Positions 1-51,956 of a stretch of DNA of 51,956 nucleotides are shown one piece after another. Under the pieces are notes generated by a model, which worked only from the letters and a program-made list of their open reading frames with translations, was not told where the DNA came from and made no database searches. The stretch is taken from positions 1-51,956 of the forward strand of contig JAFRIU010000041.1 of assembly GCA_017432645.1 (NCBI GenBank). The letters run 5' to 3'. Every line of letters starts with the position of its first letter. The first letter of the stretch is position 1. Source of the stretch: Bacilli bacterium. Lineage in GTDB: Bacteria; Bacillota_I; Bacilli_A; RF39; UBA660. The translations under genes and the position numbers were made by a program.

Positions 1-252
1 AAAAAGCTGATTTACTAATTTCTTATCTGCTAAATTTCCTTTTATGAATTGAAAATGATCATATTGCTGTAATATATTAAGACGATAATCTTTCAAATCA
101 ACGTCATAATAATCATTGACATTGTCAAGACCTACTACAGTAATATCATCAAATTCATCTAACAAACGCTTAGAAAGGAAAAAGCCAATAAATCCAGCAG
201 AACCCGTCACTAGCACTGTCTTACCCTTTAATTCTATTCTTTGCTTATTCAT
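1..252 (-). CDS. NAD-dependent epimerase/dehydratase, N-terminal fragment
   Basis: Only the first 84 residues lie in the window; the gene runs off the left edge. The start codon is at 252. The N-terminus carries a Rossmann fold: KTVLVTGSAGFIGFFLSKRL is the TGxxGFIG dinucleotide-binding loop of extended short-chain dehydrogenases, followed by the acidic beta-2 end and the pattern GLDNVNDYYDVDLKDYRL. The NDYYD..LK.YRL stretch is typical of UDP-glucuronate 4-epimerases of capsule clusters, which make UDP-galacturonate for polysaccharide synthesis in the cytoplasm. The next gene upstream on the same strand is a sugar transferase, which fits a capsule or exopolysaccharide role. The exact sugar specificity cannot be decided from the fragment. 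Confidence 0.8.
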   Translation of the reverse strand, partial: MNKQRIELKGKTVLVTGSAGFIGFFLSKRLLDEFDDITVVGLDNVNDYYDVDLKDYRLNILQQYDHFQFIKGNLADKKLVNQLF

Positions 253-327
253 TATTTCACACCCTTCAATAAAAAAGACACATTGTACAGAATGTGTTCT
301 TTTCTATAACTTTGTACAACTTATGAT

Positions 328-1014
328 CTACTTCGCACCTTTTCCAAAAAGTACAACTCGAAATGTCTTAAAAAATATCTTGATATCCATCTTAAATCCA
401 GCATTCTTAGAATATTCTTGTTCTAATATCAATCTACGTTTAAAAGAAACGTTGTTTCTTCCTGATACTTGCCACCAACCGGTTAGTCCGGGTTTTGTTT
501 TCACAATATCATCAAAATACTTTCCCATATCCTCTTTTTCTCTAGGAAGATAAGGTCTATTTCCTATCAAACTCATATCACCTAAGAAGATGTTAATAAA
601 CTGTGGCGTCTCATCCAAAGAAAATTTTCGAATAATTTTCCCCACTTTAGTAATTCTTGGATCATCTTTTAATTTCTTATTTGCTGTATATTCTTCTCTT
701 AGCTTCTCATCTTTCTCCAAGGCCTCAAATAAAATTTGATCCGCATTAGGAACCATACTACGGAACTTGAAAAATTTAAAATGTTTACCATTCTTACCAA
801 TTCTATCCTGTGTAAAAATAACATTTGTAAAATCACCAGTTAGCATATAAGCAATTTTTATAATAAATGCCAATGGTATAATAAAAATTAATCCTATTAT
901 AGATACAAAAATATCAAAAATTCTTTTTACAGTTAAATATAAAATTCTCTTGAATTTAAAATAAGCAGTTACTGTTTCCTTATCCGCAGTAATTGTCGTT
1001 ACATCTTCCTTCAT
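328..1014 (-). CDS. Polyprenyl-phosphate sugar-1-phosphate transferase (initiating glycosyltransferase)
   Basis: This membrane enzyme moves a hexose-1-phosphate from a nucleotide sugar onto undecaprenyl phosphate, the first step of capsule or exopolysaccharide repeat-unit synthesis. At 228 residues it is the short bacterial sugar transferase form (PF02397) without the large N-terminal membrane domain. One hydrophobic segment lies at about 33-56. The family motifs follow in order: KFFKFRSM near 79-86, the catalytic-region SLDETPQ near 132-138, GDMSLIGNRP near 145-154 and KPGLTGWWQVSGRN near 172-185. The start follows an AGGAGG site (ATAGGAGGATTCG before ATG). Genes for the tyrosine kinase pair CpsD/CpsC lie directly upstream and the epimerase downstream, making a polysaccharide cluster. 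Substrate is unknown. Confidence 0.92.
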   Translation of the reverse strand: MKEDVTTITADKETVTAYFKFKRILYLTVKRIFDIFVSIIGLIFIIPLAFIIKIAYMLTGDFTNVIFTQDRIGKNGKHFKFFKFRSMVPNADQILFEALEKDEKLREEYTANKKLKDDPRITKVGKIIRKFSLDETPQFINIFLGDMSLIGNRPYLPREKEDMGKYFDDIVKTKPGLTGWWQVSGRNNVSFKRRLILEQEYSKNAGFKMDIKIFFKTFRVVLFGKGAK

Positions 1015-1126
1015 TCGAATCCTCCTATATCAATAAATTCAATATAAAACAAGTATAGTAATACTTCAAATACATAACTTACTATTTCATTTTACCATAC
1101 TTTATCAAAAATAGGAAACAAAAAGA

Positions 1127-1176
1127 GTAAAAAAAGATAAGGTTTTTTCTCAAATGAAAAGAATCCCCTTATCTTT
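1127..1176 (-). terminator. Rho-independent terminator after the BY-kinase gene
   Basis: On the minus strand AAAGATAAGG (from 1176) pairs with CCTTATCTTT (ending 1133), followed by a run of T. It sits just after the stop of the kinase gene at 1190, so the sugar transferase gene at 1014 probably has its own promoter or depends on read-through. Confidence 0.75.
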
Positions 1177-1189
1177 CCTACATTTCAAA

Positions 1190-1879
1190 CTATTTCTTCA
1201 TATCTGTATAGTAGTATCCATAATAATTATTTCCAGAAGCAGTCGTGTGGTTTAGAATAATCCCATCTATTTTTAGATTTAATTGATCAAATAATTTCTT
1301 TACTTTTTCTACATTTTCCATTTTAGTTTTCTTTTCAAAAACTGTAACAATTCTAGCATCCACAAGAGGTGCTAAAACAACAGCATCCGAAAAATCAAGT
1401 GCAGGTGGACAATCTAGAAGAATAACATCATAACGTTTTTTTAGCTTCTGTAATAGCTTTTGATTATCTTTACTTTCCAATAATTCCACAGGATTTTCAG
1501 GAAGTGGTCCAGTAGGAAGAATATCCAAACCAGGAACCCTAGTCTCACAAATATAAGAGTTCAAATCTACTTTCTCATCATAATTACTAATTAAATTAGA
1601 ATAACCACCTGTAATCACATTTTCAACATGAAAAATCTCGTGCTGTCTACCTTTACGAAAATTAGCGTCAATTACCAAAACTTTCTTATCATCTTGAGCA
1701 AAAGACACAGCAAGATTGGCGGTAACAAAACTCTTTCCATCTCCTATTTCCGCAGAGGTATTCAAAATGGTTTTCATAGAAGACACTGTCAAATAAGTAC
1801 GAATATTACGAATAGATTCCGAAAAAAAGGACTTTGGTCTTTTTAAAATTTCTAATTCTCTATCTTTCACGTTTTTCAC
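1190..1879 (-). CDS. cpsD: Capsular tyrosine-protein kinase (BY-kinase, CpsD/CapB type)
   Basis: This cytoplasmic ATPase autophosphorylates on a C-terminal tyrosine cluster and controls chain length and export of polysaccharide together with its membrane partner. At 229 residues it has the usual split Gram-positive size. Walker A is EIGDGKSF at 44-51, Walker A' is VLVIDANFRKG at about 68-78 (DANFRKG instead of the common DADLRKP), and Walker B is VILLDCPPA at about 151-159. The C-terminal tail at 218-225 is tyrosine rich (YYGYYY). Its start overlaps the end of the adaptor gene by 20 bases, so the two are translationally linked. The function is clear from motifs; whether it acts on capsule or a secreted polymer is not. 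Confidence 0.93.
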   Translation of the reverse strand: MKNVKDRELEILKRPKSFFSESIRNIRTYLTVSSMKTILNTSAEIGDGKSFVTANLAVSFAQDDKKVLVIDANFRKGRQHEIFHVENVITGGYSNLISNYDEKVDLNSYICETRVPGLDILPTGPLPENPVELLESKDNQKLLQKLKKRYDVILLDCPPALDFSDAVVLAPLVDARIVTVFEKKTKMENVEKVKKLFDQLNLKIDGIILNHTTASGNNYYGYYYTDMKK

Positions 1880-2507
1880 TCTCCTCTACTGCAGGAACAA
1901 TACCAATGACTGGCAATCCTAGTCTAGTCTCAACATCATCACTACTCTTAACTGTTGTGTCAAAATAGAAAAGAACAAAAATAATCCCCAAAGAAAGCGC
2001 TAAAGCAGATATCAAGAAAATTAAATTGGTCTTCATAAACTGGATATTATAAGGTTTAGAATCTGCTACTGCCTTCTCCACGACAGTAACATTCTTTACT
2101 TTGTAAAGTTTTTGTGATTCTTTCAAGAATATCGGTACAATCTCATCTGCAATCTCTGCTGCTTTTTTAGGATCACGATAACTTACCGTAATTTTCATCA
2201 TTTCGGTATTTAAAATTTGAGATGCTTCCACTTGATTTTTCAAACTACTAGATTTTTCTGTTAAACTTAGTTGATCTATAACAGAATCCAGTACAGAACT
2301 AGAACGAACTACTTGAGCATAAGAACTCCACAAATTCTTAGTATCATTAGATACTAAAACAGTAGTAGTAGCACGATACATAGGTGTTTTAATAAATACA
2401 AGGTAGATATTTCCCACTACCAAACATAAAACTACTGCAAGAAAAACCCATAAGATCCTATCTCTAAAATAAAAAAATAATTCTTTTAAATCAATCTCTT
2501 CTTCCAT
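1860..2507 (-). CDS. cpsC: Polysaccharide chain-length determinant / BY-kinase activator (Wzz/CpsC type)
   Basis: The membrane partner of the tyrosine kinase encoded immediately downstream. At 215 residues it has the family layout: a short cytoplasmic N-terminus, a first membrane helix at about 17-35, an extracytoplasmic Wzz domain, a second helix at about 158-182 and a short cytoplasmic tail that would contact the kinase ATP site. The external domain shows the typical YRATTTVLVSND segment near the first helix and a predicted helical stretch ending at the second helix. The start follows AAGGAGGAAAAAGG. It is probably the first gene of the polysaccharide operon, with a candidate promoter at 2559-2564. 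Confidence 0.9.
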   Translation of the reverse strand: MEEEIDLKELFFYFRDRILWVFLAVVLCLVVGNIYLVFIKTPMYRATTTVLVSNDTKNLWSSYAQVVRSSSVLDSVIDQLSLTEKSSSLKNQVEASQILNTEMMKITVSYRDPKKAAEIADEIVPIFLKESQKLYKVKNVTVVEKAVADSKPYNIQFMKTNLIFLISALALSLGIIFVLFYFDTTVKSSDDVETRLGLPVIGIVPAVEESEKRER

Positions 2508-2558
2508 CCTTTTTCCTCCTTACAAAAAACCAGAAAATGACATCTCATTTCCTAGTTT

Positions 2559-2564
2559 AGTATA
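2559..2564 (-). promoter_or_regulatory. Candidate extended -10 for the cpsC-cpsD operon
   Basis: Minus strand TATACT preceded by TGA (extended -10 form) about 50 bases upstream of the cpsC start. No good -35 is visible, so this is a weak call. Confidence 0.4.
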
Positions 2565-2604
2565 TCATAAAACAAAAGGATTGTATCAGATTTTTTGCCC
2601 TACT

Positions 2605-3516
2605 TTACAAATCAATCTTCTGAACAGCTTCCCGAATAGTCTGAATAGAATTCTTAATTTTTTCCGTTTCCTCATCATTCAAAGGAATAAAAATTTTCTT
2701 TTTTACTCCGGTTGATCCTACAATTGCAGGAGTAGAAAGACAGATTTTATTTTCTTCATCCCAACTAGAAACTGGTAAAATGGAATTCTTATCTTCTATA
2801 ATGGCATTAGTGATTTTTACTAAACACATTCCTATTCCATAAGCAGTAGCACCCTTCTTCTCAATAATAACGTAAGCAGAATGTCTTACTTCTTCTTCCA
2901 TTTCATCTAATTCATCTTTCCTAAATAAATCAGAAACTTTTTGATAAGCAATATTAACATTACTCCAAGGAATAAATTCACTATCTCCATGTTCTCCAAC
3001 GACATATGCTTCAATATTCTTAGGATTTACTCCTGTCTTTTCACTTAAAATATAACGAAGTCTAGAAGTATCTAAAGTAGTTCCAGAACCAATTACTTGA
3101 GAATTAGGTAAACCACTATACTTCAAAGTAAGATATGTCATAACATCCAAAGGATTCGTCGCAACCACAAAAATACCATGAAAGCCATTCTTCATAATAT
3201 TAGAAATAATAGATTGAAAAATCTTACTATTCTTCTCTATTAAATCCATCCTAGTTTCACCAGGGGCCTGATTGGCACCAGCTGCAATAACAACAATCTT
3301 AGCATCCTGACAATCCTGATAATCTCCAACTCTTACTCGAATCTTAGAAGGACTATAAGCCATACAGTGATTTAAATCCATAGCTTCACCTTCACATTTT
3401 TCTTTATTAATGTCAATCAAAACCAACTCATCAACATAAACCTTTTGGTTGACTAAAGCATAAGCATAAGCCATTCCTACATTTCCACAACCAACTAATA
3501 CAACTTTATGATTCAT
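2605..3516 (-). CDS. ldh: L-lactate dehydrogenase
   Basis: This cytoplasmic enzyme reduces pyruvate to L-lactate with NADH at the end of fermentative glycolysis. The start chosen gives 303 residues and follows GAGGTGATTTT; an in-frame extension further upstream would overlap the divergent neighbour and lacks a ribosome site. The NAD loop VGCGNVG is at 8-14, the substrate-loop motif GANQAPGETRMDLIEKN at 80-96 carries glutamine 83 and arginine 89, and the active-site GEHGDSE at 174-180 carries histidine 176. Glutamine in the substrate loop favours lactate over malate dehydrogenase, which usually has arginine there. The gene stands alone with its own TATAAT promoter, divergent from the glycerophosphodiesterase gene. 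Confidence 0.92.
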   Translation of the reverse strand: MNHKVVLVGCGNVGMAYAYALVNQKVYVDELVLIDINKEKCEGEAMDLNHCMAYSPSKIRVRVGDYQDCQDAKIVVIAAGANQAPGETRMDLIEKNSKIFQSIISNIMKNGFHGIFVVATNPLDVMTYLTLKYSGLPNSQVIGSGTTLDTSRLRYILSEKTGVNPKNIEAYVVGEHGDSEFIPWSNVNIAYQKVSDLFRKDELDEMEEEVRHSAYVIIEKKGATAYGIGMCLVKITNAIIEDKNSILPVSSWDEENKICLSTPAIVGSTGVKKKIFIPLNDEETEKIKNSIQTIREAVQKIDL

Positions 3517-3534
3517 AAAATCACCTCTACTTTC

Positions 3535-3540
3535 ATTATA
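3535..3540 (-). promoter_or_regulatory. Candidate -10 (TATAAT) for ldh
   Basis: A perfect minus-strand TATAAT lies 18 bases upstream of the ldh start codon, just before its GAGGTG ribosome site. The -35 region is T-rich without a good TTGACA. It sits back-to-back with the promoter of the divergent gene. Confidence 0.6.
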
Positions 3541-3586
3541 ACACCCATTTTTTAAAAGAAAACATTCATTTTTTCTCTTTTTTCGA

Positions 3587-3592
3587 TATAAT
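3587..3592 (+). promoter_or_regulatory. Candidate -10 (TATAAT) for the glycerophosphodiesterase gene
   Basis: A perfect plus-strand TATAAT lies 20 bases before the start codon. The expected transcript would begin near 3599, immediately before the GAGGTGA ribosome site, giving a very short leader. The -35 is poor. Confidence 0.55.
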
Positions 3593-3612
3593 GAAATATA
3601 GAGGTGAGACTC

Positions 3613-4284
3613 ATGAAAATAAAGAATAATAAAATTGCGCATAGAGGAGTCTTTAATAATAAGAATATTCCAGAAAACTCATTAAAAGCATTTGAAAAAG
3701 CAATATCAATGGACTTTTCAATAGAATTAGATGTTCAACTAACAAAAGATAATGTTTTAATTGTCTTTCATGACGATAATTTAAAAAGACTAACTGGTCT
3801 AAACAAAAAAGTAACAGATTGTACCTACTTAGAAATCAAAAATCTAACTTTATTAGAAACCAAAGAAAAAATACCCACTCTAAAAGAAGTATTAAATCTC
3901 GTTCAAAATAAAGTATTACTAGATATTGAAATAAAAGGAAAGAAAAAGATTAAAACTCTATGTAATCTCTTAATAAAAGAATTAAACAGCTATGAAAACT
4001 TTATCTTAAAATCTTTTAATCCTAGAATTGTCCATTATTTAAAAAAGCATTATTCTAATCTAGAAGTTGGATATATCATTGATAAGAAAAGGGTTACTCT
4101 ATTTGCTAATAAACTTATTTTCTTATATACAAAACCAGATTTTCTAGCTATCCATAAAAGCTTATTAGAAACTAAGAAATTCCAAAAGTTAAAGAAAAAA
4201 TATCCCCTACTTGTATGGACAATAAAAAAGAAAGATCAAATATCTAGCGAAGAATATGTACTAATTTGTAATGATCTAATTTAA
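3613..4284 (+). CDS. Glycerophosphodiester phosphodiesterase
   Basis: This enzyme hydrolyses glycerophosphodiesters to glycerol-3-phosphate and an alcohol, recycling phospholipid head groups. At 223 residues it is a single GDPD TIM-barrel domain with no signal peptide, hence cytoplasmic. The family residues are in place: HRG at 10-12, glutamate 21 in the PENS motif, E-x-D at 38-40 (ELDVQLTKD) and HDD at 53-55, then DIEIKG in the middle of the barrel. The start at 3613 follows GAGGTGAG; the GTG within that ribosome site is also in frame but is not the likely start. It is monocistronic, divergent from ldh. Confidence 0.9.
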   Translation: MKIKNNKIAHRGVFNNKNIPENSLKAFEKAISMDFSIELDVQLTKDNVLIVFHDDNLKRLTGLNKKVTDCTYLEIKNLTLLETKEKIPTLKEVLNLVQNKVLLDIEIKGKKKIKTLCNLLIKELNSYENFILKSFNPRIVHYLKKHYSNLEVGYIIDKKRVTLFANKLIFLYTKPDFLAIHKSLLETKKFQKLKKKYPLLVWTIKKKDQISSEEYVLICNDLI

Positions 4285-4321
4285 ATCCATATAAGATTTA
4301 CAGTAAACACAAAGTAAAAAA

Positions 4322-4350
4322 TAGACACTAAAATCAAATTCATCTATAAT
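4322..4350 (+). promoter_or_regulatory. Promoter for the small ORF and coiled-coil gene
   Basis: TAGACA at 4322-4327 and TATAAT at 4345-4350 are separated by 17 bases, upstream of the AAGGAGG site of the 45-residue gene. Confidence 0.75.
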
Positions 4351-4388
4351 GATATTAACAGTATAAGAAAGTATAAGGAGGAAAAATT

Positions 4389-4526
4389 ATGGAAAACGAA
4401 AATTTAGAAAAATTATCATCTCTAAAAGAAGAAGAAGTAAATAGCATTTTTTCGCAACTAACAGCAAGCGAAATAGAAGCAATACTAGAAAAGGTAAATG
4501 AGGAGGATTCAAATGGCAATAACTAA
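4389..4526 (+). CDS. Small acidic protein, 45 residues, unknown
   Basis: A short gene with a strong AAGGAGG ribosome site, reading MENENLEKLSSLKEEEVNSI and onward to SNGNN. It is acidic, rich in Glu and Leu, and likely a single amphipathic helix pair (the LTASEIEAILEKV segment). Its last 14 bases overlap the next gene, whose GAGGAGG site is inside it, so translation of the two is coupled. It follows a good promoter. I do not recognise a family. It probably partners the coiled-coil protein that follows. Confidence 0.6.
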   Translation: MENENLEKLSSLKEEEVNSIFSQLTASEIEAILEKVNEEDSNGNN

Positions 4527-6261
4527 AGAAGAATACCTTAGACTTGTAGTCGAAACATTAAACGGATTAAAAAAACAAAAAAGCGATGCAATGACTAACA
4601 AAGCTTTTTATGAGGCATTAGCAAGAACAGCATCTCCAGTGCCTCAAGTTGTCCAAAAAGGACTAGAAGAAGCAGAAAATATATTAAATTCAATAGATCA
4701 GAAAATAGAAACACTAAAAGAGTTAGTAAATCTTCCTGCTTATGTTAGATTACAGACAATATCAAGCGAAGAACTAGAAAACTATAAAAAAGAAAAAATA
4801 GAAGAATCAACAGAAAAAATTCGATCTCTAGAAAGTGAAGTAAAAGCAAAAGAAGAGCAAATACAACATTTAATAGAACAACTTGAAAAGCCAAAAGCAG
4901 ATTTCAAAGAAGCATATCTAAATCAATCACGAGATCAAGATACAATACTTAATGAGCAAGCAAAACCAATATTAATCGAAATAGAAAAAGTAAGCAGAGA
5001 AATAGATGAAATAAATAAAAAAATAGAAACTGAAAAAGAAACTCTTAAAAGCATACAAGCTAAACCTATAGAAAAAATCAGAAAAGATTTAGTTGCTAAA
5101 GTAGAAAAAAATCATAATTACTCAAGACGAATTAACTCTGCAATACAAGCACTAAGTTCCATTCAAGATGAGCAAAGAGCACAGGAATTAGTTGAATTAT
5201 TAAAACTTCATGATGACCTAGTATCTAAAAGCAAATCTAGCTATAGTTCTAATGATAAAAGAAGCACGATAAAAATAGAAATAAATCATAAAGATGAATT
5301 TATTTGGGATGATAGAGACACTATAAAAATAGAGAGAAAATCTAGAAGTGTGTTAGACCATAAAGATGTCTTAAACAATTCTGTTCTAAATAGAATCATT
5401 AATAGAAGTGCTGAAAAAAAATCACATAACATGACAACAAATGGTGGTTGGGGCGACCCATATCGCTTTACTTTCAGCATAAATGATGCAGATAGATTTA
5501 TAGAAATAGTAAATGAAGAAATAGAATATTCAAAAAGACAAAAAGAAATCAATGAAAAAGAGATTACAGAAGAAAAACTTGGTATTTTAGTAAAAAGACA
5601 AAATGTAAGTGCAAGTGAAATAAATGAAAGTTTATTAGAAGAGCAAATTGCCTTTTTAACTCTACATAAAGAAAAAATTGGAGAAGATACCATTAAAAAT
5701 ATTGAAATGATGATAAAAGATTGGAAAAAGCTCAACAACTATTTAGAAAAGAAGAATCTAATATATGGTATCATCAAGAAAAATGAAACAGAAGAAAAGT
5801 TAGAAGAATTAACAGCAAAGCTTAGTCAAATATTATCTGAATGTCTTGAAAAAATATCTAACTGGTATAGACAACATACAAGCCTTTCCCAAATTACTTA
5901 CGATTACCAATATCATAAGGAAAGAAAAAACAATGAAATTGATCTTGGAATATCACTAGCACAACAAATGATTGAAGCTGTCAGAGAAAAGAAGAAAGAA
6001 AGAGAAAATGAAAAAGAGGAACTTCAAAAGAAAACAGAAGAAGTCCTAGAAAAAATTGAAAGTATAGTTGGTCCAGAAAGAAAAAAACAAATCATAGAAG
6101 AACCAGCCAGAATCTCCAATGAAGAAGAAACTGTATATGAAAGTAGAATCCTTAATCAAGTGGAAGAGGCAAATAAGCAGTTACAACCTATGTCTGCAGA
6201 TGAAATTGATCAAATGCTTTCCTTCGTTGATTCTACAGAAAAAACAGGCTTTACTAGATAG
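4513..6261 (+). CDS. Large coiled-coil protein of unknown function
   Basis: The start at 4513 follows GAGGAGG and gives 582 residues. No signal peptide or membrane segment is visible, so it is probably cytoplasmic. Long heptad-like Glu/Lys/Leu/Ile stretches at about 75-200 and 340-520 indicate extended coiled coils. A less helical middle part at about 240-330 contains DEFIWDDRDTIKIERKSRSV and NGGWGDPYRFTFSI, a possible small folded domain. It ends with an acidic tail. The gene is in an operon with the overlapping 45-residue gene and closes with a strong terminator. I do not recognise the family; a structural or SMC-like scaffold role would be speculation. Confidence 0.8.
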   Translation: MAITKEEYLRLVVETLNGLKKQKSDAMTNKAFYEALARTASPVPQVVQKGLEEAENILNSIDQKIETLKELVNLPAYVRLQTISSEELENYKKEKIEESTEKIRSLESEVKAKEEQIQHLIEQLEKPKADFKEAYLNQSRDQDTILNEQAKPILIEIEKVSREIDEINKKIETEKETLKSIQAKPIEKIRKDLVAKVEKNHNYSRRINSAIQALSSIQDEQRAQELVELLKLHDDLVSKSKSSYSSNDKRSTIKIEINHKDEFIWDDRDTIKIERKSRSVLDHKDVLNNSVLNRIINRSAEKKSHNMTTNGGWGDPYRFTFSINDADRFIEIVNEEIEYSKRQKEINEKEITEEKLGILVKRQNVSASEINESLLEEQIAFLTLHKEKIGEDTIKNIEMMIKDWKKLNNYLEKKNLIYGIIKKNETEEKLEELTAKLSQILSECLEKISNWYRQHTSLSQITYDYQYHKERKNNEIDLGISLAQQMIEAVREKKKERENEKEELQKKTEEVLEKIESIVGPERKKQIIEEPARISNEEETVYESRILNQVEEANKQLQPMSADEIDQMLSFVDSTEKTGFTR

Positions 6262-6262
6262 A

Positions 6263-6291
6263 AAAAAACAACGCTAACACGTTGTTTTTTT
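6263..6291. terminator. Bidirectional terminator between convergent genes
   Basis: AAAAACAACG pairs with CGTTGTTTTT around the loop CTAACA, with A and T runs outside. It serves the plus-strand coiled-coil gene and overlaps the stop of the minus-strand DUF1848 gene. Confidence 0.85.
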
Positions 6292-7171
6292 ATACTTTTC
6301 TTTCTTTAATGACATCATCTGGTAAAACTTCACCAATTAACAAAGAAGAGTTTGGATGATGCTTAAGAATATTCTCCCCTACTTTCTTCTCATCATAATT
6401 TGCATAACAGTACTTACAAAAATGTCTACAAGTATTGTATACACCAATATCAACCATTTCTACACAATGACATTTTCTTGCTTTCCACTCTCTTTTATAA
6501 ATCTTATTGGTTAAACGAAAAGCTAACTCTTTAGATAAACACTCATCCTGAATAAATCCATATTCTGTTAAGTTTCTTTCCTCAAAACAAGTATGAACAA
6601 CCATTCCATGCTTTTTAGCACTACTACTAAAAGAAGTACCTATCATTTTATAATCCTCTTCTGTAAGTTTCCGATATTTCAATACAGAATAGTTTTTTCT
6701 AACATTTTGATAATCATCCACAAAAGAAATTAATATTTTCTGAACATAACCATCTAATAGAAAACAAAGTCTATTAAAAGAAGCAATATGATAATCTAAA
6801 GAATAAATGTCATTAATAAGAATGGGATCATATCTCACAACAACATTTTCCTTCCCAACAATCTGAGAAAGTTTTTGAATGGCTTGAATGATTTCTTTTT
6901 TAGAAGGAACACCCGGTTCAATATCATTCTTATAAGGAGTTAGGGTCACATGAAAATAAACAGGATAAGAAATATCTTTAATCTTATCCAAAATAGGAAT
7001 CGGATTCTTAGTACAAAAGAAAATCAAATCCACATCACTCATAGAAATTCTACTAACTAATTTAGGATTAAAAGGATTTCGTACATCTATAAATCCCTCT
7101 TTTAAACGATTCATAAACCAATTAGTATAAAAGGCAACAATATCGGTTCTACCACTAACGTTTAAAATCAT
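6290..7171 (-). CDS. DUF1848 family protein (radical-SAM-like cysteine motif)
   Basis: A 293-residue cytoplasmic protein that matches the DUF1848 family by its opening (ILNVSGRTDIVAFYTNWF), by the middle segment VYFHVTLTPYKNDIEPGVP and by the C-terminal cluster CHCVEMVDIGVYNTC followed by CRHFCKYCYANY. The cysteine pattern (CxC, then CxxxCxxCYAN) suggests an iron-sulphur or zinc site; the family is often grouped near radical SAM enzymes, but its reaction is not known. Its start overlaps the 100-residue gene upstream by 17 bases, and a zinc-ribbon-like gene precedes that, so three genes form one operon. Function is unassigned. Confidence 0.85.
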   Translation of the reverse strand: MILNVSGRTDIVAFYTNWFMNRLKEGFIDVRNPFNPKLVSRISMSDVDLIFFCTKNPIPILDKIKDISYPVYFHVTLTPYKNDIEPGVPSKKEIIQAIQKLSQIVGKENVVVRYDPILINDIYSLDYHIASFNRLCFLLDGYVQKILISFVDDYQNVRKNYSVLKYRKLTEEDYKMIGTSFSSSAKKHGMVVHTCFEERNLTEYGFIQDECLSKELAFRLTNKIYKREWKARKCHCVEMVDIGVYNTCRHFCKYCYANYDEKKVGENILKHHPNSSLLIGEVLPDDVIKERKV

Positions 7172-7457
7172 GCTTCAACATTCTCTTTTGCTTTTTCTCT
7201 TCTCGTCTTTCCATATAAGCAATAGCAACATCTTCTAAAGTAAAGAAAGTGGCAACCTTATCTTCTGTAAAGCAAACTGCATCTTCCAACGTCGGAAAAG
7301 AAAAATTAAGAATTCCCCTATCACTATTACAAACTCTTAGTAAATAAAAAGAAGACTTCCCATCAACGAAAGATTGAATACTAACATAAAAGTTCATAAG
7401 AGAAATAGACATTTCATTATCCTGGATATACCAATGATTAAGCTCAATTGCTTTCAT
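7155..7457 (-). CDS. Conserved small protein, 100 residues, unknown
   Basis: The start chosen at 7457 follows AAAGGGATTCT and gives 100 residues beginning MKAIELNHWYIQDNEMSISL. The middle contains a probable small beta-sheet (SFYLLRVCNSDRGILNFSFP), the end is basic (RREEKKQKRMLKHDFKR). There is no membrane segment. It overlaps both neighbours (the 154-residue gene by 14 bases, the DUF1848 gene by 17), so the three are translationally coupled and likely work together. I do not recognise a family. Confidence 0.7.
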   Translation of the reverse strand: MKAIELNHWYIQDNEMSISLMNFYVSIQSFVDGKSSFYLLRVCNSDRGILNFSFPTLEDAVCFTEDKVATFFTLEDVAIAYMERREEKKQKRMLKHDFKR

Positions 7458-7908
7458 AGAATCCCTTTCCTTTCGTATATTTCTTAATCTTATCAACTGT
7501 ATAACTTTTTTGATAAGGAAATAATACTTCTTCCATTTTCTCTGACAAAACTTCTTTTTTCATATTAGAACGATAATAAAAATCCATATTTTGAAAAACT
7601 TCTTCTCTAATTTTCTGTAATACTTCAATCGTTCCTATCAAAGAAAGATGAGATAAGGAGATAATCCTAGAATTTTGAAATGTATTTACATGAAAAGAAT
7701 TTTGTATAAGTCCACAAGCAGGACAAAAGTAAGTCCCATTAGTTGCTTTTTTCCTAGGAAAATTATCATGAAACTGAAAAACAATCTCATGTTTACATTC
7801 TTGAAACAACAACTTCTGCTCTTGATTCAAACCTTCTATTTCTTTTAATAATTTAATCTTTTTGGAATCGATTTCCCCTCTTTTTTGAAAGGACTCTTGA
7901 TAATTCAT
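7444..7908 (-). CDS. Small protein with a CPAC zinc-ribbon-like motif, unknown
   Basis: 154 residues, with the start following GGAGGATGATAAA. The first 35 residues are a charged helix. A cysteine at about 38 (ECKHEI) and the pair in FCPACGLIQ near 62-70 may bind zinc, although only three clear cysteines are visible. The C-terminus is helical and basic (DKIKKYTKGKG). It is first in a three-gene overlapping operon that ends with the DUF1848 protein. I do not recognise the family; a nucleic-acid-binding role would be a guess based on the metal motif. Confidence 0.7.
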   Translation of the reverse strand: MNYQESFQKRGEIDSKKIKLLKEIEGLNQEQKLLFQECKHEIVFQFHDNFPRKKATNGTYFCPACGLIQNSFHVNTFQNSRIISLSHLSLIGTIEVLQKIREEVFQNMDFYYRSNMKKEVLSEKMEEVLFPYQKSYTVDKIKKYTKGKGFYESN

Positions 7909-7944
7909 TTTATCATCCTCCTAAAAAAATTATATCATACATAT

Positions 7945-7968
7945 AAAAAAAACGAACGATAAGTTCGT
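7945..7968 (-). terminator. Terminator after tRNA-Thr
   Basis: On the minus strand ACGAAC and GTTCGT pair around a five-base loop and are followed by seven T. Confidence 0.8.
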
Positions 7969-7981
7969 ATAGATTAATAAC

Positions 7982-8055
7982 TGGTGCCGATAGTAAGAAT
8001 TGAACTTACCGCTGGTCCTTACCAAGGACCTGTTTTACCACTAAACTATATCGGC
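7982..8055 (-). tRNA. tRNA-Thr (anticodon GGT)
   Basis: The minus strand folds as a full cloverleaf. Acceptor GCCGATA pairs with TATCGGC, the anticodon stem is GGTCC/GGACC with loop TTGGTAA, and the T arm GTAAG-TTCAATT-CTTAC is present. The 3' CCA is encoded. The anticodon GGT reads ACC and ACT. A terminator-like hairpin lies directly upstream of its 5' end, between it and tRNA-Ala. Confidence 0.95.
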
Positions 8056-8080
8056 AAAAGAAAAACCCGAAATCCGGGTT
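8056..8080 (-). terminator. Terminator-like hairpin between tRNA-Ala and tRNA-Thr
   Basis: The minus strand AACCCG-GATTT-CGGGTT is followed by TTTCTTTT and then, with no space for a promoter, the first base of tRNA-Thr. It could end the tRNA-Ala transcript, or serve as a processing or partial-termination signal. Confidence 0.65.
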
Positions 8081-8091
8081 CATATTCTATA

Positions 8092-8167
8092 TGGTGGAGC
8101 ATAACGGGATCGAACCGTTGACCTCCACGGTGCAAACGTGGCGCTCTCCCAGCTGAGCTAATGCCCC
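8092..8167 (-). tRNA. tRNA-Ala (anticodon TGC)
   Basis: The minus strand begins GGGGCATTAGCTCAGCTGG, with anticodon stem CCACG/CGTGG and loop TTTGCAC giving anticodon TGC. The T arm contains GGTTCGATCC and the 3' CCA is encoded. Acceptor pairing GGGGCAT/ATGCTCC has one G-T pair. Confidence 0.96.
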
Positions 8168-8200
8168 ATATCAATTACCAGTCCAACAACCAGTAATTGA

Positions 8201-8230
8201 ATTATAACAAATAATTCGATACAAAGTCAA
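8201..8230 (-). promoter_or_regulatory. Promoter for the tRNA pair
   Basis: Minus strand TTGACT (8225-8230) and TATAAT (8201-8206) are 18 bases apart, about 34 bases before tRNA-Ala. The -35 overlaps the stop codon of the spoIVFB-like gene. Confidence 0.85.
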
Positions 8231-8928
8231 TCATTTTTATACTTTTTCTTTAAAAAATCCTTTTCTAAATAATACTCATTTTGAAGTCTTAGAAGATGTC
8301 TTTTTCCCCTATAAAATGAATTTTCATGATTGATTAAAAAACAAGAGGAAAAAGAATAATTTTTCAAATAACGTTCTAATAAAAATTTTTGATAAAAAAT
8401 ATCTATTCTTTGATATTCCCGAGTAATAAAAAAAAGTAGAAGCAAAAAAATACCAATAGTATTCAATAAATAAGATGAACAGAAGAAAAACCAAATACCT
8501 AGCAAAGCATAACTACAAAAAAGAACAATAAAAAAACTAAGTCGATATGGAAAAATCTTCTCAAGAAAAAGTAGAAATAGCTTTCCTCCATCCAAAGGAT
8601 AAATTGGTAACAAGTTAAAAAAGAAAATAGATAAATGATAAGTACGGATAAAATCCATTTTTTCCGGAAAACAAAATATAAGAAAAAAATAACCAAAGCA
8701 CTGAAAAATAGGACCCATAATAAGAAGAACAAACTCCAAAAAAGAAGGAGCATTCAAATCCATATCAAATTTAGAAATACCACCAAAGGGATAAAGTAAG
8801 ATTTCTTTTATAGGAATCTTACAAAAAAAAGCAACCATGCAATGACCTAATTCATGTACAACAACTAAAAAGAAAATAATACAAAAAGAAAAAAAAGAAG
8901 CGGTAAGGACAGAAAAGAAAGCAAACAA
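8227..8928 (-). CDS. spoIVFB: Site-2 protease family membrane metalloprotease, SpoIVFB-like
   Basis: An intramembrane zinc protease of the M50 family; in Bacillus SpoIVFB cleaves pro-sigma-K in the mother cell. The 233-residue frame shows zinc motif HELGH at 25-29 and the third ligand in NLLPIYPLDGGK at 105-116 (aspartate 113), with YPFGGI at 46-51, all within hydrophobic segments; a basic soluble tail follows. The coordinates use a TTG at 8928, which lacks a ribosome site. Open frame continues to 8967, where IIKTIFKISPFLSLF resembles the usual IxVHPF opening of SpoIVFB; an ATT near 8967 sits after GGGAGAA. The true start is uncertain. The gene follows spoIVFA, as in Bacillus. Confidence 0.85.
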   Translation of the reverse strand: MFAFFSVLTASFFSFCIIFFLVVVHELGHCMVAFFCKIPIKEILLYPFGGISKFDMDLNAPSFLEFVLLIMGPIFQCFGYFFLIFCFPEKMDFIRTYHLSIFFFNLLPIYPLDGGKLFLLFLEKIFPYRLSFFIVLFCSYALLGIWFFFCSSYLLNTIGIFLLLLFFITREYQRIDIFYQKFLLERYLKNYSFSSCFLINHENSFYRGKRHLLRLQNEYYLEKDFLKKKYKND

Positions 8929-8947
8929 AGAAAGAAAAGGACTAATC

Positions 8948-9517
8948 TTAAAGATAGTCTTGATAATTCAAGTATTCTCCCTTTTTCTGAAATGCTAAAT
9001 AAACTTCATCATCGAATGCTTCCCCTAGCACTTCCCCTTTTTCAACATAATCATATAAGTTTTTATGAACAGTATGAAGATGAGAATAATAAGTAACTAC
9101 TCCATCCACTTGTTCAATAGCAATAGTTTCTCCCAAATCTTCTTTTTCCCCTACATAAATAACTACTCCACTTTCTAAAGCCGGAATCGCTAAATGATTT
9201 TCAACCTTAACCTTAGCGCCATTTTGATAAGCTTCAACTGATTCATAAGAAAAACTCTCATGAAAAACAGGTTCTGTCTTAGAAACCATTTTATCAATAG
9301 ATAAAGCATTTCCAAAATACTTTTCATAAAGAACCTGCATCTGTTGAAAAGGAAGACTATCTTCAAATATCTTTTGCGACAGCCACTGTTTAGAAGAAGG
9401 ATTTTTCTTTACAAAAATCATTCCTACTAAAAAAAGAATAATAGAGATACAAAATTTACTAATCCATATTTTAATATTTCTTTTTAAAACCAATCTTTTC
9501 TGAATTCTTTTATTCAT
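8948..9517 (-). CDS. spoIVFA: Stage IV sporulation protein FA-like (degenerate M23 domain)
   Basis: In Bacillus SpoIVFA is a membrane scaffold that holds SpoIVFB and its inhibitor BofA in the outer forespore membrane. The start at 9517 follows GAGGAGATTAT and gives 189 residues. One membrane helix lies at about 20-37 after a basic N-terminus, then a linker, then an M23-like beta domain at about 100-189 with YYSHLHTVHKNLYDYVEKGEVLG. The metal-binding histidines of true lysostaphin-type enzymes are not complete, as in SpoIVFA. It sits between mreD and spoIVFB, as expected from Bacillus with minCD removed. Presence does not prove the organism sporulates. Confidence 0.82.
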   Translation of the reverse strand: MNKRIQKRLVLKRNIKIWISKFCISIILFLVGMIFVKKNPSSKQWLSQKIFEDSLPFQQMQVLYEKYFGNALSIDKMVSKTEPVFHESFSYESVEAYQNGAKVKVENHLAIPALESGVVIYVGEKEDLGETIAIEQVDGVVTYYSHLHTVHKNLYDYVEKGEVLGEAFDDEVYLAFQKKGEYLNYQDYL

Positions 9518-9560
9518 ATAATCTCCTCTTTTCATTATATGAATAAAAGAGACATCTATG

Positions 9561-10067
9561 CTAATTTATTTTCTTCTTCTTATATTTTTTAGGTAAATAT
9601 TTTAAAAGAAGATATAATCCTTCTGCATAAATAATATTCAGTAAAATACTATGAGTAATCTTGTACAATAAGTCAGAAAATGTAACTGGTACGATATGAA
9701 AAAGAAATAGAATTCCAGCAAATAAAGATTCATAAAACACAATAAGAAACATAACAGGAATCGCTACATTCCAAAAACGAATTTCAAAGTTCTTATAAAT
9801 CCATTTTGCAAGGAAAGCAAGAATAACAAACAAAGCTCCATGAAAAAACAATAAATTTGTATAAAACAAGTCATAGCACATTCCAAACAAAAAAGCATGC
9901 AAATAATACATTCTAGTATCCTTATAATAGAAAGAAGGTAAAAAAAGTAAAAAAACAACAGAAAATAAAGGCATAAAAAGAGTCAAATTTCCCTTTAAAT
10001 ATGGCAGATAATTGGTAAGAATCCCATCCAATAAAAGAGAAAACAAACTAAGAAAAATAGCCATCAT
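9561..10067 (-). CDS. mreD: Rod-shape-determining membrane protein MreD
   Basis: An integral membrane component of the elongasome that guides lateral wall synthesis with MreC. It has 168 residues and five to six hydrophobic segments spread over the whole length, with the family-like FGMCYDLFYTNLLFFHGALF in the middle and a very basic C-terminus (KKYKKKK). It begins inside the stop of mreC (ATGA overlap), so the pair is translationally coupled. Sequence similarity within this family is weak, so the call rests on position, topology and length. MreB is not encoded here. Confidence 0.85.
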   Translation of the reverse strand: MMAIFLSLFSLLLDGILTNYLPYLKGNLTLFMPLFSVVFLLFLPSFYYKDTRMYYLHAFLFGMCYDLFYTNLLFFHGALFVILAFLAKWIYKNFEIRFWNVAIPVMFLIVFYESLFAGILFLFHIVPVTFSDLLYKITHSILLNIIYAEGLYLLLKYLPKKYKKKKIN

Positions 10068-10858
10068 GATTTCACCTTCAATACTGTCACATAATGAATA
10101 TCATTAAAATCTTGATATGTACGAATATAAATTGTCTTACTTAAATCATATTTATCATTTTCTATTTTTTCTACAGTACCAATATAAATACCAGCAGTAA
10201 ACATGCTACCCAAACCACTTGTCAAAACCGTATCACCAATCTGAATATTAGTAGTTTTATCAATTCCAGTTGCCTTCATCAGTCCAGTTTTAAGATCATA
10301 ACCACTTAAGATAGCAAAATTATCCACATCATTCGTTTGGATAGCAATACTAATCTTAAAATTTTCGTCATCCGCAGTAATAAGCTTAACCTCACTAGAA
10401 TTATGAGACACCTTAGTAATCTTACCAATTAAGCCTCTCGCAGTAATAACAGCCATATCTTTTCGAATACCAGAACTCTTTCCTTTATCAATCGTTATCG
10501 TATTAAACCAATAACTCTTATTCCTAGATAAAATAGTAGCATGAATAGGTTCATACTCTGTCAAAGTACGATTAAGTTCTAAAACATCTTTTAACTCCTG
10601 AATTTCTTTTTCTAAAGAAGAATTAATATTCTTTTGAATTACATAACTCTCATTTTGAGAAACATTTTTTTCAGAATTAAGAGCAGTAAAAGGATACATA
10701 GCTGCTTTATTAATAAACATCGCAACGTCCTTTAAAAGAATATCAATCTCTCCTACCCTCGGATAAAGAAAAATAGAAAGGACCAAGGATGATAAAAGAA
10801 CTACTCCCGCACCAAGAAATACCCACATTTTTTTCTTTTTCTGTTTCTTTCCTTTCAT
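10064..10858 (-). CDS. mreC: Rod-shape-determining protein MreC
   Basis: A membrane-anchored extracytoplasmic protein that forms filaments and activates lateral peptidoglycan synthesis. It has 264 residues: a basic N-terminus (MKGKKQKKKKMW), a membrane helix at about 12-30, a coiled coil at about 70-95 and the double beta-barrel from about 100. The conserved MreC segments are visible: IHATILSRNKSYWFNTITIDKGKSSGI, MAVITARGLIGKI and DTVLTSGLGSMFTAGIYIGTV. The start follows GAGGTGGGAAA. It is the second gene of the radC-mreC-mreD-spoIVFA-spoIVFB run. Confidence 0.95.
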   Translation of the reverse strand: MKGKKQKKKKMWVFLGAGVVLLSSLVLSIFLYPRVGEIDILLKDVAMFINKAAMYPFTALNSEKNVSQNESYVIQKNINSSLEKEIQELKDVLELNRTLTEYEPIHATILSRNKSYWFNTITIDKGKSSGIRKDMAVITARGLIGKITKVSHNSSEVKLITADDENFKISIAIQTNDVDNFAILSGYDLKTGLMKATGIDKTTNIQIGDTVLTSGLGSMFTAGIYIGTVEKIENDKYDLSKTIYIRTYQDFNDIHYVTVLKVKS

Positions 10859-10900
10859 TTTCCCACCTCACTTTATAGTATAACTCATTTTAGAAAAGAA

Positions 10901-11587
10901 TTATAGATTGAAAACATCAGGATGCTCATAAAAACTATAATAAGTATCTTCAGAAACAATGATATGGTCAACAACAGGAATTCCTTGAATCTCCCCCGTG
11001 CGAATGAGTCGCTCTGTAAAAGAAATATCTGCCTTACTTGGATGAACATCACCAGATGGATGATTATGTAAGCAAACAATAGTAGAAGCACTGATTAAAT
11101 AAGCTTCTTTAAAGATTTCTCTGGTATGAGTTGTGGCACTATTAATCGTTCCCATAAATATCAATTTCTTTTCAATTAATTCTTGCTTTGTATTAAAGTA
11201 GTAACAATAAAAACATTCTTGTTTTAAACCCGTAAATAAATATTTAGCAGATTCCCATATCATTTTAGCATTTTCCATTCGAATAAGCCTCTTATGATCT
11301 CGCAAAAAAATTCGCTTACCAAGTTCAACAGAAGCCAAAATTTCTATAGCTTTTACTTCACCAATTCCTTTTATTTTCTGAAAATCAGCAATTCTTAAAT
11401 TAGAAAATTGATCTAAAGAGTATTCTTTTAATAAAGCAATAGCTACTTCCTCGACATTTTGTTTTTTGGTTCCAGTTTTCAAAAGAATCGCTATAATTTC
11501 CTTATCGGTTAAATTAAAAACGCCCATATTCTTAAGACGTTCTCTAGGTCTTTCTGCAGATGGCAAATCTTTAATTCGATAATTCAT
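10901..11587 (-). CDS. radC: RadC family JAB/MPN-domain protein
   Basis: 228 residues with an N-terminal UPF0758 part including a helix-hairpin-helix (IKGIGEVKAIEIL near 71-84) and a C-terminal JAMM metalloprotease-like domain. The zinc motif is LHNHPSGD at 173-180 with the third ligand aspartate 187 in HPSKADISF. The start follows GGGGTAGTT. Despite its name, the family has no proven role in repair; it is often found next to mreBCD, as here. The gene sits upstream of mreC with mreB missing between them. Confidence 0.95.
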   Translation of the reverse strand: MNYRIKDLPSAERPRERLKNMGVFNLTDKEIIAILLKTGTKKQNVEEVAIALLKEYSLDQFSNLRIADFQKIKGIGEVKAIEILASVELGKRIFLRDHKRLIRMENAKMIWESAKYLFTGLKQECFYCYYFNTKQELIEKKLIFMGTINSATTHTREIFKEAYLISASTIVCLHNHPSGDVHPSKADISFTERLIRTGEIQGIPVVDHIIVSEDTYYSFYEHPDVFNL

Positions 11588-11628
11588 AACTACCCCTATT
11601 TATATTATTACCAAAGGAAAAGAAATTA

Positions 11629-12075
11629 CTACTGTTTTTTTAGAATTTCTTCATAATTAGCCAATACAACTCTCTCAATCGTTAATATTTGATCTTCATC
11701 CTCTGTTTCCTTAATTAATAAATCAAATTGACGAACATTTTCAGAAAACTCAGAAGAAGAAAGCATTTTTTCTTTTTGATAGATTTGAAAACCCATTTTC
11801 TTATAAATACTTCTTAATACTTCAGCAACTTCCTTATCTCTAGTAATTCCTACATAAACATAATATTGATTTTCCTGGTAATCCACTACCTTTTGACTTA
11901 AATTTCGAATATCTCTCTGAAGTAAATCTTTGTCAGAATAAACTCCTTCTAATAGAAAATAATAATGATCCATCATTTGTAATTTTTCAATATATCTTCT
12001 TCCATCTCCAAAAAAGAACTCACCTATAACATAACCCAATAAAACAAATAATAAACATCTTATAATTTTCTTCAT
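11629..12075 (-). CDS. Membrane-anchored SPOR-like domain protein, putative
   Basis: The start at 12075 follows GGTGATAGT and gives 148 residues. A membrane or signal helix lies at about 4-22 (IIRCLLFVLLGYVIGEFFFG). After it, YYFLLEGVYSDKDLLQRDI and YYVYVGITRDKEVAEVL with a following KKMGFQIYQKE look like the two beta-alpha halves of a SPOR domain, which in other proteins binds denuded peptidoglycan at septa. The assignment is by pattern, not by clear identity. The extracellular orientation and position between rel and radC-mreC fit an envelope role. Confidence 0.6.
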   Translation of the reverse strand: MKKIIRCLLFVLLGYVIGEFFFGDGRRYIEKLQMMDHYYFLLEGVYSDKDLLQRDIRNLSQKVVDYQENQYYVYVGITRDKEVAEVLRSIYKKMGFQIYQKEKMLSSSEFSENVRQFDLLIKETEDEDQILTIERVVLANYEEILKKQ

Positions 12076-12121
12076 ACTATCACCAAAAACAATATAACAA
12101 AGGAAAAAGACATTTTTTGTC

Positions 12122-12140
12122 GAAAAAAAAGCATGATTCA
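12122..12140 (-). terminator. Terminator after rel
   Basis: On the minus strand AAGCATGA-ATCATGCTT forms a short hairpin followed by eight T, just past the rel stop codon at 12146. Confidence 0.75.
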
Positions 12141-12145
12141 TGCTT

Positions 12146-13594
12146 TTATTTTTTTAATTCTAATAAAGACTTAATTTTCTGTTTCGCAGTTGGAGTAGAT
12201 ACAAAGCTTTCCCAATTTTCATGATTAATTTTACCATCTGTTAAAATTTGTACTTGATCATTATGAGTCAAAACATAATTAAGAGGCATTTCCATTCCAT
12301 TAATTAGTACTCCTGTCATTTTGTCTAATAAATCTGGATAAACTTGACACACGAAATCAAGAGCCGTAGATCCTGCTGGCAATTCAAAAATCTCTCCACT
12401 TTGATCATAAGCGTATACGTGTTCTGTCAATAATTCTCCTTTAATTTGACGGACAAATTCCTCATTATCTTGGAAGGACTCATCAATCTCCATCAATTTC
12501 TTCGCAAATTGACACTTTTCACGAATCATCTCTTGTGTTTCTTCCTGTGTCTTTCCTCTTTTAATATTCCAATAAGCTGGAATTCCAAAAGCGGCCACTT
12601 TATCCATATCAAAAGTTCTCATCTTAATTTTAGCTAAATTACCATTAGCATCAGAAACCGTAGTATGTAAAGATTGATAAAAATTCGTTCTAGGGTGATA
12701 AATATAATCCTTAAATCTTCCATTAATAGGAGGATAATTTTGATGAACAAAACATAGTGTTTGATAACACTCTTCAATTTCTTCTACTAATATTTTTAAA
12801 TAGAACAAATCATAAATATTATCCATCTTATAACCCTTTTGTAATTTTTTATAAATGGTACAAATAGTTTGACTTCTATAAATAATGTCATTAGAAATTC
12901 CTCTTTCAAGTAAAATCTTTTGCGTCTTAGATGCAATTTCCCCTAAATACTTCTCTCTTTCTACTTGAAGAGAATCTTTCTTTTCTTTTATTCTTTGATA
13001 AACTTCTGGTTCTATGTACTGTAAAGATAAATCTTCTAATTCGTTCTTTACTCGATATGCTCCTATGGACAAAGACAAAGGAACAAACAACTCCATAGTC
13101 TCAATAGCATTTTCTTTCTGCTTCTGTGGCTTTTTAAATTCTAGGGTTGACATGTTATGAAGACGATCGGCTAATTTAATCATAATAATACGAACATCTT
13201 TTGTAAGACCATTAATAATCTTTCTAGTATTAGCAAGAACCTGTTCATTAGTTGTAGAAAAATTCATTCTTCTCATCTTAGTCACACCATCAACTAGTTC
13301 GGCAACTGTTGGATTAATTAGATGAGCCACATCTTCTTTTGTAAATTCTATTTCTGCATCCTCAATCGTATCATGTAAAAGTGCCGCACTAATTGTATCA
13401 GGATCATATACCTCCATTTTCAACAAATTAAAGGCAACATGCAAAGGATGGATGATATAGGGCTCTCCACTCTGACGATATTGATTCTTATGAATATCCT
13501 CAGCCAAGTAATAAGCTCTACGAATCTCCATTTCTTTATCCTCTGAAAGCTGATGCATCTTTAATTCTTCCAGAATATCATCAATAGTTATCAT
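12146..13594 (-). CDS. rel: Rel/SpoT-type (p)ppGpp protein, short form with doubtful synthetase
   Basis: The start at 13594 follows GGAGGAGTAGA and gives 482 residues, against about 730 for a full Rel. The order is HD hydrolase (1-160), synthetase (about 200-345) and TGS (about 395-460); the helical and ACT domains are absent. Hydrolase residues are intact: R40, H49, HDTIED at 74-79 and D143 in LADRLHN. In the synthetase, D262 (YDLF) and YQSLHTTV at 306-313 are kept, but the catalytic glutamate of the usual EVQIRT is lysine 322 (KIKMRT), the usual RxK becomes RSQ at 240-242, and AxR becomes LK. It is probably a (p)ppGpp hydrolase without synthesis. A leader ORF and hairpin precede it. Confidence 0.9.
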   Translation of the reverse strand: MITIDDILEELKMHQLSEDKEMEIRRAYYLAEDIHKNQYRQSGEPYIIHPLHVAFNLLKMEVYDPDTISAALLHDTIEDAEIEFTKEDVAHLINPTVAELVDGVTKMRRMNFSTTNEQVLANTRKIINGLTKDVRIIMIKLADRLHNMSTLEFKKPQKQKENAIETMELFVPLSLSIGAYRVKNELEDLSLQYIEPEVYQRIKEKKDSLQVEREKYLGEIASKTQKILLERGISNDIIYRSQTICTIYKKLQKGYKMDNIYDLFYLKILVEEIEECYQTLCFVHQNYPPINGRFKDYIYHPRTNFYQSLHTTVSDANGNLAKIKMRTFDMDKVAAFGIPAYWNIKRGKTQEETQEMIREKCQFAKKLMEIDESFQDNEEFVRQIKGELLTEHVYAYDQSGEIFELPAGSTALDFVCQVYPDLLDKMTGVLINGMEMPLNYVLTHNDQVQILTDGKINHENWESFVSTPTAKQKIKSLLELKK

Positions 13595-13613
13595 TCTACT
13601 CCTCCTTCCAAAC

Positions 13614-13651
13614 AAAAAGACCTAATTACACGGTAATGAAATTAAGTCTTT
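13614..13651 (-). promoter_or_regulatory. Attenuator-like hairpin in the rel leader
   Basis: AAAGACTTAATT pairs with AATTAGGTCTTT (one G-T pair) around a 12-base loop, followed by TTTTTG, on the minus strand. It ends about 20 bases before the rel start and overlaps the 3' half of a 19-residue leader ORF. It could end transcription unless a ribosome covers the left arm. Confidence 0.55.
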
Positions 13652-13685
13652 TCCTAATATCTAAAATGAAATTTCTACACTTCAT
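13626..13685 (-). CDS. Putative leader peptide of rel, 19 residues
   Basis: A short ORF with a GAGGTG ribosome site five bases before ATG, reading MKCRNFILDIRKRLNFITV. Its last part forms one arm and the loop of the terminator-like hairpin before rel. A promoter TTGACT-17-TATATA lies just upstream, so the transcript would begin about 23 bases before the ORF. Placement suggests a regulatory peptide that senses translation rate or specific codons; Arg and Lys codons (AGA, AGG, AAA) cluster in the middle. No homolog is recognised, and chance occurrence is possible. Confidence 0.45.
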   Translation of the reverse strand: MKCRNFILDIRKRLNFITV

Positions 13686-13714
13686 AACAACACCTCATTT
13701 TTGATATATCTATC

Positions 13715-13743
13715 TATATATCAAATTTATTCAAAGAAGTCAA
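13715..13743 (-). promoter_or_regulatory. Promoter for the rel leader
   Basis: Minus strand TTGACT (13738-13743) and TATATA (13715-13720) are separated by 17 bases. The -10 lies in a perfect inverted repeat, TTGATATAT-CTATCT-ATATATCAA (about 13700-13723), that could bind a regulator or form a stem at the transcript start. Confidence 0.65.
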
Positions 13744-13839
13744 CTTATATTTTACGAATTTATCTGTTTTTAGATGAAAAATCCAAGAAAAATATACTAA
13801 AAGAAAAAGGAATATGTTAAAATAATAATAGGTGAGAAT

Positions 13840-14430
13840 ATGAAAAAAAGTGATAAAGTATTTCTAATCTTTTTTCTGGCTATCGTAACCTTCTCTATGC
13901 TGTATTTATTTCAAGCATCTTATGCAAAATATAGAAGGCAAGCACAAGCACAAGTAGATGCAACTGTAGCTAGTTGGGACATAAAAGTAAATACAGAAAG
14001 TATCAACAATAGAACGGTACTAACCAATAGCATTACCCCAACTCTAACAAGTGATCCATATATAAAATCAGGAGTCATCGCTCCAGGATCAGAAGGATAC
14101 TTCACAATCTCAATTGATGCAACCAATGTTGATGTTGATTTTACCTATGAAATTCAATGTACTCCGGATTTAGATACCCCACTCTATGATATCAAATTTA
14201 CTCAATATGCAACAGGTGGTTCTACTCAAACCTGGCCGCAAAGCGGAATAGTAACAGGAGATATTACCAAAAACAGTTCTTCGCAAACAATCACTATTTA
14301 CTTTGAATGGGACGACGATCCTGCAACTACTGTCATGGACAATCAAGATGATACAGAATTTGCTATTGATCCAGATAATGCAACAACAAAGATAGATGTA
14401 CAAATTAGTTTCACACAAAAAAGATCTTAA
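13840..14430 (+). CDS. Secreted TasA/camelysin-like fibre subunit
   Basis: 196 residues with ribosome site AGGTGAGAAT. An N-terminal basic stretch and hydrophobic helix at about 7-27 end at QASYAKYR, a likely SipW-type processing region. The mature part is predicted beta-rich and opens with DATVASWDIKVNTES, the hallmark start of TasA/camelysin-like proteins. It then has an APGSEGYFTISIDATN segment like the family's GxxG-type turn before the core sheet. The tail is IDVQISFTQKRS. It is the only plus-strand gene of the fibre locus, facing the related 249-residue gene across a shared terminator. Processing and polymerisation are inferred, not shown. Confidence 0.78.
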   Translation: MKKSDKVFLIFFLAIVTFSMLYLFQASYAKYRRQAQAQVDATVASWDIKVNTESINNRTVLTNSITPTLTSDPYIKSGVIAPGSEGYFTISIDATNVDVDFTYEIQCTPDLDTPLYDIKFTQYATGGSTQTWPQSGIVTGDITKNSSSQTITIYFEWDDDPATTVMDNQDDTEFAIDPDNATTKIDVQISFTQKRS

Positions 14431-14450
14431 AAAAGATCTTTTATTTTTTT
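14419..14450. terminator. Bidirectional terminator between two convergent fibre-subunit genes
   Basis: AAAAGATCTT and AAGATCTTTT pair around a four-base loop, with T runs on both strands. It separates the plus-strand gene ending 14430 from the minus-strand gene ending 14452. Confidence 0.85.
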
Positions 14451-14451
14451 A

Positions 14452-15201
14452 TTAATCATCAGAAGCTTGTGATACCAAAAGCTTCATCGTTAATACCAAA
14501 CAAGCAGATCCACTAGTTGTTTCATAATCATTACATCTCATTCCAAAATAAGAATCTGCATCATCTTTCTGTAAATACAAACTATTAATACTATTCTGAT
14601 AAGCTACACTATTAGCAATGGTTGTTGGTGTATAAGTGTTTCCAGATCTTGTATAATAAGTAAAAGTATCATCATACTGATAAACGTTATTTTGTCCATA
14701 ATAAGAAGAACTATTTTCAAATGGCCAAGTAACATGAACCGTAAAATGAAGCGTATCATTAGCAGTCATAGAATTCTTATCTGTTGAAAAAGTAATAGCA
14801 AACGGATAATACGTACTTAAATACTGAAAGACATTAGCTTGACTAGTCAAATTGACAACATTTCCCAGAATACTTAAAGAAGTTACTTCATAATCAAAGT
14901 CTGCTTCGACATCACTATCATTTTCAACAGAAACCGTACTAGAAAAATCAGTCATACCTGGTTTCATCTTCGTAACTTCAACAACAACATTACGAACAAC
15001 AACATCATTATCATCCTTGAATTTAACACTCCAAGAAGCAACCGTTGCATCTAGAGTTAATCCAACATTTGCAGAAAAAGCGAACCAAGCAAAAATATTA
15101 ACACCCAAAGTAAATAGTGCTAGCATGATACTAAAATACTTCCTCTTTCGTAATTGTTTACTAAGAGCGGCTAATTGTTTTTTCTCTTCTTGCTCTTTCA
15201 T
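14452..15201 (-). CDS. Secreted TasA/camelysin-like protein
   Basis: 249 residues with ribosome site AAGGAGAAAT. A charged cytoplasmic N-terminus of about 20 residues is followed by a hydrophobic helix at about 21-44 ending AWFAFSANVG. The mature part starts with LDATVASWSVKFKDD, sharing DATVASW exactly with the convergent gene, then has a beta-rich body with VEVTKMKPGMTDFSSTVSVEN. A Cys pair near the C-terminus (MRCNDYETTSGSACLVL) could form a disulphide. It is the last gene of the operon that includes SipW and the AAA+ module, starting eight bases after the signal peptidase stop, so it is a likely SipW substrate. Confidence 0.78.
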   Translation of the reverse strand: MKEQEEKKQLAALSKQLRKRKYFSIMLALFTLGVNIFAWFAFSANVGLTLDATVASWSVKFKDDNDVVVRNVVVEVTKMKPGMTDFSSTVSVENDSDVEADFDYEVTSLSILGNVVNLTSQANVFQYLSTYYPFAITFSTDKNSMTANDTLHFTVHVTWPFENSSSYYGQNNVYQYDDTFTYYTRSGNTYTPTTIANSVAYQNSINSLYLQKDDADSYFGMRCNDYETTSGSACLVLTMKLLVSQASDD

Positions 15202-15209
15202 ATTTCTCC

Positions 15210-15890
15210 TTATAATAGTTCTATATCATTTTTCTTTTCTTCCTGTGGAGTTTGTTGTTTTACCTCTTCCACTATAGGATTAGGAACTTCTTCCTCTTCA
15301 TCCTCTTCAAAAGAATCCCCTATTCTTTGAATTTCATTTTTTTCTAAACGAATATCCGTAATCGTCTGTAAAATCTCTAAGACGATAATTAAAGTCAAAG
15401 GACAGAATATTAAAAGGAAAAATCCCAACTGCGTTTTTACAACATGATTTATTTCAGTAATAATAGGAACCTTACCAACTACTTTACCTAAAATCTGATT
15501 TTCTCTAGTAGCAGGATCTTCTGCAGGAGCATTAATTCCTTTAGTTACAAAAATTCTTCCTTTATCATCATCTGCTTCTTCAATTCGAATAATTCTATGG
15601 GTAATTAATTTTCCCTCAAGACCTCCACGTTCTCCTTGAAAAGCAATATCATCTCCTATTTTTAAATCATCTACGTTGTAATCTTTTACAGCAATTACAT
15701 CATTAATTTCATAAACACCAGACATGGAACCAGTTGCGACAGTAAATAAACGATAACCAAAAACACTGGCATTTCCATTAATTCTTTGCAATAAAACGAA
15801 AATTAAATAAACAGCAATAAGAGCAATAAAAAGGCCTCTAAAAATACCTAAAATAATTTTGATAAATCGATTCTGAAATATTTTTGCCAT
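15210..15890 (-). CDS. sipW: SipW-type signal peptidase I
   Basis: 226 residues. This ER/archaeal-type signal peptidase uses a Ser-His pair instead of the bacterial Ser-Lys. Membrane helices lie at about 12-34 and 146-170. The nucleophile is serine 55 in TVATGSMSGVYEINDVI, and the base is histidine 98 in KLITHRII. QILGKVVGKVP follows as in the family. In Bacillus SipW matures the fibre protein TasA. Here its stop lies just before a TasA-like gene and one base separates it from the DUF2357-like gene upstream, tying signal peptidase and AAA+ module into one operon. The C-terminal 50 residues are acidic and cytoplasmic. Confidence 0.92.
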   Translation of the reverse strand: MAKIFQNRFIKIILGIFRGLFIALIAVYLIFVLLQRINGNASVFGYRLFTVATGSMSGVYEINDVIAVKDYNVDDLKIGDDIAFQGERGGLEGKLITHRIIRIEEADDDKGRIFVTKGINAPAEDPATRENQILGKVVGKVPIITEINHVVKTQLGFFLLIFCPLTLIIVLEILQTITDIRLEKNEIQRIGDSFEEDEEEEVPNPIVEEVKQQTPQEEKKNDIELL

Positions 15891-15891
15891 A

Positions 15892-17025
15892 TTATACCTC
15901 TTTCCGTAACAAATCTAAGACATCCTCTATGCCCTTTTCTTCCCGCTCCAATCGATCTTCCAATACTTTAAAGATACGTTCTGCACGAGCAAGGTTCTTC
16001 TCTTTCATCAATTTTAATTGTTTCAAAAAAGCCTCTTCAATTTTATCTTCTGTTAAATCTACATCTGTATCCAATAAGTTTTCAATCAATCTTTGAATCA
16101 TTTGATTGACAACAGCACTCTCCGTTGCCGTTTTACTATTAGTAATAAAGTTCTTATTTGCTATAAATGCCATTAAAAAGGCTTGGTCATACTCATTTTT
16201 TAAAACACCCTTATCAAAGAAATCTCTCTTTTCCTTTTCTCTCTTATCCTTACTCTCAAAAGATTGAATATAGTTCCATAATTCCTCTGCTTTTCTAAAA
16301 TTAGGGTTCTTCAAAATAACGTTAGTCTTTTTAATGGGACTTCTAACTGGCGCAACATGTAATTTAGAAAGAATCTGCATCAATTCTGTTCCAAAGAATC
16401 CATCAATTTGCGTTTTTACTTTTTTCAAACGGTCTGCTAAAGTCATGTTCCCTTTATCACCAGAATGCTCTTTAACCGTTTTTGTAATATCACTAATATC
16501 AATATTAATTTTTAAATTTTCACTATATACTTTTGTGTTTGCAGTATATTGTAGAAGGTTCTTATCCAAACAATAACTCTGTCCAGAAGTAGCCTCTACT
16601 CTATTCTCATAAAATAATCTTAAGTTATTAAGTAAAGTAAAGATAAACCTATTTTCATAAGTATCCATACTCTCCTCTTTATTAATGTTCAAAATCTTAG
16701 ATGGTTTTACATCACCATTATCTTCGATTTTTTGAATTAAGTTAGTATGTTGGGTAAGGTGGATAACAGATTCTACCGTAACTTTACGAGCTAATTCTAC
16801 TTTAACGATTTCCTCCTCATTGATAATGAAACGTTTTGGGTTTCTCAAAATATTATCAATATAAGGAATACAATCTTCTACGATATCTAACCATTCATAG
16901 TCAAAGTCTTTCATATCGTAGTCTCTTTTAACATATAAAGTAGAATTCAAATTATGAAGAAAGAGCTCATCATCATCTAATTCTTCTTCCTCTTCGTCAT
17001 CTACTACGTCGAATTCCTTAGCCAT
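15892..17025 (-). CDS. DUF2357/McrC-like protein, putative partner of the AAA+ ATPase
   Basis: The start at 17025 follows GGAGGTGAGTAAG and gives 377 residues. A strongly acidic N-terminus (DDEEEEELDDDE) precedes a domain with SMDTYENRFIFTLLNNLRLFYENR near 125-150, which matches the TxENRFxxxxL signature of DUF2357 proteins. LHVAPVRSPIKKTNVILKNPNFRKAEELW near 235-260 also fits the family. DUF2357 proteins usually pair with McrB-like GTPases/ATPases. No complete PD-(D/E)xK nuclease motif stands out, and the C-terminus is a charged coiled coil. The AAA+ gene lies 15 bases upstream. Function is inferred from pairing. Confidence 0.6.
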   Translation of the reverse strand: MAKEFDVVDDEEEEELDDDELFLHNLNSTLYVKRDYDMKDFDYEWLDIVEDCIPYIDNILRNPKRFIINEEEIVKVELARKVTVESVIHLTQHTNLIQKIEDNGDVKPSKILNINKEESMDTYENRFIFTLLNNLRLFYENRVEATSGQSYCLDKNLLQYTANTKVYSENLKINIDISDITKTVKEHSGDKGNMTLADRLKKVKTQIDGFFGTELMQILSKLHVAPVRSPIKKTNVILKNPNFRKAEELWNYIQSFESKDKREKEKRDFFDKGVLKNEYDQAFLMAFIANKNFITNSKTATESAVVNQMIQRLIENLLDTDVDLTEDKIEEAFLKQLKLMKEKNLARAERIFKVLEDRLEREEKGIEDVLDLLRKEV

Positions 17026-17040
17026 CTTACTCACCTCCTA

Positions 17041-18585
17041 CTAAACCATCTTCTTAAGTCTTAATAAATACTCCTTACACTCATTAAAATTCTCTCTTCC
17101 AAAGCTTTTATCCAAAAATTCAATAAATGGATCGATTTCATCACGAATATAAGCTAAGTTTAACTGTTCAAATTTACGTAGAATTTTACGAGCAATGTAA
17201 TAGTCAACACCATCAACTTCTGTTCCCCCACAGCCAACATACGTAGCAACAAAGTCTTTCATCTGTTTAACGATACGGTTACCGAAAGCAATACGGAAAT
17301 GTTTAATAACATAATCGTCCATTTCGTTAATTTTCTTTTCCATTTCGCTAGTAATCGGATGGTTCTTCTTTGCTTCAGCAAATAAACCTTCCAAATAAGA
17401 ACTATTGATCTTCATAGCATCTGTATCAATTGGTTCAAAAACTTGTCCTTTATCATTAATATCTATTGGCATCGCACGGTCGTACACTTTATCGGTAACT
17501 GCAAAGGTTGAGTCATCGTTATTGATGGTACCGATATACCACATATTACCAGGAATTTGTAATTTACCACCTTTTAGTTTTACCGGGTCATTATCCCAAA
17601 CACTTGGTACTAACTCAATAATCCATTCATCACGAGAAGGCATTTCTAGAATGGATAACATTTCTGCGAAATAATACTCGACACGGGCGATGTTCATTTC
17701 ATCCAGTACAGTAACATATACATCATCTGTATAGCCAGCTAAATATAAACCTTTTAAAACTTCTGTTTCATTGAATTTCTTTGTGAATTCGTTGAAGTAT
17801 CCAAACAACTCGGTACGATCTCTCCAAGAAGGCTGAACAGAAGCAATAATGGCATCATTCTTAATAAATTTACCCCAAGCATAAGCAAGGGAAGTTTTAC
17901 CAGTACCAGAGATACCTTGTAAGATAACAAGTTTCGTAGCAGATAAACCTGAAATGAATAATCGAATCATATTCGTCGTATAATAAAGTCTTAACTTAGA
18001 GGCGGCGAAATTTCGGAATATCTCAACTAACTCTTCCAAAGTAAATGTATTTCCATATTGTTGAACTTTATAATCACGGAACTCTACATCGATAGCATGA
18101 AGTTTACTGAATCGGTAACTATCAAGATCCCCATCTAAGTTCTCAGTCTTCTCTTCTCCAGTCTCAGTACCTTCCGTAGAAACCGTAGGCTCTTCACCTG
18201 GCTTCAATCCAAGTTGAGAAACCTTCATTGCTAAAATCTTTTCTTTTTCTTCCACTAAAGTAGCAACTTCTTTATTCAATTCTCCAATCTCTGCTAACAA
18301 GGATTCTTGTTCTACTAACGTCTTACGGAATTTAATGAATTTCTTAATGAAGAATACGATAAGTAATACAATAAGGGATAATAAAATTAGCATAACAACA
18401 ATCGCAACAACAACTAATACCCATTCAGCAACTTTTAAATCTTTTCGATAAAAGTCAATTACATTTAAGTATTCTGGAATATTAAACATTTGAACAATTC
18501 CATTGAAAAATCCCATCACAATCGTAATCAGACCACTAAAGAAAACAGACATAAATTCAAATAAAAATCGAATATACGTATCCAT
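17041..18585 (-). CDS. Membrane-anchored McrB/MoxR-like AAA+ ATPase
   Basis: The start at 18585 follows GAGGAGGAGTAGT and gives 514 residues. Two hydrophobic segments lie near 8-32 and 53-82, followed by a coiled coil at about 83-125 and a linker rich in Glu and Thr. The ATPase follows: Walker A GISGTGKTSLA near 222-232, PSWRDRTELFGYFN, Walker B VTVLDEMNIARVEYYF near 290-305, and sensor-like GTINNDDSTF near 350, with DRAMPI after it. DEMNIARVEYYFAEM and SWRDRTELFGYFN closely match McrB-type restriction ATPases, but those are soluble; membrane anchoring is unusual. It sits between the 351-residue protein and the DUF2357 protein in a tight operon ending with SipW and a fibre subunit. Confidence 0.88.
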   Translation of the reverse strand: MDTYIRFLFEFMSVFFSGLITIVMGFFNGIVQMFNIPEYLNVIDFYRKDLKVAEWVLVVVAIVVMLILLSLIVLLIVFFIKKFIKFRKTLVEQESLLAEIGELNKEVATLVEEKEKILAMKVSQLGLKPGEEPTVSTEGTETGEEKTENLDGDLDSYRFSKLHAIDVEFRDYKVQQYGNTFTLEELVEIFRNFAASKLRLYYTTNMIRLFISGLSATKLVILQGISGTGKTSLAYAWGKFIKNDAIIASVQPSWRDRTELFGYFNEFTKKFNETEVLKGLYLAGYTDDVYVTVLDEMNIARVEYYFAEMLSILEMPSRDEWIIELVPSVWDNDPVKLKGGKLQIPGNMWYIGTINNDDSTFAVTDKVYDRAMPIDINDKGQVFEPIDTDAMKINSSYLEGLFAEAKKNHPITSEMEKKINEMDDYVIKHFRIAFGNRIVKQMKDFVATYVGCGGTEVDGVDYYIARKILRKFEQLNLAYIRDEIDPFIEFLDKSFGRENFNECKEYLLRLKKMV

Positions 18586-18586
18586 A

Positions 18587-19642
18587 CTACTCCTCCTCAA
18601 ATAATAACATTTGCATCATATCATTTTCATATTTAACAAAGAAATCACGATCTTTAAAGCGATAATCACTAACAATCAAATAAGAGAAAACGCCTTCTTT
18701 CGCAATATTGTCTGTTTTTTGATAAATATCATTAATATGAACAAAATCTTGTATACAAGCTAAACGATATCCAATAGAAAAAGCACTTCTTTGATTCAAA
18801 AACGTATTATAATTCACAGCTAATATAACATGATTTCGAAACAAAGGATTAGAAAGCAAATTCATGACATCATTCTTAATTTTTCCTCTACTAACAAAGC
18901 TACTACTTACTTCGATAAAATAAATAGGTATCTCTTTCTTTTCTAATGTTCTCTTTAAAATATCTAAAGATACTTTCTGAATTAAACACTCTACCTTAGG
19001 CTGACCTAATTTATCATCTTGATAAACCTTTTGAACCATACTTTTGCGATAAGTACTTAATGATTTAATTCTAGGAACAAGTTCCAAATAAGCCATATCT
19101 TTATGCTGTTCAAACAAACGAGATTGGACTGCATAATAATTATCTTCATAATTCAATAATCTAAAACAAGTTTGATAAGTAATTCGGATAAGACGCATAA
19201 AATCATTTTCTCTTCCAATGACATATTTTCTTAAAGCATCATTATCCGAAATAAAATTAAGAACTTTTGGGAAAATATCATTTTTACCATCAAACAAAAT
19301 CCAATCGAGTTGAAGTAAACTATCACTTAAATCTTTTAAATCATGAATTACCTTACGATTATGAGTATATTCTTCATTACTGACATTCAACTCATCATCA
19401 CGATAATCAACAAGCATCTCTTCCATGATTCCTTTTAATTCTGCCTTCTGATTTTTGGCATTATAAGTAGCTTCCCCTTCAATCGTATGAAAAATTCCAT
19501 AATAATAATTATCCACATAAACATTAAAGTATTTTGAAAATACATCTCGTACAAAATCACTATTTTCCTGATAAGCAAAAACACCGTATTCTATAAGACG
19601 ATTTATCTTGTAATTCATAAACACACTAATTAAATTGTCCAT
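18587..19642 (-). CDS. Protein of unknown function in the AAA+/SipW operon, 351 residues
   Basis: The start follows ATAGGTGATTTT. The protein has no clear signal peptide or membrane segment. It is mostly helical over the first 200 residues, with many Tyr and Asp. A beta-alpha part follows near 240-330, including PIYFIEVSSSFVSRGKIKND, HVILAVNYNTF and GYRLACIQDF. The last segments are faintly reminiscent of a degenerate EAL-like barrel, but the catalytic EAL residues are absent, so this is only an impression. Its stop lies one base before the AAA+ gene and it heads the McrB-like/DUF2357/SipW/subunit operon, so it may be a third component of that machine. Confidence 0.75.
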   Translation of the reverse strand: MDNLISVFMNYKINRLIEYGVFAYQENSDFVRDVFSKYFNVYVDNYYYGIFHTIEGEATYNAKNQKAELKGIMEEMLVDYRDDELNVSNEEYTHNRKVIHDLKDLSDSLLQLDWILFDGKNDIFPKVLNFISDNDALRKYVIGRENDFMRLIRITYQTCFRLLNYEDNYYAVQSRLFEQHKDMAYLELVPRIKSLSTYRKSMVQKVYQDDKLGQPKVECLIQKVSLDILKRTLEKKEIPIYFIEVSSSFVSRGKIKNDVMNLLSNPLFRNHVILAVNYNTFLNQRSAFSIGYRLACIQDFVHINDIYQKTDNIAKEGVFSYLIVSDYRFKDRDFFVKYENDMMQMLLFEEE

Positions 19643-19699
19643 AAAATCACCTATCTTATCATTCTAAATTATAACATAAATCGCTATCAAAAAAAACAA

Positions 19700-20629
19700 C
19701 TAATTTGCAGTATTTACAGAAACTGTAATGATTGGAGTATTCGAACTAGGATAAGTATAATCCTCCGTAGGATCATCCTTATAGAAAATAATAGAGTTAC
19801 TAGAAGCTGCATTCAATCGAAAAGAAAATCTAGATACATACTGGAAATTATTAATAGTTGTCTCCTGATAATTCGTACTTAGCCGGTTCAAATATAAAGG
19901 ATTAGTCATATCAAGCAAAACATAATGTGGATCATATTGTAGGGTAACTTCTGCAGATAAAACCTTGGCTCTTTCCGAACTATTCAAAAGAGCATATTCA
20001 TCCAAACTAATATGGTCCCCTGCTGTATAGCTACCGAAGTCTTGCAATACTTCATAGAATGTAATGGAATTAATAAGATTTAACGTCAAGTATTTAGAGT
20101 TTACACTATCTTCAATATTGTAAGAAAAGTTAGCTTTTTGAACTCCTATAGTATACGTTGCACTCATCTCTTTCTCATAAGGAGAAGAAGACCTTACCGT
20201 GGTAGTAACTGTAACCGTATCTCCCTCATAAAAGTTTTGAAGAGGAGTAACAGTAAGAACATAACTATCTGTCTCATCATTAGCTCGAAGAGTTGCACCT
20301 GTTTTGCTTAAGGTACAAGCAACTGTAGCAGGACAGCTTTTCGTAATAGTATAGACAATATCCGCATCGGTATGTCGTAAAGCATTTTTTCTATTATTTA
20401 CATCGATAGTTAAAGGATAAGAGTTAACACCATCCCAGTTTACAATGGAATAATTCTTTCCATTAATTCCTAAAACCGTACTGTTGAAGTAAAAAGCTTT
20501 AGCTTCCAACAAATAATTATTAATAATATTCTTGATATATCGTCCAAAAGCTACCGTCACAAATAAAAACAAAGAAGAAACGCATAAAACAATGATACTA
20601 ACTAACTTATGGTCACGAACAAATTTCAT
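19700..20629 (-). CDS. Membrane-anchored or secreted beta-rich protein of the fibre locus
   Basis: 309 residues, with ribosome site AAAGGAGGAATATC. A hydrophobic helix at about 9-29 (LVSIIVLCVSSLFLFVTVAFG) is followed by RYIKN, so it is a signal or anchor segment. The rest is Ser/Thr/Asn-rich and predicted beta-rich, with possible Ig-like modules (TVTPLQNFYEGDTVTVTTTVRS). A cysteine pair SCPATVAC near 93-100 may form a disulphide. It begins 13 bases after the stop of the 203-residue neighbour and ends 57 bases before the AAA+ operon. It is not clearly TasA-like by sequence, but shares architecture and context with the other subunits. Confidence 0.72.
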   Translation of the reverse strand: MKFVRDHKLVSIIVLCVSSLFLFVTVAFGRYIKNIINNYLLEAKAFYFNSTVLGINGKNYSIVNWDGVNSYPLTIDVNNRKNALRHTDADIVYTITKSCPATVACTLSKTGATLRANDETDSYVLTVTPLQNFYEGDTVTVTTTVRSSSPYEKEMSATYTIGVQKANFSYNIEDSVNSKYLTLNLINSITFYEVLQDFGSYTAGDHISLDEYALLNSSERAKVLSAEVTLQYDPHYVLLDMTNPLYLNRLSTNYQETTINNFQYVSRFSFRLNAASSNSIIFYKDDPTEDYTYPSSNTPIITVSVNTAN

Positions 20630-20642
20630 GATATTCCTCCTT

Positions 20643-21254
20643 TTATATTACTTGTTGAGATTCTAGTATAACTTGAATATGTTCAATCTTATTCGCATAA
20701 GAAGGACTGTTTTTATAACTAGAAGGGAACTCAATCACAAGAGAATAAGCATCCGTTGTGTGAGTATTATAATTCATATTATAAGAACCCACAGTCTGAT
20801 AAACACGATACCAAGCACCATCTTCATCTTGTGCAGTAGTAGCTCCACCCAGAATATTAGTAGCACCGGGTGAATTATATAACTCATTTCGATAAAGACG
20901 AACAATAATTGGCAAATTCGTGGTCGTTTTAACTTTAATCAAATAGGAAAGATCAACATCTCCATCCTTATTCTCCATAAAATTAGAAACAGTAAAACGA
21001 TATACATAATAATCATCAGAAGGAACAATTCCATCAGGTTCTAGATTAAAAGACAATTTTTCATCTGTAAAAATATAAACTGCTCGATCAATATTAGCCA
21101 TAATTTTAGAACGAACTTCATATCTAGCATAAGCCATTCCAAGTAAATATCTAGCTAAGAAAAGAACTAAAAATAAGGAAAACGAAAAAAGAAGAAACCT
21201 TAATTTCTCATTCGAATAAGAATTAATTTTTAACATTTTCCTTAATCGATTCAT
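20643..21254 (-). CDS. Membrane-anchored or secreted beta-rich protein, TasA-like architecture
   Basis: 203 residues with ribosome site AGAGGAGAGTT. A cytoplasmic basic start is followed by a hydrophobic helix at about 18-43 ending LLGMAYARYEVRSKIMANID, resembling the YAxY/F processing region of the other subunits. The body (RAVYIFTDEKLSFNLEPDG, YYVYRFTVSNF, LSYLIKVKTTTNLPIIVRLY) is beta-rich and ends IEHIQVILESQQVI. It lies ten bases after the EP-tail gene and before the 309-residue gene, so three subunit-like proteins are co-transcribed. It probably belongs to the TasA/camelysin-like group; confidence is moderate as the core motif is weak. Confidence 0.72.
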   Translation of the reverse strand: MNRLRKMLKINSYSNEKLRFLLFSFSLFLVLFLARYLLGMAYARYEVRSKIMANIDRAVYIFTDEKLSFNLEPDGIVPSDDYYVYRFTVSNFMENKDGDVDLSYLIKVKTTTNLPIIVRLYRNELYNSPGATNILGGATTAQDEDGAWYRVYQTVGSYNMNYNTHTTDAYSLVIEFPSSYKNSPSYANKIEHIQVILESQQVI

Positions 21255-21263
21255 AACTCTCCT

Positions 21264-21932
21264 CTATGGTTCAGGCTCTGGTTCAGGTTCTGGTTCAGGT
21301 TCTGGTTCAACAGGTTCCACATATGGAACTAACGTCTCTCCACGATACTGAAGAGCTTTAAATTGAACTTCAAAAAAATCCGCCATATTACCACTATCTT
21401 CTGTAATAGCTTCTATATCAACCGTCGCATCAAAAACAAAATCAAAAGAAACTTCAACCGTATCCCCATTCTGAATACTTGACAAAGGAATAATTCCACT
21501 ATAAGTATCTACATCCGTTCTAACAAAAGAGCTATCATCTGAGGCAACATTAGAAATATCTAATAGTTTTTCTGAATTAACAGATTTATCTACAAAACGA
21601 AATGAATATAAAATAGCCACTTCACTACCCGCTGGATCTAACTCTAAAGTAATCGTTCCACTACTTCCAGGGGAAAGCTTTCCTGTACGAGTATGAGTGG
21701 AAGTCCAAGTCACATTTTGTAATAACATACTTCCATCCAAAACATCATCCGTATCAATGATATCCACATTATTAATAGACAAATGAATCTCAGCCGTTTC
21801 ATTAGAAACAATTCCAGTAATAAAAGACTCAAATGCAGCATAAGTCGCTCCCTTAGTTAAATAAGTAAGGCATAGGAACACAACTAAAATAAAAAGAATT
21901 ACATATCTCTTCTTCATATCCTTCATTTTCAT
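21264..21932 (-). CDS. TasA/camelysin-like protein with an EP-repeat tail
   Basis: 222 residues after ribosome site TAGGAGAAG; a second in-frame ATG two codons later (21926) has better spacing. The hydrophobic helix at about 9-30 ends TKGATYAAFESFITG, a YAAF-type processing region. The body has the family turn GKLSPGSSGTITLELDPAGSE, matching APGSEGYFTISIDATN of the plus-strand subunit. The C-terminus is about 22 residues of Glu-Pro repeats encoded by a 6-base repeat, which may span the wall or vary in length. It is the first of three co-transcribed subunit genes, downstream of the terminator at 21992-22016. Confidence 0.78.
   Translation of the reverse strand: MKMKDMKKRYVILFILVVFLCLTYLTKGATYAAFESFITGIVSNETAEIHLSINNVDIIDTDDVLDGSMLLQNVTWTSTHTRTGKLSPGSSGTITLELDPAGSEVAILYSFRFVDKSVNSEKLLDISNVASDDSSFVRTDVDTYSGIIPLSSIQNGDTVEVSFDFVFDATVDIEAITEDSGNMADFFEVQFKALQYRGETLVPYVEPVEPEPEPEPEPEPEP
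21267..21308. repeat. Short tandem repeat encoding the Glu-Pro tail
   Basis: About seven copies of a GGTTCN hexamer (plus strand), read on the minus strand as alternating Glu and Pro codons. Such repeats are prone to slippage, here in units that keep the frame. Confidence 0.85.
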
Positions 21933-21991
21933 CTTCTCCTACTATTAACATTATATCATATTTTAAGATATTCCAAACACTTTTTCCAAAG

Positions 21992-22016
21992 AAAAAAGAG
22001 ATTTTTCATCTCTTTT
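21992..22016 (-). terminator. Terminator after the SipW-like pseudo-enzyme gene
   Basis: AAAAGAGAT-GAAAA-ATCTCTTTT followed by TT on the minus strand, ending at the stop codon of the 199-residue gene. It separates the giant-protein operon from the subunit operon downstream. Confidence 0.8.
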
Positions 22017-22614
22017 ATAAAACTTCTACGTCATCATTAGAAGTAGACTTTTTTTCAGGCTCTTGTGCTTGTTCTTGTTTTACAAAATCCTCTACTTCTT
22101 CATATCGTAAAATAGTAATGAATTCATATACTTGATAAATGAATACAACCATAATTGGTAATAATACTAAGAATAAGAATCCCATTCTACTCTCTAAAAG
22201 AGAAAGAACTCCACCAATATCATGATAAACCTTAGCATCTTTTCCTAAAACTTTTGTATTCGCAATAGTTACATTCTCACCGTTATGTTGCACAGTATAT
22301 AAAGCAACATCTACATCTCTTTCAACATCAATCACGTAGTCACTGCGAATTACATATGCTTCATTATAAGCTGCATAGTAATAAATTCTATCACCTTGAT
22401 CGATATGATTCGTATTTTCGATAACTAATAGATCGCCTTTAGTGGTACCTTCAATACTTCTCTCATCCTGTAAAGTAACACTTTTTAACGTATAATCGCC
22501 AAATTGAGTAAAACCATATTTATTCTTAGAGAGTACACAAGAAGTAATTAAAATAACATAAACAATGATAATAATCTCTATAATTGACCACAAAAATCTC
22601 AACGTTTTTTTCAT
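22015..22614 (-). CDS. SipW-like protein lacking the catalytic histidine
   Basis: 199 residues, ribosome site GGATGGTGAGAAT. It has SipW topology: a membrane helix at about 8-28, an extracytoplasmic beta domain, a second helix at about 145-170 and an acidic cytoplasmic tail. Alignment by eye to the two SipW proteins of this window places serine 53 (ERSIEGTTKGDLLVIE) at the nucleophile position, but the histidine of ITHR is replaced (VIRSDYVI at 88-95). The KVLGKDAKV segment matches QILGKV of SipW. It is therefore probably not a peptidase, perhaps an anchor, chaperone or regulator of processing. It lies 47 bases after the giant gene. Confidence 0.68.
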   Translation of the reverse strand: MKKTLRFLWSIIEIIIIVYVILITSCVLSKNKYGFTQFGDYTLKSVTLQDERSIEGTTKGDLLVIENTNHIDQGDRIYYYAAYNEAYVIRSDYVIDVERDVDVALYTVQHNGENVTIANTKVLGKDAKVYHDIGGVLSLLESRMGFLFLVLLPIMVVFIYQVYEFITILRYEEVEDFVKQEQAQEPEKKSTSNDDVEVL

Positions 22615-22661
22615 ATTCTCACCATCCTAATATTAGCATAATTATTTTATAATTTCAAATG

Positions 22662-25600
22662 TTATTGTAAATTTTTATGAACAATAACATATTTTTCATC
22701 ACTATCAATCAACTGATTATTATCATATAACTTAAAGACTACACGATAGGTACCACTGGTTAGATTATCAGTAGTCTGAAGTTGAAAGTCAAAGTTCTTA
22801 CGATTTCTACCATCCATAGAAATAGAAACTTCATTTCCAGAAGATGCAAATAAATCATTCGTAAATAAGTAATGGAAACCAATAGATGTATACTGATCTA
22901 CATCTACCGATGTTGTATTACGCTTATAAACTTCTACTCTAAAGTTTGGATTCGTTAAAACTGATTGATATTGAACAACATAAGTATTCAACCGAGTATT
23001 ATTCATATTAAGTCCTGTAGCCCCATCAACAATTTCTGTATAAGGTTCGCAATCTACAATCAAAGAGTTATCAGAACTAACTACAGTAACAGTAATCTCT
23101 TCATAAACAGAGTTGGCCGGATCAGAATTATGCAATCCATCATCAGATGCAAATAACGTATATCGAATAGTATACTGACCAGCAGGCAGAGTCTTATACA
23201 CATTCAGTTGAGCGACTCGAATCAAATTGGAAACTTTATCGGACAGCTTTATTCTAAACACTCCATCAGCATCCGCAAAGTACTGTTGATTATTAATTCT
23301 AAAATATGTACCAATCAACAAACTCGAACTAACTGGTTCATTATCTCTATCCAAGAAGGCAATATTAAGACCCATACTACTAGACTCATAGTTTGTATCG
23401 ATAACAGATTGTCTGTTTTCCGTTTCATCGTATTGAACCTGAGTCGTATAATTGATTTCATCTGGAATATCATAATATAGATAAGCTTCTGCATTCGTAA
23501 TCGTTTGATCCAAAACGATATTGGTACTTTCATAAGTACTATAATACATGACAGCCTCACGAATACCAAGTACCGTAAATACTGTTCTGTTTTCATTATT
23601 ACGAAGTTCGAATAATACGGAATTATTCAAATGATCTCCCGTAACTTGTGTACATTCCTTAAAGTCAAAGATAAAGATAAACTCCTCATCAACCAATCCG
23701 ATATTAGAATCATAATAAAGAAGATTCGAATCACTATCGCTATAAGTATTAGTAGTGCTAGTACTATCCATCTTTATAAACTGAGAAAGCGGATAAGTAA
23801 CTTCATTATCGTGTTGCAACTGATAAACAGAATTATCATAAACAGATTGAGTAACACGGAAATAATAGTACTCTGGACGATCGGGATTGGCACCAAAGTC
23901 TAACATTGTAATCATTGTATTTACTGGTAATACATGATCTGTAATTAAAACATGGAAGTTTTCATTATTATTACCATATACACCAGAAAATTGATTATTC
24001 CAAGCAATCAAAGAGAAATAAGCCGTAAATTGACTGGTATTAGTAATATTAACTAATGTAGAAGAAGGCATCTCATAACGCTTATCATAAGTTATAGAAG
24101 CATCATAACTATCACCATCATCAAATTGTCTAGCAATAATATTCGCTGTAATAGTAATAAAATCAATGTTCTGTTCATAGCCATTCTTTGGAGTAGCCAC
24201 TTGAACAGTGATAACGACTGAACCAAGAGGACCATCTACAGAAATATTCTTAGCATGATACAAATAAAACATGAAAGAAGGTGGCAATTGCCTACTATCT
24301 GTACGATACTCACGAGTTCCTGTTAGTGTTCCGCCATCTTGACTATAAAATTTCGTTGTTCCATAACCCATCCACTCTTGTGTCTCTGCCTTCATAGCAA
24401 GACCTAAAGTCTGATTGGCTTGCTCTAGCGTACGTCCAACACGAGGAACCAAAGTAGAATCCACCATAGAAATACCAGTATCCAAACCAGATGTATCTAC
24501 ACCCAAAATAGAGAATACAGCATCTCCTGTTGCGAAATCTGTTAATTGCAACTCAGTAGTTCCCAAAGAAGAATACTTAGAAGCAGTTAAAGTAAATTCA
24601 TAATTGATTGCTTCGAAACCGATTGTCCATCGATATCCAGTCTCTCCAATAGGAGTAGGATCGATATAAGCCGTAACAATTTTATCGTAATTTACATCAT
24701 CCAAATAGTTAGAATAAAAACCATCTTTTGTTATGTCATGATCTACACTATGTAGACCAACAACATAGCTACCACCAATAATCTCTAAACCGGCATCTCC
24801 TAAATCATCATAATCATAAACAGGATCATATAGACCAAGTCGGTACCCACCTTCATAAGGTTGGTACATTCCAAAGAAGGTCATACCAGTAACCTTTCCA
24901 TAAGCAGTAGCATTCTGGTTAATCGTAATATTTAAGTTTTCACCAGGTATCATGTAGATACGATTGTCAACATTTCTAGTAACTGTTTTAAGTTCATCAT
25001 CAATATCTACCGTAGCAGGAACAATTTCCTCTTCATCCTCATCATATACCCCACTATATAACTCTTTTAATAAGTTAGCGTTGTGCTGTAAAAGTAAAGC
25101 CGTACCATCACGGATTACCATTTTATCAATAATGTTGAAGGAATACAAACTATCAGAATAATCGTTCGTTCTATCGGTTGCACCAGCAAGTTCGATAGCA
25201 GAGGAAGCAATTTCCAAATAATTAGCTCTTTGAATAGATATAGCACTATTAGGAGCATCAATACTTCCTAAATGAGTAATATAAATTTCAGAAGTTCCTG
25301 ATGAAGAAGAAGCATTACCACTTCCAAATATACTTCCATGAATTTCAAAATCATAATTACGAGAAGCATAATTTGTTCCATCAATATTAACAGTAATACC
25401 TTGAGTAACAGAAATAAATGTCCAGTCGTAGTTAGTACTTCCAGAAGCATTAGATTCTCCTCCACCAAATACCGTTCCATCAATAACAACAGAGTTGTTA
25501 GGCATGGCTCCACTACCAAGAGCAGAACTTCCAATATTGACTTCAGTAAGTCCATAAACGACAGCCATCTTAGGACCACCATAAACGTTACCATGAATCG

Positions 25601-28600
25601 TTGCTCCTGTAATATTAACAGTAGCTTTAGAATTATTATTAGCCAAAGTACCAGTATTCGCAGCATTTCCACTACCGAATACACAACCTTCATATGGAGC
25701 TACACTAGTACTAGTTCCAATTTCACTAGTACCTCTAATCGTAATAGTAGAATCACCAGAAACGATAGCTGTACTACCATTCCCTCCGGCATAAGCATTG
25801 GCACCAATAGAAGTATCCTCAATGATAACTTCAGTATCTCCGCCAACAACACCTTCGTTTCCACCACCATAAACACTATCAGTAACTGTACAACCACCAA
25901 GGCTCAAATAAGTATCTCCAGAAACACCAGCTGCATTACCACCACCATAGACTTCATAAAAATCAGTATTCGTAAGAGAAACATTTGTCTCCCCTACACT
26001 AGCCTCATTTCCTCCTCCAAAAAGTTGACCAATCGTTCCCATATGAGAAGTAATATTAGCACTAGAAGTAACACCACCATAATTATTACCACCATAAACA
26101 CTATCAATTTGAATATCGATATTAAGAGGGTCCTGTAAAGGATCTCCAATAGTAATATTAGACGTTGTAATATTACCAGATTGGTTAGATCCACCAAAGA
26201 CAGCACCGATTGTACCATCTACAATTGTAACATTAGAAGTAGTAAGTCCGGCTTCGTTTCCTCCACCATAGACTTCCGAAACATTACCACCAGTAATCGT
26301 AACATGGCTTTCTCCAGAAGTAGCATTATCTCCTCCACCAAAGACAATATCTAAAGTAGATAATGAAACATCAACATTAGTTGTAGTTGTCGTACCACCT
26401 TGATTATTTCCACCGAAAACGCAAGAACCAGATGTCGTAGTAACACTAACATTACTTGTTTCTACATCACCACTAACATTGGATCCACCATACATATTAT
26501 TGAAAGAAGCATTTCGAATCGTAACATTGGAAGTAGTAAGCCCTGCTTCCTTTCCACCACCATAAACATCATTAACTGGCGCAATACGAATCAAAATATT
26601 AGAAGTGGTAGAAGGAGCCTCATTTCCTCCACCATAAATATCTCCAAGGAATCGACCACCCGTTACAGTAACATTAGTCGTAACAGTCGTTCCTCCTAAG
26701 TTATTACCACCAAAGACATCCTTGGCAATTCCAGAAGTAATCGTAACATTTGAGGTAGTAACCGTTCCTGATTCATTAGAACCACCAAACAAAGCATTAT
26801 TTACTCTAGCGCCTTGCAAACGAATATCTGTCGTTGTTTGACCTGTCTTGTTTCCTCCACCATAAGCATTTCCAATCGTTCCGCCATTTAAATAAACGAC
26901 ATCACCTGCATTAGGACTTCCAGAAGCATCGAATCCACCAAAGACATTACCAATCGATCCTCCCTCTACCGTAACAGTAATATCACCAATTACTTTAGGA
27001 GTGTAAGTTGTATCTCCTTTGCCTCCACCAAAGACGCTAGTTTGAATTGTTCCACCATTAATCGTAACAGTAGTAGTTGCAGAAGAAGTTGTTGTTGTCT
27101 CATTAATAGCATTGACAGTACCAAAAGCACTACCACCATAAACACTACCACTAATCGTGCCATTATTAACGGTAACCGCTACATTATCACGTACATAAGT
27201 ACCTGGAGTACTATTATCATTACTTGGTAGATAACCACCTTCTCCTCCACCATAAACATCATGAGTAACTGTTCCACCATTAACTGTAACAGAAGTAGAA
27301 CCATACACGATACCTTTGGTACGAGATCCACCATAAATAGAATTTTGAACCGTTCCGCCATTTAAAGTAATTCCAATAGTAGAAGTAACGGAAGTGCTAC
27401 CACTACCATTGTTATTACCTCCACCATAGATAGAACCTCTAACTGTTCCACCATCCATGATAATTGTAGAAGTAGATGCATTACCACTCTGAGCTTTAAC
27501 GGAACCGTAGTTACCTCCACCATAGACATTCTTAGTAATAATCGCACTATCGGCAATCATGATAGTAGAATTATTAACAGATCCAATTTCTGAATAAGTA
27601 GTATTACCATTACCAGCACCAAATACAGAACCAGACTCAATACCAAAAACAGAATCTGATTTTGTACCAACAACACCTGTTCCTCCAATTCGAATGAAGG
27701 TACTACCATTCAAAGTACCACGGTTATTGTTACTGTTGCTACCCTCTATACCGTTAGATCCACCACAAACGCCATAATTAACAGCACCACCAGTAATATT
27801 AATAATACGATTCCCATAAGTTTCACTTCGCGCTGCTCCACCAAACACAGCATCAACCGTTCCACCTTTAATGTTAACATAAATCGCATTATAATTAGTC
27901 AAATTAGTAGAAATAAGCGGACCACCATTCAAATAAGCAATATTTCCACCTTCAATAATGGTCTCTGCAGGAGAATTAATTGTACCTCCACTTAAACCTC
28001 CAACATAAACTCCAGCCGCAGTATCTTCCTTATCCACTCCATAAGTACCACTCTTAAAAGTAGAAGTAACAAACGTCTTCGTATAAGATCCACTACTTAC
28101 CGTACCACCAAATGATGAAGCAACGTTATAAGAAGCTCCCATCAAATTATGATGATTTTGAATACGATCAAAGTCATTTCCATAAATAGCTTGAGCATCA
28201 ACATAATAAGTGGCACTTGAGCTTACTGTACTTACTGTACTAATAGCGTTATAAAAACCTGATTCAACAATTAAACTATACTTAGTAGGAGAACCAGAAG
28301 TTCCCGTACCACTACTTCTTCCACCAACCACTCCAAAAGCATTAAAATAGGTTCCTTCATGTGTTTCATAACCACTCCACCAACTACCCGTCTGATAAGT
28401 ACCAGTAGAAATTGGCATACCTCTACCAATTTTTAAATTATAAAAATTGCCATAAACATAGTCAGAAGTAGTATTAGAAGGTCCATTGGAAGATGGCTCA
28501 ATTTCTCCAGTATATAAAGCACAATATTCAATTCTTAAATCCGCTCCAGCACTAATAGCCGTACTAGATAAATCAACTCGATAATTCGTATGATTACTTC

Positions 28601-30830
28601 CATTATTAATTCCTGTTACAGTAATCGGAACCGTATTAGAAAAACCACTAATATTACTATTTAAAAAGACTATATTTGTATCTCTTGTAACCAGATAATA
28701 ATAATCATAATTCGTATCCGGATCAAAAGTATTAGTTGCATCATACTGCATAAGTTCATAATAGTTATTACAGTTTGTTCCAGAACAACTTCCAGAAGTC
28801 TGAATCACACCTGTACCATTATAATAGCCAACCAAAGACCCTGCTGGAACACCTTTTCTAAAATAACCAGCAAGAACATCACCAGTTGCTAAAAACGTAT
28901 TCATAGTATAAGAAGAAGCCGCAACAACAAAGGACCGCATAGTTCCATTTAATAATTGATAATACGTTCCTCCATCTACAATATCAGCAGTTGCAACTGG
29001 TAAATAATAGTAACAAGTTCTAGGAGTCCAACGGTCAATACGTGTACAACGTTGATTACTTAAACTATTACCATTACCACCAACAGCACCACTCGGATAA
29101 GAAACACCCTGACTACTCGTACCACTACTCATACTATTGTAAGAATATACAGTACTTGGTAAATTATTAAACACTGGAGTTCTTGTCCCAATAGGAACCA
29201 TCTGCACACTCTTCAAATTAGAAGCTGTTGCACTATTCGCAACAGTAGCCTCTGTCCAAGAAGCATACATTGTAATAGAAACAGGAGTCGTATCGGACAC
29301 TGGGAATTTTACATATCTCGTATAAGTATCCATATCCAAACTAACAACGGCTCCATCATAATCAGTAACCCATCCATTAAATGCCCTACCATCAGGACGA
29401 TCTCCATATGGATTATCAATTAATGGAATCGTAACATAACCATTATCAATCGGATAATATTTATAATAAACAAAATCAGAATACTGTTCACTCAAGGAAA
29501 CATAACCAGTAATAGTAGATCCTGAATTAATCTCAGTACCTCTATAAGCAATGTAAACTGCTAATAAATTCTCATTATTATAAAGATTTTGACTTGTAGT
29601 CGTTGGAATGGTTCCATTACTTCTTTGAGTATAGTTAAGTCCCATATAATAATTATAATCAGCTGTTAAATCATTAATATAAACAGTAGAACCATCTAAA
29701 CCAGTATCATGTAATGAAATTCCAGCACTTCTCAAAGAGAAAGTGAAACCTTTTGAATTAATCGGAGCAACAGAAGAAGCCATCACAACCTTCTGATAAG
29801 CATGAATAACTAATTCTTGATCTTCCAAAGTCCAATAACAATCTTCCCCAATATCATCATTCAAGAAAGATAAAACCGTTTCACTCGCAACAGCCTCATC
29901 TAATTGATTATAAAAAACTCCATCTTCATAAAAATAAGCATCTTGAATACCAGAATAAGAAAGAACATTTTCTACACCATTGATTACTCTCATGTTTGTA
30001 ATAATCGTAGAAACATTTCCAATGTTTTCTAAAGAGTCTTGAACAAAAGGAATAGAAGAAAAATCATGATTAGCATTTACTTCTCCTTGCAAAAAAACAT
30101 TTTTCACAAGTGCTTGATAAACAATATTAGAAATCAATACTCCAACAGTAGAATGTTCAGAAGAAGTCTTAGAAAGATCTAAATAAAACTGTTTCAAATA
30201 AATATTTTTATAAACAGGAATCTCTACTTCTAATTCTTCATCAGATTCTTCTTCAGAATTGATTTCTACTCCGATACAATCTCCAATAAAAGCAGAAACT
30301 ACTTTATCACTTTCATCATTAGGAACTTCAATTCTAAAATTAACTAGTCCCAAAGAAGAAATAAAAGCATTTTTAGTCTTAGTAAATAAAGAATAATACT
30401 CTTTATCACCAATAACCGTTCCTTCTGTAATTTTAAAATTCTGAAGAGCATAACCATTTCCATCAAGATGTCCAGCAAAAAATCTTTCCTCTTCACCTTC
30501 TAAAATACCGATAGGTGTAATCGCATTTCCATTAAAATTAATATCTTCTTCTAATTTATAGTACTTATCCTGATAAAAAGAAGATTCATCTCCCTCTATT
30601 AATTTTTTGAAATAAATAAATTCAGATGCATCTTGAATAACATAAGGATTTTCAACAGTACCATTTCCCTTAGAAAAACTAGTTGCGACGCTAACTCCAT
30701 CCCAACCTTCCATTTGTGCTAAAGAAGCAACTCCTGATACTAAACTATAAATAGCAAAAGAAAAAATGGCAAGAAAAAAAGCAGCGATAAAATAAATGAA
30801 TAATCTTTTGCTTAAAACTTTATTTTTCAC
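22662..30830 (-). CDS. Giant secreted repeat protein (YGGGN beta-helix-like), about 2,722 residues
   Basis: A GTG at 30830 follows AGGAAGTGAGAGCA; an in-frame GTG three codons earlier is possible. A signal or anchor helix lies at about 12-36. Residues about 45-350 hold GLUG-like and beta-rich segments. About 440-530 holds an InlB-repeat-like part (GRAFNGWVTDYDG). About 950-1850 holds roughly 28 repeats of 20-27 residues around VYGGGNxxG and TTSNVTIxxGT, as in right-handed beta-helices. A long Ig-like region follows, and the end is KYVIVHKNLQ. No LPxTG motif or C-terminal anchor is seen. Downstream of a SipW gene by 19 bases, it is probably a SipW client and adhesin-like surface protein. Confidence 0.88.
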   Translation of the reverse strand: MKNKVLSKRLFIYFIAAFFLAIFSFAIYSLVSGVASLAQMEGWDGVSVATSFSKGNGTVENPYVIQDASEFIYFKKLIEGDESSFYQDKYYKLEEDINFNGNAITPIGILEGEEERFFAGHLDGNGYALQNFKITEGTVIGDKEYYSLFTKTKNAFISSLGLVNFRIEVPNDESDKVVSAFIGDCIGVEINSEEESDEELEVEIPVYKNIYLKQFYLDLSKTSSEHSTVGVLISNIVYQALVKNVFLQGEVNANHDFSSIPFVQDSLENIGNVSTIITNMRVINGVENVLSYSGIQDAYFYEDGVFYNQLDEAVASETVLSFLNDDIGEDCYWTLEDQELVIHAYQKVVMASSVAPINSKGFTFSLRSAGISLHDTGLDGSTVYINDLTADYNYYMGLNYTQRSNGTIPTTTSQNLYNNENLLAVYIAYRGTEINSGSTITGYVSLSEQYSDFVYYKYYPIDNGYVTIPLIDNPYGDRPDGRAFNGWVTDYDGAVVSLDMDTYTRYVKFPVSDTTPVSITMYASWTEATVANSATASNLKSVQMVPIGTRTPVFNNLPSTVYSYNSMSSGTSSQGVSYPSGAVGGNGNSLSNQRCTRIDRWTPRTCYYYLPVATADIVDGGTYYQLLNGTMRSFVVAASSYTMNTFLATGDVLAGYFRKGVPAGSLVGYYNGTGVIQTSGSCSGTNCNNYYELMQYDATNTFDPDTNYDYYYLVTRDTNIVFLNSNISGFSNTVPITVTGINNGSNHTNYRVDLSSTAISAGADLRIEYCALYTGEIEPSSNGPSNTTSDYVYGNFYNLKIGRGMPISTGTYQTGSWWSGYETHEGTYFNAFGVVGGRSSGTGTSGSPTKYSLIVESGFYNAISTVSTVSSSATYYVDAQAIYGNDFDRIQNHHNLMGASYNVASSFGGTVSSGSYTKTFVTSTFKSGTYGVDKEDTAAGVYVGGLSGGTINSPAETIIEGGNIAYLNGGPLISTNLTNYNAIYVNIKGGTVDAVFGGAARSETYGNRIINITGGAVNYGVCGGSNGIEGSNSNNNRGTLNGSTFIRIGGTGVVGTKSDSVFGIESGSVFGAGNGNTTYSEIGSVNNSTIMIADSAIITKNVYGGGNYGSVKAQSGNASTSTIIMDGGTVRGSIYGGGNNNGSGSTSVTSTIGITLNGGTVQNSIYGGSRTKGIVYGSTSVTVNGGTVTHDVYGGGEGGYLPSNDNSTPGTYVRDNVAVTVNNGTISGSVYGGSAFGTVNAINETTTTSSATTTVTINGGTIQTSVFGGGKGDTTYTPKVIGDITVTVEGGSIGNVFGGFDASGSPNAGDVVYLNGGTIGNAYGGGNKTGQTTTDIRLQGARVNNALFGGSNESGTVTTSNVTITSGIAKDVFGGNNLGGTTVTTNVTVTGGRFLGDIYGGGNEAPSTTSNILIRIAPVNDVYGGGKEAGLTTSNVTIRNASFNNMYGGSNVSGDVETSNVSVTTTSGSCVFGGNNQGGTTTTTNVDVSLSTLDIVFGGGDNATSGESHVTITGGNVSEVYGGGNEAGLTTSNVTIVDGTIGAVFGGSNQSGNITTSNITIGDPLQDPLNIDIQIDSVYGGNNYGGVTSSANITSHMGTIGQLFGGGNEASVGETNVSLTNTDFYEVYGGGNAAGVSGDTYLSLGGCTVTDSVYGGGNEGVVGGDTEVIIEDTSIGANAYAGGNGSTAIVSGDSTITIRGTSEIGTSTSVAPYEGCVFGSGNAANTGTLANNNSKATVNITGATIHGNVYGGPKMAVVYGLTEVNIGSSALGSGAMPNNSVVIDGTVFGGGESNASGSTNYDWTFISVTQGITVNIDGTNYASRNYDFEIHGSIFGSGNASSSSGTSEIYITHLGSIDAPNSAISIQRANYLEIASSAIELAGATDRTNDYSDSLYSFNIIDKMVIRDGTALLLQHNANLLKELYSGVYDEDEEEIVPATVDIDDELKTVTRNVDNRIYMIPGENLNITINQNATAYGKVTGMTFFGMYQPYEGGYRLGLYDPVYDYDDLGDAGLEIIGGSYVVGLHSVDHDITKDGFYSNYLDDVNYDKIVTAYIDPTPIGETGYRWTIGFEAINYEFTLTASKYSSLGTTELQLTDFATGDAVFSILGVDTSGLDTGISMVDSTLVPRVGRTLEQANQTLGLAMKAETQEWMGYGTTKFYSQDGGTLTGTREYRTDSRQLPPSFMFYLYHAKNISVDGPLGSVVITVQVATPKNGYEQNIDFITITANIIARQFDDGDSYDASITYDKRYEMPSSTLVNITNTSQFTAYFSLIAWNNQFSGVYGNNNENFHVLITDHVLPVNTMITMLDFGANPDRPEYYYFRVTQSVYDNSVYQLQHDNEVTYPLSQFIKMDSTSTTNTYSDSDSNLLYYDSNIGLVDEEFIFIFDFKECTQVTGDHLNNSVLFELRNNENRTVFTVLGIREAVMYYSTYESTNIVLDQTITNAEAYLYYDIPDEINYTTQVQYDETENRQSVIDTNYESSSMGLNIAFLDRDNEPVSSSLLIGTYFRINNQQYFADADGVFRIKLSDKVSNLIRVAQLNVYKTLPAGQYTIRYTLFASDDGLHNSDPANSVYEEITVTVVSSDNSLIVDCEPYTEIVDGATGLNMNNTRLNTYVVQYQSVLTNPNFRVEVYKRNTTSVDVDQYTSIGFHYLFTNDLFASSGNEVSISMDGRNRKNFDFQLQTTDNLTSGTYRVVFKLYDNNQLIDSDEKYVIVHKNLQ
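25280..27980 (-). repeat. Degenerate tandem repeat array encoding YGGGN units
   Basis: About 28 imperfect in-frame repeats of about 60-80 bases inside the giant gene. Plus-strand landmarks are the recurring CCACCACCATA and CCACCAAA blocks (Tyr/Phe-Gly-Gly-Gly codons). Units in the middle carry TTSNVTI almost unchanged. Confidence 0.85.
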
Positions 30831-30849
30831 TGCTCTCACTTCCTATATA

Positions 30850-32190
30850 TTAATACTTTCCAATCTTAGCCAATCTTTCGATTTTCTCTAATTCAAATAC
30901 GTTCTTATTATCAAATCGGTTAGATACCTTATTCATAAATGAAATTAAAGATTTTACTTGTTTTACAGTCTTCTTATCAGACTCATCAAATTGTAAGAAT
31001 TGATTGTATTTATCAATAATTACTTTATATTTTAAAATTTTATAAATACCATCAAACATTTCCGCATCATTATAAAGAATAGAATAAGTAAGAATTCTTA
31101 AGAATATATAGATTGGCATATCATAAATTCTATTTCGGATTGCCTCCGTAAGTCCTACACGCTCCAAATCATAATCATAAATTTCTTTAAATGGTGGATT
31201 AATAATATCTTTTTTTAATTGCTCCATATTATTTCGAAGTAACAAATGACATAACCGGTAAACATATTGGTATTTTTCTAACCATTTAAGTGTCATTCGA
31301 ACTTTTGAAATATTATTCTTTTTGCACTTTAGAATTGATAGAATGACATCTACTAATTCTTTTTGATTTTGATCTTCATATTCCTCTTGAAGAGATTGAT
31401 CTGCATAATTCAAAGCAGTAGATGAAGTATTAACTACCTCAGCTTCTTCTTTGACATGCATTTTTTCCAAAGCTTCCATTTCATCAATTGCAATGGTAAC
31501 CGTAAGTCCACTAGATTGTTCCTTTGCCTGAACAGTTGGATTTTTAAAAATCGTATCTGGTACTGCTTGCACAAGAGCAGGAACATTTGGATTCATAGCC
31601 GGAGTACTAACTCCTGCTACTGGTGTCCCAGGCACAACAGTAGGAGAAGCAGTAAGTGGAACCGCATTAGGAGGGGCAATTCCTGGCTTTGCCGTAGCAC
31701 TTTGTTCGCCCTTTAAAATATATTTTTTAATAATATTATCAAAATTAACTAAAGCCAATAATATAAAGACAATTAAGAAAATAGCAATAGATTTCAAAAT
31801 AAAACTAGGAGATACTATCAAATTAACTTTTCCAATAATTTGATTCTTAGTAATCAACTCATCCGTAACATTATTTACATCACCTTTAGTGATATACTTA
31901 TCATCTTTTTGACCAATCAAACGGTGTGTAATAATATCTCCATCATTACTCTTAAAAGTAATAACATCATTATTCTTTACATCCTTGGTAAGTTTTACAA
32001 AGATAATATCATCTACTTCAATCGTTCCAGACATCGAACCAGTTGCGACTACAAAGTAAGTATATCCAAAGACATTAACATAATCTTTTTTTAGAATATC
32101 CGTAATAACAAAGGTATAAATACATAAAGAAACTAACAACACTAAAAAGAAAGATGCAAAATACTTTAAAGCACTCTTTAGTCTTTTCAC
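30850..32190 (-). CDS. sipW: SipW-type signal peptidase I with a long C-terminal cytoplasmic extension
   Basis: The start taken is GTG at 32190 after GGTGGTGACTAAG, giving 446 residues. The peptidase part is residues 1-160: a helix at about 10-30, serine 52 in VVATGSMSGTIEVDDII, histidine 89 in DIITHRLIG, and a second helix at about 134-158. Then comes an Ala/Pro/Val-rich linker of about 60 residues (IAPPNAVPLTASPTVVPGTP) and a helical domain of about 200 residues with no recognised family. Normal SipW is about 190 residues, so the extension is a fusion. It sits directly upstream of the giant secreted protein gene, its probable substrate. Confidence 0.9.
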   Translation of the reverse strand: MKRLKSALKYFASFFLVLLVSLCIYTFVITDILKKDYVNVFGYTYFVVATGSMSGTIEVDDIIFVKLTKDVKNNDVITFKSNDGDIITHRLIGQKDDKYITKGDVNNVTDELITKNQIIGKVNLIVSPSFILKSIAIFLIVFILLALVNFDNIIKKYILKGEQSATAKPGIAPPNAVPLTASPTVVPGTPVAGVSTPAMNPNVPALVQAVPDTIFKNPTVQAKEQSSGLTVTIAIDEMEALEKMHVKEEAEVVNTSSTALNYADQSLQEEYEDQNQKELVDVILSILKCKKNNISKVRMTLKWLEKYQYVYRLCHLLLRNNMEQLKKDIINPPFKEIYDYDLERVGLTEAIRNRIYDMPIYIFLRILTYSILYNDAEMFDGIYKILKYKVIIDKYNQFLQFDESDKKTVKQVKSLISFMNKVSNRFDNKNVFELEKIERLAKIGKY

Positions 32191-32239
32191 CTTAGTCACC
32201 ACCAATCTATTCTATCCTCATACTACATTATAGCACATA

Positions 32240-32298
32240 AAAAAAAACTATAAAAGGTTTTTTTGAAAGTTTATAACTTTTTTTACCCTTATAGTTTT
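32240..32298 (-). terminator. Terminator after the 543-residue gene
   Basis: On the minus strand AAAACTATAA pairs with TTATAGTTTT around an inner AAAGTT/AACTTT hairpin and is followed by a run of T. It separates the 543-residue gene from the SipW/giant-protein operon. Confidence 0.55.
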
Positions 32299-32334
32299 AG
32301 TATTTACACTAACAGAGAAAAAATACCTAAAGAC

Positions 32335-33966
32335 CTACTCTTCACTGGCTTTTTCCTTAGCTAAAATATCACTCATTTTACAAATATTTTCAATTGTATG
32401 GAATTGAATTTTACTACGATCTACATTTTGAATTAAATTAATAAAACGTACACTTTCCAACGTTGAATCAATATTATCGATATTAATCATCTCACTCGTA
32501 ATATTTAAATTAAGTAATTTATACTTTTCAGCCACTACATCTGTTACATTATAATTAACAAGAGCATTTATTTTCCTTAAAAAACTATTGTTTGGATTAT
32601 ACAAGAAACGGAATAACGCTTGTATATTTTCTTCTAAGGTGTGTTCCGAAAATGGCTCTGCAGTAGAGAAAGACTTTTCTAAAAAAGGAAAAGATTTAAG
32701 TGCTGTCATGAATAAATCATAAATCGTAGCAGATTCATTCAAAGTCATCAAGTGATAAGTAATATCCATATCCTTGTACTCTGCATACAAATCATGTAAT
32801 TTACGAACTTGCTCATTCATTTTCAACATAGCATCCTGCATGTTAACTTCGTTCTTCTTTGCAAAAAGACCAACACCAGATGCTTTCAAATATTTTTTAT
32901 AAATACCTTCACGAACAGATTCTTCCTTATCAATCTCCTTCTTCTTCGTAAGATAAAGGTTCTTGATGGTATCTTTTTGCTTATAACGTTCCAATAAATC
33001 CTGAATCATAAATTCATAAGAATAGTATTTCTTTAACTCATTTAATGTTAAATAAAATCCCATCATAGCAGAATTATAATGATCTTTCTCAACATCTTCT
33101 AAAGAAGCAAAATTTCCATTAGTAGCAAACATATCATAGTTCTTAGCTCTAGCAGCAGAATCTGGTAAATAATCCGCTAATTTCTTTTTACCATCCAAAA
33201 ATAACTTGGTATTATAGTACTCATCCATAGCAATTTTATTACCAACCATTTGTCGAACTTGAATATATCTAGACACAACATCATTAGCTGTAACCTGATA
33301 TCTAGTAAGCTCAGAATTCTTAAGAGAAACAACATATTTCTCTAGTTCTTTTGTATATTTACCAAGGATATATTCTAAATTCATCTTTAATTGCAATTTA
33401 ATATCAGGACAAGCAAAATATATTTTTTCAAAAGAATCTTTCAAAACTGAAAAATCTACCTTTTGAAAAAAAGTATTCATATAACGTTCCGTAAACATTG
33501 TATATTGAAAATCCTTTATAGTTAGAGAAATACCTATTTGTTGCATCTGTAAAATAAAGGAATTCAAAATAGAATTTAAATCTTGCAATGACGTATTATC
33601 TGTAATAGAAGAAATAATAAAATCAAATTTTAACTTAAAACTATTAGAAATATCCGAATTTAGTTTTACTAAATTTAATAAATTATCTACCTGTAATAAT
33701 TCGGCAGTATATTCGTTACTATGATCGATTGGCATAAGAGAAACTACTCTCTTAGACATCAAATCAAGGACAACACTCAAAGCCTTCTCATATAAGGGAA
33801 GTTGATTTTGAATATAAGTATTTCTCTTTTCACAAGCTTGTCTGTGAAATTTCTCTTTGGTGCGTTTCGTACCTTCATCTGTATCTAGGATAAACTCGTC
33901 AATATGAGTACGATCAATTTCCATCTTCTTAATAAGAGAAAGATTTTCAAGACTGTTGTTGTTCAT
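32335..33966 (-). CDS. Cytoplasmic helical protein of unknown function, 543 residues
   Basis: The start at 33966 follows GAGGAGACGTCAG. There is no signal peptide or membrane segment. Composition is rich in Leu, Lys, Asn and Asp with long predicted helices, including basic stretches (KRTKEKFHRQACEKRNTYIQ near 38-57; KKKLADYL near 270). I do not recognise a domain. Its start overlaps the 53-residue gene by 20 bases, and it lies inside the fibre locus between the abundant subunit gene and the SipW/giant gene, flanked by terminators. A cytoplasmic scaffold or regulator of the surface system is possible but unproven. Confidence 0.75.
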   Translation of the reverse strand: MNNNSLENLSLIKKMEIDRTHIDEFILDTDEGTKRTKEKFHRQACEKRNTYIQNQLPLYEKALSVVLDLMSKRVVSLMPIDHSNEYTAELLQVDNLLNLVKLNSDISNSFKLKFDFIISSITDNTSLQDLNSILNSFILQMQQIGISLTIKDFQYTMFTERYMNTFFQKVDFSVLKDSFEKIYFACPDIKLQLKMNLEYILGKYTKELEKYVVSLKNSELTRYQVTANDVVSRYIQVRQMVGNKIAMDEYYNTKLFLDGKKKLADYLPDSAARAKNYDMFATNGNFASLEDVEKDHYNSAMMGFYLTLNELKKYYSYEFMIQDLLERYKQKDTIKNLYLTKKKEIDKEESVREGIYKKYLKASGVGLFAKKNEVNMQDAMLKMNEQVRKLHDLYAEYKDMDITYHLMTLNESATIYDLFMTALKSFPFLEKSFSTAEPFSEHTLEENIQALFRFLYNPNNSFLRKINALVNYNVTDVVAEKYKLLNLNITSEMINIDNIDSTLESVRFINLIQNVDRSKIQFHTIENICKMSDILAKEKASEE

Positions 33967-34108
33967 CTGACGTCTCCTCACTTTCCGGTACCGTTGTGTC
34001 CAAGATACTATCTTTTAAATAGGAGATGTGAGCTACTAAACGATCATGTAACGTTAGTAAATCATCATCACTTATAGTTTGAATTTCTAAGATTTCTTGT
34101 TCTTCCAT
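33947..34108 (-). CDS. Small acidic protein, 53 residues, unknown
   Basis: Starts after GAGGTGAGGTT and reads MEEQEILEIQTISDDDLLTL and on to an acidic end (ESEETSDEQQQS). It is soluble, with one probable helix (LLTLHDRLVAHISYLKDSIL). Its last 20 bases overlap the start of the 543-residue gene, whose ribosome site lies inside it, so their translation is coupled. No family is recognised. It resembles the small acidic gene plus large helical gene pair at 4389-6261 in layout, not in sequence. Confidence 0.6.
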   Translation of the reverse strand: MEEQEILEIQTISDDDLLTLHDRLVAHISYLKDSILDTTVPESEETSDEQQQS

Positions 34109-34126
34109 AACCTCACCTCATAGAAT

Positions 34127-34152
34127 AAAAAGCCTTCGCAGGAAGGCTTTTA
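34127..34152 (-). terminator. Terminator after the major subunit-like gene
   Basis: AAAAGCCTTC and GAAGGCTTTT pair around a four-base loop, followed by T on the minus strand, 20 bases after the stop at 34172. It closes the promoter-driven unit that starts at about 35980. Confidence 0.88.
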
Positions 34153-34171
34153 ATATTTAACTGCCATAATT

Positions 34172-35194
34172 TTATGTTGCACTAGAATCAATACTAAATT
34201 GTAAGTTATAAGTTAATGAACTTCCTGAAGCATGGTCTTCACAGTCAACATCTTGTCCTTCAATCCACATATAAATTCTTATTTTAGTAATACCAGCAGC
34301 AACTTGGAAAGCTGATATATAAGAATTAGTAGGAATACCAGCAGCTAAAGATCCTGTAGTAGTAACTGATTGGAAATAAGTACTATTAGTACTATCAAGT
34401 GCAATAGCATTGGCAGCAGCAATTGGAGCTTTTACACCAACATATGCTAACTTAGAACCACCAGTTAATGAAGTAGTAATACCATAAACACTAGATGCAT
34501 TAGCAACACCTGAAGCAGTATGAACATCATAGTTTGGTTCCCAAATCATTCTTAAAGTTCCACCATGTAAAGCTTGTGCACTAGCAGGTGTAGAAGCATA
34601 AGCAACATTTCCTTCATCAATAAATGCAACACGAGCAGCATTTTGAATACCCTTATCATCTGTTCCAGCATATACAACGCTAGAGTTTGAAGTTAAGTAT
34701 ACAGTTTGTGCTTCTGTTGATTGGAAGAATAAGTCAAATACTACGAAATCTCCTTGATTCTTAGCCGTTCCACTTCCATCTTCTACTGTTGCTACAGCAG
34801 ATAAAATATTATCACCAGTAGACGCATTGGTTTCAACAGTACCTCTAAACATATTCATATAACCAGTAGCACTATCAGTTAATCCAGCAGTTGATACTGG
34901 TACCATTGTATTACCACTACCATTTGGAATTTGGTTATTAATTCCATCCCAGCTAGCAGCTAAAATATCACTATTGGTAACAATAGACTTCCAGTTAGCA
35001 GCATCAACTGAAATTTGTAAACCTTGAGAGGTTGAAACATTAACGTTAATAGCCTCTACGGTTACCGTTCTGTTAGCAGTAAACCATGCATAGGTTGCTG
35101 TTCCAAGTGTTGCTACCAACAACAATATCATGATTAAAGCTAAAAATAATTTTCTTCTTCTTTTTCTACTTCTTCTTGCTTGTTTCTTTGTCAT
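34172..35194 (-). CDS. Secreted TasA/camelysin-like protein, probable major subunit
   Basis: 340 residues with ribosome site AGAAGGAGTAGATTTTT. A very basic N-terminus (KKQARRSRKRRRKL) and a hydrophobic helix at about 17-37 end TATYAWFTANRTVTVEAINV, the YAWFT processing region seen in camelysin-like surface proteins. The mature part is rich in Ala, Ser, Thr, Asn and Gly, with a beta-rich pattern, and ends with IRIYMWIEGQDVDCEDHASG. WIEGxDxxC also occurs in the neighbouring 237-residue protein, showing common ancestry of the C-terminal module. Low-complexity, Ala/Thr-rich composition and its own terminator suggest high expression. A fibre role is inferred. Confidence 0.78.
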   Translation of the reverse strand: MTKKQARRSRKRRRKLFLALIMILLLVATLGTATYAWFTANRTVTVEAINVNVSTSQGLQISVDAANWKSIVTNSDILAASWDGINNQIPNGSGNTMVPVSTAGLTDSATGYMNMFRGTVETNASTGDNILSAVATVEDGSGTAKNQGDFVVFDLFFQSTEAQTVYLTSNSSVVYAGTDDKGIQNAARVAFIDEGNVAYASTPASAQALHGGTLRMIWEPNYDVHTASGVANASSVYGITTSLTGGSKLAYVGVKAPIAAANAIALDSTNSTYFQSVTTTGSLAAGIPTNSYISAFQVAAGITKIRIYMWIEGQDVDCEDHASGSSLTYNLQFSIDSSAT

Positions 35195-35209
35195 AAAAAT
35201 CTACTCCTT

Positions 35210-35923
35210 CTATTTTTTCTTTTTATTATTATCGACATGTTCCTCGGTAATATCCATATGCATTTTTATTTCTCCGCCTAACAATTCGTTCTTGCACTCA
35301 GGATCATCTCCCTCTATCCAAACAACGATTGTAAATCGGTCCTTTTTCTTTGGCTTAAAATCTTTCCGTTGTTCCAAAACTGCTATGGAATTTGAGACAA
35401 ACTTTGTAGTATTCGGTTCGGCTTCCTTCGTCACTTTACTCTCTTTCGCATAAACTGTTTTCTCACCATTTCGAATAACCATGACTCGAATTGCCTCATC
35501 CACATTCAAGATAATATCATCAATATCTATTTCATACCAGTAATGCACAGTTTCTGTACCAGCATTAATAATATAAAATGTATAAGCAATGTAATTATCT
35601 CCATTATGAGCCCCTACTGCTTCTTCTCCAATATTATCTGGGATCCACGATTCTGATATATTATCCATATAATGAATCGTTCCAGCGCTAAGCAGTCGAG
35701 TCTTATCTGATTCTTTACCAGACTCAGATAGGAAAACATTTTTACGATTGGATAAGTTCTTATCCAAAGTAATTGTGAAGCGACCTCCACCATATACAAT
35801 ATATAAAATCAAATAAATAATCGATATTAAAATCAATAGGAGTAAAAAAGCAATCTTAACAATTTTCCTAAATAACTTACCTCTATAAATTTTCTCGGCT
35901 TTTACTTCTACCTCATTATTCAT
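35210..35923 (-). CDS. Membrane-anchored or secreted protein related to the major subunit
   Basis: 237 residues. A cytoplasmic start with KIYRGKLFRKIVK is followed by a hydrophobic helix at about 24-45. The extracellular part has YIAYTFYIINAGTETVHYWYEIDIDDII in the middle and FTIVVWIEGDDPECKNELLGG near the end, matching the WIEGxDxxC motif of the 340-residue protein encoded 15 bases downstream. The tail is basic (NNKKKK). It lies first in the two-gene unit with promoter at 35986-36014. It may be a minor subunit or membrane base for the fibre. Confidence 0.74.
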   Translation of the reverse strand: MNNEVEVKAEKIYRGKLFRKIVKIAFLLLLILISIIYLILYIVYGGGRFTITLDKNLSNRKNVFLSESGKESDKTRLLSAGTIHYMDNISESWIPDNIGEEAVGAHNGDNYIAYTFYIINAGTETVHYWYEIDIDDIILNVDEAIRVMVIRNGEKTVYAKESKVTKEAEPNTTKFVSNSIAVLEQRKDFKPKKKDRFTIVVWIEGDDPECKNELLGGEIKMHMDITEEHVDNNKKKK

Positions 35924-35985
35924 ACCATCACCACTTGCTTTATATTATCGTATCACTTGCCACCTTTCCTACTATGCCTAACATA

Positions 35986-36014
35986 ATTATAGCGACATTT
36001 TTTTACGAAATCAA
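35986..36014 (-). promoter_or_regulatory. Promoter for the two-gene subunit operon
   Basis: Minus strand TTGATT (36009-36014) and TATAAT (35986-35991) are 17 bases apart, giving a leader of about 55 bases before the 237-residue gene. The stretch from 36015 to 36198 is AT-rich and holds no gene that I can see. Confidence 0.75.
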
Positions 36015-36198
36015 TACATAAAAATCAAAAAATGTAAATATTTACAAAATTTATAAATAGAACTGTCTAGATGATATCATTCCAATAATATTCTACACAA
36101 TTTTCTGATTTCTACTCTAAAAATTATAACATATATTCTAAATCTTTTTCCTTTAGAAATTATTTTTTATAAAAATTATACAGTTGCTTGACAAGATA

Positions 36199-36681
36199 CT
36201 ATTTATGATGAGAATCACTGTCACTATCTTCTTCAGGCTTCATCATTTCATATAATTCTCCTTCTTTATGAATCAATTTAGTATAATCTTCCTTAGTCAT
36301 ACCAAGACTATTGCGACGCATAGCAATCGCCTTTTGAAAAAGGTTCATATTCCCAACAAATAAAGTATCTTCATTATAATTAGGATGATAAATCGTATAC
36401 ATCCTCATCATTCTTACACATAAATATACTTCTTTTTCAATAATAGAATCTTTCTTCTTACCACAGATCGCCTCTACAACATGCTTACTATAAGCAATAA
36501 TCTCCCTCTTAAGATCTAAAAGATTAGCTTCTTTTTGCATGTATTTGGTTTGAAAATCTAAATCATCATTCTCTCCAGCGAAAGATTTTACGATACTTTC
36601 AAATTTTTCTCTTTGTGCATCATAATCATATTGAACATAAGAATCATCTTTCTTATTTTCTTTCTTTAAAAAGTTAAGCAT
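36199..36681 (-). CDS. Small cytoplasmic protein of unknown function, 160 residues
   Basis: Starts after AAGGAGATAAG, one base after the stop of the upstream gene. It is soluble and mostly helical, with a Ser/Asp tail (EEDSDSDSHHK). Its first 40 residues (basic opening NFLKKENKKDD, then KFESIVKSF) resemble the start of the 77-residue protein encoded just upstream (NRGKEKNEEN, then KFDSIVNFH), so the two may be related and co-evolved. The order after valS and just before the fibre genes does not tell its role. No family is recognised. Confidence 0.7.
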   Translation of the reverse strand: MLNFLKKENKKDDSYVQYDYDAQREKFESIVKSFAGENDDLDFQTKYMQKEANLLDLKREIIAYSKHVVEAICGKKKDSIIEKEVYLCVRMMRMYTIYHPNYNEDTLFVGNMNLFQKAIAMRRNSLGMTKEDYTKLIHKEGELYEMMKPEEDSDSDSHHK

Positions 36682-36682
36682 C

Positions 36683-36916
36683 TTATCTCCTTATACTACT
36701 TTGTTCTTCCTCATCGCCTGGTAAAAGACCAGTATCTTTATACTTCTTAACTGCACCATCAAAATCGAAAGAAGAACTAGTTCCAAGCATAGCATCCAAT
36801 TCACTTTGATGAAAATTAACAATACTATCAAATTTATCTAATCTATCCTGGAACTCAACTTCATCCATATATCGATTTTCTTCATTCTTTTCTTTTCCTC
36901 TATTAAATAATCCCAA
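36683..36916 (-). CDS. Small cytoplasmic protein of unknown function, 77 residues
   Basis: A TTG at 36916 follows AGGAGGGAACAGT with good spacing; reading starts at MGLFNRGKEKNEENRY. The frame is also open further upstream but without another ribosome site. The protein is highly charged, with a helical middle (EFQDRLDKFDSIVNFHQSEL) and an acidic end. It shares the KFxSIV stretch with the next gene, which begins one base after its stop, so they form one operon. No family is recognised. Confidence 0.65.
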   Translation of the reverse strand: MGLFNRGKEKNEENRYMDEVEFQDRLDKFDSIVNFHQSELDAMLGTSSSFDFDGAVKKYKDTGLLPGDEEEQSSIRR

Positions 36917-36941
36917 ACTGTTCCCTCCTATCATCATTTTT

Positions 36942-36947
36942 ATTATA
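36942..36947 (-). promoter_or_regulatory. Candidate -10 (TATAAT) for the two small genes
   Basis: A perfect minus-strand TATAAT lies 26 bases before the TTG start of the 77-residue gene. The -35 (TATTTT) is weak. Confidence 0.5.
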
Positions 36948-37003
36948 GCATAACTTATTTTTTGAAAATACATATATAGAAAAACTTGACAAATAGATGT
37001 AAA

Positions 37004-37038
37004 CAAAAAAATGTACACTATATTCATAATGTACATTT
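37004..37038 (-). terminator. Terminator after valS
   Basis: AAATGTACA and TGTACATTT pair around a 12-base loop and are followed by T on the minus strand, directly after the valS stop at 37043. Confidence 0.8.
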
Positions 37039-37042
37039 CCTT

Positions 37043-39574
37043 CTAATGCAATAATTCTTCTAGTTTCTTTTTTTCTTCTTCTAATTTTTGGCGATCCATC
37101 TCCACAATATTTTTTGGAGCCTTTTTAACATAATTAGAATTAGAAAGCAACTTTTCTCTTCTCTCGATAGAAGATTTTAATAGTTGTATTTGTGCTTCTT
37201 TCGCAGCTTTATCAGCTTCTGTTTCAATCTTTTCAAAGAAAATTTGAGCTTTTACTCTTGTAGAAAAGACTTTATAAGCTTTCATTCCCAAAGGTTTATG
37301 AACAATATTGTCACGAATCTTTAGCATATTGACGATCAATTCATTATCATCGTCTGTATCAAACATAACCTTCATATCTTTAGTAATATTGTTCTCTGCC
37401 TTAATATTTCTGAAATTCTTAATGAATTCTACTTGATCATCTACAGCCTTCTCATCACTCTCAAAGATATACTTTTTACTATACTTTGGATATCCAGACA
37501 TCATGATATCCTCACTGTCTTTAATAGGTAACATAGAATAAATCTCATCCGTTACATATGGCATAAATGGTTGAAGTAATTTCAAGATACCTGTCAAAAC
37601 ATAACATAAAGTAGACTGAGTACTAATCTGATCCAAAGAATACTTTGCCATCTCAATATAATGATCGCAGAAATAACTCCAAGTAAAATCATAAATTGCA
37701 TTTCCTGCATTATTAAACTGATATTTGTCCATAAATTTCTTAGTTTCATGAACACATCTTTCATATTTCGTCAAAATCCATTTGTCTTCTGGCTTTAAAT
37801 GATCTAAATGTATTTCTTTTAAATCTTCAATATTACTCAAAACAAATCGTGCAGCATTCCAAATCTTATTAATATAATTCCAAGTAGCTTTCATCTTCTC
37901 TTCATCAAATCTCATATCTGTACCAATAGCAACATCAGTAGTTAAATAATATCGTAAAGCATCTGCACCATATTCTTTAATCATATCAAATGGATCAATT
38001 CCATTTCCTAAAGATTTAGAAAATTTTCTTCCTTGCTTGTCACGAATAAGTCCATGAATAACACAATCTTCAAATGGTCTTTTTCCTAAAAGTTCTTCTC
38101 CTTGGAAAGTCATACGATTTACCCAGAACGGAATAATATCATAAGCCGTTACTAAACACTGATTTGGATAATACTTCTCTAAAAGCTTGGTGTTGCTTGG
38201 CCAACCTAAAGTTGCAAAAGGCCAAAGTGCACTAGAAAACCACGTATCCAAAACATCTTCATCTTGTACCCAGCCTTCTCCTTTTGGAGGTTCCATTCCA
38301 ACATAAATCTCTTCTCCACGGTACCAAGCAGGAATTCGATGACCCCACCACAACTGTCTAGAAATACACCAGTCGTAAGTAATCTCCATCCAATGATTCA
38401 TAGTTTTTTCATATCTAGATGGAACAAAGTTTACTTTCTTATCTTTTTCCTTTTGATAATCCAAAACTCTATCTGCAAGTGGTCTCATCTTAACAAACCA
38501 TTGCTTTTTAATCATTGGCTCTACCATAACACCAGTTCTTTCAGAATGACCAACTTCATGAACTAATGGTTCTACTTTAATAAGCAAACCATTCTCTTCC
38601 AAATCTTTAAGAACTTCTTCCCTACATTTCTCTCTTGTCATTTTCTGATATTTCAAAGGAACATTTTCATTCATCGTTGCATCATCATTCATAATTGTAA
38701 TTCTCTCTAAGTTATGTCTCAATCCTACCTCAAAGTCATTAGGATCATGAGATGGAGTTATCTTAACAACTCCAGTTCCCTTTTCTGGATCAGCATGCTC
38801 ATCTGTAATAATAGGAATAGCCTTTCCGACGATTGGTAAAATAGCATTCTTGCCAACATATTTTTGATATCTCTTATCATTTTCATTAACAGCTACCGCA
38901 GTATCTCCAAATAAAGTTTCCGGACGGGTTGTTGCAACATCTAAGTACTCTTCACTATTCTCTATTTTATATTTCAAATGGTAAAAAGCACTCTTCTCTT
39001 CAGAATAAATAACTTCTTCATTAGATAATGCCGTTTGTGCAACTGGATCCCAATTGATTATTTTTTCACCACGATAAATAAGTCCTTTTTGATAATAATC
39101 TACAAATACCTTTCGAACAGCTTCTGAAAGTCCATCATCTAAAGTAAATCGCTCCTTAGAATAATCTAAAGCAATTCCTAATTTAGCCCATTGTTTACGA
39201 ATCACATCTCCATGTTCTCTTGTCCAATCCCAACAGGCTTCTATGAACTTATCTCTTCCATACTCATATTTATTGATTCCCTGGTCTTTTAATTTCTTAA
39301 CAACTTTTGCTTCTGTCGCAATCGCTGCATGATCCATACCTGGTAACCAAAAAGAATCATAGCCTTCCATCTTCTTATAACGAATAATAATATCTTGTAG
39401 TGCTACATCTAATGCATGACCCAAATGCAATACTCCTGTAACATTAGGAGGTGGAAGTACAATGCAAAAAGGTTTTTTACTAGAATTCTCATCACACTGA
39501 AAATAATTTTTAGATAACCACTTTTCATACTTTCCTTTTTCTACTTCTTCATGATTATATTTTTTTTCTAACAT
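37043..39574 (-). CDS. valS: Valyl-tRNA synthetase
   Basis: 843 residues, class I aminoacyl-tRNA synthetase charging tRNA-Val in the cytoplasm. The signature PPPNVTGVLHLGHA near 40-53 is the HIGH motif in the ValS form, and KFSKSLGNG near 518-526 is the KMSKS motif with Phe. The editing domain lies between (TTRPETLFGDTAVAV), and the C-terminal coiled coil is short but present (KSSIERREKLLSNSNYVKKAP). The start follows AGAGGGAAT. It is transcribed with the HD-domain gene upstream from a T-box leader, so uncharged tRNA-Val probably induces it. Confidence 0.98.
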   Translation of the reverse strand: MLEKKYNHEEVEKGKYEKWLSKNYFQCDENSSKKPFCIVLPPPNVTGVLHLGHALDVALQDIIIRYKKMEGYDSFWLPGMDHAAIATEAKVVKKLKDQGINKYEYGRDKFIEACWDWTREHGDVIRKQWAKLGIALDYSKERFTLDDGLSEAVRKVFVDYYQKGLIYRGEKIINWDPVAQTALSNEEVIYSEEKSAFYHLKYKIENSEEYLDVATTRPETLFGDTAVAVNENDKRYQKYVGKNAILPIVGKAIPIITDEHADPEKGTGVVKITPSHDPNDFEVGLRHNLERITIMNDDATMNENVPLKYQKMTREKCREEVLKDLEENGLLIKVEPLVHEVGHSERTGVMVEPMIKKQWFVKMRPLADRVLDYQKEKDKKVNFVPSRYEKTMNHWMEITYDWCISRQLWWGHRIPAWYRGEEIYVGMEPPKGEGWVQDEDVLDTWFSSALWPFATLGWPSNTKLLEKYYPNQCLVTAYDIIPFWVNRMTFQGEELLGKRPFEDCVIHGLIRDKQGRKFSKSLGNGIDPFDMIKEYGADALRYYLTTDVAIGTDMRFDEEKMKATWNYINKIWNAARFVLSNIEDLKEIHLDHLKPEDKWILTKYERCVHETKKFMDKYQFNNAGNAIYDFTWSYFCDHYIEMAKYSLDQISTQSTLCYVLTGILKLLQPFMPYVTDEIYSMLPIKDSEDIMMSGYPKYSKKYIFESDEKAVDDQVEFIKNFRNIKAENNITKDMKVMFDTDDDNELIVNMLKIRDNIVHKPLGMKAYKVFSTRVKAQIFFEKIETEADKAAKEAQIQLLKSSIERREKLLSNSNYVKKAPKNIVEMDRQKLEEEKKKLEELLH

Positions 39575-39581
39575 ATTCCCT

Positions 39582-40328
39582 CTATCCTTTCCGATATACT
39601 TTTACTTTTTGTCTGAAATTTTCTAATTGTTCCTTTAATTCTAAATTATTAGTTTCTTCTTGGTAAATATCAATTTCCTTATTATAGTAATCATTCTTCA
39701 TTAAAATACGAAGACTCTCTTCATAATTAATACCAAATAAGAATCCAAGAGAAATGGCTAACCAATCTGCTTTATTCTTTTTATCTTCACGATTAATCTG
39801 ACTCTCCATCATCAAGCACTGATAAACTTTAGGACTAAATGCCTGATTCTCAGTATCCACATGAATCTCTTTTCTGGTATATAAATATAAAATGTCTATT
39901 TTATCTGCATCTCTCACAATATTGCAAAACATTTGATCTCTCTCTGATAAATCAGAAGGGACACTATACTTATTGTGATAACGTATACTATTAAAAACAG
40001 TTTTTTTAATGGACTCATCTGTAAAATAACTTTTCCAATAATCATCTTTTTCTAAAACTTCTACTCCTAAATTTGCATGATCTACAGTACTAGAATCATC
40101 AAAAGAAGAAAAGTTCCTCCATTGTTCAAATCTTCCAATATCATGTAAGAGTCCACATAGCTTTGCAATCTCAACATCTTTCTTTTTTAAGTTCAATGAT
40201 TTTGCAATTGTCTCACAAAGATTCATAACTCGAAAAGTATGATGTATTTTTAAAAGACAACTAGTTCCTAATGATCGATACTCTTCTGTATAATGCAAAA
40301 ATTCCTTTTGAGCATCCTTTATCTTCAT
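39582..40328 (-). CDS. HD-domain phosphohydrolase, unassigned substrate
   Basis: The start at 40328 follows GAGGTGATAGAG and gives 248 residues. The metal-binding pattern is that of the HD superfamily: histidine in KIHHTFRVMNLC near 25-36, LLHDIGR near 73-79 and an aspartate in NIVRDADKIDILYL near 145. It has no membrane segment. The substrate is unknown; nucleotides or tRNA ends are possible. It is placed between a T-box riboswitch and valS, seven bases upstream of valS, so its expression probably follows valine-tRNA charging. That placement is unusual and suggests a link to translation or stringent metabolism, but this is inference. Confidence 0.82.
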   Translation of the reverse strand: MKIKDAQKEFLHYTEEYRSLGTSCLLKIHHTFRVMNLCETIAKSLNLKKKDVEIAKLCGLLHDIGRFEQWRNFSSFDDSSTVDHANLGVEVLEKDDYWKSYFTDESIKKTVFNSIRYHNKYSVPSDLSERDQMFCNIVRDADKIDILYLYTRKEIHVDTENQAFSPKVYQCLMMESQINREDKKNKADWLAISLGFLFGINYEESLRILMKNDYYNKEIDIYQEETNNLELKEQLENFRQKVKVYRKG

Positions 40329-40342
40329 CTCTATCACCTCAT

Positions 40343-40562
40343 AAAAAAAGCAATCATCCAAAGGACGAATTGCTCGCGGTACCACCTTAATTTCTATTAT
40401 TTCTAATAGCTTAACTAGATAACGGTATTAACCGGGTTTTCTTAAATTTATTATCAGAAAACATGCTCCTCTGCTACCTTCATTACCCATTTGATTCATT
40501 TCCACCTACCATGAACTCTCTACAACAAAAGGAATAATTACTCCTCAGATTCCTCACATCTG
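40343..40562 (-). promoter_or_regulatory. T-box riboswitch (valine type) controlling the HD gene and valS
   Basis: The minus-strand leader has the conserved T-box sequence AAGGTGGTACCGCG at 40375-40388. The terminator GCAAT...ATTGC at 40350-40373, followed by seven T, comes next. Upstream are AGAGAG and GGTAGGTGGAAA typical of stem I, and a specifier region TGAAGGTAGCAGAG in which GTA (Val) fits the expected codon. Uncharged tRNA-Val would stabilise the antiterminator. The specifier choice is my reading. Confidence 0.92.
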
Positions 40563-40568
40563 TATCAC

Positions 40569-40597
40569 ATTATACAACAGCTTACTTTATTTATCAA
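40569..40597 (-). promoter_or_regulatory. Promoter for the T-box operon
   Basis: Minus strand TTGATA (40592-40597) and TATAAT (40569-40574), 17 bases apart, with the transcript expected to begin near 40562. Confidence 0.82.
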
Positions 40598-40655
40598 TGT
40601 TATTTATAAGAAACATGAATAAATTTTTCTCATAAACTATAATAAAGGAGGTTTT

Positions 40656-40892
40656 ATGTTTACAAATTATTCAATGAAGGGAAACTATCCAACTACCTAT
40701 TATGAAGGAGAAGATCGTTTCTTTTTAGCACCACTTCTAGTAGGAGGATTAGCAGGAACAGCCCTAGGCTACGGAATTGCGAATAATAACCAAATGAATC
40801 ATTCTTATTATCCTGCATATCCAATGACACCTGTTTATTATAGTTATCCCTACCCATATCCTAGTTACTCAAACAACTACTACTATTCATAA
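40656..40892 (+). CDS. Small Tyr/Pro/Gly-rich protein, unknown
   Basis: 78 residues with a strong AAAGGAGG site. A short hydrophobic, glycine-rich stretch (APLLVGGLAGTALGYGIA) lies near 28-45 and a C-terminal Tyr/Pro/Ser/Asn-rich tail (PYPYPSYSNNYYYS) follows. Composition resembles small coat-like or surface proteins of spore formers, but no family is certain. A TATAAT at 40638-40643 lies so close that the leader would be only a few bases, so a different promoter may be used. A shared terminator follows. Confidence 0.65.
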   Translation: MFTNYSMKGNYPTTYYEGEDRFFLAPLLVGGLAGTALGYGIANNNQMNHSYYPAYPMTPVYYSYPYPYPSYSNNYYYS

Positions 40893-40910
40893 AAAGTCTT
40901 AGGACTTTTT
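40891..40910. terminator. Bidirectional terminator between convergent genes
   Basis: AAAAAGTC-TTAG-GACTTTTT, with T-rich flanks. It serves the 78-residue gene and lies at the end of the kinase gene on the other strand. Confidence 0.85.
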
Positions 40911-41567
40911 TCTTTTTGGTAAAGTCAATAAAACTCTAGTTCCTAAAGACTTCCTAGATTGATAAAATAAATCTCCACCATGTCTCCTAACAACTTCCTT
41001 ACAATAGGAAATTCCAAGTCCAGTCCCTTCTTCCTTCGTAGTATAGTACTCTTCCCCTATTCTTCGTAATTCCTTCGCGGTCATTCCAATACCATTATCT
41101 GTAATCTGGATTTGATAATAATCAGGAAATTCTACAATACGAACAACTACTAATAAATGATTCTCACCTCTTGCCTCATAAGCATTCTTCAATAAATTGA
41201 AAAAAACTTGCTTAAGTCGATTATAATCTCCTAACATATAGTATTCTCTAGTTTCCAAAAATAGAATTTTACTCTGGCTTTCCAAAAATAGTAATTTTAA
41301 TGTTTCAATTACATCTTCCAGCAAATAAACTAGATCAAACTCTTCCATTTCTAAAGTAAAAAACTTACGATTCGAATATAGAGAAATAATATCTAAACTT
41401 CTCTGAACCTCACTCTTAATAATAGGTAAATAAGAAGAATTGATACTCTTCTTTTGTAACATAATCTCTAAATAACCATTACAAATAGCAAGTGGATTCT
41501 TTAGTTCATGAGTAAACTGATGAAACTCCCTGTCTCTTAAAAGAACTCCTCCCTTTTCTTCTTTCAT
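40899..41567 (-). CDS. Soluble histidine kinase without a sensor domain
   Basis: 222 residues, ribosome site CGGTGATAAT. The dimerisation part carries histidine 20 in HQFTHELKNPLA, and the HATPase part has N-box FNLLKNAYEA near 124-133, G1 DNGIGM near 158-163 and G2 GTGLGISYCKEVV near 182-194. There is no membrane segment or sensory domain, as in some sporulation kinases of the KinA/KinB class, which act on Spo0F. No response regulator gene is adjacent. It is a lone kinase whose partner cannot be named from this window. Confidence 0.88.
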   Translation of the reverse strand: MKEEKGGVLLRDREFHQFTHELKNPLAICNGYLEIMLQKKSINSSYLPIIKSEVQRSLDIISLYSNRKFFTLEMEEFDLVYLLEDVIETLKLLFLESQSKILFLETREYYMLGDYNRLKQVFFNLLKNAYEARGENHLLVVVRIVEFPDYYQIQITDNGIGMTAKELRRIGEEYYTTKEEGTGLGISYCKEVVRRHGGDLFYQSRKSLGTRVLLTLPKRKKS

Positions 41568-41622
41568 ATTATCACCGAAAAAAAGTATATATTTTATTGA
41601 TTAAAAAAAATGTCGAATTATG

Positions 41623-41654
41623 AAAAAAATAAAATAACTTTCATTATTTTATTT
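41623..41654 (-). terminator. Terminator at the end of the EIIB-like gene
   Basis: AAATAAAATAA and TTATTTTATTT pair around a six-base loop and are followed by T on the minus strand, overlapping the last codons and stop of the gene at 41644. Confidence 0.75.
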
Positions 41655-41958
41655 CATCAATATATTTCTTTAATTGTCTAGATTCAGGACCTAATATGAT
41701 CTTTAATTGATTATCAATTTCAACAATTCCTTTCGCACCTAGTTTCTGAATTCCTTCTTTATTAGCTTTACTAACATCTTTCAAAGTTACTTTGAAACGA
41801 GACAGATTATTCTCGGTAGAAATGATATTCTCTCTTCCACCTAACAATTCTACTAATTTATTAAAATCTAATTGCGCTCCTTGTTTAGTAGCTTTTAAAA
41901 TAGCAAGTAACATAACAAGAAGTACAAATCCAATAATAACATACTCTAAATAATTCAT
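41644..41958 (-). CDS. Membrane-anchored PTS EIIB-like domain without the phospho-cysteine
   Basis: The start at 41958 follows GGTGATTAGA and gives 104 residues. One membrane helix lies at about 5-22, and the remainder resembles a glucose-type PTS EIIB domain: LVELLGGRENIISTENNLSRFKVTLKD near 35-61 and a tail with GIVEIDNQLKIILGPE. The position of the phosphorylated cysteine (CxTRLR) is asparagine 51, so phosphotransfer is unlikely. It may be a regulatory relic or a new sensor. It is monocistronic, next to the kinase gene. Confidence 0.75.
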   Translation of the reverse strand: MNYLEYVIIGFVLLVMLLAILKATKQGAQLDFNKLVELLGGRENIISTENNLSRFKVTLKDVSKANKEGIQKLGAKGIVEIDNQLKIILGPESRQLKKYIDEIK

Positions 41959-42007
41959 TCTAATCACCATATTCATTATATAGTATCTCTAAAAAAAAAG
42001 AAAGATT

Positions 42008-42751
42008 TTATTTTTTTAAAGAGGTAGGAATCTTCTTTAAAAAATCTTTACTTTTTACGTATAGTCCTGTAAATCGATTATAATAATCATCTAAAAAAGT
42101 ATCAATTTCCTTAGAAGTTTCAGAACTAACTTCTAGTTTTGTAATACTGGGAATATCTACATAATAATACATTCGAATCATTTTAATCGTTTTATCACTA
42201 ACTAATGGTTCATTCTGATAACAATCCTTACAGATATATCCACCTGCATCACTACTCAAAGTAACAATTTGTTTATTACTACCACAGCAGGAACAAGCAT
42301 CAATACTAGGAGCTACTCCTAAATAATCAAGTAACTTTACTTGCAAAATATTGGTCAAAGCTAAAGGAGGAAGTCCCTCCTCTATTTTCATTAAAGTATC
42401 TCTCAAGAGAAAAAAGATTTCACTCTCTTGCATTTCTCTAGTAGCTTGCTGAATCAAATCCATTAGAAAAGAAGCGTAAGATATTCTTTCTAAATCCATA
42501 AGAGTCTTAGGAAAGGACTGAATAACATCTACCGCAATTAAAGTTGATAAACCATTAGGTCTATAATAAACATGGAAAGTTCCATACAAAAGTTTTCTAC
42601 TAACTCCTCTTAACTTACTTTTAATATTTCGACAACCTTTAGAAAGAATTCCAACAATTCCATACTTTTCCGTCAAAACATTTAAAATCTTACTAGAATC
42701 TTTATAATTAATTTCTCCTAAAACAATTCCTTCAAAACTCTCAATTTTCAT
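42008..42751 (-). CDS. recO: DNA repair protein RecO
   Basis: 247 residues. RecO mediates RecA loading with RecR on single-stranded DNA. The N-terminal OB-fold starts GIVLGEINYKDSSKILNVLTEKYG, and the zinc site has CSCCGS near 152-157 and CKDC near 174-177. It sits in the conserved cdd-era-yqzL-recO order of Bacillus. It is the last gene of that conserved run. Confidence 0.95.
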   Translation of the reverse strand: MKIESFEGIVLGEINYKDSSKILNVLTEKYGIVGILSKGCRNIKSKLRGVSRKLLYGTFHVYYRPNGLSTLIAVDVIQSFPKTLMDLERISYASFLMDLIQQATREMQESEIFFLLRDTLMKIEEGLPPLALTNILQVKLLDYLGVAPSIDACSCCGSNKQIVTLSSDAGGYICKDCYQNEPLVSDKTIKMIRMYYYVDIPSITKLEVSSETSKEIDTFLDDYYNRFTGLYVKSKDFLKKIPTSLKK

Positions 42752-42768
42752 CTAATCACATCATTTTC

Positions 42769-42855
42769 TTACTTATTCTTGATTTTCTGTAACAAATTAT
42801 AGTATCGAATATCTCCAGTTTTAACAAATAACTTCCATAATAAATCAATACTCAT
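42769..42855 (-). CDS. yqzL: YqzL-like small protein, 28 residues
   Basis: Starts after AGAGGTGATTTG and reads MSIDLLWKLFVKTGDIRYYN and then LLQKIKNK. The DxxWKxFxxTGxxxxYxL pattern and position between era and recO match YqzL of Bacillus, which is slightly longer. Its function is not known. Confidence 0.75.
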   Translation of the reverse strand: MSIDLLWKLFVKTGDIRYYNLLQKIKNK

Positions 42856-42896
42856 CAAATCACCTCTATTAATATAATGATGATTTGTTTTTGTTT

Positions 42897-43784
42897 TTAT
42901 TCCTCTTCTTTCAAACCAAGTTCCAAAAAATATCTTTCTTGATCACGCCAGTTCTTTAAAGTCTTAACATATGTTTCTAAGAATACTTTCTTTCCCAAAA
43001 AAGCTTCCATATCTCGTCTTGCCCGAATACCAACCTCTTTTAACATGGATCCTTGTTTGCCAATAATAATTTTTTTAATATTTTCACGATCAACCACAAT
43101 CAATACTTGAATATGAACAGTATCCTTTTCTTCTTCATAATTTTCTACATAACAAGCCACTGTATGAGGAATTTCATCTTTTGTTAGCTCTAGAATTTTT
43201 TCTCTAACAAACTCTGCCATAATAAAGCGAGTAGAAACATTGGTTAACTCCTCTTCAGAAAAGATTCTCTCCCCTTCGTCCAAATATTTTTTAATACTAG
43301 AAATCAAATCTTTTGTATAATTCTTTTGAATAGCAGAAATAGGAATAATCTCTGCAAAATCATAAAGGTTCTTCACTTCTTCAATTTTTTCTAACAATTC
43401 TTCTTTATTTTTTACTAAATCCACTTTATTTAATAATAGAAAAATAGGAATATGATGATCTTTAATTCTATCTAAGATAAACTGATCTCCTCGACCAAAT
43501 CCCTTAGAAATATCAACTAAGAATAAAATGACATCTACATCATCAACCATCTGATAAGCTTTTTGATTTAACAGATTTCCAAGCTTATCGGTAGGTTTAT
43601 GAATTCCTGGAGTATCTACAAAAACAATCTGAGAATCCGAATCATTATAAATTCCTTGAATCAAATTACGAGTAGTACCAGAAACACGAGAAGTAATAGC
43701 TAACTTCATTCCTAAAACATTATTTAATAAAGTACTTTTCCCTACATTAGGTCTTCCTACTAAACTAACAAAACCACATTTCAT
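42897..43784 (-). CDS. era: GTPase Era
   Basis: 295 residues. Era binds 16S rRNA through a KH domain and aids 30S maturation. The G1 loop GRPNVGKST at about 10-18, the switch-II DTPGIH near 58-63, NKVD near 119-122 and SAI near 150 are all present, followed by the KH domain with IIIGKQGSMLKEVGIRARRDME near 239-260. The start overlaps the cdd stop by four bases. It belongs to the ybeY-dgkA-cdd-era-recO block. Confidence 0.98.
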   Translation of the reverse strand: MKCGFVSLVGRPNVGKSTLLNNVLGMKLAITSRVSGTTRNLIQGIYNDSDSQIVFVDTPGIHKPTDKLGNLLNQKAYQMVDDVDVILFLVDISKGFGRGDQFILDRIKDHHIPIFLLLNKVDLVKNKEELLEKIEEVKNLYDFAEIIPISAIQKNYTKDLISSIKKYLDEGERIFSEEELTNVSTRFIMAEFVREKILELTKDEIPHTVACYVENYEEEKDTVHIQVLIVVDRENIKKIIIGKQGSMLKEVGIRARRDMEAFLGKKVFLETYVKTLKNWRDQERYFLELGLKEEE

Positions 43785-44167
43785 TTTAAATCATCCTCTC
43801 CAAAAGGATAAGGGCACAACTCTTTTACAGAGTACTCCTGAAATTCTCCAGTTGTAGAATAACATCTCACGATAGCATCTAAATCCAAAAATTCAGAAAT
43901 CATTTGACGACAAACAAAGCAAGGTGTACCTATCTTTCCAGAAGAAACCATAACATTCAACTCTTGAAAATCCCCTTTATGATAACCAGCAGTTACTGCT
44001 GCATAAATTGCATTTCGCTCCGCACAAGTACCAGCTCTGGTAGAAGCATCTTCTACATTTACTCCATAAAACAAATGTTGATCCTTAGTAACTAAACAAG
44101 CAGAAACAGGAAAATGAGAAATAGGAACATAACTGTTTTGATGTAATCTCTTTAATTCTTCAATCAT
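43781..44167 (-). CDS. cdd: Cytidine deaminase
   Basis: The start at 44167 follows TGGAGGTTTACT and gives 128 residues. Zinc and catalytic motifs of the small tetrameric form: CAERNAIYAAV near 52-62 and PCFVCRQMISEF near 85-96. It converts cytidine or deoxycytidine to uridine in pyrimidine salvage. It overlaps dgkA upstream and era downstream by four bases each, showing close coupling. Confidence 0.96.
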   Translation of the reverse strand: MIEELKRLHQNSYVPISHFPVSACLVTKDQHLFYGVNVEDASTRAGTCAERNAIYAAVTAGYHKGDFQELNVMVSSGKIGTPCFVCRQMISEFLDLDAIVRCYSTTGEFQEYSVKELCPYPFGEDDLK

Positions 44168-44586
44168 AGTAAACCTCCAATCCATTCTATCCATTTTGGT
44201 ACAAATATAATAAGCCCAACAATCGCAGAAATGATAGCCATCATAAGAACTCCTGCACTAGCAGTATCTTTAGCTGCCTTCGCCAAAGGATGAACAGAAG
44301 GACTAGCCAAATCAACAACATACTCAATTGCGGTATTGAAAAATTCTGCCATTAAAACCAAAGCAATCAAAATAAGACAAACAAGCCATTCAAAAACACT
44401 AATGTGAAAAAGAAATCCAAAAACAATAACTAATAAAGCAACAGCAAAATGAATTCTTAAATTTTGCTCTCCACGATAAGTTTGAATAATACCATAAGTA
44501 GCATACTTAAAACTATTGATTAATCGTTTTCGATCCATTTTCAATTCTTGCTTGACATCTTTTCTAACTTTCTCTTCGTATTCCAT
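44164..44586 (-). CDS. dgkA: Diacylglycerol/undecaprenol kinase
   Basis: 140 residues with three membrane helices at about 45-63, 65-85 and 110-132. The family motif FNTAIEYVVDLASP near 87-100 and ALVLMAEF precede the ATP-site KAAKDTASAGVLM near 105-117. In Gram-positives this family phosphorylates undecaprenol for wall synthesis. The N-terminus has a charged extension of about 17 residues. The start lies inside ybeY (23-base overlap). Confidence 0.95.
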   Translation of the reverse strand: MEYEEKVRKDVKQELKMDRKRLINSFKYATYGIIQTYRGEQNLRIHFAVALLVIVFGFLFHISVFEWLVCLILIALVLMAEFFNTAIEYVVDLASPSVHPLAKAAKDTASAGVLMMAIISAIVGLIIFVPKWIEWIGGLL

Positions 44587-45019
44587 ACTCTTCTAAAACC
44601 TCCTCCTGTTTTTGAAACATAACTTTTTCTTCTTCCTCTGTTTGATGATCATATCCTAACAAATGATAAAATCCATGAACTGCTAAAAAAGACAATTCTC
44701 GAAGTAAGGAATGACCATACTCTTCTGCTTGAGATCTTGCCTTATCAATAGAAATATAAATATCCCCTAAAATTCTTTCCTCACCCGGAACAATCAAACT
44801 ATCTTCATCCTCTAAAGCAAAAGTAATAACATCCGTTTCTCGATCTTTGTTTCGATAAGTGCGATTCAATTCATGAATGTAAGAATTATCCACAATAATC
44901 ACATTAAATGAAACTTGATCCAACTGTTCTTTCGAAGCAGCATGTGAAAGAACTTCCTTTACAATTTCCAATTCTGGAATCTCTTCATCGACTTGTACAA
45001 AAATTTCTATTTTATTCAT
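44564..45019 (-). CDS. ybeY: Endoribonuclease YbeY
   Basis: The start at 45019 follows TAGGAGAAGTT and gives 151 residues. The zinc motif HGFYHLLGYDH near 113-123 is the HGxLHLxGYDH signature of this metalloprotein, which acts in 16S rRNA 3'-end processing and ribosome quality control. RERDTDVITFAL-like segment is NKDRETDVITFALED near 56-70. It lies between VanZ-like and dgkA genes; in Bacillus phoH and yqfF precede it. Confidence 0.96.
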   Translation of the reverse strand: MNKIEIFVQVDEEIPELEIVKEVLSHAASKEQLDQVSFNVIIVDNSYIHELNRTYRNKDRETDVITFALEDEDSLIVPGEERILGDIYISIDKARSQAEEYGHSLLRELSFLAVHGFYHLLGYDHQTEEEEKVMFQKQEEVLEEYGIRRES

Positions 45020-45027
45020 AACTTCTC

Positions 45028-45642
45028 CTAAACTAATATAAAAATAATCATCAAAACAAATCCTATCAACATCAATAAAGAAAGAATATCTAATACCCAT
45101 TCTTTATGAAAGAAAGCAGGAAGCTTTTCAAAAAGTCCTCGTAATTTCTGATAAAGGAAATAACCTGTAATGCCACCTAATAAATTTAATAAAATATCAT
45201 CTACATCAAAAACTCTACCAATAGAAAGTTGAACACATTCAATCGATATAGAAGCAATTACTGTCAAAATAAGAGGCAAAGTTATTTTCTCAACTTTTAA
45301 ATAATAACTGATAAAAAAGCCAAATGGTAAAAACATAATCATGTTTCCTAAAACGTTCTTAAAAAACAAACGACTAGTAATTGAATATCTCGAAATTTCT
45401 CGAAAAGGAATAAAATTATTCGTTGCCCACGAAGTATCATCTTGAAAAGTCACAACTTGGAATAAACATAAAATATAAATACCAAAAATAAGCATCCATA
45501 ATTCATGATAAAGAACAAATCTTTGATGAGTTCGAAAAAGATAACAAAGACGAAAAGAGACCATAATAATGGTAGAAATAATCACAACTGGCCACGTAAT
45601 ATTAATAACACTTTGTATCGTATTAGTAATGGGTGCTAACAT
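45028..45642 (-). CDS. VanZ-like family membrane protein
   Basis: 204 residues with about five membrane helices. The VanZ-type features are NNFIPFREISRY near 72-83, LGNMIMFLPFGFFISYY near 91-107 and SIECVQLSIGRVFDVDDILLNLLGGITGY near 128-156. VanZ confers low-level teicoplanin resistance in one case, but most family members have no known function. It occupies the place of phoH-yqfF in the Bacillus order. The gene ends eight bases before ybeY. Confidence 0.85.
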   Translation of the reverse strand: MLAPITNTIQSVINITWPVVIISTIIMVSFRLCYLFRTHQRFVLYHELWMLIFGIYILCLFQVVTFQDDTSWATNNFIPFREISRYSITSRLFFKNVLGNMIMFLPFGFFISYYLKVEKITLPLILTVIASISIECVQLSIGRVFDVDDILLNLLGGITGYFLYQKLRGLFEKLPAFFHKEWVLDILSLLMLIGFVLMIIFILV

Positions 45643-45645
45643 GTA

Positions 45646-46800
45646 TTAATCCTCCTCTAATTCTTCTATTGGAACATTAGAAATATCAAAATAGTCTGTG
45701 ATATCCTCTTTCACTTTAAAAAAGACTTCCACCTCTATTTTACTATCTTTTGTCTCTATTTTCAAAACTTTTTTAGAAAGGATTTCCTCCTCTTCCTGCA
45801 ACTTCTGAATAACAGCCTGATAAGCTTTTTCAACAGCCCGTTGAATAACTTCTTCCTGGGAATATTCTCTCTGTACTACTCTTTGATATTTCACAAAGCC
45901 TAAACGAATCGGTACGATTCTTCCTTCTATTATATTGTACTCTTTTTCTTGAAAAGTAATAAATTTTGTTTGATAACCGAAAAACCAATGGAAAAACTGT
46001 ATGAAAAAACCACGTTGTATATCCTTGGATAAATTCTTTTCTACCATAAAAGAATCACTAACTACTTTTACACGATACCATGTTTCTCCATAAACTCGAC
46101 CAGTAGCACATCTTTTTGAAACAATCTTCTCCTTATTATGGATGAACCCACTAACAATAATATCTCCTTTTTCCACATAATCGTTTTTTTTCGCAACAAT
46201 TTCTCCAGAAGAAGCATCTATTTCTAAAAGAATAGCATTTTTTTTCGCAACTAAATGCCTAGGATAACAAAACTCATCTTCTGAATTTTTCTTTCTTTCT
46301 TCTAAAGTAATCTTATATTTGGTACCTATTTCTTCTATTTCTAGCCATTCCAAACTATCTTTTTCCCTCTCTAATAACTTCTCTTTTATTTTTTCACGAC
46401 TTTCATAGTCAACCTTCCATGCATATCTATGAATTCCTAGCTCTTTTAAATCTTTTTCAACAATAGAGACTAGAGTTTGATTAGGATGGATAACCTCTAC
46501 TTGAAAAATAAAATGAGAAAAGAAAAAATCACAAAATACTCCACACAAAACAAATAAAAAAAAATACCAATATTGAAAAAGCAAATATCGATACCAACAA
46601 ATCCCATATCGCTTTAAAACTCTTACTTCACACGTAGTAGGTATCTCTTGAACTTTAGAATAATCACAAAAATGAATAGTAAAAAGAATTTCATTTCTCC
46701 TTTTCTCGAAAAAAAAGATGGGAATTCTTCTTCTAACAAGTTCATAAAAGAAAGAATTAGCCATTTCCCCTTTTACTTGAATCTTAAGATGATTAATCAT
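45646..46800 (-). CDS. yqfD: Sporulation protein YqfD
   Basis: 384 residues. A cytoplasmic N-terminal part with KGEMANSFFYELVRRRIPIFFF is followed by a membrane helix near 83-112, and then the extracellular part with VEVIHPNQTL and DSLEWLEIEEIGTKYKITLEERK. This order is that of YqfD (SpoIV-related), which in Bacillus is required for spore development but has an unknown biochemical role. The start overlaps yqfC by eight bases. It has the length of the family. Confidence 0.92.
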   Translation of the reverse strand: MINHLKIQVKGEMANSFFYELVRRRIPIFFFEKRRNEILFTIHFCDYSKVQEIPTTCEVRVLKRYGICWYRYLLFQYWYFFLFVLCGVFCDFFFSHFIFQVEVIHPNQTLVSIVEKDLKELGIHRYAWKVDYESREKIKEKLLEREKDSLEWLEIEEIGTKYKITLEERKKNSEDEFCYPRHLVAKKNAILLEIDASSGEIVAKKNDYVEKGDIIVSGFIHNKEKIVSKRCATGRVYGETWYRVKVVSDSFMVEKNLSKDIQRGFFIQFFHWFFGYQTKFITFQEKEYNIIEGRIVPIRLGFVKYQRVVQREYSQEEVIQRAVEKAYQAVIQKLQEEEEILSKKVLKIETKDSKIEVEVFFKVKEDITDYFDISNVPIEELEED

Positions 46801-47032
46801 GATTAACCTCTATTTGAAGAATATCTCCTCTAATTAACATTTCATTTTCCAATAATTTAGTGAGGACCAAATCTTTCCCCCGAACAGATATTGTCTTATT
46901 TAGACTTCGAAAAGAAATATAATAATCTTCCAAAACAAGAATTTGTTTCAAGTTAAGAACATGTAATTGATCTTCATAAATTGTAAAACGAAACTCATCA
47001 TCATGAAAGTAAGAATGTATTCGTTCAAACAT
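46793..47032 (-). CDS. yqfC: Sporulation protein YqfC (YabP/YqfC family)
   Basis: 79 residues, ribosome site AGGTGATAAT. The YabP/YqfC pattern shows as LHVLNLKQILVLEDYYISFR and TISVRGKDLVLTKLLENEMLIRGDILQIEV. The protein is made in the mother cell during sporulation in Bacillus. It overlaps yqfD. A strong terminator follows yqeY and precedes this gene's transcription unit. Confidence 0.9.
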   Translation of the reverse strand: MFERIHSYFHDDEFRFTIYEDQLHVLNLKQILVLEDYYISFRSLNKTISVRGKDLVLTKLLENEMLIRGDILQIEVNHD

Positions 47033-47064
47033 ATTATCACCTAAAAAAGTATATGTAATTTAAA

Positions 47065-47120
47065 AGAAAAAAGTACGAATCTACTTTTTATTGACTAGTT
47101 CAAAGTAGATTCGTACTTTT
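47065..47120 (-). terminator. Long perfect-stem terminator after yqeY
   Basis: A 19-base perfect inverted repeat (arms 47069-47087 and 47102-47120) with a 14-base loop, followed by T on the minus strand; the arm abuts the yqeY stop codon. It probably separates rpsU-yqeY from yqfC-yqfD. Confidence 0.88.
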
Positions 47121-47559
47121 AAGCTTGTAATTTTTCTTTAATAATAGCAGAAACTTCTCCCATATCTGCTTTTCCTTTTAGTTTTCCTTGAGCCATTCCC
47201 ATTAATTTACCCATATCCTTTGGTCCTTCTGGCTTCACTTCAGCAAACATTTCATCAATAACCTTTAACATTTCTTCTCTAGATAATTGTTCTGGTAAAT
47301 ACTCTTTCAAAACAGCTATCTCAGCTTCTGTCTTATCAATTAAATCTTGTCGATTACCTTTTTCAAATTCTACAATAGAATCCTTTCTCATCTTAATCTG
47401 TTTATTGACAACGTCTACTAATAAATCATCATTAATTTCTTTTTTATGATCAATTTGTTCTTGCTTTAGTGCTGCTTTTACCATACGAATCACAGTAAGA
47501 CGATCCTTCTCTTGGTTTTTCATCGCACTAATCATATCTTTTTCCAATTTTTCAATCAT
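47119..47559 (-). CDS. yqeY: GatB/YqeY domain protein
   Basis: 146 residues, ribosome site AAGGAGATGAAATC. The YqeY domain begins IEKLEKDMISAMKNQEKDRLTVIRMVKAALK and has EYLPEQLSREEM and GKLMGMAQGKLKGKADMGEVSAIIKE at the end. The domain is shared with the GatB tail, which binds tRNA; the free protein has no proven reaction. Its place after rpsU is as in Bacillus. Confidence 0.95.
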   Translation of the reverse strand: MIEKLEKDMISAMKNQEKDRLTVIRMVKAALKQEQIDHKKEINDDLLVDVVNKQIKMRKDSIVEFEKGNRQDLIDKTEAEIAVLKEYLPEQLSREEMLKVIDEMFAEVKPEGPKDMGKLMGMAQGKLKGKADMGEVSAIIKEKLQA

Positions 47560-47590
47560 GATTTCATCTCCTTGTTCATATTATAACATC

Positions 47591-47625
47591 AAAAAAAGAA
47601 AAATAGTATCCTTGGATACTATTTT
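47591..47625 (-). terminator. Terminator after rpsU
   Basis: A 12-base perfect stem AAAATAGTATCC/GGATACTATTTT with a two-base AA (plus strand TT) loop core, followed by TTTCTTTTTTT on the minus strand. It lies between rpsU and yqeY, so yqeY may be read by partial termination. Confidence 0.82.
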
Positions 47626-47635
47626 ATAGACAATT

Positions 47636-47839
47636 TTAATAATCCTTTGCTCTGTTAGCGCGATCTCTTTTTCTAGAATTCTTAATTCCCTCTTTTTTTG
47701 CCGCTCTTCTCTTTACTCCTGGTTTATCATAAGCTTCTCTTTTTTTCCATTCAGAAGGGACACCGTCTCTTGCCACTTTTTGCTTAAATTTTCTTAGAGC
47801 TTGATCAAGATTACCTCTAACCGTTACTTTAGTAGCCAT
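47636..47839 (-). CDS. rpsU: 30S ribosomal protein S21
   Basis: 67 residues, ribosome site AAGGGAGGGAGAAA. The protein reads VTVRGNLDQALRKFKQKVARDG followed by a very basic helical C-terminus (RRAAKKEGIKNSRKRDRANRAKD), as in S21 of the small ribosomal subunit. It has its own promoter and heads the conserved rpsU-yqeY block. Confidence 0.97.
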   Translation of the reverse strand: MATKVTVRGNLDQALRKFKQKVARDGVPSEWKKREAYDKPGVKRRAAKKEGIKNSRKRDRANRAKDY

Positions 47840-47870
47840 TTTCTCCCTCCCTTCGCTTTAACTAAAATGA

Positions 47871-47899
47871 ATTATATCAAAAGAATATCCATTTTTCAA
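47871..47899 (-). promoter_or_regulatory. Promoter for rpsU
   Basis: Minus strand TTGAAA (47894-47899) and TATAAT (47871-47876), 17 bases apart, about 30 bases before the start codon. Confidence 0.82.
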
Positions 47900-48061
47900 C
47901 AGATTTTTATGATTTTTCTTAAAAACAAACAAAAAAATACAAATTTCGTAAAAATATTCCACAAGAAATTCCTAATTGAAAAACAAATTGAATCAAAATC
48001 GAAAATATTGGTATAAAACAAAGAATAAGACCTACATAAAAAATTTTTTTGTATCTTAAGA

Positions 48062-48229
48062 TTATTTTAATGGGCATAAATTATCTTCACTAATCCTGCG
48101 AATCCCTGAACCTAAAGAATATCCAGCATCTTTCAACAACCGAATAATATTGACAAGTCCTGTAAGAATAGATCCAGTAATAGAAGTATTACCACCATAA
48201 ATACTATCTAAATTCTTTAATTCCTTCAT
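48062..48229 (-). CDS. Double-glycine leader peptide, bacteriocin- or signal-like, 55 residues
   Basis: Starts after AGAGGTGTAATGG (a second ATG four bases earlier is out of frame and stops early). The peptide opens MKELKNLDSIYGG, a short GG leader of the type cleaved by C39 peptidase ABC exporters. A probable mature part of 42 residues begins NTSITGSILTGLVNIIRLLK and ends GSGIRRISEDNLCPLK. The mature half has an amphipathic, hydrophobic helix, a basic RR, and one cysteine in CPLK. It lies 18 bases after the recombinase gene, on the same strand. No exporter or immunity gene is visible. Function as an antimicrobial or signal is inferred from the leader. Confidence 0.6.
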   Translation of the reverse strand: MKELKNLDSIYGGNTSITGSILTGLVNIIRLLKDAGYSLGSGIRRISEDNLCPLK

Positions 48230-48247
48230 CCATTACACCTCTCTGGA

Positions 48248-49930
48248 TTAGTAATCCCCCTCATCCAACTCTAATGACAAAAATTTAGTCTTATCATCCG
48301 AACCAATATTTTTAATATTTAATACAAATTTTATGGCATTTGGATCAAAGTTGTTATTTTCATCATAATCCCCAATTATTACTTTGCTGATTAATTTTTT
48401 AAATATCTCATCATCAAATGTTCTTATAGTTGATGACTTTTCTAATTCTTTTTCTATTTCTTTTAATCTTTTTTCTTCTTTTTGTATATATCTCTTACTA
48501 TTAGATAATTCATCTCTATCAGATTGAAGTTTTACTAATTCATCATTTAATTCCTGATTTTTTTGTAAAAAAACATCCTCATTAACTAATTGATTAATAT
48601 TTAAATCAATTAGCTTAGACATTCTATCTTTTATAGATGAAATCTTTTTATCAATAATTTTAATTTTTTCATCACTATTATCTTTAGCAATTACATTTTT
48701 TATCTTCTTTATTAAATCATCACTTCTTGATTGATTTAAAAATTTATTAAATAACCCTACAAACAATGATTTAAGTTCTTCATCTCTTATTGTTACTGAA
48801 TCATTACAATCATCATTTCCTTTCAAACTTGTAACTTTTGATGAACAAGCCCAATATACATGATTGTGAACTACACCATCTTTGTTTTTATACTTAGAAT
48901 TTCTTCTAACATAACTCCTACCACATCTTTCACAATACATCATGCTACTAAATGTATATCTTAAACTATACTTCTCACAATACTCTTTTCCGTCCTTCAA
49001 CTTAACACTTCTTGATTGATATATTTTTTGTACTTTTTCAAAACTTTCTCTATCAATAATTGCATCATGATGATTTCTAACATAATACATTGGTTTTTGC
49101 CCTCTATTTCTTAATTCTTTATGAGATATAGGATTTTCAACAAAAAATTTCTGTCCACATATATCTCCTACATATTTAACATTCCTTAGAATATCTTTTA
49201 TAGGGCTAGGATGCCATCGTGTTCCACCACTTGGAGAAGAAATACCTTCTTCCATAAGTTTATTTGCAATAACCGAAGAACCAAAACCTTCTAAATAGTA
49301 TTTAAATATTTTTTTTACAACTTCTGCCTCTTTTTCGTTTATTATTAATTCTTTGGTATTTTTGTCCCATATATAACCATAACAATTTATAGAACCACAA
49401 GGTTCTCCTCTTTTCATCTTCGCTCTATATCCTAATTTAACATTCATAGATGTAGATTCACTTTCTGCTTGAGCAAATGCACTATATAATGTTAGAAACA
49501 TTTCACTATCCATATTTAAAGTATGGATATTTTCTTTTTCAAAAAATACATCTATATCTAAATCTCTTAATAATCTAACGGTATTTAAAGTATCAACTGT
49601 ATTTCTAGCAAATCTCGATATTGATTTTGCAATTATAATATCAATCTTACCAGATTTACAATCATCAATCATTCTGATAAACTCATCTCTATTTTTTATT
49701 TGTGTACCTGTAATGCCTTCATCAGCATACACACCTACAAATTCCCAATCTTTATTTTTTTTAATAAAACTTGAATAATGATCTATCTGTGAATAATAAC
49801 TTGTTTTTTGATCTTCCATATCCGTACTTACTCTACAATAAGCACATACTCTCTTTTTTCTGCTTCTTCCAGAAAGATTTTCGATATGTGTTTGATCTAT
49901 ACTAGCTTTAATAACTTCTACTTCAGCCAT
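48248..49930 (-). CDS. Large serine recombinase (site-specific integrase)
   Basis: 560 residues with ribosome site GAGGAGGTTTTAGT. The resolvase domain starts with VCAYCRVSTDMEDQ, with catalytic serine 35 and the arginines in SISRFARNTVDT. The recombinase domain follows, with GYRAKMKRGEPCGSINCYGY and the DNA-binding part near 195-310. The zinc-ribbon has CERCGRSYVRRN near 325-336 and a further cysteine pair (CSS, DCNDS). The end is a coiled coil of about 110 residues. Such integrases insert phages, ICEs or mobilisable elements at att sites. Its presence marks the right part of the window as a mobile element. Confidence 0.96.
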   Translation of the reverse strand: MAEVEVIKASIDQTHIENLSGRSRKKRVCAYCRVSTDMEDQKTSYYSQIDHYSSFIKKNKDWEFVGVYADEGITGTQIKNRDEFIRMIDDCKSGKIDIIIAKSISRFARNTVDTLNTVRLLRDLDIDVFFEKENIHTLNMDSEMFLTLYSAFAQAESESTSMNVKLGYRAKMKRGEPCGSINCYGYIWDKNTKELIINEKEAEVVKKIFKYYLEGFGSSVIANKLMEEGISSPSGGTRWHPSPIKDILRNVKYVGDICGQKFFVENPISHKELRNRGQKPMYYVRNHHDAIIDRESFEKVQKIYQSRSVKLKDGKEYCEKYSLRYTFSSMMYCERCGRSYVRRNSKYKNKDGVVHNHVYWACSSKVTSLKGNDDCNDSVTIRDEELKSLFVGLFNKFLNQSRSDDLIKKIKNVIAKDNSDEKIKIIDKKISSIKDRMSKLIDLNINQLVNEDVFLQKNQELNDELVKLQSDRDELSNSKRYIQKEEKRLKEIEKELEKSSTIRTFDDEIFKKLISKVIIGDYDENNNFDPNAIKFVLNIKNIGSDDKTKFLSLELDEGDY

Positions 49931-49984
49931 ACTAAAACCTCCTCTAAGTTTTCACAAATAAATCATATTATTATTATTTAAAAA

Positions 49985-50164
49985 CTAAAAATGTGTGGGA
50001 AATCCAATCGCACACTTGACTTTTTCGTATTCATTTTTTGTAATTAATTTTTTGTTTAATAACACATTTAGTTTTAATAAATTAGATAGTTTTTTTAATA
50101 ACTCATCATTTTCTTTAGTTTTAGGAAAATCGCTATACATAACTTTATATTTATTATTCTTCAT
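49985..50164 (-). CDS. Small mobile-element protein, 59 residues, SHOCT-like end
   Basis: Reads MKNNKYKVMYSDFPKTKEND and onward; the second half has LLNKKLITKNEYEKVK, the pattern of the SHOCT short C-terminal motif, and ends CAIGFPTHF. The gene starts six bases before the end of the next one upstream (stop at 50170). A GAGG lies within 20 bases of the start but spacing is not ideal. It is the last small gene before the recombinase. No function is known. Confidence 0.55.
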   Translation of the reverse strand: MKNNKYKVMYSDFPKTKENDELLKKLSNLLKLNVLLNKKLITKNEYEKVKCAIGFPTHF

Positions 50165-50169
50165 AATAA

Positions 50170-50283
50170 TTAATTATCCTCTAAATCATTTATTTCCTGT
50201 TCTGTTCTAGATGCAACAACACAGCAGCAGTAACAAAAAAGTGCTATTAAACTAATTCCTATAAATATAAGTGCTAAAATCAT
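50170..50283 (-). CDS. Small membrane peptide, 37 residues
   Basis: Starts after AAAGGAGGGAAAATA. A hydrophobic stretch (ILALIFIGISLIALFC) is followed by CYCCC and a charged tail ending EINDLEDN. It overlaps the 30-residue gene upstream by one base (TAATG). Probably a single-pass membrane peptide of the mobile element; role unknown. Confidence 0.55.
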   Translation of the reverse strand: MILALIFIGISLIALFCYCCCVVASRTEQEINDLEDN

Positions 50284-50375
50284 TATTTTCCCTCCTTTAA
50301 TACCTTTTCATAAGTTTCTTTACTTATTATTCCTCTTATAAATAACTGTTCAACAAATTCTAAATAACTATTCAT
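50283..50375 (-). CDS. Small mobile-element protein, 30 residues, SHOCT-like
   Basis: Reads MNSYLEFVEQLFIRGIISKE and on to TYEKVLKEGK. The LFIRGIISKETYEKV part is a SHOCT-like motif matching LLNKKLITKNEYEKV in the 59-residue gene. It has a weak GAGGGATAGT site and begins one base after the stop of the 85-residue gene, so coupling is likely. Confidence 0.5.
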   Translation of the reverse strand: MNSYLEFVEQLFIRGIISKETYEKVLKEGK

Positions 50376-50376
50376 A

Positions 50377-50634
50377 CTATCCCTCATTTTCTATAACAAT
50401 AACTTGAATATCCTTTTTATCTTTTAGTCCATCAAAAAAGTTAGAATGGAAAACAACCGTTCTAACTTTATCAATACAATCTCGTTTATTAAATCCTGTT
50501 GCATTTATAAAATATCCAACTTTATTTTTATACTTATAAAATGCAGTATATTCTTTAATCATCTTTCTTCCTGTTATTTTACAAAACTTCATATGTAAAT
50601 AAATATAAATCTTTCTTAGTCTTCCTATTTTCAT
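50377..50634 (-). CDS. Mobile-element protein of unknown function, 85 residues
   Basis: Starts after TGGAGGAAGATT. It is basic (MKIGRLRKIYIYLHMKFCK) and ends with an acidic tail. No family is recognised. It is the first of four tightly packed small genes leading to the recombinase. Confidence 0.6.
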   Translation of the reverse strand: MKIGRLRKIYIYLHMKFCKITGRKMIKEYTAFYKYKNKVGYFINATGFNKRDCIDKVRTVVFHSNFFDGLKDKKDIQVIVIENEG

Positions 50635-50648
50635 AATCTTCCTCCATT

Positions 50649-50673
50649 AAAAAAAGCACATATAAAATGTGCC
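50649..50673 (-). terminator. Terminator after the ArpU-like gene
   Basis: GCACAT and ATGTGC pair around a five-base loop and are followed by seven T on the minus strand, after the stop at 50683 and before the 85-residue gene. Confidence 0.8.
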
Positions 50674-50682
50674 TATAAACCA

Positions 50683-51132
50683 TTACTTATAAACTTCCAA
50701 ATCAAACCACATAGCTACCTTAATTATACAACTTCGTTTTCTTGCATATAAAGAACTCGAACTACTTATATTTAAATACTCCATTATTTTTTCCTCAGAT
50801 AATTTATCAATCAGATACTTTTTATAAATTACAATTTCATCTTTTGATAAATCACCATAATTAAGTTTAAATACTTCATCAACCGTATCAATAAACTTTT
50901 TATATTTTTCTAATTGCTCAATCTTATTCCCCACAGGATCACTCTTACCATTAGAATAAATACCTAAGTTATCTAAAGATAATGAAGCCTTATACCTTTT
51001 TCTAATAATTTCTTCCTTATTTTTATATCTTCTGTATTTTGAGAATAATGCATCAACATTAGTTTTCGTTGCATTATAGTCAAAAACTTTTAAATCAGCT
51101 AGTTGTAAATAGTCATTTGAATTCTTTACCAT
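50683..51132 (-). CDS. ArpU-like phage/mobile-element transcription regulator
   Basis: The start at 51132 follows GGAGGTTTTGTT and gives 149 residues. The second half resembles sigma-like ArpU/RinA regulators: GDLSKDEIVIYKKYLIDKL followed by a helix-turn-helix-like IMEYLNISSSSSLYARKRSCI and IKVAMWFDLEVYK. Such proteins activate late genes in phages. The first half is charged and helical. A hairpin-rich leader with its own ORF precedes it. The family call is by pattern only. Confidence 0.6.
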   Translation of the reverse strand: MVKNSNDYLQLADLKVFDYNATKTNVDALFSKYRRYKNKEEIIRKRYKASLSLDNLGIYSNGKSDPVGNKIEQLEKYKKFIDTVDEVFKLNYGDLSKDEIVIYKKYLIDKLSEEKIMEYLNISSSSSLYARKRSCIIKVAMWFDLEVYK

Positions 51133-51151
51133 AACAAAACCTCCTGATACC

Positions 51152-51196
51152 AAAAAAAGAGAAATTGGGGGTTATAAAAGCCACAACTTCTCTTTT
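51152..51196 (-). promoter_or_regulatory. Attenuator-like hairpin before the ArpU-like gene
   Basis: AAAAGAGAAxTTG (right arm on the minus strand ends TTCTCTTTT) with one internal mismatch and a loop of about 16 bases, followed by TTT on the minus strand about 20 bases before the gene's ribosome site. It overlaps the end of a 39-residue ORF. Confidence 0.55.
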
Positions 51197-51291
51197 ATAA
51201 AATTACAATAAGTAGAATAATTTTTTCTTTTTTTTAGGGCGAAAGACCACTTTCTGGATTTAGGTCTAAGACTATAAAAACGGATAATCAT
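51172..51291 (-). CDS. Putative 39-residue basic leader peptide
   Basis: Starts after GGGGTGATGTACT and reads MIIRFYSLRPKSRKWSFALK and then KRKNYSTYCNFIKEKLWLL. It is Arg/Lys- and aromatic-rich. Its end overlaps the left side of a terminator-like hairpin upstream of the ArpU-like gene. A promoter with a hairpin precedes it. It may be a leader or a small toxin-like peptide; chance occurrence is possible. Confidence 0.4.
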   Translation of the reverse strand: MIIRFYSLRPKSRKWSFALKKRKNYSTYCNFIKEKLWLL

Positions 51292-51363
51292 AGTACATCA
51301 CCCCGATATCACTTAGTATCGCTGTATTTACAATATAATGTATTCCAAAACTAATTGTCTTCT

Positions 51364-51391
51364 ATTCTACACTATAATTTGTAAAAGTCAA
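51364..51391 (-). promoter_or_regulatory. Promoter for the leader ORF and ArpU-like gene
   Basis: Minus strand TTGACT (51386-51391) and TAGAAT (51364-51369), 16 bases apart. A CGATA/TATCG hairpin lies just before the ribosome site of the 39-residue ORF. Confidence 0.6.
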
Positions 51392-51403
51392 TAACTAAAT
51401 AAT

Positions 51404-51428
51404 AAAAAAACAGTTAGATCAACTAACT
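51404..51428 (-). terminator. Short terminator-like hairpin upstream of the leader
   Basis: AGTTAG and CTAACT pair around a five-base loop and are followed by seven T on the minus strand. With the TATAAT promoter at 51460, a transcript of only about 50 bases would end here. Confidence 0.7.
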
Positions 51429-51459
51429 ATCTCCTCCCATAATTACTCCACTTTATCAC

Positions 51460-51488
51460 ATTATAACCCTTGACAACTCGAATGTCTA
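51460..51488 (-). promoter_or_regulatory. Promoter TAGACA-17-TATAAT
   Basis: Minus strand TAGACA (51483-51488) and TATAAT (51460-51465), 17 bases apart. It would drive the short hairpin-ended transcript, or, by read-through, the leader and ArpU-like gene. Confidence 0.7.
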
Positions 51489-51501
51489 CACCAACTTTTT
51501 T

Positions 51502-51554
51502 CAGCAAAAACTCGGTTAATTTCTCGGCAAAAACTCGGCAAAAAACTCGACAAA
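51502..51554. repeat. Short direct repeats of AAAACTCGG type
   Basis: Three to four imperfect copies of CAAAAACTCGG (two are nearly identical, others diverge in the last base or spacing) in the intergenic stretch. They look like iterons or a regulator binding site rather than coding. Nothing else is seen in the intergenic region from 51489 to 51597. Confidence 0.5.
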
Positions 51555-51597
51555 CTGTTTGCTAATAGCATTTTTAACCTTATAATATAAGGACTTG

Positions 51598-51924
51598 CTA
51601 AAAATTTATCTTTATATCATTTTCATACTTTTTTAATAACTTTTCAAGTGATAAATTTTCTAGATCATTTTTTATAATTTTATATTTTTCACTTAAATCA
51701 TATTTTTCTTTATTACAAATTCCCTTAAAAACTATATTTTTGTCTTTTTCAATAAAAATAAAAATATAATAATATTCTTCAATTTTATTCATACTAATAC
51801 TGATAATATATTCTTCTTCTGTTTTGTCATCAAATTCTAACACTTCACTATTATCTGTATTGAATGTAACACTTTCCTTTTTATTATTATATAAATCAAT
51901 TAGCATAGATAATTCTGGAATCAT
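51598..51924 (-). CDS. Mobile-element protein of unknown function, 108 residues
   Basis: Starts after AGAGGTGAATT and reads MIPELSMLIDLYNNKKESVT; the body is acidic and predicted mixed alpha-beta, with an amphipathic YYIFIFIEKDKNIVFKG and a C-terminal helix. No family is recognised. It is the outermost gene seen before the right edge. Confidence 0.6.
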   Translation of the reverse strand: MIPELSMLIDLYNNKKESVTFNTDNSEVLEFDDKTEEEYIISISMNKIEEYYYIFIFIEKDKNIVFKGICNKEKYDLSEKYKIIKNDLENLSLEKLLKKYENDIKINF

Positions 51925-51956
51925 AATTCACCTCTTAGAATTAAAACTAAATAATA

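Follow-up and report, generated by a model that had tools for sequence, protein, structure and literature searches.

A conserved accessory locus of gut Bacilli and Clostridia proposed to join a McrB-type GTPase to SipW-type processing of TasA-like surface subunits

Among the systems described to date, the tapA-sipW-tasA operon of Bacillus subtilis encodes a SipW-type peptidase and N-terminally processed beta-sandwich subunits (PMC9674648), and the sipW-bsaABCRSD locus of Clostridium perfringens produces a SipW-dependent, sortase-independent extracellular polymer and includes two-component regulators (PMC7395162). In archaea, bundling pili and threads (7ueg, 7pnb; PMC9715654) are donor-strand filaments built of secreted beta proteins, and cleavage by signal peptidase I is predicted for the threads. 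Finally, Bell et al. 2024 give one paragraph to a class that they call CoCoPALM and defer its description to a later publication (PMC11090510); the paragraph presents it as a "pilus assembly" class combining an NxD GTPase, an FtsB-like membrane and coiled-coil part, and signal peptidases.

The locus presented here lies in a window of 51,956 nucleotides, the whole stretch of Bacilli DNA that was analysed, and probably belongs to the CoCoPALM class as an accessory cassette for a surface fibre, in which cleavage and assembly would be gated or driven by GTP. It is bordered by a relA/spoT-type gene (12146-13615) and by valS (37043-39574). In a same-genus genome, G013, these two genes (C3:214637-216109 and C3:216258-218783) are separated by about 150 bp, with no cassette ORF between them, so that positions 13616 to 37042 delimit an accessory cassette of about 23 kb. 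The slightly shorter extent given in the earlier note (13840-36014) does contain all the genes it named, but its picture of packed operons has to be amended for the plus-strand gene of the 196-residue protein S1, which is convergent with the adjoining gene and stands outside the main operon. The gene set is conserved: of 80 loci in gut Bacilli and Clostridia of many genera, most have it with identical order and content. Judged by its GTPase gene, the cassette is found in 40 of the 145 genomes of the family; the GTPase profile also has matches in 135 of the 395 genomes sampled across the class, more distant McrB-type relatives being counted among them. Besides, the S6 family is present in 35 of the 40 genomes having the AAA+ gene versus 2 of the 105 lacking it (Fisher p 8e-26). 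This co-occurrence and the recurrence of the gene set across many genera argue against a chance assembly. No match outside the class was seen among the matches listed for a phylum-level sample, and no relative was found in viral contigs; a viral origin was rejected on this ground, the one fecal phage record sharing only the McrB-type domain, at 35% identity.

Seven small proteins, S1 to S7, of 196 to 340 residues, each carry one hydrophobic segment. The earlier note had counted seven short proteins with a membrane segment; the number stands, the segments being N-terminal and two of the proteins reaching 309 and 340 residues. S1 (13840-14430, plus strand; all other genes and sites below are on the minus strand) and S2 (14452-15201, 249 residues), the final gene of the main operon, both contain DATVASW, as previously read, and are adjacent in relatives also. 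Further upstream in the operon are S3 (19700-20629, 309 residues), which is beta-rich, predicted to be secreted or anchored and found in 56 of the 80 loci, S4 (20643-21254, 203 residues) and S5 (21264-21932, 222 residues), with a Glu-Pro tail. The WIEGxDxxC motif noticed in two proteins is WIEGQDVDC in S6 (34172-35194, 340 residues) and WIEGDDPEC in S7 (35210-35923, 237 residues), and the YA-x-F/Y/W pattern does occur after the hydrophobic segment of several members (TYAWF in S6; SYAKY, TYAAF and AYARY in others). Profile comparisons suggest that S1 to S5 form one superfamily, S5 being the closest relative of S1 (probability 100), S2 matching S1 (96.7) and S5 (97.1), S4 matching S1 (97.2) and S5 (97.6), and S3 being linked to S4 (97.1); S6 would be joined to them by its N-terminal region, and the WIEG region would in turn connect S7 with S6 (C-terminal 40 columns in common, probability 97.7).

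In Foldseek, the AlphaFold2 model of S1 (pLDDT 92.4) is matched best by the TasA fibre 8aur (E 2.3e-4, prob 1.0) and next by the Pyrobaculum bundling pilus 7ueg, chaperone-usher pilins ranking close behind. Across the Foldseek searches, the archaeal thread 7pnb, like 7ueg, ranks among the top matches. The archaeal filaments differ from the cassette by their archaeal origin, by having no GTPase module and in that no sequence relation to the cassette proteins was found. In VIA structural alignments, S1 is aligned with TasA at Z 6.2 (rmsd 3.7, 125 residues), PapG/FimH pilin and lectin domains ranking above it, and the S6 model (pLDDT 87.4) has 8aur as its best alignment (Z 5.4, rmsd 4.1, 136 residues), a weak score in the generic beta-sandwich range. 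The VIA list of S6 contains many generic beta-sandwich matches, such as sialidases and carbohydrate-binding modules, and is not taken to indicate an enzyme role. In terms of sequence families, none of the small proteins exceeds the cut-off of the camelysin/TasA models: the best Peptidase_M73 match, that of S5, reaches E 0.0039 and 17.5 bits against a cut-off of 22.5, in 1 of 81 members, and no Peptidase_M73 protein was found in the genome itself. Likewise, no significant fibre or pilin match arose from PDB sequence searches with the S1/S5, S6 and S3 profiles; the S3 profile gave a weak match to a CD22 Ig domain (E 0.005). Of the two outcomes that would have spoken against the earlier note, unrelated folds and a gene set not kept in related genomes, neither occurred, S1 appearing TasA-like by its best Foldseek match. 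The proposal of a secreted fibre with a giant adhesin gains from the S1 match and from gene-set conservation, although the S6 match is weak and the small proteins stay below the cut-offs of the TasA family models.

The enzymes expected to process these proteins were correctly recognised in the earlier note as two SipW-type peptidases and one catalytically incomplete relative. SipA (15210-15890) matches the SipW model NF046067 (1e-20) and, above its cut-off, TIGR02228 (71.6 bits), and SipB (30850-32205), which has about 290 extra C-terminal residues, also exceeds the TIGR02228 cut-off (57.8 bits). Both retain the Ser-His-Asp residues of the ER/archaeal type, S55/H98/D125 in SipA (conserved at 97%, 99% and 100%, respectively) and S57/H94/D115 in SipB, where D109 is likewise present and all four residues are 100% conserved. 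SipInc (22015-22614; SipW model E 3e-6) has lost the catalytic Ser and His, the corresponding columns reading D/D/H; the two are kept together in none of 67 homologues at the same place, versus 12 of 12 paralogues located directly before the GTPase gene. Two dedicated processing routes are therefore plausible as far as the active-site residues of these three proteins can tell. In comparison, tapA-sipW-tasA has no dead SipW, GTPase, DUF2357 protein or giant protein, and its subunits belong to family models that leave the cassette proteins unmatched, whereas its SipW-type peptidase, its processed beta-sandwich subunits and the fold closest to S1 by Foldseek are points in common; the cassette has two active-type peptidases. 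For sipW-bsaABCRSD, a single SipW and no McrB-type GTPase are reported (PMC7395162).

It is unlikely, in our judgement, that the peptidases free beta-sandwich proteins and the giant protein that then stay monomeric or form a coat, with no polymer. Such coat or adhesin export would accommodate the weak fold similarity of S6 to TasA, the absence of a sequence family shared with TasA and the likeness of S1 to lectin as well as pilin domains, the S6 score and the VIA ranking leaving room for a generic beta-sandwich; the giant protein could then be the main product. Nevertheless, S1 has fibre subunits at the top of its Foldseek list, dedicated SipW enzymes serve fibre formers elsewhere (PMC9674648, PMC7395162), and the presence of several related subunits per locus, with several S6 copies in some relatives, suits a heteropolymer.

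The giant protein itself (22662-30839), announced at about 2,720 residues, has 2,725 and is a conserved member, present in 45 of the 80 loci, many of which are incomplete. Its residues 909-1790 hold 24 [V/I..][YF]GG motifs, most often spaced by 24-26 residues, in line with repeats of about 25 residues, and it is likely to be a secreted beta-solenoid adhesin. U548 (32335-33981), a putatively cytosolic protein lacking a hydrophobic segment, is kept in related loci, and a family search assigned it to no significant family. Two small genes of 160 and 117 residues (36199-37036) lie within the inserted block and were not seen in relatives, so that their membership of the system is doubtful. As regards transcription, a TTGATT-17-TATAAT promoter-like site stands 5' of S7 (35986-36014), a pattern match of a kind common in this AT-rich region, and a terminator-like hairpin with a 10-bp stem 3' of S6 (34128-34151). 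Similar hairpins are found downstream of S7-S6 in 13 of 39 relatives and downstream of S2 in 18 of 59, and are almost absent after internal genes; these unit ends recall the terminator with read-through that follows the main subunit gene in C. perfringens (PMC7395162).

The earlier note had listed an AAA+ module but missed its nature, which is not that of a generic accessory, and its partner. The AAA+ gene (17041-18600) is predicted to encode a McrB-type GTPase of 519 residues that belongs to the NxD clade and is anchored in the membrane, with two hydrophobic N-terminal segments (12-30 and 63-81) and a charged linker, the motifs GISGTGKT, LDEMN and NxD(D)ST, and a match to McrB structures (E 1e-6). 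The choice between NxD and NxxD was settled by alignment with other members, NNDDST facing NHDETT, NVDETT and NTDEST of other McrB-type proteins, that is, N-x-D followed by D or E. Its N-terminal region matches the FtsL/FtsB families weakly (FtsL 0.013, in 1 of 17 members). The McrC-type partner (15892-17034, 380 residues) contains DUF2357 (PF09823, 2.6e-11; in 14 of 14 relatives), with no further Pfam domain and no nuclease family in the protein or in these relatives. The GTPase and this partner are the best conserved part of the cassette.

By its sequence, the pair fits CoCoPALM as outlined in PMC11090510: the McrB-type GTPase has the NxD motif and membrane segments at its N-terminus, the DUF2357 partner is nuclease-less, and signal-peptidase genes adjoin. 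The claim that the combination is undescribed is thus only partly right, the class being already named there. The main text of that paper does not mention TasA-like subunits, a giant repeat protein, a dead SipW, a U351 fusion or cassette boundaries; new beside it are the giant protein with its repeats, a SipW paralogue conserved in a catalytically dead state, the variant in which the active signal peptidase is fused to U351 and, likely, TasA-like subunits as cargo.

Classical McrBC and CoCoNuT systems also pair a McrB-type GTPase with a DUF2357 partner, the CoCoNuT branch sharing the NxD motif. A surface-linked anti-phage defence, in which the pair would detect infection from its place in the membrane, with the surface proteins serving as sensors, effectors or a receptor mask, appears quite improbable here. 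PMC11090510 does assign McrB/McrC relatives and CoCoNuTs a role in defence, known or predicted, the cassette is accessory with a patchy distribution, and its nearest outside relatives are plasmid-borne McrB-type genes adjoining DUF2357 or nuclease-domain genes. However, those systems carry nucleases or RNA/DNA-binding parts, whereas Pfam searches of the locus proteins, which are for the most part secretion and surface proteins beside a membrane anchor, matched no nuclease, RNase or other effector domain; viral contigs contained no relative either, and the U351 fusion points to processing.

U351 (18587-19642), a putatively cytosolic protein, is encoded immediately 5' of the GTPase gene, which it overlaps, an arrangement kept in 58 of the 80 loci, and SipA follows the GTPase-DUF2357 pair immediately 3' in 63. 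In 16 proteins, U351 is fused onto the C-terminus of an active signal peptidase (E 1e-40 to 1e-50), which ties the GTPase module to processing; together with the gene overlap, this supports a coupling of the two. An origin of U351 from an EAL domain was rejected, PF00563 matching weakly (0.011) in 2 of 15 members, profile comparison with real EAL domains giving 0.5% probability and no EAL match being found in the genome itself; PDB sequence searches with the U351 and DUF2357 profiles gave no significant fibre or pilin match. That the fibre genes merely sit next to the GTPase module and travel with it on a genomic island is very improbable, for although the pair exists without signal peptidases or subunits in some relatives (loci L068 and L069), where it would be able to act without fibre cargo, and the S1/S5 family occurs in 21 GTPase-free genomes, the AAA-DUF2357-SipA-S2 adjacencies are kept in 54-76 of the 80 loci, S6 is nearly confined to GTPase genomes, and the peptidase-U351 fusion lies beside the GTPase.

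In the favoured fibre-cassette model, S1 to S7 would be translocated by Sec, N-terminally anchored, and be released by SipA and SipB, the dead SipInc being a likely non-catalytic partner. The freed subunits would polymerise by donor-strand exchange in a TasA-like manner, S6 and S7, with their own promoter-like site and hairpin, probably being the abundant subunits and S1 to S5 minor, basal or chaperone-like ones; the giant protein may be co-exported as an adhesin, a tip or a surface sheet. The DUF2357 protein would switch on the membrane-anchored GTPase ring, as McrC does McrB, and the ring, with U351 and U548, would act from the cytosolic side, its target being the signal peptidases or else the still anchored precursors, cleavage and assembly being thereby gated or driven by GTP. 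Since TasA and BsaA assemble with no reported NTPase (PMC9674648, PMC7395162), a motor is not needed in principle. A bolder version, in which a McrBC restriction motor was recruited to pilus building, the ring being physically coupled to the SipW-type peptidases, dead subunit included, and driving the processing of TasA-like subunits, their donor-strand polymerisation and the export of the giant adhesin, is put forward tentatively, at somewhat less than even confidence.

With this cassette, CoCoPALM, named but left undescribed in the main text of Bell et al. (PMC11090510), gains a definite gene content and predictions that can be put to the test. Should the link between GTPase and fibre prove true, monoderm bacteria would have a new means of powering or controlling the assembly of fibres outside the cell, and uncultured gut Bacilli and Clostridia probably a major system for adhesion. 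Restriction is the setting in which McrB-type motors are known; the McrB-type GTPase found here is the best conserved part of what is probably a surface-fibre cassette.

All the genes on which the earlier note based its proposal of a surface-fibre locus were found in the window sequence where that note had placed them, and the DATVASW (twice), WIEGxDxxC (twice) and YA-x-aromatic motifs of the small proteins were confirmed as well. The cassette genes are tightly packed on the minus strand, except for S1 (13840-14430), a 196-aa gene on the plus strand that is convergent with S2 (14452-15201). The cassette is flanked by a relA/spoT-type gene (to 13,615) and valS (from 37,043). Since these two genes lie about 150 bp apart in G013, a 94% complete genome of the same genus from which the GTPase and S6 genes are absent, 13,616-37,042 is a single accessory block at this site; its neighbours differ in other relatives. 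Near the right end of the window, a large serine-recombinase-like gene (48248-49930) and a small gene nearby (50683-51153) are probably a separate mobile element.

The AAA+ protein encoded at 17041-18600 (GTPase, 519 aa) displays two N-terminal hydrophobic segments and a charged stretch, followed by GISGTGKT, LDEMN and GTINNDDST, which are invariant or nearly so among 17 relatives, and its closest solved structures are those of E. coli McrB (E 1e-6). When aligned with three plasmid McrB-type proteins whose genes adjoin DUF2357 or nuclease-domain genes, GTINNDDST reads N-x-D, then D/E and S/T-T. This is the shortened N-x-D motif by which Bell et al. (PMC11090510) mark the branch containing the CoCoNuTs and CoCoPALMs. 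The next gene (15892-17034) encodes a 380-aa McrC-type protein of the DUF2357 family; a domain-family search of it detected no nuclease domain. This protein reaches 600-820 aa in some clostridial loci; among three such long proteins scanned, one gave matches to coiled-coil models, and no nuclease was matched by any of them.

Within the family, the GTPase gene is found at full length in 40 of 145 genomes (52-81% identity), while in the class as a whole 135 of 395 genomes have a match to its profile, more distant and shorter relatives included. Scanning public genomes retrieved at least 519 related loci. The best 80 come from MAGs named Bacilli, Erysipelotrichaceae, Clostridia and Ruminococcus, and gut or rumen is the source of many. 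Among these best 80, many of which end at contig or flank ends, DUF2357 directly follows the GTPase in 76, SipA follows DUF2357 in 63, S2 follows SipA in 54, and U351 precedes the GTPase in 58. Conservation is mostly lower in the surface proteins than in the GTPase. S6 (34172-35194) was detected in 35/40 GTPase-positive versus 2/105 GTPase-negative genomes (p 8e-26, with genomes treated as independent and shared ancestry ignored), the two exceptions being one marginal match and one 81%-complete genome; S1/S5 relatives are more widespread (31/40 and 21/105).

The GTPase-DUF2357 pair also occurs without adjoining signal peptidases or known subunits in L068 (4145-5650) and L069 (12158-13666), whereas in L054 (4735-6231) the sole peptidase-related neighbour is a distant SipA-like gene; the pair is followed by an uncharacterised protein of roughly 425 aa. 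In these loci the module would serve a second, different purpose, and genome G037 has both forms. In other families of the class (G184:C25, G193:C1, G216:C1, G308:C18, G388:C2, G444:C5), shorter relatives of about 450 aa stand in tandem pairs, about 3 kb apart; most seemingly lack the N-terminal membrane part, since their matches begin only at profile position 100-145. An unannotated McrB-type domain with 35% identity to the window GTPase was also seen in a human fecal phage record (MT835511.1, 40037-41155).

As for the signal peptidases, SipA (15210-15890) and SipB (30850-32205) have the SipW/ER-type catalytic residues Ser, His and Asp intact, whereas the third paralogue (22015-22614) lacks Ser and His. 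Paralogues directly before the GTPase gene have Ser and His in 12/12 cases, and Asp in 11/12. At the place corresponding to the third paralogue (followed by S5, S3 or SipB), none of 67 homologues keeps Ser and His. That an inactive paralogue is conserved next to active enzymes suggests that it serves as a non-catalytic partner. Joint action of peptidase and GTPase module is best supported by the fusion of SipB to a U351 domain in 16 proteins of one subtype (E 1e-40 to 1e-50), whose genes immediately precede that of the GTPase; in loci of the window type, U351 (18587-19642) has a gene of its own, which shares 14 bp with the GTPase gene. An EAL domain in the C-terminal half of U351 was considered from a faint Pfam match (0.011 in 2/15) but found no support in a profile comparison. 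In most SipA-type peptidases the KGD motif known from other SipW enzymes is missing, although Ser, His and the catalytic Asp are kept; GSM, HR and KGD occur together in 5/100. This is a subfamily trait.

With regard to transcription, a 10-bp terminator-like hairpin lies 3' of S6 (34,151-34,128) in the hairpin scan. In our own scan of relatives, such hairpins follow S7-S6 in 13/39, S2 in 18/59 and S1 in 24/53 cases, and S5, S4, S3, U351, DUF2357, S7 and U548 in 1/337 together. This distribution suggests that S7-S6 would form their own unit with read-through, that the main operon would end at S2, and that S1 would be separate. The plan of the C. perfringens sipW-bsaA operon is similar (PMC7395162).

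Each of S1-S7 has a single, N-terminal hydrophobic segment. By profile comparison, S1-S5 form one superfamily, S6 is linked to S2 and S5 through its N-terminal region, and S7 (35210-35923) to S6 through the WIEG region. For the AlphaFold2 model of S1 (pLDDT 92.4), Foldseek places the TasA fibre on top (E 2.3e-4, probability 1.0), the Pyrobaculum bundling pilus second and chaperone-usher pilins only slightly lower; the structure-comparison tool VIA scores PapG/FimH pilin and lectin domains at 6-7.5 and TasA at 6.2. For the S6 model (pLDDT 87.4), VIA ranks the TasA fibre first, but weakly (Z 5.4, rmsd 4.1, 136 aligned), many generic beta-sandwiches being close. Sequence models place none of the small proteins in the TasA/camelysin family. 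The small proteins thus probably work like TasA, which is a weaker claim than that they are TasA proteins. The end of S5 (21264-21332) carries a Glu-Pro run from a short imperfect DNA repeat (GAACCTGAACCAGAACCT...), absent from the relatives looked at and possibly due to slippage.

The giant protein (22662-30839; 2,725 aa) has one N-terminal hydrophobic segment, and no C-terminal hydrophobic anchor was found in it. Its residues 909-1790 hold 24 [V/I..][Y/F]GG motifs recurring mostly every 24-26 residues, which gives this region the look of a beta-solenoid. We infer that it is an adhesin; a Pfam search returned no domain above chance.

Finally, in a search of mainly open-access literature, the name CoCoPALM turned up in the eLife paper of Bell et al. 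and the corresponding preprint and nowhere else. Since the class is already named there, we place the cassette within a named but undescribed class, as a new variant and not a new category.
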